NCBI GenBank assembly: GCA_022829145.1
Contig: CM040763.1
Span: 25,347,488-25,411,487 of the forward strand
DNA length: 64,000 bases
Reading direction: 5' to 3'
Origin: Albula goreensis
Lineage: Eukaryota > Chordata > Actinopteri > Albuliformes > Albulidae
The position numbers and the translations under genes were made by a program. The stretch's first letter is position 1; each line of letters opens with the position of its first letter. The notes beneath the pieces are model-generated. The model was not told the origin of the DNA. It did not search any database and was given only the letters and a program-made list of their open reading frames with translations. Of the stretch, positions 1 through 64,000 are shown piece after piece.

Positions 1-650
1 CACAGGTCACAGCACAGCCAGCATCCATCCATGCGGGGTCTCCATGGTAACAGATGTCCCAGGTTTCAGCATGGATAGTGGCCTCATGTTCTGATTGCAG
101 TACTGCTTTTGTCACTGTTACAGCTGCACATTTGTTTCAGCTTGAGCATAGAGCTGGAGACAGGCAGGTTACCCCGTAGGACTCATTCCATGAGCATTTC
201 AAGCAGGTGAGTCCTACTGCAGTGATTGGAGTGTTTCTTAGCATCATTTCACATTTGACCTGCATGAGTTTCATTGTCTTCATAGTGCGCTCAGCCATTA
301 ATTTGATTGTGGATTCTCAGGGCTTGAAAATGTCCACCTTATGCCCCACTCCCTGGCAAATTTACGTACCTCTGAGCTGGCAAATGGGACATGGTCATTC
401 ACCACCTCTTTGGGAATGCCATGTCTTGCAACTGTGTATTTCAGCTTTGCAATCACCATCTGAGCTGTCTTGTCCTTAATGCACTGGACCTTGGGATACT
501 TTGAGAGATAATCCACCATAAATACAAAATTCTTGCCTTGTATCTCAAAGATATCCACACTGACTTTGTACCATGGGAGTACTAGGTTCATGGGTTTGCA
601 TTGGTTCACGCTGGTTCTTCAATAAGTGCTGTTGATATTCAGCTCTCATT
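1..650 (-). mobile_element. Ty3/gypsy integrase fragment, degenerate
   Basis: A minus-strand reading frame (about 609 down to 298) reads as the catalytic core of a Ty3/gypsy integrase. It has VDIFEIQGKNF near its start, then VDYLSKYP and ARHGIPKEVVNDH. It ends in SSPENPQSN, the segment just before the third catalytic acid. A small indel near 300 shifts the frame. The next codons in another frame (AERTMKTMK) keep the acidic residue and continue toward position 1, so the element runs off the left edge. The usual glycine and proline around the second aspartate are altered (NDHVPF). No LTR is visible. This is a dead relic in opposite orientation to chs1. Confidence 0.8.
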
Positions 651-1020
651 ATCTTGGTGTTGATGACTTGGAGGTAGCTCTACTATTAGTTCAGAAAACA
701 TCCAAGGCCTGGGGGAAGGGGTGAAAATGTTGAAAAGGTCATCCAAGGCCATGGGATCGCAGGATTAAAGTGTGCCAAGCACACCACAGATTTGTGTTTT
801 TGCTGTAATCTGTGCTATTGGGAGGGGTCTGTAAGGACAGAATAAAAACCTTAATCACTTGACCTTGCCAAGTCCCTACCCCATGGCATGCCCATGGCTC
901 ATCCACCTCATTACACAGCCCCTCCAGAAATTTACAGACAGTTTTGGTGATTTTTTTTTTGTAAATTTCAGAAACGTATGATTTTCACCTATGAAAAATG
1001 TGCCCTTTGCTCCTGTTTCC
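651..1020. other. No gene recognised
   Basis: This stretch holds no recognisable coding sequence, only a short T run near 951-960. It separates the integrase fragment from the first minisatellite. Its left part may be more of the same retroelement, but no domain can be read. Confidence 0.4.
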
Positions 1021-1029
1021 AGGTGCCAG

Positions 1030-1325
1030 GTAACCAGGCACACGCTGTAATGTAATGTAAGGTAACCGGACTCACGCTATAATGTAATGTAATGTAAGGT
1101 AACCAGGCACACACTGTAATGTAATGTAAGGTAACCGGACTCACACTGTAATGTAATGTAATGTAATGTAATGTAAGGTAACCGGACTCACACTATAATG
1201 TAATGTAATGTAAGGTGACCGGGCACACACTGTAATGTAATGTAATATAAGGTAACCAGGCACACACTGTAGTTTAATATAGTTTAAGATAACAGGACTT
1301 GCACTGTAATGTAATGTAAGGCAGC
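1030..1325. repeat. TAATG-rich minisatellite, block 1
   Basis: Imperfect tandem units of roughly 40-60 bp consist of GTAATG pentamer runs followed by a segment like AAGGTAACCGGACTCACACT. Unit length varies because the number of TAATG pentamers changes. The same motif returns at 2,100-2,290 after an interruption of about 770 bp. Confidence 0.85.
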
Positions 1326-2099
1326 CTTTCTCAAACTTCTTTGTCCTGGGGCCCAGTCAGAGACAGACAGATTTATTTTTAGTTTGATTAGCCAATTCAT
1401 TCCTTTTCATTTTAAAGAATGTACATTGTACATGTACATGTTTTGTCTCTAAATGCGGGCGGAATTTCAATGATGTCATAGCCTTGTTGCTTAGTATGGT
1501 TTGGTTAATTACACAGACTGGCTTTTGGGGGAAGCTATCACTGTAAATGAAACAAAATTTAATTTTTGATGTGTCATACTTACGAGTAAATTGGCAATGT
1601 TTTTTGCCTCTGGTCCTTCGTTTACATTACCATTTTTACAACCAGTTTGCTGCTGGTTGTTTCCTAAAAAAAGGAATCTAAACTTGCTTGCTTGGAACAT
1701 GCCATGACTAAACTGTTGTAGCAATGTTTAAATAATGCACTCTCCTATATTTCGAAGTGTATGCACTCCTTGTAAGTCACTTTTGATAAAAGTGTCTGCA
1801 AAACGAATAGAAGTAAATGTAAACGACAGCTCAAGTGGCATGCAATTGAGTGAGTTCTGAAATGACTGGGAGAACAAAGGGAGCAAGATCTTGCAGGCAG
1901 GAATGCTAAACATTTTAGAATCTTGAATAAAAAGGTTACTGTTTTTGAAGCAAAGGTTCAGTCAAGGGGGCGGGGACTTGGTGAGTGACAGAAGCACCAA
2001 GCATAATTTGACTGGCACATTGGCAGGGCTCTGCAGACTGGCATGTTCCTCATCATGGACTGTCGCTGGTCTGGGGCCCATAGTCGCAGTAACGCTGAT
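1326..2099. other. Unassigned sequence between two minisatellite blocks
   Basis: This is AT-rich sequence without a recognised gene, flanked on both sides by the same TAATG minisatellite. It could be a transposon inserted into one array, or spacer between two arrays. I found no clear terminal inverted repeats. Confidence 0.35.
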
Positions 2100-2292
2100 G
2101 TAAGGCCACCGGACTCACACTGTAATGTAATGTAAGGTAAGGTAACTGGGCACACACTGTAATTTATTATAAGGTAACCTGACTCATATTGTAATGTAAG
2201 GTAAGGTAACCAGTCACACACTGAAATGTAATGTAAGGTAACCAAGCGCACACTGTAATGTAATGTAAGGTAACCTCACTCACACTGTAATT
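2100..2292. repeat. TAATG-rich minisatellite, block 2
   Basis: The same unit as at 1,030-1,325 (GTAATGTAAGGTAACC followed by a CACACTGTAAT segment), here in about four or five diverged copies. Short frames through it on either strand are low-complexity artefacts. Confidence 0.8.
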
Positions 2293-3249
2293 TTTTTCTG
2301 AGCTAATAATCACAGCTTTATTATTATTATTATTAACATATTATTAATAATAAAACTGTGATTATTAGTTCAGAAAAAATTGATACTTCCATCATGATTT
2401 ATTGATGCTTTTATAAAAAATAAATGAATAACAGCGCAGCAAAAGTTATTTTGACCCACCACAGTTTTGCACAAACTATTTGACTTGACTGAGCTACAGG
2501 CCCTCAAATGTGGTGCCACAAGCCGTTTTTGCATTTACAATAGTCATGATTAGCAACTTTGGTGGTCAATTAATAAAAATCTGTACTGTAGAATGAGCTG
2601 ATCTTGATGTTGCTGACAGCTGGGCACTCCCCCCTGTATGAGTCAGCTGGTGTTTTGCACAAACGATTTGATTTGTCTGAGCTAAAGGCCCTCAAATGTG
2701 GTGCTGCTAGCAGTTCTTCCCTAAACAATATGAATGGCAGAATTTTGATTGTCAATTAATAAAAAAATGTATGTACAATAAAAAATGAAAATATATGCAA
2801 TTTTTACATACATTTCATTCATTTTCGTTTAATCCAGAAACCTAACTATCTAGAGAGATAAACAAATGTAAAAAGGAAGAAATATCAGGTCAGAAAATAC
2901 AAGGAAAGGCAAGACTGTTCATCTGTGTCAGCCGATTCAGTGAGAGCAACACATTATTGTCCTACAGTAATCGCTTATGTATTTGCACACCATAATTTTA
3001 ATTTTTGACTCCTGGCAGCTGCACTCAAAATTACAACTCTGATTTAAAACAAGCAACTAACAACACTCAGAACTACAGCTCTCTTCTGTGAAACTTCACT
3101 GTTAACACCTGCTGTCCTTCCTGGCCTGGCCTTCAGCTCCAGTCCCGTAGGACCAAATTCTGGACTGTTTTTTGCTGTTATTCGGCACTTAATGGCCAAA
3201 TTAAACAAAGCTTTTGATTACAGTAAGTCCACCTTGCCTGCACATTAGG
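2293..3249. other. AT-rich intergenic sequence
   Basis: No gene is recognised. It contains TTATTA runs near 2,320-2,355 and two related segments around 2,460-2,570 and 2,640-2,760. These share a phrase beginning TTTTGCACAAAC and ending CCCTCAAATGTGGTGC, which indicates an old local duplication. Confidence 0.45.
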
Positions 3250-3480
3250 GTCTGAACTAGGGCTACCTGATATATCTTATTTTTAAAAATATCACAAATG
3301 AGCTCATCGCAATAAGCATAACACGATGCATTGTGATAATGTAATTACTTCAATTTGATAACTGTAAGGAAAAGTAGAGAGCACTGAATAGTGGTGTGCA
3401 CAGTTGGCTCTTGCTGCAGATGCATGCACATAGATGATGTCATGAACAAGACTAGCAGGGAGCAGTGAATCCAGTGTGAA
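3250..3480. mobile_element. hAT-type terminal fragment
   Basis: The segment begins with an AGGGCTACCTGATATAT-like end. It continues with alternating TATTGC/GCAATA-type sequence and then a stretch containing GAGAGCACTGAATAGTGG and TGGCTCTTG. A segment at about 44,310-44,520 has the same order of blocks (CAGGGCTGCATGATATATTG, then GAGAGCAGAGAATAGTCG, then TGGCTCTTG). I read both as ends of one hAT family. No transposase is present here. Confidence 0.55.
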
Positions 3481-4745
3481 GCAAAGAACCTCTACATGTG
3501 CCTGATGGCTTTGTTTTGGATCTGTTCCAACACTGTCCTGTGAATGAAAGCTATTTACACAGGGAGCACACCCTGGAAACACTGACATATTCACAGTTCA
3601 AAGGTTGTCTGGTTTATAGAGTAACTACCTCTGATCATGCTTCACTCCCATGATCTGAGAACTGCAATGCCAAGGGGAGAAACCCGGGGACAGTCTTAGA
3701 CTCAGAAAATCTTGTTTCCGTGTTCCGTGTTCCTTGTTAGAGATTATTGATTTGCTTGCTGAATTCTTAAGGGAATTCACCATTGATGAATTATGTCTTC
3801 AAAAGTGAGATAAAAAAGCAAAGTCCAGACTACTCTGTGCCTGGTCTTGCCTTCTTCATACACAAGGTTGCATGAGGTTAAAGAAAGAGTGTGTCTTTAC
3901 GTCAGGATTTCACCAGGTCACGGAGCAGCATTATGGGTAATGACAGGTCGTGGAGCAGCCTTATGGGTTGACTTTTGGGTTGTTGATGACTTTTGTTTAT
4001 GAATATTATACATGTTCCAAAGGGAAATTCTGAGGGGCTCAGGGCAGCAATTCCTCGGCAGTTATGTTGACTTCTCTTAAGTGAATGTTGATTTATTACA
4101 GTGTGCAAGGGAGAGACATCCTGAGAACATTCGGGCTGCCTGTGCCAAGAGAATCTCTAAAGAATCAAGGTATGTGGTGTGTTGATATACAGTACATGGT
4201 CATACATATCAAAGACTTGGGAAAGTTGGTTGCTGGCCTCAGCCCTAAATGGGAGCCACAAATGGGCCATTAACAGGGGTATGCTGTGGAGACAAGATAC
4301 CCTACACAAATGCAAATGTTTGGTTGATGGCTGGAGCTGGCTAGGCCAAAGGTGGAGGTGTCACAAAGTACAAATACAGAATAGAACACAGTTCTGTCAC
4401 CTACAGGAAGCCTTAAATAATATAATAATAAGCTGACACCAATTACCTCCATGCCAACCTTACTCCATATCCTACCCAACAGGAAAGAAAAATAAGAGAC
4501 ACATACCAATTCAAATGTAAAATTAAACCAAACAAAGAAAAGCTCCCAGAAGTAGAGAGGCTAGCTCAGCAGCATGCAATTGTAAAGTAGATCCTCCACA
4601 GAACGTGGCACTTTGAGGGAACTGTAGTTTTTCTTTAATGCAATACATTTCCTAGTAGCTGCTCCCAATGGCTGTGTGAGACAATTCCCTTTCAGTTCAG
4701 CTGCACTAAGCCTTGTGACCATAGTGACACTAGGGCCTGAATATA
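3481..4745. other. Unassigned sequence upstream of the traced exons
   Basis: No recognised coding sequence. Unseen 5' exons of chs1 could lie here. One exon-like segment (4,102-4,169) has plausible splice sites, but its phase does not join the first exon I can support. Confidence 0.35.
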
Positions 4746-4928
4746 TAAGGTTGCAGGGTCAGGGCTGTGGCTCAGGTAAGACAGGTAAGGGTACAGAGTC
4801 AGGGCTGTGGCAGAGGCAAGGCAGGTAAGGTTACAGGGTCAGGGCTGTGGCTCAGGTAAGGCAGGTAAGGGTACAGGGTCAGGGCTGTGGCTCAGGTAAG
4901 GTTACAGCATTAGGGCTGTGGCTCAATA
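4746..4928. repeat. Minisatellite, about 40-bp unit
   Basis: Four to five tandem copies of a unit of about 40 bp contain GGGTCAGGGCTGTGGCTCAG followed by GTAAGGCAGGTAAGG. The last copies are shortened and the array ends at CTCAATAAAG. Confidence 0.85.
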
Positions 4929-6170
4929 AAGCATTTCACTATTTGTAAAAGAAAAGACATGAATGAGCTCCAGAATCCTGCTCATTCAGGATATAACAAA
5001 GTATGGCAAAATGAGGCTCAAGCTACGTGGGATCCACCTCAGATTCTCTAGCTTCTTAAATACAAGATTCAAGCAAATTGTTTTGACAAGGACAAAATCC
5101 TATTTCACACATCACAAACATACAGAACAATTAATATGTTTATTTGGAAGCAATGGTCACTTACAGCAGCAATCTCACAGGTGTATTGCTATTTCCCCAG
5201 GTCTATGGAACAAGGAAGTCTTCCCTCTAAAATGTAACACATCACTGATGTGGGGAGGGGAGGTGGCCTTTGAGGTGTGAGGCCACACCCCACTCATATT
5301 ATATATATATATATTTACTTAGAATGTCAAAAAACAGATCCTTGAACTTGATCTTCAATGAAAATGGTTAAACGCAAAAGCAGGTAATTCACTTTCTTGT
5401 CAATTGCTTTGAAACTTTTTTGTTGTTTTCACATTTTTCAGTGAAGGAATACTACATTCTGGAACTATTGTTTGCAAAGATCCAAAACAATGAAATGGGA
5501 CAATAATTAGCTTCTTTAAATATTTTTGATGTTCAGATGATGGAAACAGATTATGTTGGAGAGAATGAGACATGTTTTTTGTTCTTTTAGTAGGTTTTTA
5601 AATGTATTCTTGTTGGTGATCTTTATGGACGTTTGATTCTAGTATAGTACATTTAATACTTACACTATTTATCTTTTCATTCTCCTTATGAAAAGACATT
5701 TATTCATGGGAGAAACAGATTAAATAATATTTTAAACGTTTGCATGAATGAAGATACTTTTAGTGCATACATTTAGACACCAAGTCCTGTACAATATTTA
5801 TGGGTAAATAACTTTAAAAGGAAAAATGTGAAAATAAAATGCCTACTTGATAAATTTGCCATTACAGTGGACTGCTAATAAGTCTGGGTAGTCATCAGAC
5901 ACTCCTGGGTCTCATATTACATTCTATCAGTTTATACAGCTGAATATTTATGACAGCAAATCTGACAAACTACCTTGCTTAAGGGTACAAATACAGGGTC
6001 TTAACAGGGAATCAAGCGTGCAATCTCTAAGCTATGACGCCATCTCACTATGCATTATATGATGCTGCTATGCACATCTAAAATCATTGGTCTATACACG
6101 AGTAAGGCACCTCAGTAAAAATCAGCTGTGCAAATCACTGAAACTCCAGAATGTCCCTCATGCTGGATGT
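4929..6170. other. AT-rich sequence without a recognised gene
   Basis: A plus-strand frame of 105 codons at 4,963-5,280 has no recognisable domain and no supporting context. The remainder is AT-rich with a short (TA)n run near 5,298. If chs1 has further 5' exons they may lie here, but none can be identified. Confidence 0.35.
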
Positions 6171-6373
6171 GTGTGCATGTGTGTGTTTGCGTAAATCAAT
6201 GGCATACTATAGATTGTTCTCCACACTAGATCTGTGGGAGTGTGTGCGTGCATGTGTGAGCGTGAGTTTGTGTAAATCAGTGTCATACTCCAGAACTTCC
6301 CTCACACTGGATATGTGAGTGCGAGTGTGAGTGTGTAAGTCAGTGGCATATGACACAACTTCCCTCATGCTGG

Positions 6374-6466
<93 letters not shown>

Positions 6467-6555
6467 TGTGTAAGTGCATGTGTGTGTATGTGCACGTGTG
6501 TTTGGGTAAATCAGTGACATAGTATAGTATGTACCTCACGCTGGATGTGTGTGTG
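6160..6555. repeat. (TG)n microsatellite inside a degenerate 80-100 bp repeat
   Basis: A nearly pure (GT)n tract of about 90 bp spans 6,376-6,463. Around it, diverged copies of a longer unit recur: CTGGATGTGTGTG, then a TG-rich stretch, then GTAAATCAGTGGCATA and CTTCCCTCA. The array ends about 10 bp before the first traced chs1 exon. Frames across it encode only Thr-His runs. Confidence 0.9.
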
Positions 6556-6564
6556 ATGGAGCAG

Positions 6565-6700
6565 GAGATCCTGGGACGCCTTCAGGGAGATTCCAGTTGT
6601 TCAGGATGGAGAAAAGCCCAGAAAACGTGTCAAATGCACACAGTGGCTGTCCTTCACCATTGTTGGCTTGCTTGTGTTTACTCTGGCCTTTTTCAGTAAG
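6565..6700 (+). CDS. chs1: chs1 traced exon 1: first transmembrane segment
   Basis: It encodes WDAFREIPVVQDGEKPRK, a basic stretch, then a hydrophobic helix ending in AFFSK at a GTAAAA donor (phase 0). The acceptor is uncertain because AG occurs at 6,561, 6,564 and 6,567. All three give the same entry phase, needing two bases from an upstream exon. The ATG at 6,556 is out of frame, so translation must start further upstream. Confidence 0.85.
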
Positions 6701-9700
6701 GTAAAACTCACATTTTTTTCATACACTTACTCATTAACCACATTTGATCCATTTTTATTTGTACGTTTTCTCCTGAATTGGGATACAGTTACATTTGTAA
6801 GGCATGTAACTGTAGCATTCTTTGTGAGAGGTGTGAGTGTAGCTGGTTGTTGTAGCTGGGTGGTGTGAGTGTAGCTGGATGGTGTAGCTAGGTGGTGTGA
6901 GTTAGCTGGGTGGTGTGTAGGGCTGTGACAATAAACGCATTACCGCAATAACACAGTTATGTGATGCCTACCGTGGTATTGAGCTCATTGCCGTCATCAC
7001 ATTTTTTTTTTGGTAATGCCCATACAGTTGATGCTAGCCGGCTGACATTCTTCAATTCAACAACGGCCACAAATCGAGTTCCTAAGCCAAATATAAAGTC
7101 GCCAATTTGCAGACATTATGGCTTCGAGCCAGACAACAAGGGACATCAGTAATAATAATAATAACAATAATAGTAATAATAATAAGAAGAAGAAGAAGAA
7201 TGATTTATTCTTCTTCTTCTTCTTATTGTTATTATTATAGCTGTAATTTTGCCTAAAGCTTATCATTTGATGTCTAAAGATAAAGGAGATTGTTTTATTA
7301 CTTATCCATGTTCATTTAGTATCTGCATGCATTGCTGACCTTTTGTTTAGTTTATAAAGAGATCTTTTTTTTTTTGGGGGGCAAACCGTGGTCATGAGTT
7401 GCTTTTTCATTGCGGTAAGAAAAAATCCAAACCATCACAGCCCTAGTGGTGTGAGTTTAGCTGTGTGGTGTAGCTGGGTTGTGTGAGTGTAGCTGGGTGG
7501 TGTAGCTTGGTTGTGTGAGTGTAGCTGGGTGGTGTGGCTGGGTGGTAAGAGTGTAGCTGGCTGGTGTAGCTTGATTGTGAGAGTGTAGCTGGGTGGTGTG
7601 TGTGTAGTTGGGTGATAAGAGTGTAGCTGGATGGTGTAGCTGGGTGGTAAGAGTGCAGCTACGTGGTGTAGCTGGGTGGTAAGGGTGCAGCTAGGTGGTG
7701 TAGCTGGGTGGTAAGAGTGTAGCTGGATGGTGTAGCTGGGTGGTGCGAGTGTAGCTAGGTAGTAAGAGTGCAGCTGGGTGGTAAGAGTGTAGCTGGATGG
7801 TGTAGCTGGGTGGTAAGACTGTAGCTGGGTGTAACAGTGTAGCTGGGTGATGGTAAAGCACATATGTCCCCTGAAGCAGGGGCTCCTGTGTTTCAAGAAA
7901 GGATTAGAGACCAAAAACTCTGAACCTCTCTGTTCATCAGAATATTAGCTGCACTTATTGATATGACTGTATACATGGCAGCAGTGATGCAAAATGCATT
8001 AAAAATGAATGATCTTCCATCAAATAAATTCCCTTATCATGCATCGAACAATGCCTAATGCATGATCTTATGTCAAATGTTAATATACTGTCTTGCAACC
8101 CCAAAACATTTTTGCTATGAGCCCAGAAATAAGTTACTGTAATGACCTCAACAAGAGGTGACTGCGTTGTTGTTTTTGTTGTCTGCAGTCGTCCCTGCTT
8201 CTCCTGATAACACTTGTGAGGGAAAGTTCCAGCACTGTGTGCTCCAGGCCTCATACAGTGCTGTGGCTGGGGGTCACTCTGATTTCTCCCAGCATTCTGC
8301 TGCTCCTGAAAAGCCTGTGGAAGTTCATGTTTAAGGGCTCCCAAAAACCCTCATGGAGAACAACACTGTGGGTGAGTCTGACACTCCATACAATAATAAT
8401 ATCATTATATGAATGTAATAATATAAAGTAAATGGAAATATAATAGTACAATCATATCATACTGTGAATGTAATTATATTATAATGTGAACATAATAACA
8501 TAATTACATGATGACCATGAGTCTGAATATGCAAATGCATTAACTAATCACATTATTATAAATGTCTGCTGGTTTTGTGTCAGTATGTAAGTTTTTAACA
8601 GCTAGCTGAACCTATTTTGTCAAAAGTTATGGAGTGAAATTATTATTAAGTACAAAAACAGATCAGCCATTGTCTTGTCATGCTCTTGGGCTCCCAGGTG
8701 CTGTGTGTGGAGACAGTGGTGGGACTGGGGGCTGCAGTTCTCCCACTGGTGGTCATGCCTCACTTTGACATCGTGAGCAACGTGCTGGTGCTTAATGGTG
8801 TTGGCTTCCCATCAGCAGTGCTCCAGGTGGCAGCTCAATGTCTGTCACGGGAGCGGAGGAGGGTCATGATCCCTCCCCTCATTGGTGTCCTGCTCATTGT
8901 TGCTGCCTATGTCCTCTTCACTCTGTCTTACATGCAAGACTACAGAGATGGAGGGAGCAGTCAAACAATGATTGTGTGGATTGGTATGACCACTGTAGGG
9001 ACATTCTGCATTTCTCTAAGCTGGTGGGAAAACTACAGCACCCTTTTCAACGTGACCTTCCTCAACAACATTACCAAAGATATCTCCAGGTCCAGGAACA
9101 TCATTTGCATGCTCTCCAGTGTGGTCAGGGTCCTGGTCACTTTGGCGGTGGTGGGGGCCTACGTCCCGCTGGCTGGTCTGGACTGGTCATTGCTGCAGTC
9201 TGTCCCAGAACCAAACAAACACGTAGCCCTGGGCTTGGCTGCAATCCAGGTGGCCTGCTCTACGCTTCTGCAGTGGTTAACTGTGGTGGCCTGCAAAATG
9301 CATGCCCACAGACAGAGCTTCTTCATCCCCATACACCTGAGCTCTCTGGCTGTGTTGGCGGCCTTCCTGATCAGCATCCTGGTCCCGCTGCAGCCTGGGA
9401 TGGACAACAGCACCTCACCTTGTCCCCACCCAGGAGTGAGTCCAGCACCCAGTGTGTTTGAGCAGCTCCTGAGTGATGCCAGGCTGACCCTGTGTGCCCG
9501 TCCTATAGTAAGGGACCTGGACACAGCAGGTCTGCTCCTGATCAGCGGCTCGCTGTTCTGCTGGTGGCTGGGCCTGGCTCTGGGCACCATTTACATCTGG
9601 TTCCTGGAGATCCAACGCATCGAGCGGACACAGGACCTGTTCCTACGCCGCCTGTATGAGACGGTGTTCCTGGAACAGGCTATGCTGCTCAACACGCGCT

Positions 9701-12700
9701 TCACGCTGGGCAGGAAGGGCAAGAACTCACGGTAAGATGCTGTCCATCATATCTAGACATGCAGACTGCTGCCTATTTTGCAGCCTTATCAGGAGACTCA
9801 TGGCTGGTTCTCTCTATAGGAACCGGGATGCCGTGACTGTGTACCTGTGTGCTACCATGTGGCATGAGAGTTATGATGAGATGATGAAGATTATCATATC
9901 GATGTTCAGGTAAAACACTGCAGAGCATTACAGCACAGAATTTTACATTCACATTTTTTAGCAGACACTTTTAATCCACAGCATCTTACAGGGAGTGCAT
10001 AAGTATGGCAACAAGTGCAACAGCATCAAATCTGTAAGCTGCTAAGCACCACATGTAGTACTGTAACAAATAATAAGACGTAGTTCATAGTAAGTACTGT
10101 AATAAGTGTCTGATGTTTTAGAATAATTAGGACAGAGGGAGTAGGGAAGAGGAGAAAGGTGTTTCAGGAGGTAGTTAGGTGCAGTCTATAGAGGTATATT
10201 TCCAGTCTCTCAAGAGTGTTCTGTGAAACACAGGTGACACTAAGGTTGCCCTTGTTTCCTTTTCTAGGTTGGACAAATACAGGCCACTGACCAAGTCCTG
10301 CAATGATGTGATCTTTGAGTCCCACATTTACTTTGATGATGCTTTCATCCAAGCGGGGGGCAGCAGTGAGCAGCGTGTGAATGAATATGCGGAGACTCTG
10401 GTAGAAGTGATCACAGAAGTCTACACGTATGTCCCATGTTTTCGCCACTTATGTCTGTGTGATTGGAACAGGTCTGCTGCACAGATCAGACCTAAGCAAC
10501 GATGTCTGCACACTGCAACAAGGAGTTCCTCAGTCACCAGGACATTATTGTACATGTGATGGCAGTTGTTTATATAGCTATTTACAGAGCTACAGATTTC
10601 CTTTCAAACTAAAAGGCCACAGTGTAAATGGCTGTATATAAGTTATTTATCCAGGCTGTGCAGATGTATTAAAATAGCAAAGCATTTTGTCAGCATTAGC
10701 TTAATTCCAGTTAGCTAAGGGACTAGATACATTCTGCAGTTGTACACATAGAGAACTGTAATTCTTTTTTGAAGTAATACGTTTGCAATTCACAAAATAC
10801 AAGCAACAGTCAAGGTTCCAACAGAACAGCAGCATTAGTGCCACAGATCAGAGCAGCAGCAAAAGCGCCACAGATCAGAGCGGCAGCAGCAGGTTCACAG
10901 CCCAGAACACCAGCAGCATTAGTGCCACAGATCAGAGCAGCAGCGCTACAGATCGGAGCAGCAGCAGTACCAGAAATCAGAGCAGCAGCAGCGCAGTGAG
11001 ATCACCACCATGGATCAGAGCGGCAGCAGTGCCACAAATCAGAGCAGCAGCAGCAGTGCTAGAGATCAGAGCAGCAGTGGCAGAAGCAGCAGCACCATAA
11101 ATCAGAGCAGCAGTAGTAGCAGCAGTGTAGCTGTGCCACAGATCAAGCAATAGAATGTGTCAAATCTCACAGCCAGTTATAACAGAAAATTTGACAGCAA
11201 TATTTCAATCTTCAAGAGAACAATCCATTTCTGATATGAACGTTGTTCTGTTGGATCTAGGCCTGGTGTTAAAAGAAAGTCGGTGACAGATGTGTTTTTT
11301 ATAGCAGTTATTTCAGTTGTGATGAGTCCCCTGCATGTTGTCACTTAGTAATTGATTTCACCTAGTGGCCTGCTATTTAAGGAACTTGTGAAACTGGCAC
11401 ACACTTCCACTTATCAGAGATAAAACTATGACAGAGTAGTACAGTTCTCCCCAGGACTCAAGTCCCCAATCTAAGATATGAACACTCAGTGGTCTGCTTA
11501 CACCTAGTGGCCTGTCTGGCTGCAGTAGTACAGTCTACAGCCTTGGCTTACACCCTCATGGTCTGCCATGGTGTCTGACCGCTCCTACTACCTAAAGGGA
11601 CTTGTTGCAACCTAGGCTTACATCCAGTGGCTTGCTATGGTGTCTGGCTGCCTACAGCCTTGGCTTACATCCATCTGCCTACTGTGGTGTCTGGCTACAC
11701 TCAGAGGTGTCTAGGCCTAGATCAGCTAGAGTTGAGATCCTAGGGAGCATACCCAGCTCGTCTTATGACAACTGTTACAAGCAGAACAGGATAGGCTGCG
11801 GAACCTGGGGCCCTGTATCCGGGACAAACCTCTGGAATGCCTCTGTACCTCAGCTGCCACACTGGAAGCACCTTGTTCACACACCTAGATGAAATAGAAT
11901 GAATAGGAAGCATAATTGTGAATAGAAAATGGAACAATGTTTATTGCAGTGCACAAGATTTGTCACCATCATACCATCAAGATATTGCATGCAGAGATAT
12001 CAACAAGACAAGACAAGGATAAACAGCAAAGTATGCACCCCCCATTATTCCGGAAAGGACTATGGCCGCCAGGAGCTTGTTAAGCAATGCTCCCCGAATG
12101 TATCACTAAGCTTCCCTTAAATGCCATCCTGAACAACCCCCTCCACTCCCCAATGTCCTTCAGACATCCAATAGGATTCTGCCAGGCACACTCTACAACC
12201 CTTTTCCTTAGCTTGCCATGAGACCACCCCTACAGGCACAAAAGTAATTGAGAGACAATTACTCCTGCATCTTTCCTAGCTGTATGGACCGAGTCCCTGC
12301 AGGGGTGCTCTCAGGGCTATACACACTTATTTACATACCTGGGTACAATTTAATACATTCCAATAACCATCAGTGACATTTGATTCCAACCCTGCAGCCG
12401 TCTTATCCACATGCCCCCCTCAGTCTTTCCCAGTGTTTATGGTGTCTATTGCATTGAAGTGGCTGCTGGAATTTAAGATGCTACTGTAAAGTCCTCTTTG
12501 GTGGACACTTGACACCCTAAGGCTGCCATTGTCCCTCTCCGTCAGTGTGTCCAGTTGGACTTTATGGGCCCTAATGGATAACCCTTCTTTAATCATGCTG
12601 GGGTTGCCTAGTGTCCAGGTTCCTGCCCAGGCTTGCACGCATGGGAATGAAATTTGTCCTTACACTAGGGAGCATACCCAGCTTGTCTTGTGACAAATGT

Positions 12701-15700
12701 CACAAGCGGAACCAGATAGGCCGCAGGTCCTGGGGCGCTGTATCGGGGACAAACCTCTGGAAAGTCTCCGTACCTCAGTAGCCACACTGGATGCTACTGG
12801 TTCACACACCTAGATGAAATAGAATGAATAAGAAGCATTATTGTAAATGAGCTTCCCTTAAATGCCATCCTGAGAAACCCCTTCCACCCCCTAAGGTCCT
12901 TCAGTCATTCAATAGGATTCTGCCAGAAACACACTACAACCCTTTTCCCTCTTAGCCTACTGTCATGAGACCCCCCTACAGGCACAAAAGGAATTGAGGG
13001 ACCATTACTCTTTCACCCTTCATCCTGAATGGATGGGAGAGTCAGCAAAATGGCAGTTGTTAGCCGTAACTTTTATGGCAGGTGTACCCTTAATTATGCC
13101 TTCACCTGTTCTCCCACATCACCCAGGATGAAGTCCCTGCAGGGGTGCTCACAGGACTATGTACATACACACTCATTTACAGACGTGAGTTTAACAATGC
13201 AGCAGATTCCGATAACCATCAGTGACATCTGTTTCATTCTTTTACAGTCAACACTACAGCCCATATCATCTACATGCCCCCCAGTCTTTCCCAGTGTTTA
13301 TTGTTTTTACAGCATTGAAGTGGCTGCTGGGCTTTATGGCCCCACTGTACAGTCCTCTTTATAGACATGTGACACCCAAAGCCCTGAATTGTCCCTCTCT
13401 GTCGGTGTGTCCAGCTGGGCTTCATGGGCCTTAATTGAGAATCCTCCTGTGGTCACGCTGAGGTCGCCTGGAGTCCTGGGTTCCCATCTAGGCACAGAGT
13501 GGGAATAAAATTATTCCTTACAGGCCTTGGTGCATATAGAACAGGGTCACAAAGATACACTTGTTCAAGTAAATGGCAAAACTGCTTATTACATTGCTAA
13601 AAATGATAGGCCTTATACAGATCACCCAAATCTCATAGATTTGCAAAAATCAAATGGAGTATCAGTGGGGCAAGCATTAAATTCTAATTTTTCCTGTGAA
13701 GGAATAATCAACTTCATCTCAAAGGAAATGCTTACTTGTTTGACTGCCAGCATTAAATCAACCAGGCCTAAGATTACAATTGATGGATTGTCTCATTGTT
13801 GGATTTGTCTCCATGGATTTTGCTCAGATGGAGCTTCAGTAATGCTTCACAACATTGAAATGGATTTACCCTCCTCTAATTGGGTGGCATTGTTTTAGTC
13901 ATTGGCTTGAGCTGTCTGTTGGAGATGCTGTGAAGACTTGCACTGAAATCATTTTATGAATTTCATGGACAAATATTTATAAAGACTCCTGAGGACAGTT
14001 TTGCTTCAAGTCCTTCAAATATGCATGTTTTATTTGTATTTTGTGATGCATGTCTGTTGGCATTGGAAAAGTGGGAGTACAGGGCATTATGCATTGTCCA
14101 TACAGCTTTGACTGTTCTGTATGATGATGCCACCCACCTAACATCAAAGGCCTGTCCTCTTCTTAAATGAATTGGTAATGATTTACATGAACTGCTCCCT
14201 CGTAATGCATTCATAATGCAGTCACAACACATCCATAAGATTACATGACAGCCTCATAAAGCATGCATAGTGCTTTCCTTAAACATTACATAATAGCTTC
14301 AAAATGTATTAATAATGCACCATCATACTGTATTCATAAGCATTACATTACAAATTAAAAGCATATGTTTAATACTTTATCATACATGATTTATAGCATC
14401 CTATAAGATGGTTATATCACAGACTATAGACTTCAATATACATGCTACATAAATCGTTCATGTGTGTTTCATAAGACCCACAAAAAACACATTGTGTAAG
14501 CTTCATATCATCACTAGATATTGGCACCAGAGGTTTGGCAGAATAACTGCACTTTCATAACTCATCCATAGCAACCATTTAAACATCAATTTAACTCTGA
14601 TTTAAGGTTGAGGACGTTATCCTACCATCAAGAGTTCACATCAGAAGTACTGCCTTCTCAGCTTTGTGCTTAACTTACCTAGTCCCAGTGTACTCCCAAT
14701 GGGCCTCATTTATCAAACGTGAGCCGAACGAATTTGATTGTAAATTGTTTGTAAATGCATTTACGAAAAAAATTTGGGATTTATCAAAGTTTTCGTTTAC
14801 CAGTTTGTTCATATGATGCGAAGAAATTTCACAAGTGCTCTAAAATGTTCGTGTTGTGTGCATAAATGGAAAAACACGGCTGTAAAGGGTGTTTGTTGTG
14901 TTGTTGCTTTTATTATCCATTCAGTCATCATTTATTGGATTAAAAATAAGTTGCAGATCATTTGGTAGTAACACAGTAATATTATAACGGTTCAAATTGT
15001 TCTATAAAAACACTATTGGATTCAACATTAAAACAGGTGATGCTGATTGAGTAATTAAATTAATTCTTAATTGGAATTTGACATGAATTCCAGAAAACAC
15101 GTTAACGACGTTTGCTATAAATACAGAGCAGAAACCATTACTTCAAACAGATCTTTGAACAGAGCTTCAAACCAGGTCTTCATTGCTATGGCTGACCTCA
15201 CCCTACAAGAAAATTTGGCACAGGGTGCGCTTCGGAGAGAGTGCGTCTTCAAAGACCGGGTCAATCTGTTTGCAGAGAGTGATGATTGGCTTATGAATAG
15301 ATTTCGACTTCCCAGACCTCACCTTCTGACTATTTGCAACAGATTAGAGCCAACACTCAGAACAGCCACAAATCGGTCATGGTCAATACCAGCACATGTT
15401 CAAGTGCTTTCCGTCCTCGGTGTCTTGGCGACTGGCACCTTCCAACAGGAGATTGGTGACCGGTCGGGAATATCCCAGCCCTCCATGAGCCGCATACTGC
15501 CTAATGTGGTAAATGGTATTATTAACATGACACAGGAGTATATTCAGTTCCCATACAGCTCAAAAAACAAGTGGCAGTCAAACAGGGGTTCTTCAATCTC
15601 GCTGGCACACCAAACACAATTGGTGCTGTAGACTGCACTCATGTGCACATTAAGGCCCCATCTACGGATCCCTTTCAACTGGCACACGGAGGTGTTGAAG

Positions 15701-18700
15701 ACGGCTACCTCATTGGTAAGCACTTTATGGCTGGACTTCTTTTCTTCTTGACCTGTGTATAAAATGTTGTTTCCCATAGGAGATAGGGGCTACCCTCTGA
15801 CGACCAAGCTGATGACGCCATTAGCCCATCCACAGACCCCTCAGGAGGTGCGCTATAATCAGGTGCATGCGCGCGCACGGTCCATGGTTGAGTGCACAAA
15901 TTGCATGTTGAAGGGCCAACGACTGTGCTTGGACACAGCAGGCGGCACCCTTCTATATGCCCCAGAAAAAGCCTGCAAAATCATAATGGCCTGCTGTGTC
16001 CTGCACAATATGGCCCTGACACATGGGGTTCCTATGACAGAACCTATAGGTCTACATGACAGAATACCTATCTATCTGCCCAACGATCCTCCAAATGCGG
16101 AGGCAATTCATGTGCATCAGCTGCTTATCGAACGCCTCTAAAGGTAGGTGTAATTTATCAAACATGTCATGTTAGATATTGTTTAAATAGTTTACCCAAT
16201 AATGAGGACTTCATTTTATTGTTTTTGCAATTAAAATTATTTTTTTTTTTTGCAATTCATTTTACTCCTGCCACGGTTCTCAGTGAGGTGCTGATTTCCC
16301 TCAAACTTGAACAAATGTCTTTCAGCATAGAAGATATCTCCTCCACTGCTCACTGGATGGCCTCCTGCTCTTCCAGGACTGCGTCCGTGAGGACCCTCGG
16401 GCCAGAGGAGCGTGGGCATCTGGGACTTGCGTCTGGCGTAGCCCTGGGAGTCTCAGCAGAGGCTGCTGAAGTGCCTGGTTCTTCTTGCAAAAAAAAAAAA
16501 AAAACAGAAAAAAACATCACTGAAACTGCACTGAAACGGGACTGTCATGTATAGAAATTTACGTTCTTATTACACATACGTTATGTTTAGACTATGTGGC
16601 GGGGCAAGAGGAGGTGCCCCCCTCCAGCGCCGTACTGCCTACCAACGGTCATCTCAAACCGCCACTGGGAATACAAGATCAGCACTCAGGACAGCGCCGG
16701 GCGTGCAGCCGAAGAGCGGCGTTGGGCTGCAGACAACCACTAACGAGGCACACCTGCAGCCCTTCAGCAATCAGCCCAGCTGCCGCTACTCCAGGGTGAT
16801 TGCGGGACTACTAAAGTCGCCACGGTCCCATGCTCGGGGAGATATTCCGTCTCCGCTCTCGGGGTACTAACTGGCTGTGTTTTTGCTCTTCACAGACTCT
16901 GGCTGTGTCCCAATGTTGTATTGCATGTGGCATTACCGCTTCGGTCTGCCATTCCCTCCTCGTGGGCCCAGGTTCTGCTGCTGCCCCCCGGGATTTATGG
17001 CAATGATGAGGCTGCTATTAAAACAAAAAACAAAACAAACCCTTACTTTCAGAGTTGGAGGGTGATTGATCCAAGACAAGGGAAAACCAATCGCTGTCGC
17101 CCTCCTCAATGATTCCAGCCTATGACGTCTTGCCAATAATTTGGCCATTCCGTTCATCGTTTGTGGACAAATTTGCCAAACTCTGACCCCCTCCTGTGGC
17201 TGACATGCTTCTTTTGTGGGCTTGGAGTTTTTTGTTCTCCTCCAAATTTCATGTCGAACCATTTTCTCTTCACTTGCGGCAGCTTACGGGAACTTTTGAC
17301 ACCGCGTTTACTGCACCAGTTACTTCTTGCCAGGCTTTGGTCTTCCCCGGCCCCGACACTCCACTGCTTATGCTACTGAACAAAATTATTATTTTTTTGA
17401 TTCTATCTCCATTAACAATATGTCAATCTCTGCTTCAGAAAAGTTTTTATTCTTTAGCCTTTTTCCTGCCATCACTTATCATTGCCAACGAAAGCCTTCC
17501 GGGCTCCTTATATGGTATTTCAGGGGCGTTTATTTATGCTAATCAAAAATTCTGTGAACGCGCTTCTCATTTACGATTGATTGGTATTTATCAACATACG
17601 CACGAGGATACGGTGTGTTTGATTAATCCGGCGGTGATTTGTTAGCTCCTAACCGTTGACACGTAAATTTACACACATTTTATGAAAATATTGATGAATG
17701 AGGCCCAATTTTACCTAGTACTCTTCATTTGTCACACCTGAATTTCCCTTTTAAAACTCCCCTTTTCATCATCCATAGAGCAATGTGTCTGTCTGGATGC
17801 CAATGTATCATGTTTTGTAATTTTAGTTTATTTCTTATTCTGTTAGCAGATGTCACCTAAATTAATGAGGACAAAAAAACAATAGTAATACTGTGATCTT
17901 TACCATTAACTTTTTATTTTGACAGCAGATGATGGTTATTTAATGTATGAAAAAGATTGAGTGCAAGGGTTTTTTGGAAGGACAAAATGATTACAGGGTG
18001 ATTCGATTGGCCCGCAAGAGGTTGCTATTCGGCACGCATAAGGTCAATATCGCTCCAGGGACGTTGCTAGAGGAAAGAAAAAATGTTATGGGATGAGCTC
18101 AGAATCAGCTAAATGGAAGGAAGCAATGCATGTTGAATTTGACTTGATTTTGTCTTTAATTGTAATCGTTTTATCACAGTCGCCCGCTTGGAAATACTAG
18201 GTAACATATACATTTACAAAGCCAGATAGTATCCTAGCTGGATAGCAGTAATGGTATGCTGTATCGATATCAAGGTTTTCAACACTGGTTATTACTATCT
18301 AGCCTACTCTAATATGTGATGTTCTGCATTAGCCGGTGCTAAAGGTCAGTAAACCAGTTAGCAGGCTAGGTGTTTACCCTTCTGTTGCTTGATTTACTTT
18401 GTATAGAAGTGGTTAAACGTGTCCCAGTAATGTGAATGTCCTGCTGAAGCTATATGTAGAGATACAGCTTGCATATTTACTAGGTTGTAGCAAATTTCGG
18501 AACCCTTCTTATTTGACTCCAGTGACCGAGGCATGCTTTGCCAAGTAATTGCTGTGCCCATCATTAGCACAGATGACGTTAGGGAATGAAAACCAGCAAA
18601 AAGGGGCTGGTCTGATGCTTGCAGTTTGTGTGATTTTAAAAAATAATAATTATTAAAAGATGGTTTTTACTTGCTTTGTTATAGAATTGAATGAAATTTG

Positions 18701-21700
18701 TTGTTGTTGTTTGTAATGCCTCCCTTAATTGCGGTCTTATTTAGAGATTTCTAGGAAAGGTGATGCAATTTCTTAGCTTCATTTGAGGCTTAACGTTCAA
18801 GCACTGGATGTACAATATTTCCAAATTGTACAATATTAGGTGAAAGTGTAGAAAGGGTGTGGCAGGTGATGCTGAATTAAGAATGACTATCAGCAAATTA
18901 GAGTGTAGGAGTTAAATAGTGAATAGATTGAATAGAGGTTGTCAATTTCTGTTGTTACACAATAGTAAAGACTTTATTTTTGCAAAGCCCCTGTATTTTT
19001 TATGTTAATACTTTTTGCCATTGTAAAACTATATATTGAACTCTTCCACAAGTTCTTAATTTTTTAAGCCTCATGTCAAATTATATGGTATGTAACTATA
19101 TGGTATAGTTTTTAAATGTATAACAAAAGGCAAGATTGACATGACTTTACATTAACTGCGCTAAAATCATTTATGAGACCTTAATGTATGTTCTGTTAAG
19201 CCTCATGTCAAACTGTATAGTGTATAACTCCATGGTATGGTTTATTAATGTAGAACAAGAGGTGTGATTGACATGACTTTAACTGCATTAAAATCATTCA
19301 CAAGGCCTTAATTTATGTGTTACAAAGCCCCATGTCACTATATTCATAAATATCACACTGGTGTGACTTCACATGTGAATGAGGTAAAGAAACATAGTGA
19401 TTGTTTACTACATTCGCTTTGAAGGCAACTTTCATAGCTAACAATTATTTAGTTAACTCGTTTTAATCCCTGGACAGCTGATGATTATTTTATGATCAAT
19501 TATCAGACTTAATATCAAAACCCAGTAACAATAATTAACAGCGATGACAGTGACAAAAGATCATGTAAAAGCTGTCTTTCAAAATGTGTATCTTTGGATG
19601 GAGACTCCACTGAGACTAGGTAAATTAAGCACAAAGCTGAGAAGGCAGTATTTTTCTTGATGGTAGACTAACTTTCTCAGACATGGTTCAATCAGAGTAA
19701 AATAGGTGTGTTTATCTCCTTAACATTTTAATCTGAATGTTTAAGGCAAGCATTAAGCATACTTTATGAGGCTGTCATAATCTTTTGGACTGCTTATGAA
19801 TGTGTTTTGACTGCATTATGAATGCATTATGAGGGTGCAGTTAATGTGAATCGTTAACAATAAATGGAAAAAATGGAAATTAATGGAAAAAATGAAAACT
19901 GAAAAGCATTATGTACAATTGGGTAAAAGATTCCCCCAACAGTCTGTCTGCAGGCTGGGGAAGTGACATAAAGTGACGTGTTTTGTCCTGTGGTTTTCAT
20001 CGGTCAGCCATGTTCCAAGGCTTGAGACTCACGGTTTGCATATTCATGATTTGTGGATATTTTCAAGATTTGAATTGATGGCTTCAGTTTTGGGCTTGAC
20101 AGGCATGAAAGCTTAGTAAAGGGACAGAATCTTTGTGCCTGTCTTGTGGAAAGTATACCAAAACGGGGACAATTACCATTATTCTTGCATTGTTAAGGAC
20201 TGTTTGGTAATGTATGGTTGATTATTGTTTAACGAATTAACAAATTTGTTATATTTTCATATATATATATATTTTATATTATCTTATATTTTCATATTTT
20301 GGGTTGTGGATTTGTGTTTTCACAATTCATTTGTTGTGGCTAACTGTAAACACTAATTTAGAAACATTTAAATATGGTATTGAAGGGATTTGTTATAGTA
20401 TTCCTCGCACAGGACACCAAAAGTGTTAGGAATTATCTAAACCTCACATGTTGCACCAGTTACATAAGACTTTATTATATTCCCCACAACAGAGGGCGTC
20501 ACTTACGTGGTGGAAATTCTATAACATTATTCTACGAATAATGGTGCAACTACAGTTAATCAGTCTCATATATCAGTCTCATAAAATATATCAGTCTCGT
20601 TATATAGCTATAAATACGTAATTCCAACTAATAATTAAATTAATAATTATAATCAAAAGCAGGAATGTATAGGGCGTTGGCTTGTGTGTAGTGGTAGGAA
20701 TGTTCTCCTACGTGTTGGGGTCGCACAGCCTTGGGTGTGTGCACGATGCACAAGTGTTCATGGAGAACAAAGGAAAAGAGATGGTGGAAGTTTTGAAACT
20801 TAGCTGAAGCTAAGCGTTTCAGGAAAATGGCGCATGCAATGTGGAAAAATGGATGTAATCGTGCAGATCACTAATGCCGGGTTGTCGTAAGTTAGTAGCT
20901 AAATAGATCACATGCAAAACCTAGTTTGTGTGACATATTTGCTTACTAACACTGCGCGGCGCTTGGCTAGGAGCCAGCTAAACAATGATCAAACACAAGA
21001 ATGATTACAGATATGAAAAATAAATAACACAGTTAATTACATTTAGTTATGAAATAACAATATGTACCTAAGCTATTGTGACAGATTGGTGTTGGCTGTG
21101 CTTCTGCTGTGTAGGGTGAGATGCACGTGGGGGCGCTAGCGAACACACTGTCACATTCAGTTTGGGTAAGAGAGGCATTTTTTACAGTTAATAGGGTTAG
21201 GTTACTGTGACGTTAAGCTACGTGTTCAGAGTAGCACATGCCATAAAGGGTTTTGTTGCCCTTGGTACAGGGTCAGTTTTATTCAGGATCTGCATAAGTA
21301 TGATAAATGTTATTCCTGATTTGTGTGCAAAAATATGGGTGAGAAAATACAACCTTGTGAGCAGTTTAGAGCGGACGTGTTTGAGAACCGCAGGAAGTGA
21401 CATATAGGGGGTATAAAAGACCCTGGCCCGTGAAAACCAGTGCGGTCGTGAGTTCTGAAAAAGTTGAGTGTGAACAATAAAAAAAGGAATACTGTGTTCA
21501 ACGGCATTTTTGTGTCTGTGTCTGTCGACTAACGAGGATCTCACACCAACAAGTCAGCGAACTTGTTACACTACGTTATTTATCTGTGCCCAGTGTTACA
21601 TCCTTACTGTTGCGGGTTTTCTCCGTTGGTTAGACGGGTCCAGTGCGTTCCTTTGTTTCAGTCTCTGGTTTCCCAGGGCGCAGAGTTGGTTGCTCGCTCG

Positions 21701-24700
21701 CTCTGGGGTCCAATGCCGTCGTTCACGTAGCTGGATCCTCTTTGCAGGCTGCTGGCCTCTTGGGACTTACAGGTCTTCGCTCTGCTGGATTCCGGGGTTT
21801 GCTGCGTGGCTCTCTGAGGCAGGGTTCCACTCGTCTCGTGGCTTTTTGGCTGTGCGTCTCTGTTCCCTGTAGCTAACCACCGGGGTTCGAAGCTACCTTT
21901 TAGGCTGCATTGAGCGGGCCTATTTAACCGGGAGAGTTCTTGCACATAAGGCAGACGAGGGACAGAATTCCTTGGCATGCGGTGTGCACGCCAGGCCCAG
22001 ATTAGAGGGGTTATGCGTGCGTGCAGCACGCTAAAGGAGCTGGTGAAGAGGTGAGAGAGAGAGTCTGAGAGAGAGTGATTTCTGGGGTGTTGGTCCTTTT
22101 TATTACCTACGTTTTATGGCTTTTAACGTAGTTACGCTGTGAGTTAGTTATCTCTGGAATTTGGCTGTGGAACTATGGTAAACGCAGTTCAGTACTCCCT
22201 ACAGTATTGTGTCATTTATATAAGATGATAGTGGGTGTAACTCATGCTTGCCAACTAAAATGTAAAGGAAGTAGTGAGTGGGGGCAGGTTTGGGCAGTGC
22301 TGTGCCTGTTGATTAGGGGTTTATTACAATATTGGTTATTATAAATGTTTAGTACATAGCACATAGTGTAGTATAAATGTTTGTAAGAAAAAATGCTTGC
22401 ATAAAAAAATGATGAGCAAATTCTTATTTACTATAAAAATCAATTTGCCAGGTGTGGTAGGCTAAGCGTTTTCTCATATGTGATGCTCCACATGTAGATA
22501 CGTTTTTTTGTGGAGTGGAAAGCTCAGGTAGCAGTGGAGAAGGTTGAACATGTCATTGCTTGGTGTCTTTTTCTTTGAGCATGTGACACAGGAGACAACT
22601 CTGCATGTCTATTGATCCAAAATGACACTTCTGGTTCTGCTGTTGCTGTCTTTACATGTTTATATACTCCAAGCCCTCAACTCTTAGGCCATGGCCTGCA
22701 GACAGACCCTTCTCAAAGATTTTCTATTTGGGAGCACTGTCCAAGTAAGGGTTGGCAAATGCTTCTCTGCAAGCTATCTGGTTGAAAATGGCACACCTCA
22801 GGGAAGCATGCTCAGCACGTTGTTATTCTCTATAATGGCTGACAATATTTATTCTGAAGAGGAAGGAATGTGTACCATTACAAAGCCCACAGTAATTCAA
22901 AAGGGTGTTTTTATTTCATTTCCAAGAAATCACAGCACAAGTATTAAATGTATTTGTTATTATTAAATGTTCTGGGAATCTATCCAATCATCCTTACAGT
23001 ACCCAAGGCCCAATGTGGCAGATCTCTGTCACAGGTTTGGCACTTTGGAGAGCAGGAACATAACACTGTGGGACTGGCTTAACCTTTTGTATCTATTTCT
23101 TCAATCTCAGGATTTTTAATGAGCAGGATACCTGTGTCTTCAGGGAGGCAAAACCATTCCCCCATCAGAAAATTTTACAGACCCCTTATGGTGGGCGCCT
23201 GAAGTACACGCTTCCTCATGGGAACATGCTAATGGTTCACCTCAAGGATAAACAGCTGATCCGACACAAAAAGCGCTGGTCCCAGGTGAGGAAAGTGAGG
23301 CAAAACTACAATGTGCTTTTTTATCATTATTTTTCCCAACCTAAACTCAGCAAAACTAGTTGTTCTCCTGCATGCAAACCTATCCTGCTGACTATCAACT
23401 CCACAGCCTCATGACCAATTACATCCTGCCTAAGAAACCTGGGGGTGATGATGTCACTATTTGCCCAGTTCATGCATCCACAGGTGTCCAGCAGCCAACC
23501 AGCAGTGGCTGCTAAAGAGTGATTAGCCCAACAAGCTTAACCAGATTAGCCATCATTCTTTTGCAAGCATGCAGACCCCCAGCCATGGCCATTAATGGCA
23601 GGGCTGGCACAACCCTGGGCGCAGGGCTCACTCCTGAATCCCAAACATGCATCTTGCATGAGCCACCTACAATTTTATAATTTGTAAGCGCTAATGGGGC
23701 TTTCAGTTATGCTGCAAAATGAAACAACCAGTATTTATTTAATCTCATGCCAAGTCTAAAATTTCACCCTTTGTTATTGGATCTGATTTTAATCATAAAG
23801 CAATTCAACAATAAAAGAAATTTCAATCTTCTATCTTTGTAGTTTGTCATTAGTTGTTGTGACCAAACAGCAAATTATAGCACAGAGTGGATTGAATATC
23901 CTGCGATTTCTCTACTAGTCAGCAAACAGCATATGATCCTGTCAGTCTGTCTGTACAGACTGGGGATACAACAAGAGCATATATTTAACATATTGGGATG
24001 TGGCTGCTTTCAGATCATGTATCTCTACTATCTACTGGGCTGGAAAATCAATAGGAAATACGTCAAGAGGTTTGAGGAAGGGGAAGATGAGAATGTGTTG
24101 ACACAAATGTTGAAGGTAAAATGTGTATTTAAGAGATATTTTTCACTTATTTTCATTTTTAAATTAAAATTTATTTAAGAATGTTTTTCTCATTCTCAGA
24201 AGGAAAAAGAAAACACATATATCCTGGCATTGGATGGAGACACAGACTTTCTGCCCGCTGCTGTCATGCTATTGGTTGACCGACTTAAACTGTATCCAGA
24301 AGTGGGTGCGGCCTGTGGAAGGATTCATCCTACTGGCACAGGTAACTATAAAACTTAAAAAAATTTTTTTAAAATAATTGTATTATAAAAAATAATTATT
24401 TTTCACTCCCCACTCCAATATTAAAATTGTGAGAACATGACAAAGAGCTAGATTTCTATGCTTACCTCTAAAAGCCACCTCCAGTCAAAGTTGTACTTTG
24501 AAGGATCTCTGTTCAATATCAAAATGGACCACATGTTCTTCCTCAAAATTATGAATGAAGTTATTTAAATAATGGGCTTCATATTTAATAGGTGACATCA
24601 TCATCCAGAAAATGTTTGGTTAGAGGGATATGGAAACAAACCAATTGTAAAGCTAAAATTCATATGTATAAGTTGAGCACCTAACTGTTCCAGCATGATT

Positions 24701-27700
24701 GACCAGGTGTGCCTTTAATACATGCATTTCACCCCTCTCTCATACACTCTGTGTAAGGCAGCATTGGGCACAACACAGGTATTTTTGCCAGTTTCAGATT
24801 GACGCAGCTGTCACCTTAACATTAAGTGCCTACGTTGTATACATGACAAATGAACTTGCACCCATTTGGGAGTGTTGGTCTTCAGTTAAATGGTAGTTAG
24901 GCACATTGAAAAATGCATGTCACAATGGTTAGTCATAATGTACTTAGAAAATACTGGTTATGATAAATTAAACTGGCTAATTATTTGACCAGTCATGACC
25001 AGTCATGGTATTATACATCAGTATTTAAACAGAGAGTTTTTACAGTGAAAACTCTGGAAAGATCACGGATAAAATAAATGAATATACACATTGTTTTTTG
25101 CAGTTGAGGTTATGTTCTTTTCAATGCTAATAACCTTTGAAACAGGCCTAGCAACACAATCTTTCATAAAACTGAAAAGGGCCTGGCAGGTCCAATCCGG
25201 TCCACTGACTGTACAATAATCTACCAGAACAGAGTGGTAATTTTCTTAATCAATAGTTAAAGTAGCATGGTTTCCTCCTCCTTCAGGTCCGATGGTCTGG
25301 TACCAGAAGTTTGAGTACGCTGTTGGACATTGGCTGCAGAAGACAGCAGAGCATGTGTTTGGCTGTGTGCTGTGCAGCCCCGGCTGTTTCAGCCTGTTCC
25401 GTGGTGCTGCCCTCATGGACGACAATGTCATGAAGAAATACACCACCAAGGCAACAGAGGCCAGCCACTATGTCCAGTATGACCAAGGTGCTATGAATGG
25501 TCACATCAGCATGGCAAAGAATCACACTCCCACAGCTGCACTGTCAGATAAAAAGCAGCAACAAACATTTCATTACATGTTGTCTCATGAGAAAGCTTTC
25601 TTTCTCCATGATTTGCTTGCTTATTACTCATATCACCAGAGATTTCGTAAATATCCATCCCTTTTCCGAATATAAATCTCCAAACAGCTGAAAGAATCAA
25701 GAGTGTTTTGTCATAATGGTATTAACACTAGAACTTCCAGGATTATGTATACACCAAAAACAGCCAGCGGGTCAAATTGACCCATGTGTATTAAAGATCA
25801 TTTATATCATTGTAATATGGACAGTCTAAGTAAACATTTGGTTCTGGTTAAGATGTTTCTAAAGCTGAAAAAATAGCACCGGTTTACAATTTGTGATGAT
25901 TTCGTTCTCTTAGCTCATCACTTGTAAATAAAGCCAGTCATAAGTTTACTTTTCACATGAGTTTTAATATGCTGATGTAATATTTAATTCTGCTGGAAAA
26001 TGATAGAGTGTGATATTGAACCAGTTGGAAAAGATCATTAAATGACTAAACAAGCAGTAAAAATGCATCCAAATTTTGAGAAAGGAAATAATTACATTTA
26101 GTCCATGTCATAAAGACACTATTACTACTACTAGCCTACTTCTACTCCTGTTACTGCTCATAATAATAATCATAATGATAATAAAGTGCTGTTGAGCAAT
26201 AAAAAGCTAAAATGAAATAAAATAGTTAAGGTTAAAATGTGCTATTGATATTGACCGCAACACAAATTGAAGCTGTATAAATGAAAGCACAACCTAATCA
26301 TTACCTTGGCATACTATTACAGTAGTTTTCACCTTTTTACCCCCAAGGCCCTGTGTGTCCATGGAAGTATTCCAGGGTCCCCAATAGGACACGATAATCT
26401 GAACGCACTCAATACAGTTAGTCGAGCATATTGTTGCCATTGTAGTAAGTGCGTAAATTTGACCTGATGGCAGGAATAGGTATAGGTACCCAAAACTCTA
26501 TCACCTTCTTATCTTAAGATATATTAAATAACACAATTTCATGAAAAGTATCATCATATATGGCTTAATTAAAACAAGCTTATACATATTTTAAAAAGTG
26601 AATTGGCTCATTTTGTCCCCATGGCAGTCCCAGTTTGAAAATGTCACCAGAATTACTCATTTAACAGGTGTTCCCAGCAAACTTTTTCTTTTACCCAGCC
26701 TCCCCATCATAAATCTGCCAACTAATGATGAAGGTAGCCCTATAAGTATGTAACAGCACAGTAGTACTCACCATTCAGACACCACTTGCGCCGATAATGG
26801 GTTGACCGTGGTTGAGGGTATCTTCTATGTGGATCACACATGTACAGCTGAATTTTACCAGCTCTCCCTGCCCGCACCACTGGTAATTGCTGGTTTGGGA
26901 GATATCTATGTTAAGATTTATTTTAGCAGACCCAATCAACAATTATTGAACAGATTTCTAATTACAGTGAAGCATTGAAATGCATCTGTTACACATCTCA
27001 TCGTATATCATATGTAGCAGTAGGCTACTACATTTATTTTGGCAGCCCTTTTTGTTTTTCCAAGTTTTAGATCAAGACCGCTCAGAAATCTGCAATGGCA
27101 AAAGATGTTTTGCATATCAGCTCACACATGTGAAATTATTTGTGCTTGCATAACTATAGACAGTTTTGGTTATTTTTTACATTTTTGTACATCACATTTT
27201 TTGAGGGACTGCTTGATGTCAGCATGCCAGCTGAATTTGGTATATCTGGGTACATCTATTTATTTCATGAAAGTAGTCACACACCCAAAGAATCAAGGCA
27301 ACTCCATACCCACACAGCCCTGCTGAATGGATTGGCCAATGGAAAAGCTTTGAATCAAGCGTCATTTTATTACTATTACTGACTTTTAATGACACTCAGA
27401 TCTTGGTGGATAATTAAGACGGTACCTATGCATGATATTAAATGAAAAAATAAAACATTTAATTTTGTAAACTGAGTTGGTCGTCCCTTTACAATTTTGA
27501 GTATTTGATATATATTTCATATCCAAAAAACCTTGACCTACAGCCAATAAAAACCTCCAAACATGATGAAAAATTTAATTATTCCTGACTTGAGATATAA
27601 ATCAATGCCAACAATGTGTATATACATTCAGTTCTGTAGATTTAATATATCTCAACTTTGTGGTCATAGCTATGATAAATCTTATGTTGATAAATAAAGT

Positions 27701-30700
27701 TAATTGCTAAATATGTACTGTTGAGATTCATGACATAGGCTTCTCATACTGAGAAGATGGTTCCATATTTAGTTTATTTGTTTACATCATGGAAACTATG
27801 TGAACCATTGTTCCAGTGCTGAAAATTGTGTGGATTTATGTCAGTGATGGGGTAATAAAAAATGGCTACGAATCTAATTGCCTAAAATGGGCCAATATAC
27901 ATATATTAAATATTAATTGACTTTACTGGCAGCTGGTAGAGCCATCATGACAATGTAGGTAAGGCCTGATAGCCAGCCATCTGTTGTTTACCTAGTCAGT
28001 ATTTAGGTATTCCAAAATATCAGCATTGGACTAGCATTAGATATTTTGGACTACCCGAGCATGTGCCATGTAACACAATAAATACTATTTATTGTGATTG
28101 CAGGTGACAGGTCATAGTCATTGATTGGTTGTGGTTGCAGGTGAAGACCGCTGGTTATGCACGCTGCTCCTGCAGCAGGGCTGGAGGGTGGAGTACAACG
28201 CTGCCTCAGACGCCTATACCAAGGCCCCACAGGACTTCAAAGAGTTTTACAACCAGAGGCGGCGCTGGGGGCCCTCCACCATGGCCAACACCATTGATCT
28301 TCTGGGGTCTGGTGCTCTGACTTCACAGAGAAACAGCTCAATCTCCAAACCCTACATCCTCTACCAGATCATCAGCATGGCAGCATCGATCCTCGGCCCT
28401 GCCACCATTTGCCTTATGCTTGCAGGTAAGCATGTAGCAGCATGTCTGCATGGTGACAGCTGTAAGCATTGCTCTTATACCTCTTGTTTTGATAAGGTGG
28501 TTTTACATGAACAGAGAATGGAATGGACAGAGAATATTTTAGATTCCACTGGATTTTAATTTTTCTGCACCCATCAATACAGATGTACATTGTTGAGAAC
28601 AAAAATGTGCTGTAATTGTGAAGACAGGTATCTCCATGTGTCTGTTCTCTTTCAGGAAGTTTCACCTTCATCCTGTCGATCCATCCCAATAACGCACTGA
28701 TCCTTGCCACAGTGCCCCCTTTTATTTACCTCATCCTCTGCTTCCAGCTGAAGTCCGACACACAGATCACCATAGCAGCTGTTATGAGCGTGCTGTATGC
28801 CTTCCTCATGACTGCAACCATTCTTTCTGTCATAGGTAAACCACCTGTTACACCTGTGATTCTCTCTGTCACAGGTGTATTTCCAACTGCATGTCAGATT
28901 CTTTGTAGACTAGAGGGGATTCAAAATTTGTCAATGGGAACATTTAATGCATCGTCACAATACAATCACAAACAGTATGATTTTTGCTGTTATTTTTGCT
29001 ATTACATGAGCAGTTCTGTGAAATGGTTCCATTCAGCTCCTACATTGGAATAATCAGCAAAAGGATGGCAGAGTGACAAGAGCTCAGTATTTCTCAAAAT
29101 GGCAAGGTTTGCTTTACATGGTAAACAGGTTTCAGGATGTAAAATTGAAGATGAAGACATTCTTGATGCCTCCTGATATAGCATCTAAGGTGCATTTATG
29201 TCAAAAATGTAAGTAAAAAGCAAAGTGTGTACTCTGACCAGGGGCCCTTGCACAACACTCTGTCTTCCTCCTTCCCAGGTCCAGGTGTACTCTGTACCTG
29301 AGGTCAACATCAGCAGGTCAACATTTATATCTAACATTGCTGTTGAAGTACAGATCAAGTAAATGAAATAACAATAATTAATTAATTGCAAACAATAGTT
29401 AAATTGTTTGATAATAGACCATGGCAAACTATGTGTCCAGGGATATTTACATGAGACAACAGAGTATCAGTACTGTAATGGTAGATTGCCACATCAAGCT
29501 CATGATATATTGGCCAACTTTTTATTTTTTACTGGTGCAGACAAACAACTAACTTTTCATTTTCATTGATAGGGTTTACAGGAGTTGTAAAAAATTTAAT
29601 ACACACAAAAAGAGGTGTAAATATGAAGTTAGACAAAGCTCTACACAATAAGTAGTTTGTGTGTTGCAACCTGTAACATTTTATTCAATTTAATTCTACT
29701 TTATCTATTTTATTTGTATAGCATTTTCACAACAAAAATTGTCTCAAAGCTTTACAAATTGTCACAAAGCTTTCAAAGAAGTGACAATGAAAATAAGCAG
29801 AAGCACATCTAGAGGCGTCAATGGCCCTATTGCCCCTAGAAAAAGGAGACAGCTTGCAACCCTAGCTGAACCAGAGGCTCTCAAGGCAGCCACTGATGCT
29901 AACAGTGAACAACATAGCTCTGTACTTCAACTTCATACGACTCACCTCAATCCTACACAGCACACTAAAGAACATGTGGCTGAACAGGCTACGGAGCCAG
30001 AGATAGACCCACTCTCTCAAGACGAGGTCAGATGAGGCCACCAGCCCTGCACTCCATTCAAACTCCACACCTCAACACAGAGAGTGGTCTTCCACCAGAT
30101 GACGTCAGCCATGCTAATGACGCTCACCACCAAATGTCAACCTTCCTTAAATGAGAGATACAGCTAAACAACACATACAGCATAATTTAACAAGCCCACT
30201 CCTCTGCCTCCCTCTCAGCCCAGTCACATCCCTATATATTTGCACCATCACAACTCAACTGTGACTGATTTTTTCAAATACTTTTCTCATCGTGAGCTTC
30301 TCAACACTGGTCTGCTGCAGATCAGTGTCCAACCAGAGTGTTGTGCGGCCAAGTGTTGTGAGCTTGGCGGCGGTCCTTTCTGAATGCACTTAGGGACTTA
30401 GATCTGATGTCCAGTGAAGAAATGGATCTTTTGGTTAAGTGGTTGGGAAAACAGTCAGCTGAGCATGCAAATTGAATCAGAGCTGTCCATGTGAACCAGC
30501 CAGACAGAGGGCTGAGGATGATTTGGGACAGACTGGATGAGTGCTACGGTGCACCTGAAGTAAATGATGGGGCACTTTTCCAGCAAGTTGACAGCTTCCC
30601 CAAGATATCGAACAAAGATTATGTCTTCCTGCCTTGTGCTCTACCCCTGCGTGGCATGGCTATCATTTTCCTCAGGTGTTCAGTTTCCAGCACTCAGTTA

Positions 30701-33700
30701 AATTTTAGAAAAAAAAAAAAAAACAACAATTAACTTTTGGTTTGATGAATAAGGTAAATGTTATCAGGTGGAAAACAGAGCTGATAAGCCTGGAGAGCCT
30801 GGCAGTGAGTGTGCTTGGCCATGCTCCTGATGGTCCTCTGTTTATGTTCTGTTCACAGGCCAGATGGTGGAGGAGCAGACCTTTATGACCCCCAGCGGCC
30901 TGTTCTTTATCAGCATGGTCCTTATGTATGTGGTCACTGCTGCCTTCCATCCTCAGGAGTTCCCCCTCATCATCTTTGGCCTCCTCTACTTCCTCTGCAT
31001 TCCCAGTGGCTACCTCCTGCTGGCTATCTACTCCATGGTCAATATGAACAACGTGTCCTGGGGCACCCGTGAAACAGGGGGACCCCTAAAGTCAAAGCCT
31101 GCTGGAGCAAACCTGAAGAACTGGAAGTGTAACTGCCCATGTTGGACTGACCAAGAGAAAGCTGATGAAGATGAGATTCAGAACCTTCTGACAGCCAGTC
31201 AGATGGATCTTACAGCAGAACTGACAACACTTCAGGATAAAAGGTAAAATTACCAAAATTACACTGCACAGACACTGCAGAAATACAGTATATTCTTATA
31301 TTATGTTTGCTACAAATTATGAAAATGATTAAAACAGTAAAAACATCTCTTACAATGGAAAACAAACAAAACAGGGTGTATATGGCCGATGAAGAAATAG
31401 ATACAGAATAGTGGCTGAGGGCCTGAAAAATCACCACAGAGCTGAATGCACACTTCAGTGACTCAGGCTAACTGAAAATGTACAATGGAAGCTTGACAAA
31501 TCTCCAGCTCTTAGACAACTGCTCACTTGTTCCAGTAACCCAACACAAACACTTAAAAATTTGTAAAGCAGCTTTCCAAGAGAAAGAGAGAGGCCATTCT
31601 GGAGACCCAACTATTTATTTATGACATGTTCATATGTTGTTTTTCCCTTTGTGTGAACTCCCTGTACATTTTGTATAATCAGCACTGTTGATGGAAAAAT
31701 GTCCTATTTACTGCCTTCTTTGTATGCATCCTAGAAAAGAACACTTGGTTTCTGCACCATCACAAGGTAAGTATGTTACAAGCTTTAAAACTGGAGAAAA
31801 AATTAGAACTGGAAAAAAATTTAAGTTACAATTTAGAAAGTCTTTAGAAAATTTGCCTGTGTAAAAGAAAATTTAAGTAATGTTTTCATAATTGTGCTTT
31901 TTGAAGACTTGAGATTCAACCACGACCCTAGCTTGCAAATGAATCACCTCTACAAAATTTGCCAAGCTTCAACAAGAAACATTAGCCCATAGTAAATTGT
32001 AGCCTGTAGCCTTTGCTGCCTGTAATTCTTCACCTACACTTTGTCATTTTCATCTGTGTTGCATTAATCCACTGGGGTTTTCAGTTGTTTTTGGTTTGTT
32101 TTAAAGGGTGGGTTGCTCAACTGCAGAGCAAGTCTCGGGAATTTGCCCTGAATGAGGACACTCTCAAAACAGTAAGGGTCTCTATTGTCTGTACCAACCC
32201 TTTCCTTCACATCACCCTCACCCTTCATATCCCCTTTTGGAGATAAAGTCTAAGGAAAACCGAAGGAATTTATTAGAGTCCACGCAGGAACCAGACAGGC
32301 AGAGCAGACAGTGTAAAAGTCCAGCAAAAACAGCAAAACTAAAGGCACACCTCAAGTAGAAGCATTTAGGCAAAACACAGTCCAAGAAAATTCTTGAGAT
32401 AAAAACACAGTCCAAGAGGCAAATGAGAAAACATTTACAGCGGTAAGGCTAGACGCATTACTATAAGCACAGCTAAGCATGACTGAGCTCAGAAGGTAGG
32501 AACACACAGATTTAATACTGGCTTAATGAATAATGGATCTCAGGGGCATGTAGTTTGACAGCACAGGGGATAAATGCTGGAACTGGACCTCCACGTGACA
32601 AAATCTTGATTTTGATTTCTGAGAAAAGAACAATAAGACAATGAATTCTTTTGTTTAGTCAGGGAGATATTTGTATTTAGTGTCAGTAGTTATGAAAGTG
32701 TGTTATTGAATAGAGCATGCCATGGCTTTTTGGGGTAGTCCTTGTCAGAAAGCACAGCAATAACCTCATTAAATGAAACAATGGGCTGAGTTCAAAATCT
32801 GCCATATCGCAGCATAAAGGAGGAGAACCAGGAATGTTGAGTCTGGGGTGCTGGTAACAAAACGAGGAAAACATCTTTTCAGCAAAGCAATAGTAGGGGT
32901 TTGAGACTCTAAATTGAGTTTCCTGCTAAGTTATAAGCTTAGTTTCACTTGTTATCAATGGCTTGATTATTGTCATTCAGTGGAATTATGTAGTTAATTT
33001 ACAGAGTCAATTTTGCATCTTGGGATAATGCAGTTCAAACTAGAGTGTAGTTGAAACTAAATGGTTCTGTGTGATGTGAGTCTGAGGAGGTAGCTGGGAT
33101 GAACAGGAAGGAAGCCAGGGTTACTAAAAGCTATGCTAAGATGATTCTTTTAAAAATCAGTAATTCATGAAAAGCTATTAAATAAACTGTTTTCTGTTCT
33201 GTTTCTTAAATTGTGTTTTGAATACAATTGCTATTGTTTTGCACATTTATATATTATCTTGAAAACCTTCAACATTTTATTGGTGTATGATGTAGTGACC
33301 ATGTTTTGATGTTGAGCGTTTTTGCCATCTTTTCAAGGAAGAGGAGGAATTTTGGCGAGAGCTGCAGGAACGGTATTTGGAGCCTCTAGCTGAAGACAAA
33401 GAAAAACAGAGGAAAATTGCAGAGGACCTGAAAGCTCTCAGAAACAGGGTATACTTCAAAAATATGTTTCCCTATGTGAAGTTAGTTATTTTGATCTATT
33501 TTTGGTTATTTTATGGATAACCAGGCAAGACCACATTGAAACTGAAATTGCCAAATGAGGACCAAATTAAATTCAATTCCAATGCCAATAAGCCTATCTT
33601 TCTGCTCCCCCTTGCCCTCATGTCTCAGTATTGGAGAAGATGACAGCAGATGTTTAAAACACCCCTTTAGATCTCTGTTGCTGATGTATCCTAAGTTTTT

Positions 33701-36700
33701 TTTTTTTTACACATTTTGGTGACATCAAAAGACCATCCCACACAACCAGGCATTGTTAAAATGGTCAAATACATGGCAAATGATTTACTGACATACTAGC
33801 ATAAGTAGCAGCACAACTGTTGCTGGTTAAATGACACTAATATGCAAGCATTTCAGTTTTTAGCACATCCTGTACTTAAAATTACCAGATAAAATGATGA
33901 TTTTTGTGAAATGTTGTGTAATTGACTAACTTCTGATTGTACCCCAGGTGCTGTGTAGATCCAATGATATTTATAGTATACAGATGTGTGAGCCCAATAC
34001 CTGGTGTCTGTGCATTGCTAATCCAAATGATATCCTCTTTTGATGCACAGGTGGCGTTCGTCTTCTTCATCTGCAATGCCCTGTGGCTGGTGGCCACCTT
34101 CTTTCTGCAGGCCATTGGTACATCAGTTAGTATCCAGATTCCAAAAATTTACATCAATGGCTCAATCATGGAGGGAGAGAACATTTTCATTGATCCCATT
34201 GGACTGATGTTCCTGCTGGGTTTCTTCTCTCTGCTCCTGGTGCAGTTTGCAGCCATGCTCTACCACAGGTGATCACTGCCACATCACAGTGGACATGCTT
34301 TACTAAGGGGCACCTAAAGCATGGGGGGGTGCTAAATTGCAGCGGACACAAGTATTTTCAGACAACCCCTCACTCAAATACCTTTATCTGTCCAGTTTGG
34401 GTTTCTACACAGGTATTAAATTGCCACATACCTTCTGCCCCCCTTGGACTCCAAGCCCAAAATCAAATATCTGTACTGATATACTACTCACCACATCATG
34501 AAAAACTCAAAAAAAAAAAAAAAAGAAAAATTCCAAAGCCATTCAGTGTCAATTCTACTGACTTCAGTGTTGAACTGCATGCTGAGCATGGAAAAATTAT
34601 CTATATGGGATGGGACAAGACACTACAGCCTCTGTCTTACACTTAGTGCAAAGCGTCTTGTTTGAGACCAAAGCAGTTTTCATTTTCTAAACAATGCTTG
34701 ATGTTGTTTAAATAGCAAATGCACTTCCAGCTGTCTGAGTTTGCTGGTCTTAAGATGAGCTGTGGGCAGTTGTATTGGTGGCACATTGCTATTTTGAATG
34801 CAACTAAAAGCAATTGCATTTTGATGAACAAAAACCTGGTCATGAGTCATGTCGTAACTGCTTCATTGTTATTTTAAGGGTGCAATGTCTTGACAATGAT
34901 GCAAGCCTACATAGGCAGACTACACAACATGCATATACCCTGCTTATTACACACACAGGGGTATGTACAAACATGAATACAAAAAAAAACGAACAAAAGT
35001 GAAAGATTATTGCTGTCTAGAGTATGTAATAAATACATTTCATAATGGTCACAATACAATTATATAATCTCAGAAATGATAAATGAAAATGGCTAATTAT
35101 TTGACCAGTCATAGCAATAGTATCACATAGTATCAAACAGATTCATGAGGTAAGGATCAAAGATTTAAGGACCACAGAACAAATACCTCAACTCGTTTTA
35201 AATAAATTTTGCACTACATTATTAGAAGACCATTTAAGTTGAACAAAACATAATTTTCCCTCACATGTCCCTCTGTGAAAATTCCCTCTGTCATCTCCTG
35301 GCAGATGAGCTGGGGAATACCTGCCCCTGCTGCACTGCCTAGTCTGACATGCCAATGAACACATTCCCCATACCACCTGCCAGCCAAGAAAGATTTAGGA
35401 CATTGCTGATGACACAGGGAGCTGTAAGTCACACAGAAATGCACGCTAAGACACACAGGCATGCATGCCAGGACACACAGACATGCACGCCAGGACACAC
35501 AGGCATGCACTTGCTGTCCTCCCTGATGCCTTGCAGGTTTCTGCAAGGTAATGGGATGCAAACACTTCCACTGAATGAGTCCCTCTCTCTGGTGATACTA
35601 CAGCCAGCAGGCCTGCCTGCCACAATCATTACAGTGCAGTTCCAGTTCCAAACCAGACCTTAACAGATAAGCCACCCAGCAGCTGCAATTAATAAAGTAC
35701 CACATATTACAGTGCGAATGCTAATTCAGTTTGTTTTGCTTCTAGAATCTACACATTGATCCACTGTGTTGCCTATACTGGAACAGAGGCAAAAGCCATG
35801 AAGTCAGAAGCAAAACATTTTCTCGAGGACCCAAGTAATGAAAATCAGGTACATAACAGAAGTGGACACACCCTAACTGAATCTGAATTCTGTTCTGATT
35901 GGCATGAAGCCTACTGTGCTTTTTTGTGTCATTACAATAACTGGAGTCTCCTTTTTTAGAAATACAGCATTTATTTTAGGCTATTTCTGTCATTGTTGTC
36001 AAACCCTTGAGAGTTACATTTCAAGACTGTTATATGGCAGCAAAGGCAAAAAAAAGAATGAAAAATGAGGTACTTGAAAAGTATGGCAGTGATGATGAAT
36101 GAAACTGGTTAATTTTTACACAGAAATACACATCTACATTTATACAGACAGTTTAAATGTATTTAATATATTTAAATATATTCAAGATTGTGTTTTCACA
36201 GCAAAAACCATAAGATCTTGGATCAAAAATCTTAACTATTTTTAAAAGATTTTTGTTTCACATAAGTGCAGGACCATATAAGTAATGCTTACCCTGCTAG
36301 GATGTAACAGAGAATATCTGTATATATCTATTGACTGACTATTGACTTTGAGTAGATTGAGAAAAATCCAAAATGTTGTCCAGTGAATATTGCATTTATG
36401 TGAAAATGCAATATTCACTGGACATTATGCGAAATGAGGATAGCCTCACTACATCTTGGGGAGCTGCCTACTGTTTCTATAATTTCTCTGCTCACAGACT
36501 TAAACATGGTGCACCAGCAGGTCTCTTTCCTCCACAGTGAATCAGTAGTTTTTTTCCACTTAAGGTACAGTGCTCTTAAAATAGGCATAAACCATTTAAA
36601 ACCTTAAAGGCGATAAAAGATGACATGCTGATTGGTTTATAGCTCGTCACACCCAGATAACATTGTGCCTCATTCATCAAATGTGAGCTGAACAAATTTG

Positions 36701-39700
36701 ATTGTAAATATGTCGTAAATGCATTTACGCAAAAAATGTGGGATTTATCAAAGTTTTCGTATATCAGTTTGTTCGTAGGATCTGAAGAAATTTCACGAGT
36801 GCTCTAAGCTGTTCGTATTGTGTGTGTAAATGGAAAAACAAGGCTGTAAAGCTTTCTTTTCATTTTGTTGCTTTTATTTTTCCATTCGCTCATTTTTTTA
36901 TTTAATTAAAAACGAGTAGCAAATTATTTGGCTGGAATATAGTAACATTATAACGGTTCAAAATGTTACATAAAATCACGATTGGATTCAACATTAAAAC
37001 AGGTGATGCTTCATTTGCGTAATACTGATTAATAAAATTAATTAGTTTGCTTGCCAAAGGTGCAAACTACTGTTCTTCTATAGAATCTTTACTTCTTCTT
37101 ATTATTATTATTATTCCTGGTTCTTCCAGACGTATCTCCTCCAACAGTTTTCAAGGTAGACATACCGAACTTGGTGTGAATATACCGGTCAGATTGCTTG
37201 TATTTTACTAAGCTATACGATTCATACTCTTTAAACTATAAAGCTTTAAAAAACGGCCTAAATTGACTTCACATTGGTGGAATGTTGAGTATGTTAATGT
37301 GGCTAACGTCACTAAGCAACAATTACTGCAACTGCTGCTGCAATTTTAAGGTAGTTGAAAATTTTTCCAAAGAATATAGCATGCTTGCTGTTTAGCTACC
37401 TTACCTGACTTGACATTTTGAAATAACTTTCTAGGTATAATGACACTGCAATGCTGTTCAGGTTTAATGATCTTAAATGACAATTTCAGGCTTTGAACAT
37501 AAGGTTCTGCTGTTCTTTGACTGCTTCTAGTACTTCTGCTGCTTCTACTTCAGTGCTTACTGTACCTACTAAAAGTTTTAATATACTAATAATAAGTATA
37601 TTTGTATATTAAAACATCTAGTAGATAGCCTACATAATCTTCAAGCCCTCGGCAAGCAAACAGAGTTTCTTCTGGAACTCTATATCTAGTTCTTGTTTGG
37701 AATTTTACATGAATTTTACATGCATTCCATAAAACACACTAACAACGTTTACTGTAAATAAGGAGCAGAAACCATTGCTAAAGTCTTCATTGCTATGGCT
37801 GAACATACGTTCTTTTGCGATTGGACTAATATAGCCAGCTGATTGGGCCATTTACTGTGGAATTTGTGATCTAATTTTCTCCTGTGTTTGTTTTAAAAAT
37901 AAATCTAAATATTACAATTGTTGTCGTTATTTTTATATAAGGTAAAATGATGTTAGAGAGGGACTGCAGACTGGAGGGAAAGGCAAGGGAGGACACACTA
38001 TTATGGAGGATCCTAATTACTTAATTGTTCTAATTTGAACAAATTATTTAACTAGGGATTCGTTCCAAGTTGATTTAGGAAAAACATGACGATGTATTGC
38101 ATGTGTCATTACAACTTAGGCCAACCATGCCCACCCGCGGGCCCGGGTGCAGCTGCCCCCCAGGATTTATGGCAACGATAAGGCTGGTATACAAAAATTT
38201 ACCTTCAGAATTGGAAGGTGATTGATCCAAGACCAGGGAAAACAGATCGCAGTCACCCTCCATGGTAATTCCAGCCAACGACGTCTCTTCAACAATTCGC
38301 CTCCAGTTTCATGTCGAACCATTTTCCTTTAACCTGTTGCAGCGTACACGGAACTTTTGACACCGAATTTACTGCAAGTTATTTCTTGCCAGGCTTTGGT
38401 TTTCCCCGGCCCCGACACTAAACTATTTACACTTCTGAACAAAGTATTTTTTTTTATTCTGTTTCCATTAACAAAACTTCATTCGCCGCTTCAGAACAGT
38501 TTTTTTCTTCTGCCTTTTTTCTGCCATCTCTTTACATTGCCAGCAATGGGATTTCAAGCTCCTTATATGGTATTTCAGGGGCGTCGATTTATGCTAATCG
38601 AAAATTTTGTGAATGCGCTTCTCATTTACGATTGATTGGTATTTATCAACATACACATGAAATATGAACAAATGTTATGTTTACGTGTGTTTGATAAATC
38701 TGGCAGAATTTGTTAGTTCGTTTCCGTTGACGCGTAAATTTACACAGTTTTATGAAAATATTGGTAAATGAGGCCTAATGTGTTAGACACCTGCAAGCTC
38801 TATATTTCTGCTTGTAAGCTTTCATTGAAGGGCAATTGAACATTTGAGCATGAGCATCTTGCAATGATTACTGTTATTTGAGGCCATGAAAAAAATGCTG
38901 TCTTATGACAGCTATATAGATAATTCAGAATTTATCAGTTCTAACCCTAACCCTAACCCGTACCTGCAACTTCATTCTGAATGAAAAAGACAATATAAGG
39001 AAGAAAGTACATTTTGGAAAGAAAACTCTGCCAGTTTTTATCATTATATACCAATAAGAAATCAGAGGTTTTGTAATGAAGGTTTCAGTTTTTTTTATGT
39101 GAATGATACATACGTTAATGCAAAAGAATCTGAAATAATACTATTATTTAAAGAAATGTTTCATGGTGACAGGAAATAAACTAAATTGAATTATAATTGT
39201 AATTGTCCAGTAAATGTACAAAAACTCAATTACGCATAGGTATACCAGGATATATAAATATGAATAAAATGCTGTCATCAAACAGTGCAGTTTTTATAAG
39301 ACCAATGATAAATGATGAAATGGTAAATTATTCAAGCTCATGGAGTAAAATGAAACCATTGCAAGCTGTATTTGCAAATTTCCTGAACCCAATGAAGAAC
39401 AGGCTCCATAGGTATCAAACAGAGATAGAATACCTTGAAGCCAACATAGTACATATATTTACCTATGAAATAAAACCACTGAATGTAGTATTACAGCCAG
39501 TGAAATGTATGAAAAATGAGCTATTTTCAAAAAATTATTAAAAGAAGAAGGAGTAATATAACATCTTTCATTTTTAAATATATCTGCAATTAATTTTTTC
39601 AGCAAAACACCTTCACATAAAAAGTTTCAATGAAATTACAATAATCCCTCTTGGGAGAATATACAGTTAAAAAGTGGGTTTTTCAGTTCTGAAGCTATAT

Positions 39701-40872
39701 TTAGCAAGATCTGTGGCACTCAAATTTTTATGCAGGACCAAATAACTTCTAGATGTGATAGAACTATATTAATACTACACAGAATCAAAATTTGGCTGCA
39801 AGAAAGTAAAAACTAGTGGAGATATTAATTTAGGAAAATTAAAGATTCTTTGTTCAGGTATGTTTTATTAATTTGATTACTGTAAACCAGTCAGCTACAA
39901 CTATTTACATTAGTTCATGTTGAAAATTATCTTTAGGGTTTCTTGGATGTTCAGTACAAATTGCAACCCAATCCAGTGAAGAATAAGCAATTGGTGAGGC
40001 TTAGAATACACATACAAAGAATCGCTAAAATGCTCAGAGGGCAAAACTTCAAAAATTCAAAACTGAAAAGGTATTTGGAGTACAGTTATAGGATTTTGCA
40101 AGGTCCTATTCATTTAATCGAAGTTTTTACATGAATTTTTTTAGAGAAAAGCCATGACATGAACTGGGGGTCCTGAGTGATTTGGCATGTAATGACCTGT
40201 ATACCTTTTTATAAAGATATCGCCATTAAACAATTTTATTAGACTAGAATCTGACCCTTACTGTATCCTCCCTCTAAGATCGTGTCATGCTAACATGGAA
40301 AGCTTCCACCTCTCCTACAATGACAATGGCTCAGATTCAATCAACATTTGTCCTTAACTGCAACTGAATGAGACTGTTTTTTTAGTGTGGTGAGTTAATT
40401 TTCATGATTGCTGAACTCATCAAATTGTGTCAGTGAAGACAAAAATGAACACTTGCATTTAAAAGTTGAGGACAAATGGTAATTAATCAGTAACAGAGCT
40501 CCTTATGTACATGTGGACTCGTCTTTGTGCTCCAGCCCCGAATTTAGCTGGAAATGCTAATATGGTGGCTGCTTTTGAGAGCTCAATTTTGACTCTTTGA
40601 CTAACATTTTGATTCTCAACCAATCAGTTTTACCTACAATGTACTGATGTATTCATGAAATGTATGCAGTATTTTCCAGTGTATTGATAGAGATAACAAT
40701 AGATAAAAATACAAAAAGCACAAAAATCATGACATTTGACAGAACAGTTTGTCCTCCTTGTTTTGAACAGGTGGATGATGTACAAGAAGAGTCTCTCTTT
40801 GAAGAGCCAGAAGACAGAGCACCTAAGCCAAACACAGATTTCATTGCATCATTCATAGTCTCTGAAGTGTAA
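6565..40872 (+). CDS. chs1: Chitin synthase (GT2 family), 18 traced exons, 5' end missing
   Basis: The enzyme polymerises UDP-N-acetylglucosamine into chitin at the plasma membrane. Eighteen exons with GT-AG borders join in a consistent phase to give 1,233 residues plus stop: 6565-6700, 8189-8371, 8698-9731, 9820-9909, 10268-10426, 23111-23285, 24014-24115, 24200-24341, 25287-25487, 28141-28425, 28656-28835, 30859-31243, 31735-31766, 32107-32171, 33338-33448, 34051-34268, 35746-35848, 40771-40872. In this numbering membrane helices fill residues 20-440. The cytoplasmic core runs from about 450 to 800 and has CATMWHE (9848), LDGDTDF (24230), GEDRW and QRRRW (28254). More helices follow, then SWGTRE (31056), an acidic coiled coil, two helices and an acidic tail. 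All catalytic motifs are intact and no frameshift is seen. This order matches animal chitin synthases; a hyaluronan synthase would be far shorter. The initiator exon is not found. I expect a functional gene. Confidence 0.95.
6918..7445. mobile_element. Non-autonomous hAT element with perfect 8-bp target duplication
   Basis: The ends are TAGGGCTGTGA and TCACAGCCCTA, exact 11-bp inverted repeats. The 8 bp just outside on each side are both GTGGTGTG (6910-6917 and 7446-7453), as expected for hAT insertion. The interior has no transposase. It holds a trinucleotide hairpin (about 7,150-7,240) and TA/CG-rich terminal sequence. One caution is that the host sequence is itself repetitive, so the duplication could partly reflect the array. 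Confidence 0.85.
7148..7242. repeat. Trinucleotide inverted repeat (AAT/AAG against CTT/ATT)
   Basis: A run of AAT then AAG triplets is followed, after a few bases around TGATTTATT, by CTT then ATT triplets. Together they can fold into a long imperfect hairpin. It lies inside the hAT element at 6,918-7,445. Confidence 0.8.
7856..8188. other. Intron sequence, nothing recognised
   Basis: This is the end of the intron between traced exons 1 and 2. It closes in a T-rich tract and TCTGCAG acceptor immediately before 8,189. No gene or element is recognised. Confidence 0.5.
8189..8371 (+). CDS. chs1: chs1 traced exon 2: membrane segments
   Basis: Sixty-one codons, phase 0 at both ends, with TCTGCAG acceptor and GTGAGT donor. 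The exon encodes two hydrophobic segments (SSLLLLITLV and a VLWLGVTLISPSILLLL helix) joined by a short Ser/Arg-rich loop, then a basic stretch, KFMFKGSQKPSWR. It matches the N-terminal membrane region of animal chitin synthases. Confidence 0.85.
8698..9731 (+). CDS. chs1: chs1 traced exon 3: large N-terminal membrane exon
   Basis: This single 1,034-bp exon encodes 344 codons plus two bases. It contains most of the N-terminal transmembrane bundle, about six helices. The most conserved part reads LNGVGFPSAVLQ and then LSWWENYSTLFN, both typical of animal chitin synthases. Its C-terminal end turns basic and cytoplasmic (EIQRIERTQDLFLRR), leading into the catalytic domain. Acceptor CTCCCAG, donor GTAAGA. 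The long frames on the other strand and in the other plus frame are shadows of this exon. Confidence 0.95.
9820..9909 (+). CDS. chs1: chs1 traced exon 4: start of catalytic domain, CATMWHE
   Basis: A 90-bp exon with acceptor TCTCTATAG and donor GTAAAA. It completes an Arg codon from exon 3, then encodes NRDAVTVYLCATMWHE and MKIIISMF. CATMWHE (9848-9868) is the first conserved block of the chitin synthase glycosyltransferase fold. Confidence 0.95.
9910..10267. other. Intron between chs1 exons 4 and 5
   Basis: The intron of 358 bp ends in a T-rich tract and TTTCTAG. Phrases such as TTTAGCAGACACTTTTAATCC resemble tails of fish SINE/LINE-type repeats, but no element could be delimited. Confidence 0.45.
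10268..10426 (+). CDS. chs1: chs1 traced exon 5: UDP-sugar binding half of the fold
   Basis: 159 bp, entering and leaving in phase 2. It encodes SCNDVIFESHIYFDDAF, whose acidic FESHIYFDDAF stretch is typical of family 2 chitin synthases, then a helix NEYAETLVEVITEVY. Donor is GTATGT. The following intron is 12.7 kb. Confidence 0.93.
10785..11135. repeat. AGC-rich tandem repeat
   Basis: Irregular units of about 15-35 bp combine CACAGATCAGAGCAGCAGC with GCCAC/GTGCC variants. Plus-strand translation gives Ser/Ala/Gln-rich protein, but there is no splice context and it lies in an intron, so I treat it as non-coding. Confidence 0.85.
11170..11737. other. Intron sequence with repeated CCTAGTGGCCTG phrases
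   Basis: The phrase CACCTAGTGGCCTG and variants, with GTGTCTGGCTGC and CTTGGCTTACA, recur several times between 11,350 and 11,720. This suggests a degenerate local minisatellite. No coding sequence is recognised. Confidence 0.5.
11738..13521. repeat. Direct tandem duplication, two copies of about 0.86-0.93 kb
   Basis: Copy 1 (about 11,738-12,662) and copy 2 (about 12,663-13,521) both open with CTAGGGAGCATACCCAGC and both end with GGGAAT(G/A)AAAT followed by CCTTACA. In between they share CACACCTAGATGAAATAGAA and AATAGGATTCTGCCAG. Copy 1 carries about 185 bp (around 11,925-12,110) that copy 2 lacks. Divergence is clearly visible, so the duplication is not recent. Copy ends resemble LTR termini (CCTTACA reads TGTAAGG on the other strand), which would suit two old head-to-tail LTRs, but no internal region is present. 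Confidence 0.75.
13527..14232. pseudogene. hAT transposase relic with an internal inversion
   Basis: The plus strand from 13,527 encodes a degenerate hAT transposase. It has YYIAKNDRPYTD early, CSDGASVML near 13,830, and a shifted frame giving LELSVGDAV and FMDKYL to about 13,980. The matching C-terminal piece, DVRWVASSYRTVKAVW, lies on the minus strand (within 14,232-13,963). The back part is therefore inverted relative to the front. Several stops and shifts are present. It resembles the ZBED/ZNF862-like class of hAT proteins and is related to the relic at 45,170-46,125. It cannot be active. Confidence 0.75.
14198..14690. repeat. Left arm of a large inverted repeat
   Basis: This arm is matched in reverse complement by 19,608-19,834. 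The shared parts are CCTAGTC(C/T)CAGTG with a CTTCTCAGCTTTGTGCTTAA block at one end, and GCATTCATAATGCAGTC with CAGCCTCATAAAGCAT at the other. The left arm has about 260 bp more in its middle. The Harbinger copy starts 11 bp inside it. Confidence 0.75.
14701..17709 (+). mobile_element. Harbinger (PIF/Harbinger) DNA transposon, inactive
   Basis: The termini are GGGCCTCATTTATCAAA at the left and TTGATGAATGAGGCCC at the right, imperfect inverted repeats. Each is flanked by AAT, a 3-bp target duplication compatible with this superfamily. The left half carries a HARBI1-like transposase (15,191-16,141). The right half (16,200-17,690) holds no clear second gene, although Harbinger elements often have a Myb/SANT protein. 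A related, shorter copy is at 36,665-38,780. It lies in the big chs1 intron, same orientation. Confidence 0.85.
15191..16141 (+). pseudogene. HARBI1-like transposase, broken
   Basis: The N-terminal part (ATG at 15,191, MADLTLQEN) shows FRLPRPHLL, VLGVLATGTFQQEIGDRSGI and SQPSMSRILPNVV, the helix-turn-helix of HARBI1-type transposases. The frame shifts by one near an A run at about 15,560, then gives TIGAVDCTHVHIKAPS with the first catalytic Asp. Soon after, YLIG joins DRGYPLTTKLMTP across a 64-bp intron (15,716-15,779, GTAAGC to CCCATAG). The roughly 70 residues normally between these blocks, with the second catalytic Asp, are missing. The last acidic residue (MVEC) is present. A family member that lost its middle would be catalytically dead. 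Confidence 0.85.
17710..19607. other. Intron sequence inside the large inverted repeat
   Basis: About 1.9 kb of AT-rich DNA between the Harbinger copy and the right arm, without recognisable coding sequence. It contains the 130-bp tandem duplication at 19,069-19,329. It may be the body of an older element whose ends are the inverted repeats. Confidence 0.4.
19069..19329. repeat. Tandem duplication of about 130 bp
   Basis: Copy 1 (19,069-19,200) and copy 2 (19,201-19,329) both start with AAGCCTCATGTCAAA-type sequence. Both contain GATTGACATGACTTTA and TAAAATCATT. A third truncated start (CCCCATGTCACTATA) follows. Confidence 0.8.
19608..19834. repeat. Right arm of the large inverted repeat
   Basis: Reverse complement of the left arm at 14,198-14,690. 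It starts CACTGAGACTAGGTAAATTA and ends GAATGCATTATGAGG, with a shorter middle than the left arm. The two arms are about 4.9 kb apart. Confidence 0.75.
19835..21076. other. Intron sequence, nothing recognised
   Basis: AT-rich sequence with a short (AT)n run near 20,260 and repeated TATCAGTCTC phrases near 20,565-20,600. No gene or delimited element is visible. Confidence 0.4.
21077..21570 (+). mobile_element. Possible solo LTR
   Basis: The segment begins TGTGACAG and ends CTTGTTACA, as LTR ends do. In plus orientation it has a TATA-like GGTATAAAAGACC at about 21,410 followed about 65 bp later by AATAAA (21,478). The flanking bases (GCTAT and CTACG) do not form a clean target duplication, so the borders are uncertain. 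Confidence 0.5.
21571..22640. other. Intron sequence with a GC-richer block
   Basis: From 21,600 to 22,080 the sequence is GC-richer than its surroundings and has overlapping frames on both strands with no recognisable domain. It adjoins the LTR-like segment and might be retroelement leader sequence. Beyond it nothing is recognised. Confidence 0.35.
22641..22870 (+). mobile_element. LINE reverse transcriptase fragment
   Basis: A plus-strand frame reads FLFGSTVQVRVG and LVENGTPQGSMLSTLLFSIM, the conserved block of non-LTR reverse transcriptases that precedes the catalytic motif (Jockey/I/Rex-type). It is only about 75 codons and both flanks decay at once. It lies 240 bp before chs1 exon 6. 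Confidence 0.8.
23111..23285 (+). CDS. chs1: chs1 traced exon 6: TPYGGRL and KKRWSQ region
   Basis: The acceptor TCAATCTCAG at 23,110 has a good pyrimidine tract and gives the right phase. An alternative AG at 23,125 would not. The exon encodes TPYGGRLKYTLPHG and HLKDKQLIRHKKRWSQ, hallmark animal chitin synthase sequence just before the nucleotide-binding segment. Donor GTGAGG. Confidence 0.95.
23286..24013. other. Intron between chs1 exons 6 and 7
   Basis: A 728-bp intron ending GCTTTCAG. No element could be delimited in it. Confidence 0.5.
24014..24115 (+). CDS. chs1: chs1 traced exon 7
   Basis: Thirty-four codons, phase 0 at both ends. It encodes IMYLYYLLGWKINRKY and an acidic stretch, RFEEGEDENVLTQM. 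The first part directly continues RHKKRWSQ of exon 6, as in insect and fish chitin synthases. Donor GTAAAA. Confidence 0.95.
24200..24341 (+). CDS. chs1: chs1 traced exon 8: catalytic LDGDTDF
   Basis: It encodes NTYILALDGDTDFLP, with the metal-coordinating DGD at 24,233-24,241, followed by VMLLVDRLKLYPEVGAACGR and IHPTGTG. Acceptor TTCTCAG, donor GTAACT, phase 1 out. The preceding intron is only 84 bp. Confidence 0.96.
24342..25286. other. Intron between chs1 exons 8 and 9
   Basis: A 945-bp AT-rich intron. Around 24,950-25,035 it shares TGGCTAATTATTTGACCAGT and flanking words with a segment at 35,075-35,120 in a later intron, so both are copies of one interspersed repeat. No coding sequence. 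Confidence 0.5.
25287..25487 (+). CDS. chs1: chs1 traced exon 9: substrate-site block CSPGCFSLFR
   Basis: It encodes GPMVWYQKFEYAVGHWLQ and VLCSPGCFSLFRGAALMDD, then YVQYDQG. These are highly conserved core segments: the QXXEY helix and the SPGCFSLFR block. Acceptor TCCTTCAG, donor GTGCTA, phase 1 to 1. Confidence 0.96.
25488..28140. other. Intron between chs1 exons 9 and 10
   Basis: A 2.65-kb AT-rich intron. A TTAA followed by CACTAGAACTTCCAGG begins a piggyBac-like end at 25,732. The rest contains no recognised element. The two short frames at 27,039-27,382 have no domain support. Confidence 0.5.
25732..25790. mobile_element. piggyBac-like terminus
   Basis: TTAA is followed by CACTAGAACTTCCAGGA and then by the near-palindrome GGGTCAAATTGACCC (25,769-25,783). 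This arrangement is common at ends of fish piggyBac-derived elements. No matching right end was found in the intron, so it may be a fragment. Confidence 0.4.
28141..28425 (+). CDS. chs1: chs1 traced exon 10: GEDRW and QRRRW catalytic motifs
   Basis: The exon opens on the codon completing Gly, then EDRW (28,143-28,154), whose Asp is the catalytic base in processive family 2 transferases. QRRRW is at 28,254-28,268 and binds the growing chain. It is followed by GPSTMANTIDLL and the first helix of the C-terminal membrane part. A nearby AG at 28,102 is not used because it breaks the frame. Donor GTAAGC. Confidence 0.97.
28426..28655. other. Short intron between chs1 exons 10 and 11
   Basis: A 230-bp intron with donor GTAAGC and acceptor CTCTTTCAG. 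It contains no recognised element. Confidence 0.5.
28656..28835 (+). CDS. chs1: chs1 traced exon 11: C-terminal transmembrane helices
   Basis: It encodes hydrophobic segments SFTFILSIH, ALILATVPPFIYLILCF and TIAAVMSVLYAFLMTATILS, separated by the short polar QLKSDTQ. These are membrane helices that help form the chitin-translocating channel in this family. Phase 1 to 1, donor GTAAAC. Confidence 0.95.
28836..30858. other. Intron between chs1 exons 11 and 12
   Basis: A 2.0-kb intron. Its second half (about 29,750-30,640) contains BEL/Pao retrotransposon remnants. A 16-base A run lies near 30,708. The first half has no recognised content. Confidence 0.5.
29735..30640 (+). mobile_element. BEL/Pao retrotransposon gag remnant
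   Basis: Near 30,400-30,610 the plus strand encodes MDLLVKWLGKQSAEHA in one frame and then NQPDRGLRMIWDRLDECYGA and DSFPKISNKD in another. This is a recognisable segment of BEL/Pao Gag. A 98-codon frame at 29,739-30,035 (RSTSRGVNGPIAPRKRRQ) may be the Gag N-terminus. Stops and shifts make it non-functional and no LTR is seen. Confidence 0.65.
30859..31243 (+). CDS. chs1: chs1 traced exon 12: membrane helices and SWGTRE
   Basis: It encodes two long helices (LFFISMVLMYVVTAAF and IIFGLLYFLCIPSGYLLL), then VNMNNVSWGTRE (SWGTRE at 31,056-31,073), a motif needed for chitin export in fungi and conserved in animals. A cysteine-bearing cytoplasmic loop (NWKCNCPCW) and an acidic stretch follow. Acceptor GTTCACAG, donor GTAAAA. 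Confidence 0.96.
31735..31766 (+). CDS. chs1: chs1 traced exon 13: 32-bp microexon
   Basis: Bounded by GCATCCTAG and GTAAGT, it supplies KEHLVSAPSQ and exactly bridges the phases of exons 12 (phase 2 out) and 14 (phase 1 in). Without it the frame would not join. The sequence alone does not show whether it is always included. Confidence 0.75.
32107..32171 (+). CDS. chs1: chs1 traced exon 14
   Basis: It encodes GWVAQLQSKSREFALNE in the acidic cytoplasmic loop that follows SWGTRE. The Trp is the one usually found in this loop. Acceptor TTTTAAAG, donor GTAAGG, phase 1 to 0. Confidence 0.85.
32172..33337. other. Intron between chs1 exons 14 and 15
   Basis: A 1.17-kb intron. The part from about 32,250 to 32,600 (GGAATTTATTAGAGTCCA, repeated ACACAGTCCAAGA, then CATGTAGTTTGACAGCACAG) resembles the reverse strand of a fish LTR with its polyadenylation region, but no borders are secure. 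Confidence 0.4.
33338..33448 (+). CDS. chs1: chs1 traced exon 15: acidic coiled coil
   Basis: Thirty-seven codons, phase 0 at both ends: EEEEFWRELQERYLEPL and a charged helix, EDKEKQRKIAEDLKALRNR. The EFW...RYL..L pattern and the coiled-coil stretch match the loop before the last helices in type-A animal chitin synthases. Donor GTATAC. Confidence 0.93.
33449..34050. other. Intron between chs1 exons 15 and 16
   Basis: A 602-bp intron, T-rich near 33,698, ending GATGCACAG. Nothing recognised. Confidence 0.5.
34051..34268 (+). CDS. chs1: chs1 traced exon 16: last two transmembrane helices
   Basis: It encodes VAFVFFICNALWLVATFFLQ, a loop with PKIYINGSIMEGENIF, and a second helix, LMFLLGFFSLLLVQFAAML. 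This pair of closing helices is characteristic of animal chitin synthases. Donor GTGATC, phase 2 out. Confidence 0.95.
34269..35745. other. Intron between chs1 exons 16 and 17
   Basis: A 1.48-kb intron with an A run near 34,508. It carries the interspersed repeat shared with 24,950 (at 35,075-35,120) and a short tandem repeat at 35,430-35,512. No coding sequence. Confidence 0.5.
35430..35512. repeat. Short tandem repeat, about 24-bp unit
   Basis: Three to four imperfect units share CACACAGACATGCACGCC or CACACAGGCATGCATGCC. Translations rich in Cys/His come only from the repeat. Confidence 0.75.
35746..35848 (+). CDS. chs1: chs1 traced exon 17: cytoplasmic tail
   Basis: It encodes IYTLIHCVAYTGTEAKAMK and HFLEDPSNENQ after the last helix. 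Acceptor TTGCTTCTAG and donor GTACAT; phase 2 in, 0 out. It follows exon 16 with exact phase agreement. Confidence 0.85.
35849..36664. other. Start of the last chs1 intron
   Basis: AT-rich sequence with a 21-bp perfect hairpin at 36,377-36,424 and otherwise no recognised content. Confidence 0.5.
36377..36424. repeat. Perfect 21-bp stem hairpin with 6-nt loop
   Basis: The left arm (36,377-36,397) starts TGTCCAGTGAATATTGC and is matched base for base by the right arm (36,404-36,424). The loop is ATGTGA. Confidence 0.9.
36665..38780 (+). mobile_element. Second, internally reshaped Harbinger family copy
   Basis: It begins GTGCCTCATTCATCAAA and ends TTGGTAAATGAGGCCTAAT. It shares long similar stretches with both ends of the copy at 14,701-17,709, for example TTGTGTGTGTAAATGGAAAA near 36,820 and CCCCAGGATTTATGGCAACG near 38,160. 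The transposase region is absent. In its place are a nested insertion (37,045-37,661) and unrelated sequence. It is non-autonomous and sits in the last chs1 intron. Confidence 0.8.
37045..37661. mobile_element. Nested MITE-like element
   Basis: Bounded by GTTTGCTTGCC at the left and GGCAAGCAAAC at the right, exact 11-bp inverted repeats, with TTATTATTATTATTCCTGG near the left end. It lies inside the Harbinger derivative. No coding capacity and no clear target duplication were seen. Confidence 0.55.
38781..40770. other. Rest of the last chs1 intron
   Basis: AT-rich. It has three TAACCC telomere-type units at about 38,942-38,959. A plus-strand frame of 112 codons (39,203-39,541) and another of 63 (39,943-40,134) have no domain I recognise and no splice support. 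The intron ends TTTTGAACAG. Confidence 0.45.
38942..38959. repeat. Short interstitial telomere-type repeat
   Basis: CTAACCCTAACCCTAACCC, three units of the vertebrate telomere hexamer in the CCCTAA orientation, inside the last chs1 intron. Confidence 0.9.
40771..40872 (+). CDS. chs1: chs1 traced exon 18: terminal exon with stop
   Basis: It encodes an acidic tail, VDDVQEESLFEEPEDRAPKP, then DFIASFIVSEV and a TAA stop at 40,870-40,872. The acceptor TTTTGAACAG gives the phase expected from exon 17. Because this tail is poorly conserved, an additional small exon in the 4.9-kb intron before it cannot be excluded. Confidence 0.8.
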   Translation: MDDVQEESLFEEPEDRAPKPNTDFIASFIVSEV

Positions 40873-42630
<1,758 letters not shown>

Positions 42631-42683
42631 TTTATCATTCTCAAGTTATATTGTGTAACATATGTAATCATCAGATATGCTTG

Positions 42684-42728
42684 TTCCATTGATACAGTAA
42701 AAAAAGGTGTTTGACTGTATCAATGGAA
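42684..42728. repeat. 15-bp perfect inverted repeat
   Basis: TTCCATTGATACAGT (42,684-42,698) and ACTGTATCAATGGAA (42,714-42,728) are separated by 15 bp containing an A run. Confidence 0.9.
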
Positions 42729-43480
42729 AGTGTATTCACTCAGCTGCAAGTGGGGTTGAGTCAAAACTCCAGTGAGGCGAATCCCCCCCCCCACCATATC
42801 ACTGTTACATCCAAAAGCTAACAAAGCTAACAAAGGGCAGCTCTCCAGATGTTGCAAACAGGCATCTTGGAGAGTACCCTTACAGATGAGGAGCTGGTGG
42901 TACTTGTGACAATGAAATGGGGCCCTTGGTTGGATACAATGTCTCCAGGAAGACCAAAAGTTCTGAACACTTGCTATAACAAGGCTTCTGCAGTCTGTAG
43001 AGCTGTAGGAAGACTGAGTAAAGTACCAGACAGCAAGAAAATCAGCCAAAAGCTACGAGAATTGCAATTGAGTTCCAAGAGCACAGCTCTTGTTAAAACG
43101 ACACTGATGAGACAGTCATCATCATGGGCAAGAAAGTCAGAACTTGGGCTAGGTAATGGGTCACAGTTACTGGCTTGTGTGCTTATATGCTGGAGTTTTT
43201 AGAGCGTTACTCACTGAGGACCAGTGAGGCTGCTCCACGGGCCTTGGACAAACGTTCCACCCAGCTTGCAAGTGTCTGGGTCCACCACAACACAAGCATA
43301 GACCTAGACAGAGACAATGATAGCTCTCCTCCCGAGTGATATGAATATCTCCTACATTCTCTGAGGGAGAAAATGTGAGTGTAGACTCCATTGAGAAGCC
43401 AATGTAAATAAATTGAGCTACCAGTTTCAGAGACAGCAGGTATAGGCATGTATGTCATTACTACTGCCTTCACCACTACC
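42729..43480. other. Unrecognised sequence with a 117-codon frame
   Basis: A plus-strand frame at 42,849-43,202 encodes LTDEELVVLVTMKWGPWLD and SPGRPKVLNTCYNKASAVCR, which looks protein-like in composition. I recognise no family and there is no clear start, splice or polyA context. A transposon-derived fragment is most likely. Confidence 0.35.
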
Positions 43481-44135
43481 TCTCTCAAGTAACCCTAATC
43501 CTACCTCTTTCAATCATCCCTAACCCTAACTCCCTTTCCCTAAATTTAACACCAACCCGAACCCCTACAATCAACTTCTGGGAAGATTATACAAATGCAC
43601 ACAGGAATTCCACACAGAAGGCACCAAATTTTGCTTACTCAAAACCTCAGGTAGACTGAAGGTCAGTTCATGTTTTTCTTTCCCAGATGGCCCTCATAGA
43701 GGACAACCTGAGAAAGGGACATTTTTTCTACCCTAACCCTACCTTTCTTAACCATCCATAACCCTAACCCTACCTCTCTCAGTCATCCCTAACCCTACCA
43801 AGTGTCCCTAACCGAAACACTGCCTCTCTCAATCATCCCTAACCCAAAATCTCTATCATCCCTAACCCTACTCCTCTCAGTCATCCCTGACCCTACTTTT
43901 CTCAATCATTCCTAACCCTAATTCTATCATCCCTCACTCTACCTCTCTAAAACATCCTTAACCCTATCTCTCTCAATCATCCCTAACCCTTACCTCTCTT
44001 AATCATCCCTAACAGTAGCTCTCTCAATCATCCCTAACCCTACCTCTCTCAATCATCCCTAACCCTAACCCTACCTCTCCCAATCATCCCTAACCCTACC
44101 TCTCTAAATCCTTCCTAACCCTAACAGCCCTAATC
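43480..44135. repeat. Telomere-like minisatellite
   Basis: Roughly 20-28 bp units such as TCAATCATCCCTAACCC plus TACCTCTC recur about 20 times, with one to three CCCTAA hexamers per unit. An interruption without the motif lies at about 43,570-43,725. The units are too diverged for a functional telomere. Confidence 0.85.
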
Positions 44136-44309
44136 ATAACAATATTACCAGTAGAGCTTTTAACAGTCAATAAATAAAAAACACTCACGGGAAAATCTAG
44201 TGTATTGTATTAGGAGGAAAAACATACTATATCTGTGTCAGGAGACAAGGAGATGATCAAAAGTATCAGACTACTGGCAAATTGCCAATGAATGTTAGCT
44301 ATCTAGCTA

Positions 44310-44525
44310 GCCAGCAGGGCTGCATGATATATTGCATTTTAAAAAAAAAAAAATATTGCAGATGAATTTATTGCGATACCCATATTGCAATTTGTTGCGA
44401 TAATTTAATTATTTTAATAAACAAACAACTGTATGGAAAAAAAGAGAGCAGAGAATAGTCGTGTGCACACAACTGGCTCTTGATGCAAAAAAACTCACTG
44501 CGCTATTTGGCTCATTGTCTAAATA
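44310..44525 (+). mobile_element. hAT 5' terminal region
   Basis: CAGGGCTGCATGATATATTG opens a stretch rich in TATTGC/GCGATA words. It then matches the segment at 3,250-3,480 (GAGAGCAGAGAATAGTCGTG, then TGGCTCTTG). It lies about 0.65 kb upstream of a same-strand hAT transposase relic and is probably the left end of that element. Confidence 0.6.
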
Positions 44526-45169
44526 AATTGGCTGGAGGGTCATAGCGAAGCACCTGCCTCAGCTGCAGAAAGTGATCTGATTCCTAAACAAAGAAGCACC
44601 TTGATTGTGTTGCAGTATTTCCGTTTTACACGTGACGACCACACTGAATCAGAAGTGACATGCTGTAAAGATTAACTGATCACTGACAAGTTGGGAGTGA
44701 GGCTTCTTTACCTCAGGAAGAACATGAAAATTTTCAATGAACGTTTGAATGCAGCATTTTAAGAAATATGGTCATCAGTAAGTATGTAGCCCTTGTTTTT
44801 TAAATTACAGTTATCAATGTAAACTGCATACCTTGAAAAGATACAGTCCCATGTCCCCCTTGAAATCTGATTTCTTTATTTGATTGTCATTACAGGGTAT
44901 TGTGTATAAACTGATGACAAAAAATAAAATGAGTCCATTTCAAATGAGGTCTTTAATACAACAAAGTTTGTAAAAAAGTGAAGGGGTCTACATACTTTAT
45001 GAACCCACAGTAAGTGTCCCAGGATACTTTGTTATAACCTGATGTTATTCAAATAGAAATGACAGCAAATATGTATTACAGAGTGCTGTAAGGCAGAGGT
45101 TGATACAGGCTGCAGCACAGGAATTCAGGTAAATGAAGAAAGGGAGGAAGCTAAGACACATAAATACTA
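44526..45169. other. Sequence between hAT end and transposase relic
   Basis: No gene recognised. Probably the 5' non-coding part of the hAT element. Confidence 0.4.
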
Positions 45170-46125
45170 TCCTAGTATTTGGACTGAAAAGCAGTATTTG
45201 CATTTCAAAAAAAAAATCCATGGCTCCTACTAACTTGGGATTATGTTACGTGTGATTATGAGTGGTCAGACTCCACAGTCACCTACAGTCACAATGGTGA
45301 CCAATACCAGCTTGCTTGTCTCAGGATCAAAATATACAAACATGCAGTAGCCAAAAGCCACCAAAAGGCAGATACAATATGCAAAACAAGGTGTCCAATT
45401 GAAGTTGCTGTAGCCAAGAAATTGGACATTGACAGAGAAAAGATAGACAGGCTATTCACCACTGCTTATTTTGTTGCCAAAAACAATAGGCCATGCAGCA
45501 ATGAGCAGAATGCAGATTGCAAAGCAGATGAGACAGAGAGTAGGTCAGTATATACTCAGAATGGAACATTTACCATCGTAATTGATGAATCAACTGCAGT
45601 GTTTCAGGATCTACCAACAGTTATTTTGGTTGGAACTGGATTTGGTTGATCTTGAACACCAGTCAGCCGACAGTTTGCTGGCTTGTCTCCACAAGTGGGG
45701 ATTAAAGAGAAATGCCATCAAGAAGAGCCTACTTGCCTTTGCGTGTGATTGTGCTAGTGTCATGTTGGGTCGAAAATCCAGTGTAGCCACTCGCTTACAA
45801 GAGATACCCTAATCTCATAGTCTGGCACTGCCTCAATCATGGGCTTTAATTAGCAGTTGGAGATGCAGCCAAAGAGCTACATGATGTTAATATTTTACCT
45901 CTTTCATGGACAAACTTTATACCCTCTACAATTGGTCTCCAAAGAACTGTCACATACTGGCTGGTGTACCCAAGATGTTGATGTAAGTTTGCAGAAAATT
46001 TGGAGGGTGCTTGATGTTCGTTGGGCTTCCAGCAGCTTTAGAACAGTCAAAGCTGTGTGGAGGTCATACAAAGCACTCCACTGCCACTTCACCAATGCCT
46101 TCACCAACAATGCCAAATGACATCT
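45170..46125 (+). pseudogene. hAT transposase relic
   Basis: Recognisable blocks in three frames: FTTAYFVAKNNRPCSNE and GTFTIVIDEST, then DLVDLEHQSADSLL and FACDCASVMLGRKSSVATRL, then LDVRWASSSFRTVKAVW near 46,005-46,060. These are the order and motifs of ZBED/ZNF862-like hAT transposases. The frame changes at least twice and the dimerisation domain at the end is not visible. All parts are on one strand, unlike the relic at 13.5 kb. Confidence 0.8.
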
Positions 46126-46568
46126 CATAACAGCAATACAAAGTTAAGGCCAATTAATTCAACAGTTTCCTTGATCAGTTTCACTGATCAGGAAAATGGA
46201 GCAGAGGTTATTCACTGCTGCATCAATTACACATTCAACCACAACATCTAAAATAATGTGCCAAGACATGAACTTACTTGAACAGTTTCAAGTTCTGGAT
46301 AAAGCAAACTGGCCTAAATGAATGTTATGGTGAGACCTGCATCAAACAGCTGGCAAGATATTTTACAATGAACACATGGAGTAAATCATTTTATATAAAT
46401 TCAAGTATTGATTGTTGATGATTTCATGTGTAAAATGTACTTATAACGATGTTATCATATACATATGCCATACTTAGTGTTGCCAATATAATTAGAATAC
46501 ACAACTCTTCCTTCCCTCTGTTTTCTTTATGTAATCTATCTATTTAACTAGTGGTGCTGCTGGGTTTG
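46126..46568. other. Decayed hAT tail up to the retrovirus insertion
   Basis: AT-rich, with no protein similarity that I can see. It ends with the 5-bp target site GTTTG (46,564-46,568) of the endogenous retrovirus. Confidence 0.45.
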
Positions 46569-47128
46569 TGTAAGGAAAAATGCAATGCCTGCTTAATGTT
46601 CTTGGATGGTCACCGAATACAAACAATCAATGTAATGATCAAGGGGGGGTTAAAATCAAAGGGAGTTGATTAGCTTGCCTTTTCCTGAATGATCATCAGG
46701 TTGCCTTCCACACCACACCTTTTGTTCCTGAGACTGTGAGACACAGGGGTGTGAACCCAAGACTGGATTTGTGTGTATTTGAGTGATTGGGATACTGTAT
46801 GAGGTGTGATATCTCTGTCTTTTCCTATGCGGTAGAGGAAGGAAGAGATTCTTTGAAACCTCAACCATTGATCTACAATAATGTCATTTTGTCTCCTTGT
46901 GAACCAATCAGGAACAGGAATCTGCATTTTATGTCAGCATTTTATGTCAGGTTTGGGGTATAAAGCTTGTACCCACACCACAGCATTTTTGTAATTGATC
47001 TGCCTTTCTTTTACCCAGTATGTTTCATACTGTAAACACATAGTACTTTTTTTGCTTTGTTATTAAATTGCTTTTAACTTAAACTCTGGAATTACGAGTC
47101 TTACTTACAAGAAGGAAAAATCCCTACA
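46569..47128 (+). repeat. 5' LTR of the endogenous retrovirus
   Basis: 560 bp. GGGGTATAAAGCTTG at about 46,966 is a TATA-type promoter. TATTAAATTG near 47,060 may serve in RNA end formation. It differs from the 3' LTR by one substitution and one 1-bp indel, both near 46,857-46,862. Confidence 0.93.
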
Positions 47129-47654
47129 TAAATTGGTGAGCCAGCCAGGAGGAAAAAGGTGAACGACTGGAGAAGAATTTTTGCTGGAAGGAAAAGAAGC
47201 TTCAGCTGTACCAGGACAGGCCTTCTTTTGCAAGAAGAAAAGAAGAGACTGTGGCTCCATTCTGAAACCGCTTTCCACGAACCTGTTCAAGGGATCTTGT
47301 GAGTATAATTTGTTTTGGTATTATCTCGCTGTGGATAATAATTTGAGTTTATGGTTTAATAGCAGTTGTGATTCGTCAGCTGTGGCGAAAGTGAGCAAAA
47401 ATAGTAAAGATTAGGAGTATTCAAGACTTAGGCATGAGAATTCTCCTGTGGTTGTAGAGGCATCTTGCTGATACATAATTCTGACCTGTTTAACAGTTAA
47501 GCTAGACTTACTTGGGTTAAGCAGGAGGTGTGTTTGTAGAGGAACTGGGCTTTGGTTTTGGAAAGCACCAGCAGGGTTTCCCACATTTAATCCTGTGTCC
47601 TTAATTAAACCACCACGGTAGGTATATTGTATAGCTTTATACTCAGAACCTACA
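47129..47654 (+). other. Retroviral leader region
   Basis: Just after the LTR comes TAAATTGGTGAGCCAGCC; its TGGTGAGCC part is the candidate primer-binding site. I could not assign the tRNA. The rest is non-coding leader up to the gag start. Confidence 0.6.
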
Positions 47655-49275
47655 ATGATGGACTGGGCCATCAACTATGTTGTTAAACATAGCAGAGATA
47701 ATTTATATGGACCTCTTGAAGATAAGATAGATCCTATAAGCTGGTTAGACGAAGCATGTAAAGAGAGGAACATGGGGTGTTCCAAAAAGAAACGTAAACA
47801 AGCAAATGTTTTTCAAGCTTTTCTGGAAGGGCAGCGTGAATTGAAACGTCGGTTAGATAAAGTACAGACAGAATGTGCAGAGCACAAGAATACCATAGAG
47901 ATATTAAGAAAGACTATTGAGGATCTGGAGGGTGAGAAATCTGCTGGTCAGGCAGAACGTAAACTAGCTGCAGAAAACAGTATTGATCTGAGGCAACAAG
48001 TTGTTTTGTTGAGACAGAACCTAGATGAGTTCAAAATGAACAATGCTATGCTTAAAAAGGAGCTAGAAAAGAGCCAAAATGCATATGAGGCACTGTGGGC
48101 TAGAAGCAGCAAAAATCCTGATGTAGCTAAAAAAGACATTGCAAATGAAAATGCTTTCAGGAATAAATTAGAGAAAATTAAGTGTCACGTGGCAGCATTG
48201 GGCATAACTTTACCACAGGATTCTGATTCAGAGAGTGATAGCTCAGGTGAGTCAGTTGAAAACATGCATTCTACTGTTTTAGTAAAAGCTGCTCCATTTC
48301 GGGTTAGGGAACGAAGGACTCGTAGGAGACCAGCAGTAGCAGCTGAGGGCCAACCTGGGGCTACACAGTATGATTATGAAGAACTACATGAGCACATTCC
48401 TTTGTCTACATCAGAGTTGGGTAATCTGTGTTCCAATGTTGGGAAATGGGATGGAATTTGTGATCCACGTCCTTATCTAGCTGAATTACAGAGGCAAGCC
48501 AGAGCTAATGCCCTAGATGATCAGGACTGTTGTCAAATTATTCAGTTAACTATTCCTGCAGATTTAGTTGAGTCCTTACCAGACAACATTAAAATGCCTG
48601 TTAATGGTGCATGGGCAAATGCACAGCAGAGAGAAGCTGCATTGTTAGACATGATTGGCAATCCACAACCGAACTGGGGGGAGAATACAAGCCACTAAAC
48701 CTGAAAGAGGGGAAAACCCTGCTGCTTATCTTAACCGCTTGTTTAACTGTTACTCACAAAATTCAGGCATCCCTTATCCACAAAGAAATGATCCTGCTTT
48801 CCTAGCATTAGTCATGCAACAATACAACGCAATAGTCAATGATGCTACAAGACTAGTGTTACATCAAAAACAGAAAGGTGGTGATTTATCATTTGCAGAT
48901 GTTTGTAGCGTCCTTAGTAGCTGGTATGAGACAACACATGACACCTCATCTCCCAGGAAAAAGATTTCAGCAGTTGTTACAAATGAGGGCAGGCGTAGAC
49001 CTAACAATAGGGATGGCTGTCACAACTGTGGTAGGATGGGACACATTAAAAAGGACTGTTGGTCTAAGGGGGGAGGTGCAGCAGCTCAGAGACCGAGAGT
49101 GCATAAAGAGGAGGAATCCATGGATATGCAGGAAACACGCCCATCAGCCCCAACCATGACTTATGAGGATATGAATAACTTACTGCAAGGGATAAAGCAA
49201 TTGGTGACTCATGGCAGTCCTGCTAGCACAGAATCAGCATCGATGAGTACTTTGAACAAATATTTGAAGCCATAG
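47655..49275 (+). pseudogene. gag: ERV gag, one frame break
   Basis: From ATG 47,655 the first frame runs 347 codons to 48,698. It has a basic stretch (CSKKKRKQ) and then a long coiled coil (residues about 50-145), unusual for the common retroviral genera. After a six-G run near 48,677 the capsid continues in another frame (PERGENPAAYLNRLFNCYS, up to 49,275). It ends with a CCHC zinc knuckle, CHNCGRMGHIKKDC (49,018-49,059). The shift at a homopolymer may be a mutation or a sequence error. Confidence 0.85.
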
Positions 49276-50815
49276 GGGTGTCTGGCCTCTGTTGAAAAAG
49301 TGGGTGATTTGAAACCTGATAGGTTTGGCAGACCCAGTATTAACGTTACAGTTAGAGGCCGCTGTGACAATTGGTTAGTTGATACAGGAGCTGCAATCAC
49401 CTAACACATTTGGATTTCCCACAACTGGGAAAACTACAGAATTAATAGGAGTTGGTAGTGGAGTTATTACTGCAGCACAGTCGGTTCCCATACAGGCACA
49501 GATTGGTTGTGATCATACACTCTTAAATGTCTGGATGTCTAAGACACATGAAGACTCCATTCTTGGTGCAGATGTAATGAAAAGTAATAACTACATTGTT
49601 GATTTAGCTAATCAAGTTCTTTGGAAAGGACAAGGCGATGTGAATAATTGTGTTGTCATCCCTGATAGACATGCAGTTTCTACAGTTAAAGGGTTACTTA
49701 CATATGAGTTACCTAAGCTTTTGGGGACACAAAACCAGAAATTAGCTGAAGTGTTGCAGAAACATGAAGATGTGTGGGCTAAGCATAAACATGATTGTGG
49801 GAGGGTCCAGAACATGGAGGTACATGTACAGGGAGATGACCCCCCAGCACAGAGACAATATAGGTATCCTTGTGATGCAGAGACAGATATTGCTGTAGTA
49901 ATTGATTCATTACTTGAACAAGGTGTACTGCGTTCCTGTGTATCAACAGTTAACTCACCTGTGTGGCCCGTAAAGAAACCTGATGGTTCCTGGAGACTGA
50001 CTATTGATTACAGGCAGATTAATGCTTCAACACCTCCTGCAGCTGCAGTAGTTGCGAGAACCCCAGACATAATGGCCAGTTTACAAAGCACAGCTAAAGT
50101 GTACTCAGCACTTGATGTTTCAAATGGATTTTGGTCTATCCCAGTTCATGCTGACAGCCAGTATAAATTTGCATTTACCTTTAAGGAGAAGCAATACACA
50201 TGGGTTGTTCTACCACAGGGCTTCCATAATTCTCCAACACTTTTTCATCAATGCATGGCTGATGTGCTGAAAGGTGTCAGCAAACCACAGCAAGTAATTC
50301 AGTATGTAGATGACTTGTTGATCCAGACAGAAACTGAGCAGGAGCATATTGAACTCTTAGATGAGGTTTTGCAGCTTGTTAAGATGGCTGGGATGAAATT
50401 GAACCCAAAGAAGGCACAGTTACTTGTACCAGAAGTGAAGTTCCTTGGAGTACAGGTAACTGAGGGGGGTAGGACACCAGACCCACAGAAAGTAGAGGTT
50501 GTTCAAAAGTTGCCAAGGCCACATACAGTGACAGCACTCAGATCATTCTTAGGGATTGTTGGGTTTTGCAGAGATTTCATTGAGAGTTTTGCAGAAATTG
50601 CTCGACCACTGTATGACCATTTGAAGGGGAAACGAGGAAAGACAGAAGAACTAGACTGGACCCCAGAAGACCAGATGTCTTTTGAAAAGTTAAAGCAAGC
50701 ATTAATGACAGCACCAGCATTGAGAAATCCAGACAGGGAAAAGCCTTTTGCATTTACTCTTTGCAGCACACAACATGGGGATAACCCACAAGGGCAACAA
50801 ACAACGGTGGGATGA
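49276..50815 (+). pseudogene. pol: ERV protease and reverse transcriptase
   Basis: A protease with active-site LVDTGA (DTGA at 49,381-49,392) appears in one frame and is broken almost at once. The next frame (to 50,815) gives the protease C-terminal half and then reverse transcriptase: VWPVKKPDGSWRLTIDYRQI, YSALDVSNGFW with its catalytic Asp, VLPQGFHNSPTLFHQ and YVDD at 50,303-50,314. Connection-domain sequence follows to about 50,760. RNase H is absent. The polymerase residues look intact although the whole polyprotein is not. Confidence 0.88.
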
Positions 50816-51029
50816 TAGTGTAAGACACACCACCCACAAATTTGAAATTGGGGATCAAATATTGGTCAAAAATTTTCTCCAGAAAGGGCCTTGGGATGCA
50901 AATTGGACAGGACCACATGAAATAGTGGACACCTGTGGGGAGGGTAATCTTAAGGTTAGAGTAAAGGGGAAAAAGGAACCAATATACAAATGGTATCATG
51001 CTGACCAATGTAAATTGTATAAAAATTAA
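50785..51029 (+). pseudogene. pol: ERV integrase C-terminal fragment
   Basis: In a frame different from the reverse transcriptase: FEIGDQILVKNFLQKGPW, ANWTGPHEIVD and KWYHADQCKLYKN. This is the SH3-like C-terminal domain of a retroviral integrase. The zinc-binding and catalytic domains that should precede it are missing, so a deletion joins reverse transcriptase to this piece at about 50,760-50,790. Confidence 0.75.
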
Positions 51030-51239
51030 AGATGTTAAGCTGACATAAGAATAAATGCTGCACTTGATGTTTTTCAGATTCTTCAATGTGGACCATGGCA
51101 CAGAAGACATCGCGTCAAGGGGGGTGCTTCCTGCTTCTCCAAATGATTTTATAGCGGACACTGGCAGTGTGCAGAGGCACAAAAGACATCTGCATGACAC
51201 ACAACAATGGGACAGCATCAGGACTTAAATACCCAAATT

Positions 51240-52280
51240 ATGGATGCTTGTAAAGATGACTCCTCTGTTTTTAGGCCTTTTTGACATAATACAACGGGAA
51301 TGGGAGGAAACAGGATTTAGGGGAGAGCCGAGAAGCGACAAAATATTGTATATTTGGGGACTTAGGGGGAATATTTGGTGCAGGAAACTCCCTGTACAAC
51401 TGTCATCAAATTTATTTGCTAAACAGGTACATTACTGATGTAAAAGCAAAATTTGATGTTTTTCTTAAGGACCATATACAGCATTCCACTGAAACAGATG
51501 AAATCCTTTTTAAATATATCCAGGCAAGTTTCACTCAATGCAAATGTTATACACAGACTTTCTAAATTATCAAATAGACAATTCTGCTTAGCTGCTGCAG
51601 GACACATGCAGGCAATGGTCAGGATTTTGTCACCGATTTCATTGCAAGTCTTAAGACTTACAGGAAATAACACATATTGTATCAACACTCTTCATTCAAC
51701 TGTTACTGCAAAAGACTTGGTGTGTAAGGTACCAGAAAATGCATTCTGCATGCAGGTGACCTACCCAATGAACATTGGCAGCAGGAAACTGTATTACACT
51801 AAGACCAGAGTGGATCTCATTTCAGAGGACCCATATGCTGAGTTCCTACAACCCTTTACCTGAATTCACTGGCATTGAAAACTTGCAACAGCAAGAAAAA
51901 AGTTGAAGGTGAGGATACTCATGGTCAGTAAGCAGAAAGACGAGTTTGGAAAAAAAAAAAAAAAAAAAACAGTGGTATGTCAGTGTTGAAAGGAACGTAT
52001 AGACACATGTTGGGATGTGCTATTCAAGGCTGCTACAGATGCGTCTGCCCTAGTACTACTGGTTATGGTGATCCTGATGTGCTACCTCAGATCACTGGTA
52101 AAGCAACAAAGAAGGGATATTGGATATATGGAAATGAAAATGTCATTGACATAAAGAGGAGTGTAGATTATATGTGGAGACATGTAATCGCAGTCCAACA
52201 TTTTGTCCTGTCCTACCCTTGTATAGTTGCAACCTTCTTTCAGGGTACAAGGCACGCACATTTGAATTCACACTGACTAA
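51240..52280 (+). pseudogene. env: ERV env-like remnant
   Basis: Position and content suggest env. One frame near 51,350 has a Gly/Ala-rich hydrophobic GGIFGAGNSLYN, reminiscent of a fusion peptide. Another, near 52,040, has the single hydrophobic segment SALVLLVMVILMCYL followed by basic RSLVKQQRRD, as in a membrane anchor and tail. An 18-base A run (51,952-51,969) and several stops lie between. Sequence identity to known env proteins cannot be judged here. Confidence 0.55.
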
Positions 52281-52310
52281 ACCTTGTACAACTGCTTCTG
52301 TCTGGGTCAA

Positions 52311-52327
52311 GGTTTAAGGGGGGATTA
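52311..52327 (+). other. Candidate polypurine tract of the ERV
   Basis: AAGGTTTAAGGGGGGATTA lies directly before the 3' LTR at 52,328, where plus-strand priming is expected. Confidence 0.7.
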
Positions 52328-52888
52328 TGTAAGGAAAAATGCAATGCCTGCTTAATGTTCTTGGATGGTCACCGAATACAAACAATCAATGTAATGATCA
52401 AGGGGGGGTTAAAATCAAAGGGAGTTGATTAGCTTGCCTTTTCCTGAATGATCATCAGGTTGCCTTCCACACCACACCTTTTGTTCCTGAGACTGTGAGA
52501 CACAGGGGTGTGAACCCAAGACTGGATTTGTGTGTATTTGAGTGATTGGGATACTGTATGAGGTGTGATATCTCTGTCTTTTCCTATGCGGTAGAGGAAG
52601 GAAGAGATTCTTTGAAGCCTCCAACCATTGATCTACAATAATGTCATTTTGTCTCCTTGTGAACCAATCAGGAACAGGAATCTGCATTTTATGTCAGCAT
52701 TTTATGTCAGGTTTGGGGTATAAAGCTTGTACCCACACCACAGCATTTTTGTAATTGATCTGCCTTTCTTTTACCCAGTATGTTTCATACTGTAAACACA
52801 TAGTACTTTTTTTGCTTTGTTATTAAATTGCTTTTAACTTAAACTCTGGAATTACGAGTCTTACTTACAAGAAGGAAAAATCCCTACA
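52328..52888 (+). repeat. 3' LTR of the endogenous retrovirus
   Basis: 561 bp, TGTAAGG to CCCTACA, followed by the target copy GTTTG (52,889-52,893). Two differences from the 5' LTR were counted by eye. Confidence 0.93.
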
Positions 52889-52893
52889 GTTTG

Positions 52894-54050
52894 TGTGTTG
52901 GTAATGTTGTGGGTTGAAGCGAGGGCATCACCATAATTGACACGTGACAGAAATTTGACAGGATTGGAGCAACGCACTTCCGGGGATGAGGCGGGGAATT
53001 CAATTCAAGTTCAAGTTCTAATGGAAGAAGGGTAAATGGAGAGTGGGAAACAGCAGAACACCACAACCCGCATATACATTTTGGAGAATTCCCAGACAGA
53101 AAAGCATCCCACAGCACTTGAAGAAAACTGAAACATACAAGAAAGACAAACAGTGTGGGCTGTCAGTTTCATGGTAAAGCAGCGACCGAGCTGATCGGCG
53201 TTGAAATCAGTAAGCCCGGCCCAATTAGAAACATACAAACCCACTGCCGTTTTTGTTGTGTTGCTCCCTTTAGTATTACTAGTAAACATTATCACACGAC
53301 ACATAGAGCACGGAGGATGACTTCTTGTTGGATCACTGGCAGGTTTATTATTGAACTATCTGGTCGCTATGGTTACATAGAATGTTCCTATGCCCTAGTG
53401 GCGGTCTACCCTCTCGTGGTAATTATTGGTATGGTTCATACATAACAGTTTTAAAGTTTGGTTTTTGTTTCTGTATGTTTCATGCTATCTTAATTTGAGA
53501 AATCCCCTAGACAGAGTAGCCAATGTTATTGCTGGTTGGGTTGGGATAGCGTGTAACAATAGTATGGTATTTAATAGGTTATATGCTTTGGTTTATGCAA
53601 GTGGTGGGTTATCGCTCTTGGATACGTGACAAGGTGGCCACTGAAGTTTATAGTTTATCTGTTGCACATAGGTGTTATCTTTGTGCATTAGTGTGAATAT
53701 CTGTGTTTATGAGGTGCATTCACAGTTACTCCACTTTATCGGTTCATTATAGTTGTCTGTTGTGTCTCAGCCATCATTGTGTCTGCTTCCCATACACTCG
53801 TGTGGATTGGCGGCAGGTCGGGGAGCTCGGGCTGGGTTCTTCGGTTGGCCATTGGAAGCAAGACTGCTAAGGAGACCACTGAAATACCAGCCCAGCTCTC
53901 CAATAAATCTCTCTTTCTTATTTCAGGAATAAAATTTAATGTGCTACACAAAGGATCGGCTGCAGCGTCATTCTTAGGAGTGTAACATTTCAAGACCATC
54001 AACCCCCCTTCCTTTACCCAAGAGACGAACCTGTGTTAATCTTCAGTGGA
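52894..54050. other. Probable LTR/leader of the next retroelement
   Basis: No gene. A polyadenylation-type AATAAA (53,902) and the position just before a gag-like frame suggest LTR and leader sequence of the 54-kb element. The matching 3' LTR is not in the window, so borders cannot be set. Confidence 0.4.
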
Positions 54051-55458
54051 ATGGAGGAGGTTCAGCTTCTGCAAGACCGAGTAAGTACAGCTCTATGGCA
54101 GCCGAGGGAAGAATCTCTCATGGATGTCTGCAGGTCCCTGAAATGTGACAGCCTGGACAGTGGAGAGCCCGGCTGTGTGCCCTGGAGGCTGCTCATCAGG
54201 AAAGCAGAGGATGCACTGGATGAGATTGAGATAGATCATAGTGATGATGAAGTAAAAAAAAAAATCCTGAATAATGTCTTGATAGAAATGGAGAAACAAG
54301 ACAAAAGACATGAGACTACTCCAAAGAGAGGATTGGAGGAGAAGTCCTTTCTGCCACCTGGCCCACAGTCAACTGTAAAGGCAGGAACAGAGGTGAGGTG
54401 CTCGCCACTGCGTCACCCTCTCCTTAAGAGCCTAGAACCTCCACTCAAAAGTCCAGCATACACACTGCCCGAGGGCACACTGAGGAGAGAGTTTAAAATC
54501 TGTGGACAAATAGGAGAAAGTGGGCAGAAGGATAAGTTGTCATACCTCAGCCTTGTCAGACAGATCAAGATTGGGGCAGAAAAAGGTTACACAGAGACTG
54601 AAATAACTGAAGCAGTGATTAGGGCTGTGAGCCCAGGACTGCCGTTGGGAGAATATGTTGGAGATAAAGCGTGGGTTGACACTCTCAGCGCTTCTCACCA
54701 TCCTGAGAGGTCACTGTAAGGTTGATAGCTCCACAGACCTTTACCACCAACTCATTAGCCCATCTCAAGAACCGAAAGAAACGGCCTTGAACTTTGTGTT
54801 TCATGCTATTGAGTTAAAGGAGAAGCTATAATGGAAAACTGAGTATGAGGATGCTGAGGAACATTACAGCATAACCACCATCCAGCGTAAGTTCCACAGA
54901 TCCATCGAAACTGGATTATTGAGTGACTCTGTAAAATTTAACATCCTGCCTCACCTCAGCAATGAAAAAAATCACAGATGAAGAACTCATAAAGAAAGTA
55001 AATGAAGCTTCAAGAGTGGAAAATGAGCGACAAGAAAAGCGAAAGAGGTTCACTGTTGCTAAAGGCCCCAAGGTGCAAGAGCTCAGCTCCGAGATGCAAA
55101 CTGGTTTAGCTTCCTCTAATGACCCCTTTAAGATTAACAAGCCCAATACAACAGTGACTGTCAAAGCTGTGAAAGGTAAAAAAACAAAGCAGAGCAGACT
55201 ATGAGCACCCAACAGATGATGGAAGAGCTGCACACTGAAATGAAGCAGATGTTGCTCACGGTCATGGAGGCCAACCATCACCCCCCTGTTGCAAACCAAA
55301 GAGGGAACAGTTGTCAAAAGTGCAGAAATGAGCGAGCAGGTGAAAACTGTCCACACTGCTTCAAGTGTGGGCAAGAGGGCCACTTCTCCCGTGGATGCAG
55401 AGCACGGAGACAGTTGCCGGGAAATGAGCCAGGACTACAGGGGTGGGACCACCAGTAG
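54051..55458 (+). pseudogene. gag: Gag of truncated retroelement
   Basis: ATG 54,051 (MEEVQLLQDRVSTALW) opens a frame to 54,719 with DKLSYLSLVRQIKIGAEKGY and a capsid-like C-terminal part. The sequence continues after a frame change as DLYHQLISPSQEPKETALNF with an internal stop. Frames at 54,962 and 55,201 carry a basic, lysine-rich stretch and a CCHC knuckle, CFKCGQEGHFSRGC (55,357-55,398). Similar Gag proteins occur in many fish gypsy elements and in PNMA-like host genes. Here the disruptions argue for a relic. Confidence 0.7.
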
Positions 55459-55576
55459 TCCATGACAGAGGGTCCCAAAACCAGCACAGACCGGCCAGTT
55501 TGACATTGCCAGTGACAATGCACGAAGACACGACAGTAACAGTGAATATAGTTCAGTACCTGCTCTCCAAGCACCA

Positions 55577-56002
55577 ATGGTAGCTGGTCGGACTGGTTGG
55601 AAAAGGTGTATTGTCAGCTGTTATATGGACAGTTATCCAGTGAAAGTACTGTGGGACACAGGTGCTCAGTCCTGCATCATTAATGACCTGTGGCATCAAC
55701 AGCACTTGCCCCACACAGTTATAAGGCCCATTGCAGAGCTGTTAGGAGATGACACGCTGACAGTTCTGGCTGCTAATGACATACCAATACCCTATGTTGG
55801 CTGGATTGAAGTCAGTTTCCGGCTGGACAATGACAGAAATGAACTGCAAGTCCTGATACTAGTATCCAGCGACCCAGCAGTTGCCAGCGACCCCATAATC
55901 GGCTATAACGTCATTGAAGCTATGATAAATGGAAAAGAGACAAAGACAAAAGGAGAAAGAAAGCAGCTGGCATACAAAGTAAAGCATTCTCAATTACTGT
56001 GA
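55577..56002 (+). pseudogene. Retroelement aspartic protease
   Basis: The frame encodes VKVLWDTGAQSCIINDLW, with the catalytic DTGA at 55,655-55,666. DDTLTVLAANDIPIPYVGW and the closing IIGYNVIEAM, the usual hydrophobic-Gly motif of retropepsins, follow. About 140 codons, stop at 56,002. The active site looks intact. Confidence 0.8.
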
Positions 56003-56528
56003 AAACTGCTCAAAATGTGGTCAAGCTAATGCAAAGTGGTTCAGATCCAGACACCGGTGTGGCCCGCACTGGTGGGAAAAGAGTGCTCTTACCAGCGAAC
56101 CAAGTCTCCACCATCTACGCCAGAGCACATGCAAATGCACAAACACGAGGCCAGGACATGCTGTCCACACCAGACATGTTCAATCCCCCACCTGAAGGTG
56201 TGTCCCTCAGTGAAGTACTGGTGCATATCCCTGACGGAAAAGTTACACACATACCAGTCCCCATTACCAACACCACTGACCACACCATTTATCTGAATCA
56301 ACAAAAGTTATTGGACATTTAGAGACAGTAAAGACAGTGTATTCAGCAGGCTTTCAGCCCAATGAGAACAAACAAAAAGAGACACTGAGAAAAGCACAAC
56401 CAGAGGGCACCAGAACTGAGAGGCCAAAGTTATGGGACCCACCAGTTGACCTCAGTCATCTTTCTGAGGCCTAACAGGAGGTGGCTAAGACAATGTTGAG
56501 AGAGGAATGTGAAGCCGTTGCATACAAT
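55999..56528 (+). pseudogene. Pol linker of truncated retroelement
   Basis: A frame overlapping the protease stop encodes LLPANQVSTIYARAHAN and EVLVHIPDGKVTHIPVPITN, the segment that normally leads to reverse transcriptase. It then degrades after 56,322 and is cut at 56,528 by the gypsy LTR. Confidence 0.6.
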
Positions 56529-57039
56529 TGTCAGGGCGCAGTATGAACTCAAGAGCAGACAGGGATGAGATTAACCAGAGTTTATTAAAAAGGGCAAATC
56601 CAAAAACAGAGTCAAAAACAGGCACAGGGTCAAACCAGAAGAGCACGGTGTCAGGGCAGAAACAGAATCCAAAGAGGAGGTAAAAAACAGGCAAAGTCCA
56701 GCCAGGTAAACACAGCAATCAGGCAGAGACACAATCCGAAAATCAGAAATCGGGTAAACAGGCAGGAATCAAAAACAGGCAGGTCAGAACAAGGAAAGGC
56801 TCGTAGCGAAACTGATCACAGGGAATACAGAGACAAACTCGCACAGAACAAACACAAGACAGGGTTTAAATGCACAGACTAACGAGCCAACGAGACACAG
56901 GTGCACAATAGGGCAGGTGAAACAAATGGGTAATCAACTGGGAAGGTAACAAGGAGGGCGGGGCAGACACAAGGGGAATGAAAACAAAAGCACATGGACA
57001 GGGAAAACAAAAACACAGCATCAGACAGTATTACTGACA
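56529..57039 (-). repeat. 3' LTR of gypsy copy A
   Basis: 511 bp, TGTCAG to CTGACA, which is inverted-repeat-ended and so reads the same way on either strand. It interrupts the truncated retroelement at 56,528. Confidence 0.9.
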
Positions 57040-57060
57040 GTACCCCCATGACCGCCTCTT
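57040..57060 (-). other. Polypurine tract of gypsy copy A
   Basis: On the minus strand AAGAGGCGGTCATGGGGGTA lies directly before the 3' LTR. The same sequence follows the LTR at 61,837 for copy B. Confidence 0.6.
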
Positions 57061-58793
57061 GGTGGTCTAGCAGGTGCTTCAGGATGCCGCTGGTGAAAGT
57101 CAGTAATGAGGGAGGGGTCGAGAATGTCCCGAGCCGGGACCCAGCAGCGTTCCTCAGGTCCATACCCCTCCCAGTCAACGAGGTACTGTAGCCCGCGCCC
57201 TCGACGCCGAGCAGCAGGCGTCCGCACAGTGTATGCCTCAGAACCGTCGATGAGGCGTGGGGGAGGAGGGGCTCTGGGAGCTGGGCACAGGGGGCTGTGG
57301 TGGACAGGCTTGATCCGAGACACGTGGAACGTTGGGTGGATGCGGCGGAGTGTGCGGGGTAACTGGAGCCGGACAGCAGCAGGACTGATAACCTTAGCAA
57401 TGGGAAAGGGGCCAATGAACCGTGGGGCCAGCTTGTGAGACTCCACCCTGAGGGGAAGGTCCCGGGTGGACAACCACACCCGCTGTCCCTGCAGGTAACG
57501 CGGAGCTCGGGAGCGATGGCGGTCAGCTGCCTGCTTGGTCCGATGGGAGGCCCGTAGCAGAGCTGTCCGCGCACGCCTCCAGGTCCGCCGACAGCGACGC
57601 ACAAACGCCTCTACTGATGGCACCCCCACCTCCTCCTCCTGAGAGGGGAACAAAGGAGGCTGGCATCCCAAGCAGCATTGGAAGGGTGACAGCCCAGAGG
57701 ATGAGGAGGGAAGGGAGTTGATGGAATACTCCACCCAGGGGAGCTGCCGACTCCAGGACCCCGGTTCCTGTGACGTGAGGCATCGCAGGACCGTCTCCAT
57801 CTGCTGGTTGGCCCTCTCCGTCTGTCCGTTAGACTGGGGGTGGAAGCCTGAGGAAAGACTAACAGATGCACCCAACAACTTGCAAAACGCTTTCCAAAAA
57901 TGAGAGGTGAATTGGGGCCCCCTATCAGAAACCACATCGAGAGGCAGTCCATGTAACTTAAAAACATGCGAGACCATAAGTTCAGCAGTCTCCTTAGCTG
58001 ACGGCAATTTAGGGAGAGCCAGGAGGTGAACCGCTTTGGAGAAACGGTCAACGACAGTCATGATAGCAGTGTTACCGTCGGATGAGGGCAGACCAGTCAC
58101 AAAGTCCAAGGCGATGTGCGACCAGGGCCTCCTTGGAATGGGCAAGGGGTGCAACAGACCCACAGGAGGAGCAGTGGAGGGCTTATTTTGGGCGCAGACA
58201 GGGCAGGCAGATACAAAGCTGCGGATGTCAGTATCCATAGATGGCCACCAGAAGCTCTGGGAGATGAGGGCCTTAGTGCGGCGGACTCCCAGATGACCTG
58301 CCAGCCGAGAGGAATGCCCCCACTGCAAGACCTGGGAGCAGACAGACTGCGGAACAAAGAGACGGTTAACAGGACAAGCACTGGGAGCAGCACTTACAGT
58401 CCTCGCAGAGCGAACCACCGCCTCGATGTCCCACAGAGCTGCCGACACCCAGCAGCGAGGGGGCAGGATGGTGTTGCCCTCAGCGGGCCTTTCTGTGGCT
58501 GTGGATTGTCTGGACAGGGCATCAGGTTTGCCATTCTTGGAGCCCGGTCGGTAAGAGAGGGTAAAGTCGAAGCGGGCGAAGAACAACAACCAGCGCGCCT
58601 GGCGAGGATTGAGGCGTTTGGCTGACTGCAGGTACTCTAGATTCTTGTGATCAGTCCAGACCAAGAATGGAACATCTGCACCTTCCAGCCAGTGCCTCCA
58701 CTCCTCCAGAGCCCGTTTGACTGCCAGTAATTCTCGGTCCCGATGTCGTAGTTCCTCTCCGCAGGGGTCAGGCGGTGCGAGAAGAAGGCGCAT
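57060..58793 (-). pseudogene. pol: Gypsy A RNase H end, integrase and chromodomain (open frame)
   Basis: A 590-codon open frame. It enters within RNase H ([17 protein letters not shown]), then has the H-C zinc-binding part ([22 protein letters not shown]) and the integrase core with [24 protein letters not shown] and [15 protein letters not shown], which carry the DDE triad. It ends with [19 protein letters not shown] and a chromodomain, [19 protein letters not shown]. Integrase and chromodomain residues look intact, but the frame is separated from RNase H by a 1-bp deletion near 58,740. Confidence 0.9.
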
Positions 58794-59134
58794 GGGTGCA
58801 GCTTGCCATCTGTAGGAGAGACTTGGGACAATACAGCTCCCACCCCCACATCCGAGGCATCCACTTCCACCACAAACTGCCGCGAGGGTTCTGGCTGGAC
58901 CAGGATGGGGGCAGTGGTGAAACGTACCTTTAGGTCCCGGAAGGCAGTTTTGGCCGAGGGGGTCCAGACGAATCTCCTGGTGGTGGCCGTGAGAGCAGTG
59001 AGTGGAGCTGCCACTGAGCCATAGTTCCGGATGAAACGGCGATAGAAGTTGGCAAAGCCCAGGAAGCGTTGCAGATCCTTGCGGGAGTCAGGTCGGGGCC
59101 AGTCCATCACCGCCTGGACCTTCCTCTGGTCCAT
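58637..59134 (-). pseudogene. pol: Gypsy A RT thumb/RNase H part
   Basis: A separate frame gives [19 protein letters not shown], then [17 protein letters not shown] with the first RNase H acidic residue, and [14 protein letters not shown]. It then shifts at a C run (about 58,740) that has one C fewer than copy B. In copy B the same region stays open. Confidence 0.88.
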
Positions 59135-61311
59135 CTGGATGCCTCCTGCGAAATGACAAAGCCCAGAAACGAAACAGAGGTCTGACTGAACTCACATTTC
59201 TCCGCCTTGACGAAAAGTCGATTCTCCAGCAGCCTCTGCAGCACGCGGCGGACGTGGCGGATATGGTCAGCATGGATTGGGAGAAGATCAGAATATAATC
59301 AAGGTTGACGTACACAAACTGACCAATCATGTCCCGCAGGACATCATTAACTAGGGCCTGGAACACCACTGGAGAATTGGTAAGACCAAACGGCATAACT
59401 AAATATTCATAGTGTCCAGTAGGTGTATTAAAAGCTGTCTTCCACTCATCTCCCTCCCATACGCGAACCAGGTGGTAAGCGTTGCGGAGAGCCAGCTTCG
59501 AGAAGATGGTCGCCCCCTGAAGAGATTCAAAGGCAGTGGACATCAGAGGTAAAGGATAGCGATTTTTCACCGTTATAGCATTGAGCCCTCTGTAGTCAAT
59601 GCATGGTCGCAATCCCCCATCCTTCTTGCCAACGAAGAAGAACCCGGCCCCGGCAGGGGAGGAGGAGGGTCGGATGATGCCCGCTGCCAGTGACTCTCGG
59701 ATGTACTTATCCATGGCTTCCGTCTCAGGACGAGAGAGGAAGAAGAGTCGGCCCCTGGGAGGTGATGTGCCCGGCAGCAGCTCGATGGCGCAGTCATAGG
59801 GCCGATGTGGAGGAAGCGATGTGGCACAGGACTGGCTGAAAACCTCCTTGAGGTCCAGGTACTCGGCAGGCACTGCAGACAGGTCAGTGGTTCCCACATC
59901 CGGAGCGGTTGCTGGGATGGCAGGAATCTGAGCATTGCGGAGACAATTTGCCAAACAAAAGGGACTCCACTCCAAGATCAGATTATTGGCCCAGTCAATC
60001 CAGGGGTTGTGCTTTGAGAGCCAGGGGTGCCCCAACACCACAGCAGACTGAGGAGAATGGATGATGTAAAAGATGATAGTCTCATGATGATTGCCGGACA
60101 GGGTGAGACTCACCGGGGGTGTGGCATGGGTGATGCGGATGAGGGGGGCCCCCGTGATGGCTAGGGCTTCTAGGGGGTCTTGTAGAGGAAGTTGTGATAG
60201 CTGGAGGCCGGCTGCAAAGTCAGCATCAATAAAGTTCCCATCTGCGCCGGAGTCTAGGAGGACTGAGACCACATGGGGAACACCTTCCACTTGGAGGGAA
60301 GCAGATAACAGAGAGCGAACATTAGATGACTTATGGACAGGAGTTAAGCTCACCTGCACTCCCCTGGCCATGGGTTGAGCGCCAGTCTTTAATGGGCAGT
60401 TCGCGATGAAGTGGCCAGGGGTGCCGCAGTAGAGACAGGCACGGGCTCTGATGCGGTTCTGCCGCTCTGCAGGTGTGAGGTGGGTGCGGTCAACCTTCAT
60501 GGGCCGTGGGGAACTGGGATGCAGCAGGGAGTCCGGAGGCAGGGCAGGCGGAGGGGTAGCTCCTAGAACTGGATCAGTGGATCTGCGGTGTGCTCGGGAA
60601 ATCTCCAGTCTCTCTTGATGACGGCAGGCGAGGCGGTGGTCGATGCAGATGGCCATCTCTACCAGGGCATCAAAGTTGTCCGGTAAGTCCCTCAGGAGGA
60701 GCTTGTCCTTGATGTCATCAGAGAGGCCATGGAGGAAGGCGTCATACTGGGCATCATGATTCCAGCCACTGGTGACCGCCAGGGTGCGGAAGTCAATGGC
60801 ATAATTGGAGACTGTTCTACTACCCTGCCGGCTCTGGAGCATCTCCCGGGCAGCTTCCCGACCGTGACGTGAGCGGTCAAAGACCCGTCTCATCTCCTCC
60901 ATAAACGAGGTGAGTGAGGTGCACGCAGGTGGCTGAGCCTCCCAGGGTGATGATGTACGCAATCTTGGCACGGTCAGTGGGGAACATGGAGGGTTGGAGT
61001 TCAAATGCCAATGAGCACTGGGACAGGAAGGAGCGACAGGTGACTGGCTCACCAGCGTAGGGCTCAGGCAGAGGCAGGTGGGGTTCCCTGGTAGGAGCAG
61101 CTGCGGGGATCGGAGAGGGTGTCACTGGAGCAGAGGCGGAGACTTCTCGCTGGAGTTGCAGTTGCTGGAACTGGGTAGACAGGTGGTTCATGTTCACGGC
61201 AAACGATTTCAATGTCTTGCTGACAGATTCCAGTTGAGACTGATGCCGCTCCAAAAGTACTCCATGCCAGTCCGCCAAGGATCTCATCTGATTGCCGTCT
61301 GCTGAGTCCAT
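59088..61311 (-). pseudogene. gag-pol: Gypsy A gag, protease and reverse transcriptase
   Basis: Gag begins at ATG 61,311 (MDSADGNQMRSLADWHGVLL) and changes frame between about 60,960 and 60,880. It continues with [18 protein letters not shown], a zinc knuckle [14 protein letters not shown] (about 60,397-60,441) and protease [13 protein letters not shown] (about 60,240-60,270). Reverse transcriptase follows: [20 protein letters not shown] and [19 protein letters not shown]. Two catalytic Asp sites are altered: [11 protein letters not shown] near 59,500 has Ala, and [10 protein letters not shown] near 59,300 has Tyr for the second Asp. This copy therefore cannot encode an active polymerase. Confidence 0.88.
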
Positions 61312-61328
61312 GTCTGGCGAGTTCGTAC
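61312..61328 (-). other. Very short leader between 5' LTR and gag
   Basis: Only 17 bp separate the 5' LTR (ending at 61,329) from the gag ATG. No tRNA primer-binding site fits in it. Some chromoviruses prime reverse transcription from their own RNA 5' end, which would suit this layout, but this cannot be shown from sequence alone. Confidence 0.5.
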
Positions 61329-61836
61329 TGTCAGGCGCAGTATGAACTCAAGAGCAGACAGGGATGAGATTAACCAGAGTTTATTAAAAAGGGCAAATCC
61401 AAAAACAGAGTCAAAAACAGGCAACAGGGTCAAACCAGAAGAGCACGGTGTCAGGGCAGAAAACAGAATCCAAAGAGGAGGTCAAAAACAGGCAAAGTCC
61501 AGCCAGGTAAACACAGCAATCAGGCAGAGACACAATCCAAAAATCAGAAATCGGGTAAACAGGCAGGAATCAAAACAGGCAGGTCAGAACAAGGAAAGGC
61601 TCGTAGCAAACTGATCACAGGGAATACAGAGACAACTCGCACAGAACAAACACAAGACAGGGTTTAAATGCACAGACTAACGAGCCAACGAGACACAGGT
61701 GCACAATAGGGCAGGTGAAACAAATGGGTAATCAACTGGGAAGGTAACAAGGAGGGCGGCAGACACAAGGGGGAATGAAAACAAAAGCACATGGACAGGG
61801 AAAACAAAAACACAGCATCAGACAGTATTACTGACA
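61329..61836 (-). repeat. Shared LTR: 5' LTR of A, 3' LTR of B
   Basis: 508 bp, TGTCAG to CTGACA, highly similar to the LTR at 56,529. Most differences are 1-bp indels in homopolymers, for example A runs near 56,684 and 61,462. Confidence 0.9.
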
Positions 61837-61967
61837 GTACCCCCATGACCGCCTCTTGGTGGTCTAGCAGGTGCTTCAGGATGCCGCTGGTGAAAGTCAG
61901 TAATGAGGAGGGGTCGAGAATGTCCCGAGCCGGGACCCAGCAGCGTTCTCAGGTCCATACCTCCCAG

Positions 61968-62936
61968 TCAACGAGGTACTGTAGCCCGCGCCTCGACTCC
62001 GAGCAGCAGGCGTCCGCACAGTGTATGCCTCAGAACCGTCGATGAGGCATGGGGGAGGAGGGGCTCTGGGAGCTGGGCACAGGGGGCTGTGGTGGACAGG
62101 CTTGATCCGAGACACGTGGAACGTTGGGTGGATGCGGCGGAGTGTGCGGGTAACTGGAGCCGGACAGCAGCAGGACTGATAACCTTAGCAATGGGAAAGG
62201 GGCCAATGAACCGTGGGGCCAGCTTGTGAGACTCCACCCTGAGGGGAAGGTCCCGGGTGGACAACCACACCCGCTGTCCCTGCAGGTAACGCGGAGCTCG
62301 GGAGCGATGGCGGTCAGCTGCCTGCTTGGTCCGATGGGAGGCCCGTAGCAGAGCTGTCCGCGCACGCCTCCAGGTCCGCCGACAGCGACGCACAAACGCC
62401 TCTACTGATGGCACCCCCACCTCCTCCTCCTGAGAGGGGAACAAAGGAGGCTGGCATCCCAAGCAGCATTGGAAGGGTGACAGCCCAGAGGATGAGGAGG
62501 GAAGGGAGTTGATGGAATACTCCACCCAGGGGAGCTGCCGACTCCAGGACCCCGGTTCCTGTGACGTGAGGCATCGCAGGACCGTCTCCATCTGCTGGTT
62601 GGCCCTCTCCGTCTGTCCGTTAGACTGGGGGTGGAAGCCTGAGGAAAGACTAACAGATGCACCCAACAACTTGCAAAACGCTTTCCAAAAATGAGAGGTG
62701 AATTGGGGCCCCCTATCAGAAACCACATCGAGAGGCAGTCCATGTAACTTAAAAACATGCGAGACCATAAGTTCAGCAGTCTCCTTAGCTGACGGCAATT
62801 TAGGGAGAGCCAGGAGGTGAACCGCTTTGGAGAAACGGTCAACGACAGTCATGATAGCAGTGTTACCGTCGGATGAGGGCAGACCAGTCACAAAGTCCAA
62901 GGCGATGTGCGACCAGGGCCTCCTTGGAATGGGCAA
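61968..62936 (-). pseudogene. pol: Gypsy B integrase core
   Basis: From about 62,936 the next frame carries the integrase core with the same DDE blocks as copy A and the [14 protein letters not shown] segment. It then shifts near 62,150 before the chromodomain, whose pieces are in other frames. Confidence 0.85.
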
Positions 62937-63925
62937 GGGTGCAACAGACCCACAGGAGGAGCAGTGGAGGGCTTATTTTGGGCGCAGACAGGGCAGGCAG
63001 ATACAAAGCTGCGGATGTCAGTATCCATAGATGGCCACCAGAAGCTCTGGGAGATGAGGGCCTTAGTGCGGCGGACTCCCAGATGACCTGCCAGCCGAGA
63101 GGAATGCCCCCACTGCAAGACCTGGGAGCAGACAGACTGCGGAACAAAGAGACGGTTAACAGGACAAGCACTGGGAGCAGCACTTACAGTCCTCGCAGAG
63201 CGAACCACCGCCTCGATGTCCCACAGAGCTGCCGACACCCAGCAGCGAGGGGGCAGGATGGTGTTGCCCTCAGCGGGCCTTTCTGTGGCTGTGGATTGTC
63301 TGGACAGGGCATCAGGTTTGCCATTCTTGGAGCCCGGTCGGTAAGAGAGGGTAAAGTCGAAGCGGGCGAAGAACAACAACCAGCGCGCCTGGCGAGGATT
63401 GAGGCGTTTGGCTGACTGCAGGTACTCTAGATTCTTGTGATCAGTCCAGACCAAGAATGGAACATCTGCACCTTCCAGCCAGTGCCTCCACTCCTCCAGA
63501 GCCCGTTTGACTGCCAGTAATTCTCGGTCCCCGATGTCGTAGTTCCTCTCCGCAGGGGTCAGGCGGTGCGAGAAGAAGGCGCATGGGTGCAGCTTGCCAT
63601 CTGTAGGAGAGACTTGGGACAATACAGCTCCCACCCCCACATCCGAGGCATCCACTTCCACCACAAACTGCCGCGAGGGTTCTGGCTGGACCAGGATGGG
63701 GGCAGTGGTGAAACGTACCTTTAGGTCCCGGAAGGCAGTTTTGGCCGAGGGGGTCCAGACGAATCTCCTGGTGGTGGCCGTGAGAGCAGTGAGTGGAGCT
63801 GCCACTGAGCCATAGTTCCGGATGAAACGGCGATAGAAGTTGGCAAAGCCCAGGAAGCGTTGCAGATCCTTGCGGGAGTCAGGTCGGGGCCAGTCCATCA
63901 CCGCCTGGACCTTCCTCTGGTCCAT
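62888..63925 (-). pseudogene. pol: Gypsy B RT thumb, RNase H and integrase N-terminus
   Basis: A 345-codon frame from [15 protein letters not shown] through [45 protein letters not shown] and [10 protein letters not shown], ending early at a shift in a G run near 62,938. The whole RNase H is open here, unlike copy A. Confidence 0.88.
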
Positions 63926-64000
63926 CTGGATGCCTCCTGCGGAAATGACAAAGCCCAGAAACGAAACAGAGGTCTGACTGAACTCACATTTCTCCGCCTT

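Follow-up and report, generated by a model that had tools for sequence, protein, structure and literature searches.

A chitin synthase gene of eighteen joined exons in the genome of the bonefish Albula goreensis

The genome of the bonefish Albula goreensis carries a chitin synthase gene, an observation that was first made in a sequence-only reading of the same DNA and is confirmed here. The window analysed, to which all coordinates refer, is a stretch of 64,000 nucleotides (GenBank assembly GCA_022829145.1, contig CM040763.1, positions 25,347,488 to 25,411,487 of the forward strand). Overall, the best explanation is a bonefish chitin synthase gene which stood under long-term purifying selection and belongs to one of two teleost clades, a reading to which a probability of roughly 0.85 can be assigned. 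The gene is real but not surprising; its family is already known from many fishes. The surprise implied earlier at meeting such a gene in a fish is not borne out, as vertebrate genes (PMC3942024), fish-gut expression (PMC10234404) and chitinous membranes in tilapia (PMC6109156) are all described in the available excerpts of published papers. According to similar excerpts, the literature on vertebrate chitin synthases goes back at least to 2014 (PMC3942024), and copies in salmon were published in 2007 (PMC1971071). Since published work covers both the chitin synthases of fishes and the chitin of their gut, this gene counts as an ordinary representative of a family already described. Judged from their entries, none of the papers retrieved on Albula together with chitin or genome deals with this gene. 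What is new is a corrected gene model; public databases already contain the gene. It adds one more case, from a teleost line that branched early, of fishes in which chitin synthase genes are kept by constraint.

The gene model comprises 18 exons on the forward strand between 6565 and 40872, which together form a single reading frame of 1,233 residues and a stop codon (3,703 nt of coding sequence, i.e., one leading base, 1,233 codons and the stop). All 18 acceptors read AG and all 17 donors GT. For an independent reconstruction, 12 exons were assembled from the three forward frames using splice borders and phases, without a phase conflict, and the remaining ones were placed by searching the window with fish proteins (tblastn). 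This rebuild reproduced exactly the earlier count of 18 exons and 1,233 residues in a single frame without conflict. For exons 13, 14 and 17, a single combination among 256 boundary shifts was open with proper borders. Two donors are weak, at 25487 (score -0.6) and 33448 (score -2.0), as scored with a donor matrix; the joins at both are identical in the deposited A. goreensis protein. Third-position GC amounts to 0.62 in the coding sequence versus 0.39 in the introns. No further copy or fragment of a chitin synthase gene was found in the window, where the 10 other matches all reached at most 26.6 bits. The exons are listed below with their identities to the closest orthologue, AAFF_G00418040 of Aldrovandia affinis (77% over 1,196 columns), which shares the N- and C-terminal layout but has its own start exon (MPDDREMNFS...) and a Q in place of L644 of the window protein.

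6565..6700, + strand: exon 1, 136 nt, residues 1-45 (RSWDAFREIP...), matches fish chitin synthase N-termini; 35/45 identical to Aldrovandia
8189..8371, + strand: exon 2, 183 nt, transmembrane; splice reading and tblastn; 41/61
8698..9731, + strand: exon 3, 1034 nt, N-terminal transmembrane block; splice reading and tblastn; 220/337
9820..9909, + strand: exon 4, 90 nt, skipping keeps the frame; CATMWHES at 9848-9871; 25/29
10268..10426, + strand: exon 5, 159 nt; splice reading and tblastn; 38/52
23111..23285, + strand: exon 6, 175 nt, preceded by a 12,684-nt intron; splice reading and tblastn; 52/58
24014..24115, + strand: exon 7, 102 nt; splice reading and tblastn; 22/34
24200..24341, + strand: exon 8, 142 nt; DGDTDF at 24233-24250, then L644; 46/47
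25287..25487, + strand: exon 9, 201 nt; QKFEY at 25304-25318, CSPGC at 25373-25387; 65/66
28141..28425, + strand: exon 10, 285 nt; EDRW and QRRRW (28254-28268); 90/94
28656..28835, + strand: exon 11, 180 nt, transmembrane; splice reading and tblastn; 52/59
30859..31243, + strand: exon 12, 385 nt; transmembrane helices, SWGTRE at 31056-31073; 91/127
31735..31766, + strand: exon 13, 32 nt; tblastn and boundary scan; same in the deposited protein
32107..32171, + strand: exon 14, 65 nt; tblastn and boundary scan; deposited protein
33338..33448, + strand: exon 15, 111 nt, weak donor; splice reading and tblastn; deposited protein
34051..34268, + strand: exon 16, 218 nt, C-terminal transmembrane pair; tblastn, boundary scan and hydropathy; 59/72
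35746..35848, + strand: exon 17, 103 nt; tblastn and boundary scan; 21/34
40771..40872, + strand: exon 18, 102 nt including the stop codon; tblastn and boundary scan; 13/27

The identification as a fish chitin synthase gene, as proposed earlier, is carried by the domain score, the motifs and the database matches. A draft protein of 1,133 residues (without exons 13, 14, 17 and 18) scored 101.6 bits against Pfam Chitin_synth_2 (PF03142; cut-off 27) over residues 588-852, and retrieved fish proteins named chitin synthase with E = 0 among the best 120 of 2,136 matches. The motifs follow each other in the order CATMWHE, DGDTDF, QKFEY, CSPGC, GEDRW, QRRRW and SWGTRE. Hence, the QxxEY, EDR and QRRRW signatures appear in sequence as QKFEY (residues 680-684), GEDRW (741-745) and QRRRW (779-783), which are found in 127, 126 and 125, respectively, of 127 other fish proteins. 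SWGTRE lies behind the catalytic domain at residues 962-967 (SWGTRE in 85/127 of the others, WGTRE in 126/127), and CATMWHE is present in 120/127. Among the 120 proteins taken from the best of 2,136 matches, ATMWH occurs in 112, and four of the remaining eight read CGTMWHE. Hydropathy analysis gave 17 hydrophobic stretches, some of them overlapping; nine precede the catalytic domain, six follow it and two lie close to the C-terminus. Such a layout is expected for the chitin synthase family.

The earlier statement that every known catalytic and export motif is present in order goes too far. A review of fungal enzymes, in the excerpt available, lists nine chitin synthase motifs and places them at nucleotide-sugar binding, the channel entrance, catalysis and substrate entry (PMC12653383). 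The fungal DGR and KASKL have no literal counterpart in the window protein; the nearest stretches by eye are YGGRL (560-564) and KKRWSQ (587-592), and the profile alignment stops short of both. VLPGA is replaced by CSPGC, and in place of CATMWHXT, the signature of insects, the window protein has CATMWHES. The letter following TMWHE is T in 104, S in 12, N in 8 and A in one of 125 occurrences in 130 proteins, so the last position of this signature varies inside the family. Solved fungal and oomycete chitin synthases (7xs6, 7stl, 7wjm) align with a fish profile in the catalytic region and the SWG loop, but are distant (profile bit scores of 45 to 71) and leave the N-terminal part unaligned. Exon 10 alone gave no match when searched against solved structures. 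The Danio chitin synthase is classified as type II in the excerpt available (PMC3942024). A predicted structure of the deposited A. goreensis protein from a 27-row alignment was set aside as evidence on account of its poor confidence (mean pLDDT 54.7, pTM 0.38, worst in the catalytic domain).

Confusion of chitin with hyaluronan synthases has a precedent in the history of Xenopus DG42, as told in the excerpt available (PMC3942024), and the window gene could in principle encode a glycosyltransferase of family 2 other than chitin synthase, such as a hyaluronan synthase, given that the fold motifs are common to both and one hyaluronan synthase was among the matches of a profile built from 20 fish proteins. 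This profile, however, retrieved solved chitin synthases down to E values of 4.1e-19, the hyaluronan synthase only at 0.0087. Together with a Chitin_synth_2 score far over the cut-off and the combination of QKFEY, EDR and QRRRW with SWG, this makes such an identity very improbable, and it was dropped. Even harder to credit is a decayed copy or assembly chimera whose frame is open by chance, a notion that the transposon remnants around the gene and introns of up to 12.7 kb might invite; against it, the exons lie in order on one strand with no other fragments in the window. Two tests, used as stand-ins for dN/dS, led us to reject a chance open frame. Alignment columns were divided by their conservation in the 127 other proteins, and the window protein and Aldrovandia agree at 212/218 columns that are at least 99% conserved, compared with 389/612 columns below 80% (odds ratio 20, p = 3e-27). 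Identity is thus concentrated at conserved columns, which argues against drift without selection. Neutral drift was simulated by point mutation alone, with a transition probability of 0.5, until a fixed number of amino-acid changes had been reached; with targets of 100, 130 and 160 changes, 3/300, 0/300 and 0/300 runs, respectively, stayed free of stops, i.e., 3/900 in total with indels not counted, while the window's own changes since Aldrovandia number about 155 as estimated from branch lengths. On these grounds, constraint on the gene is clear for the greater part of its history. Of the earlier claim that it is still under selection, purifying selection since the split from Aldrovandia is thereby backed by two indirect tests, whose reach is the past and not the present day.

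This leaves room for a long-maintained gene whose function was lately lost in the species, the frame being open although the promoter or the start exon has disappeared, or the enzyme being inactivated by its changes at conserved sites. Such a loss finds its footing at the 5' end. Exon 1 opens mid-codon and an in-frame TGA lies upstream of it at 6554-6556; exon 1 therefore cannot contain the start, and the ATG exon is missing from the model. A tandem acceptor, GAGCAG (6560-6565), offers an alternative exon start at 6562 with the frame kept either way, and only with this start does the window protein read S-R-R-S-W-D. The acceptor is preceded by a GT run of about 120 nt (6374-6492), which is simple sequence and not a pyrimidine tract, and a minisatellite also lies immediately upstream of exon 1. 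In the upstream 6.5 kb, where no ATG exon is recognisable, a donor-matrix scan for a start exon gave three candidates above 4.5, none of which was accepted, and a scored scan gave six, the best no better than shuffled sequence:

5364..5383, + strand: weak start-exon candidate, ATG with donor GTAATT, score 13.1, equalled or beaten by 5/30 shuffles

As 5/30 shuffles score as high, it was dropped as a proven start exon, and no complete transcript model with a start codon was obtained within the window. The earlier description of the gene as intact-looking is hence right for the 18 exons, which are open without a lesion, but the model is not complete. A recent loss could further draw on five departures from consensus at the 218 columns at least 99% conserved (one in Aldrovandia), among them L644 (24251-24253), which adjoins DGDTDF, the DxD motif, in an otherwise very conserved exon and is Q in about 99% of the 127 other fish proteins; of the two such stretches in the mollusc protein, one has Q at this place and the other E. 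However, relatives carry only a short charged N-terminus ahead of the WD...REVP stretch (in Aldrovandia MPDDREMNFSRRSWD), so that a start exon may have been missed or may lie outside the window. Besides the lesion-free exons, the catalytic exons 8 to 10 share 201/207 residues with Aldrovandia, and relative-rate tests with six outgroups did not find the window lineage significantly faster (largest chi-square 3.31; window- to Aldrovandia-specific changes of 68:52, 60:63, 59:52, 64:45, 61:48 and 41:39). Altogether, a recent loss appears improbable, though less so than the two preceding alternatives, and a chitin synthase gene under long-term constraint is preferred.

The first match of the draft search was a deposited A. 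goreensis protein, AGOR_G00236460, which UniRef calls 'chitin synthase' and another source 'hypothetical protein'. It equals model residues 107-450 and 481-1233 without a difference, which by itself would mark the window as bonefish DNA, but takes its first six residues from the end of intron 2 and is devoid of exons 1, 2 and 4. Exon 4 (9820-9909), which belongs to the catalytic domain, holds the CATMWHE segment and is kept in relatives (25/29 residues identical to Aldrovandia, with the motif widespread), for which reason its omission from the deposited protein looks like a prediction error. Without the correction, alignments or expression experiments based on the deposited sequence would use an enzyme devoid of this segment.

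A phylogenetic tree was calculated from 26 of 130 proteins plus the window model with gar and bowfin as outgroup. An earlier tree with Mytilus as outgroup had been discarded and rebuilt, as this mollusc sat on a very long branch (5.74) and did not fix the root of the teleost clades. Teleost chitin synthases form two clades (support 99/99 and 100/100). The window gene falls in the second one (14 rows, 100/100) as sister to the Aldrovandia gene (100/100), and this pair is sister to the clupeocephalan genes, which include zebrafish chs-1 and chs-2. These two zebrafish genes share the motifs, but show 43-73% identity in most tblastn pieces, with higher values in exons 8 to 10. In contrast, JZ751_011035 of Albula glossodonta, a chitin synthase from the same genus, is a paralogue in the first clade. 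The clade topology and this bonefish paralogue fit a duplication at the base of the teleosts, as expected from the teleost genome duplication; a teleost-base duplication is also inferred for the two subclades of PMC10234404 in the excerpt available. Matching these subclades I and II to the two clades by way of CATMWHXT (38 rows) was abandoned, as the last letter of the motif varies (T, S, N) inside the clade of the window gene. In the Mytilus-rooted tree, five eel rows and one tarpon row all lay in the first clade among the matches listed. Since the protein lists hold the best 120 of 2,136, of 2,500 and of 336 matches, that eels and tarpon lost the second copy is only a lead. It is conceivable, albeit unlikely, that among the elopomorphs the line of the bonefishes and their relatives retained both chitin synthase duplicates from the teleost genome duplication, that eels and tarpon lost the copy seen in the window, and that changes at otherwise fixed sites such as L644 beside DGDTDF tune the enzyme.

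Assigned by family, the product would be a membrane-embedded family 2 glycosyltransferase, the cytosolic domain of which would link GlcNAc from UDP-GlcNAc into chitin, with the growing chain pushed out through the enzyme's own membrane channel. Our best guess for its role, and an unsure one, is by analogy with other fishes the formation of a chitinous barrier in the gut epithelium. According to the available excerpt of PMC6109156, tilapia CHS1 is expressed in intestinal epithelium bearing chitinous membranes, and gut sections of zebrafish and trout stain with a chitin-binding probe, although its authors caution on probe specificity and purification from fish faeces failed. As excerpted, PMC10234404 describes one subclade as gut-specific in salmonids, pike and zebrafish, while the other fish subclade has low expression everywhere and lacks CATMWHXT. 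As the window protein reads CATMWHES and these subclades are not matched to the two clades, a use in the gut stays unsure.

The surroundings of the gene contain several mobile-element remnants. A DDE_Tnp_4 transposase fragment (15752-16138, + strand, 56.4 bits) lies within intron 5 beside a neighbouring frame at 15071-15628, and a fragment of an integrase core domain (rve) lies at 298-618 (- strand, 38.8 bits). Retroelement-like frames extend over 47622-51029 (+ strand), with a zinc knuckle at 48655-49272 and the rest named by the look of the translation alone. Two retrotransposon-like copies (57021-61121 and 61968-63878, both - strand), likewise named by translation, share their translations over long parts. 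A minisatellite with units of CCCTAACCCTA occupies 43730-44137. In Atlantic salmon, the MHC class I IB region has an insert of 220 kb that holds three chitin synthase copies, as stated in the available excerpt of PMC1971071.
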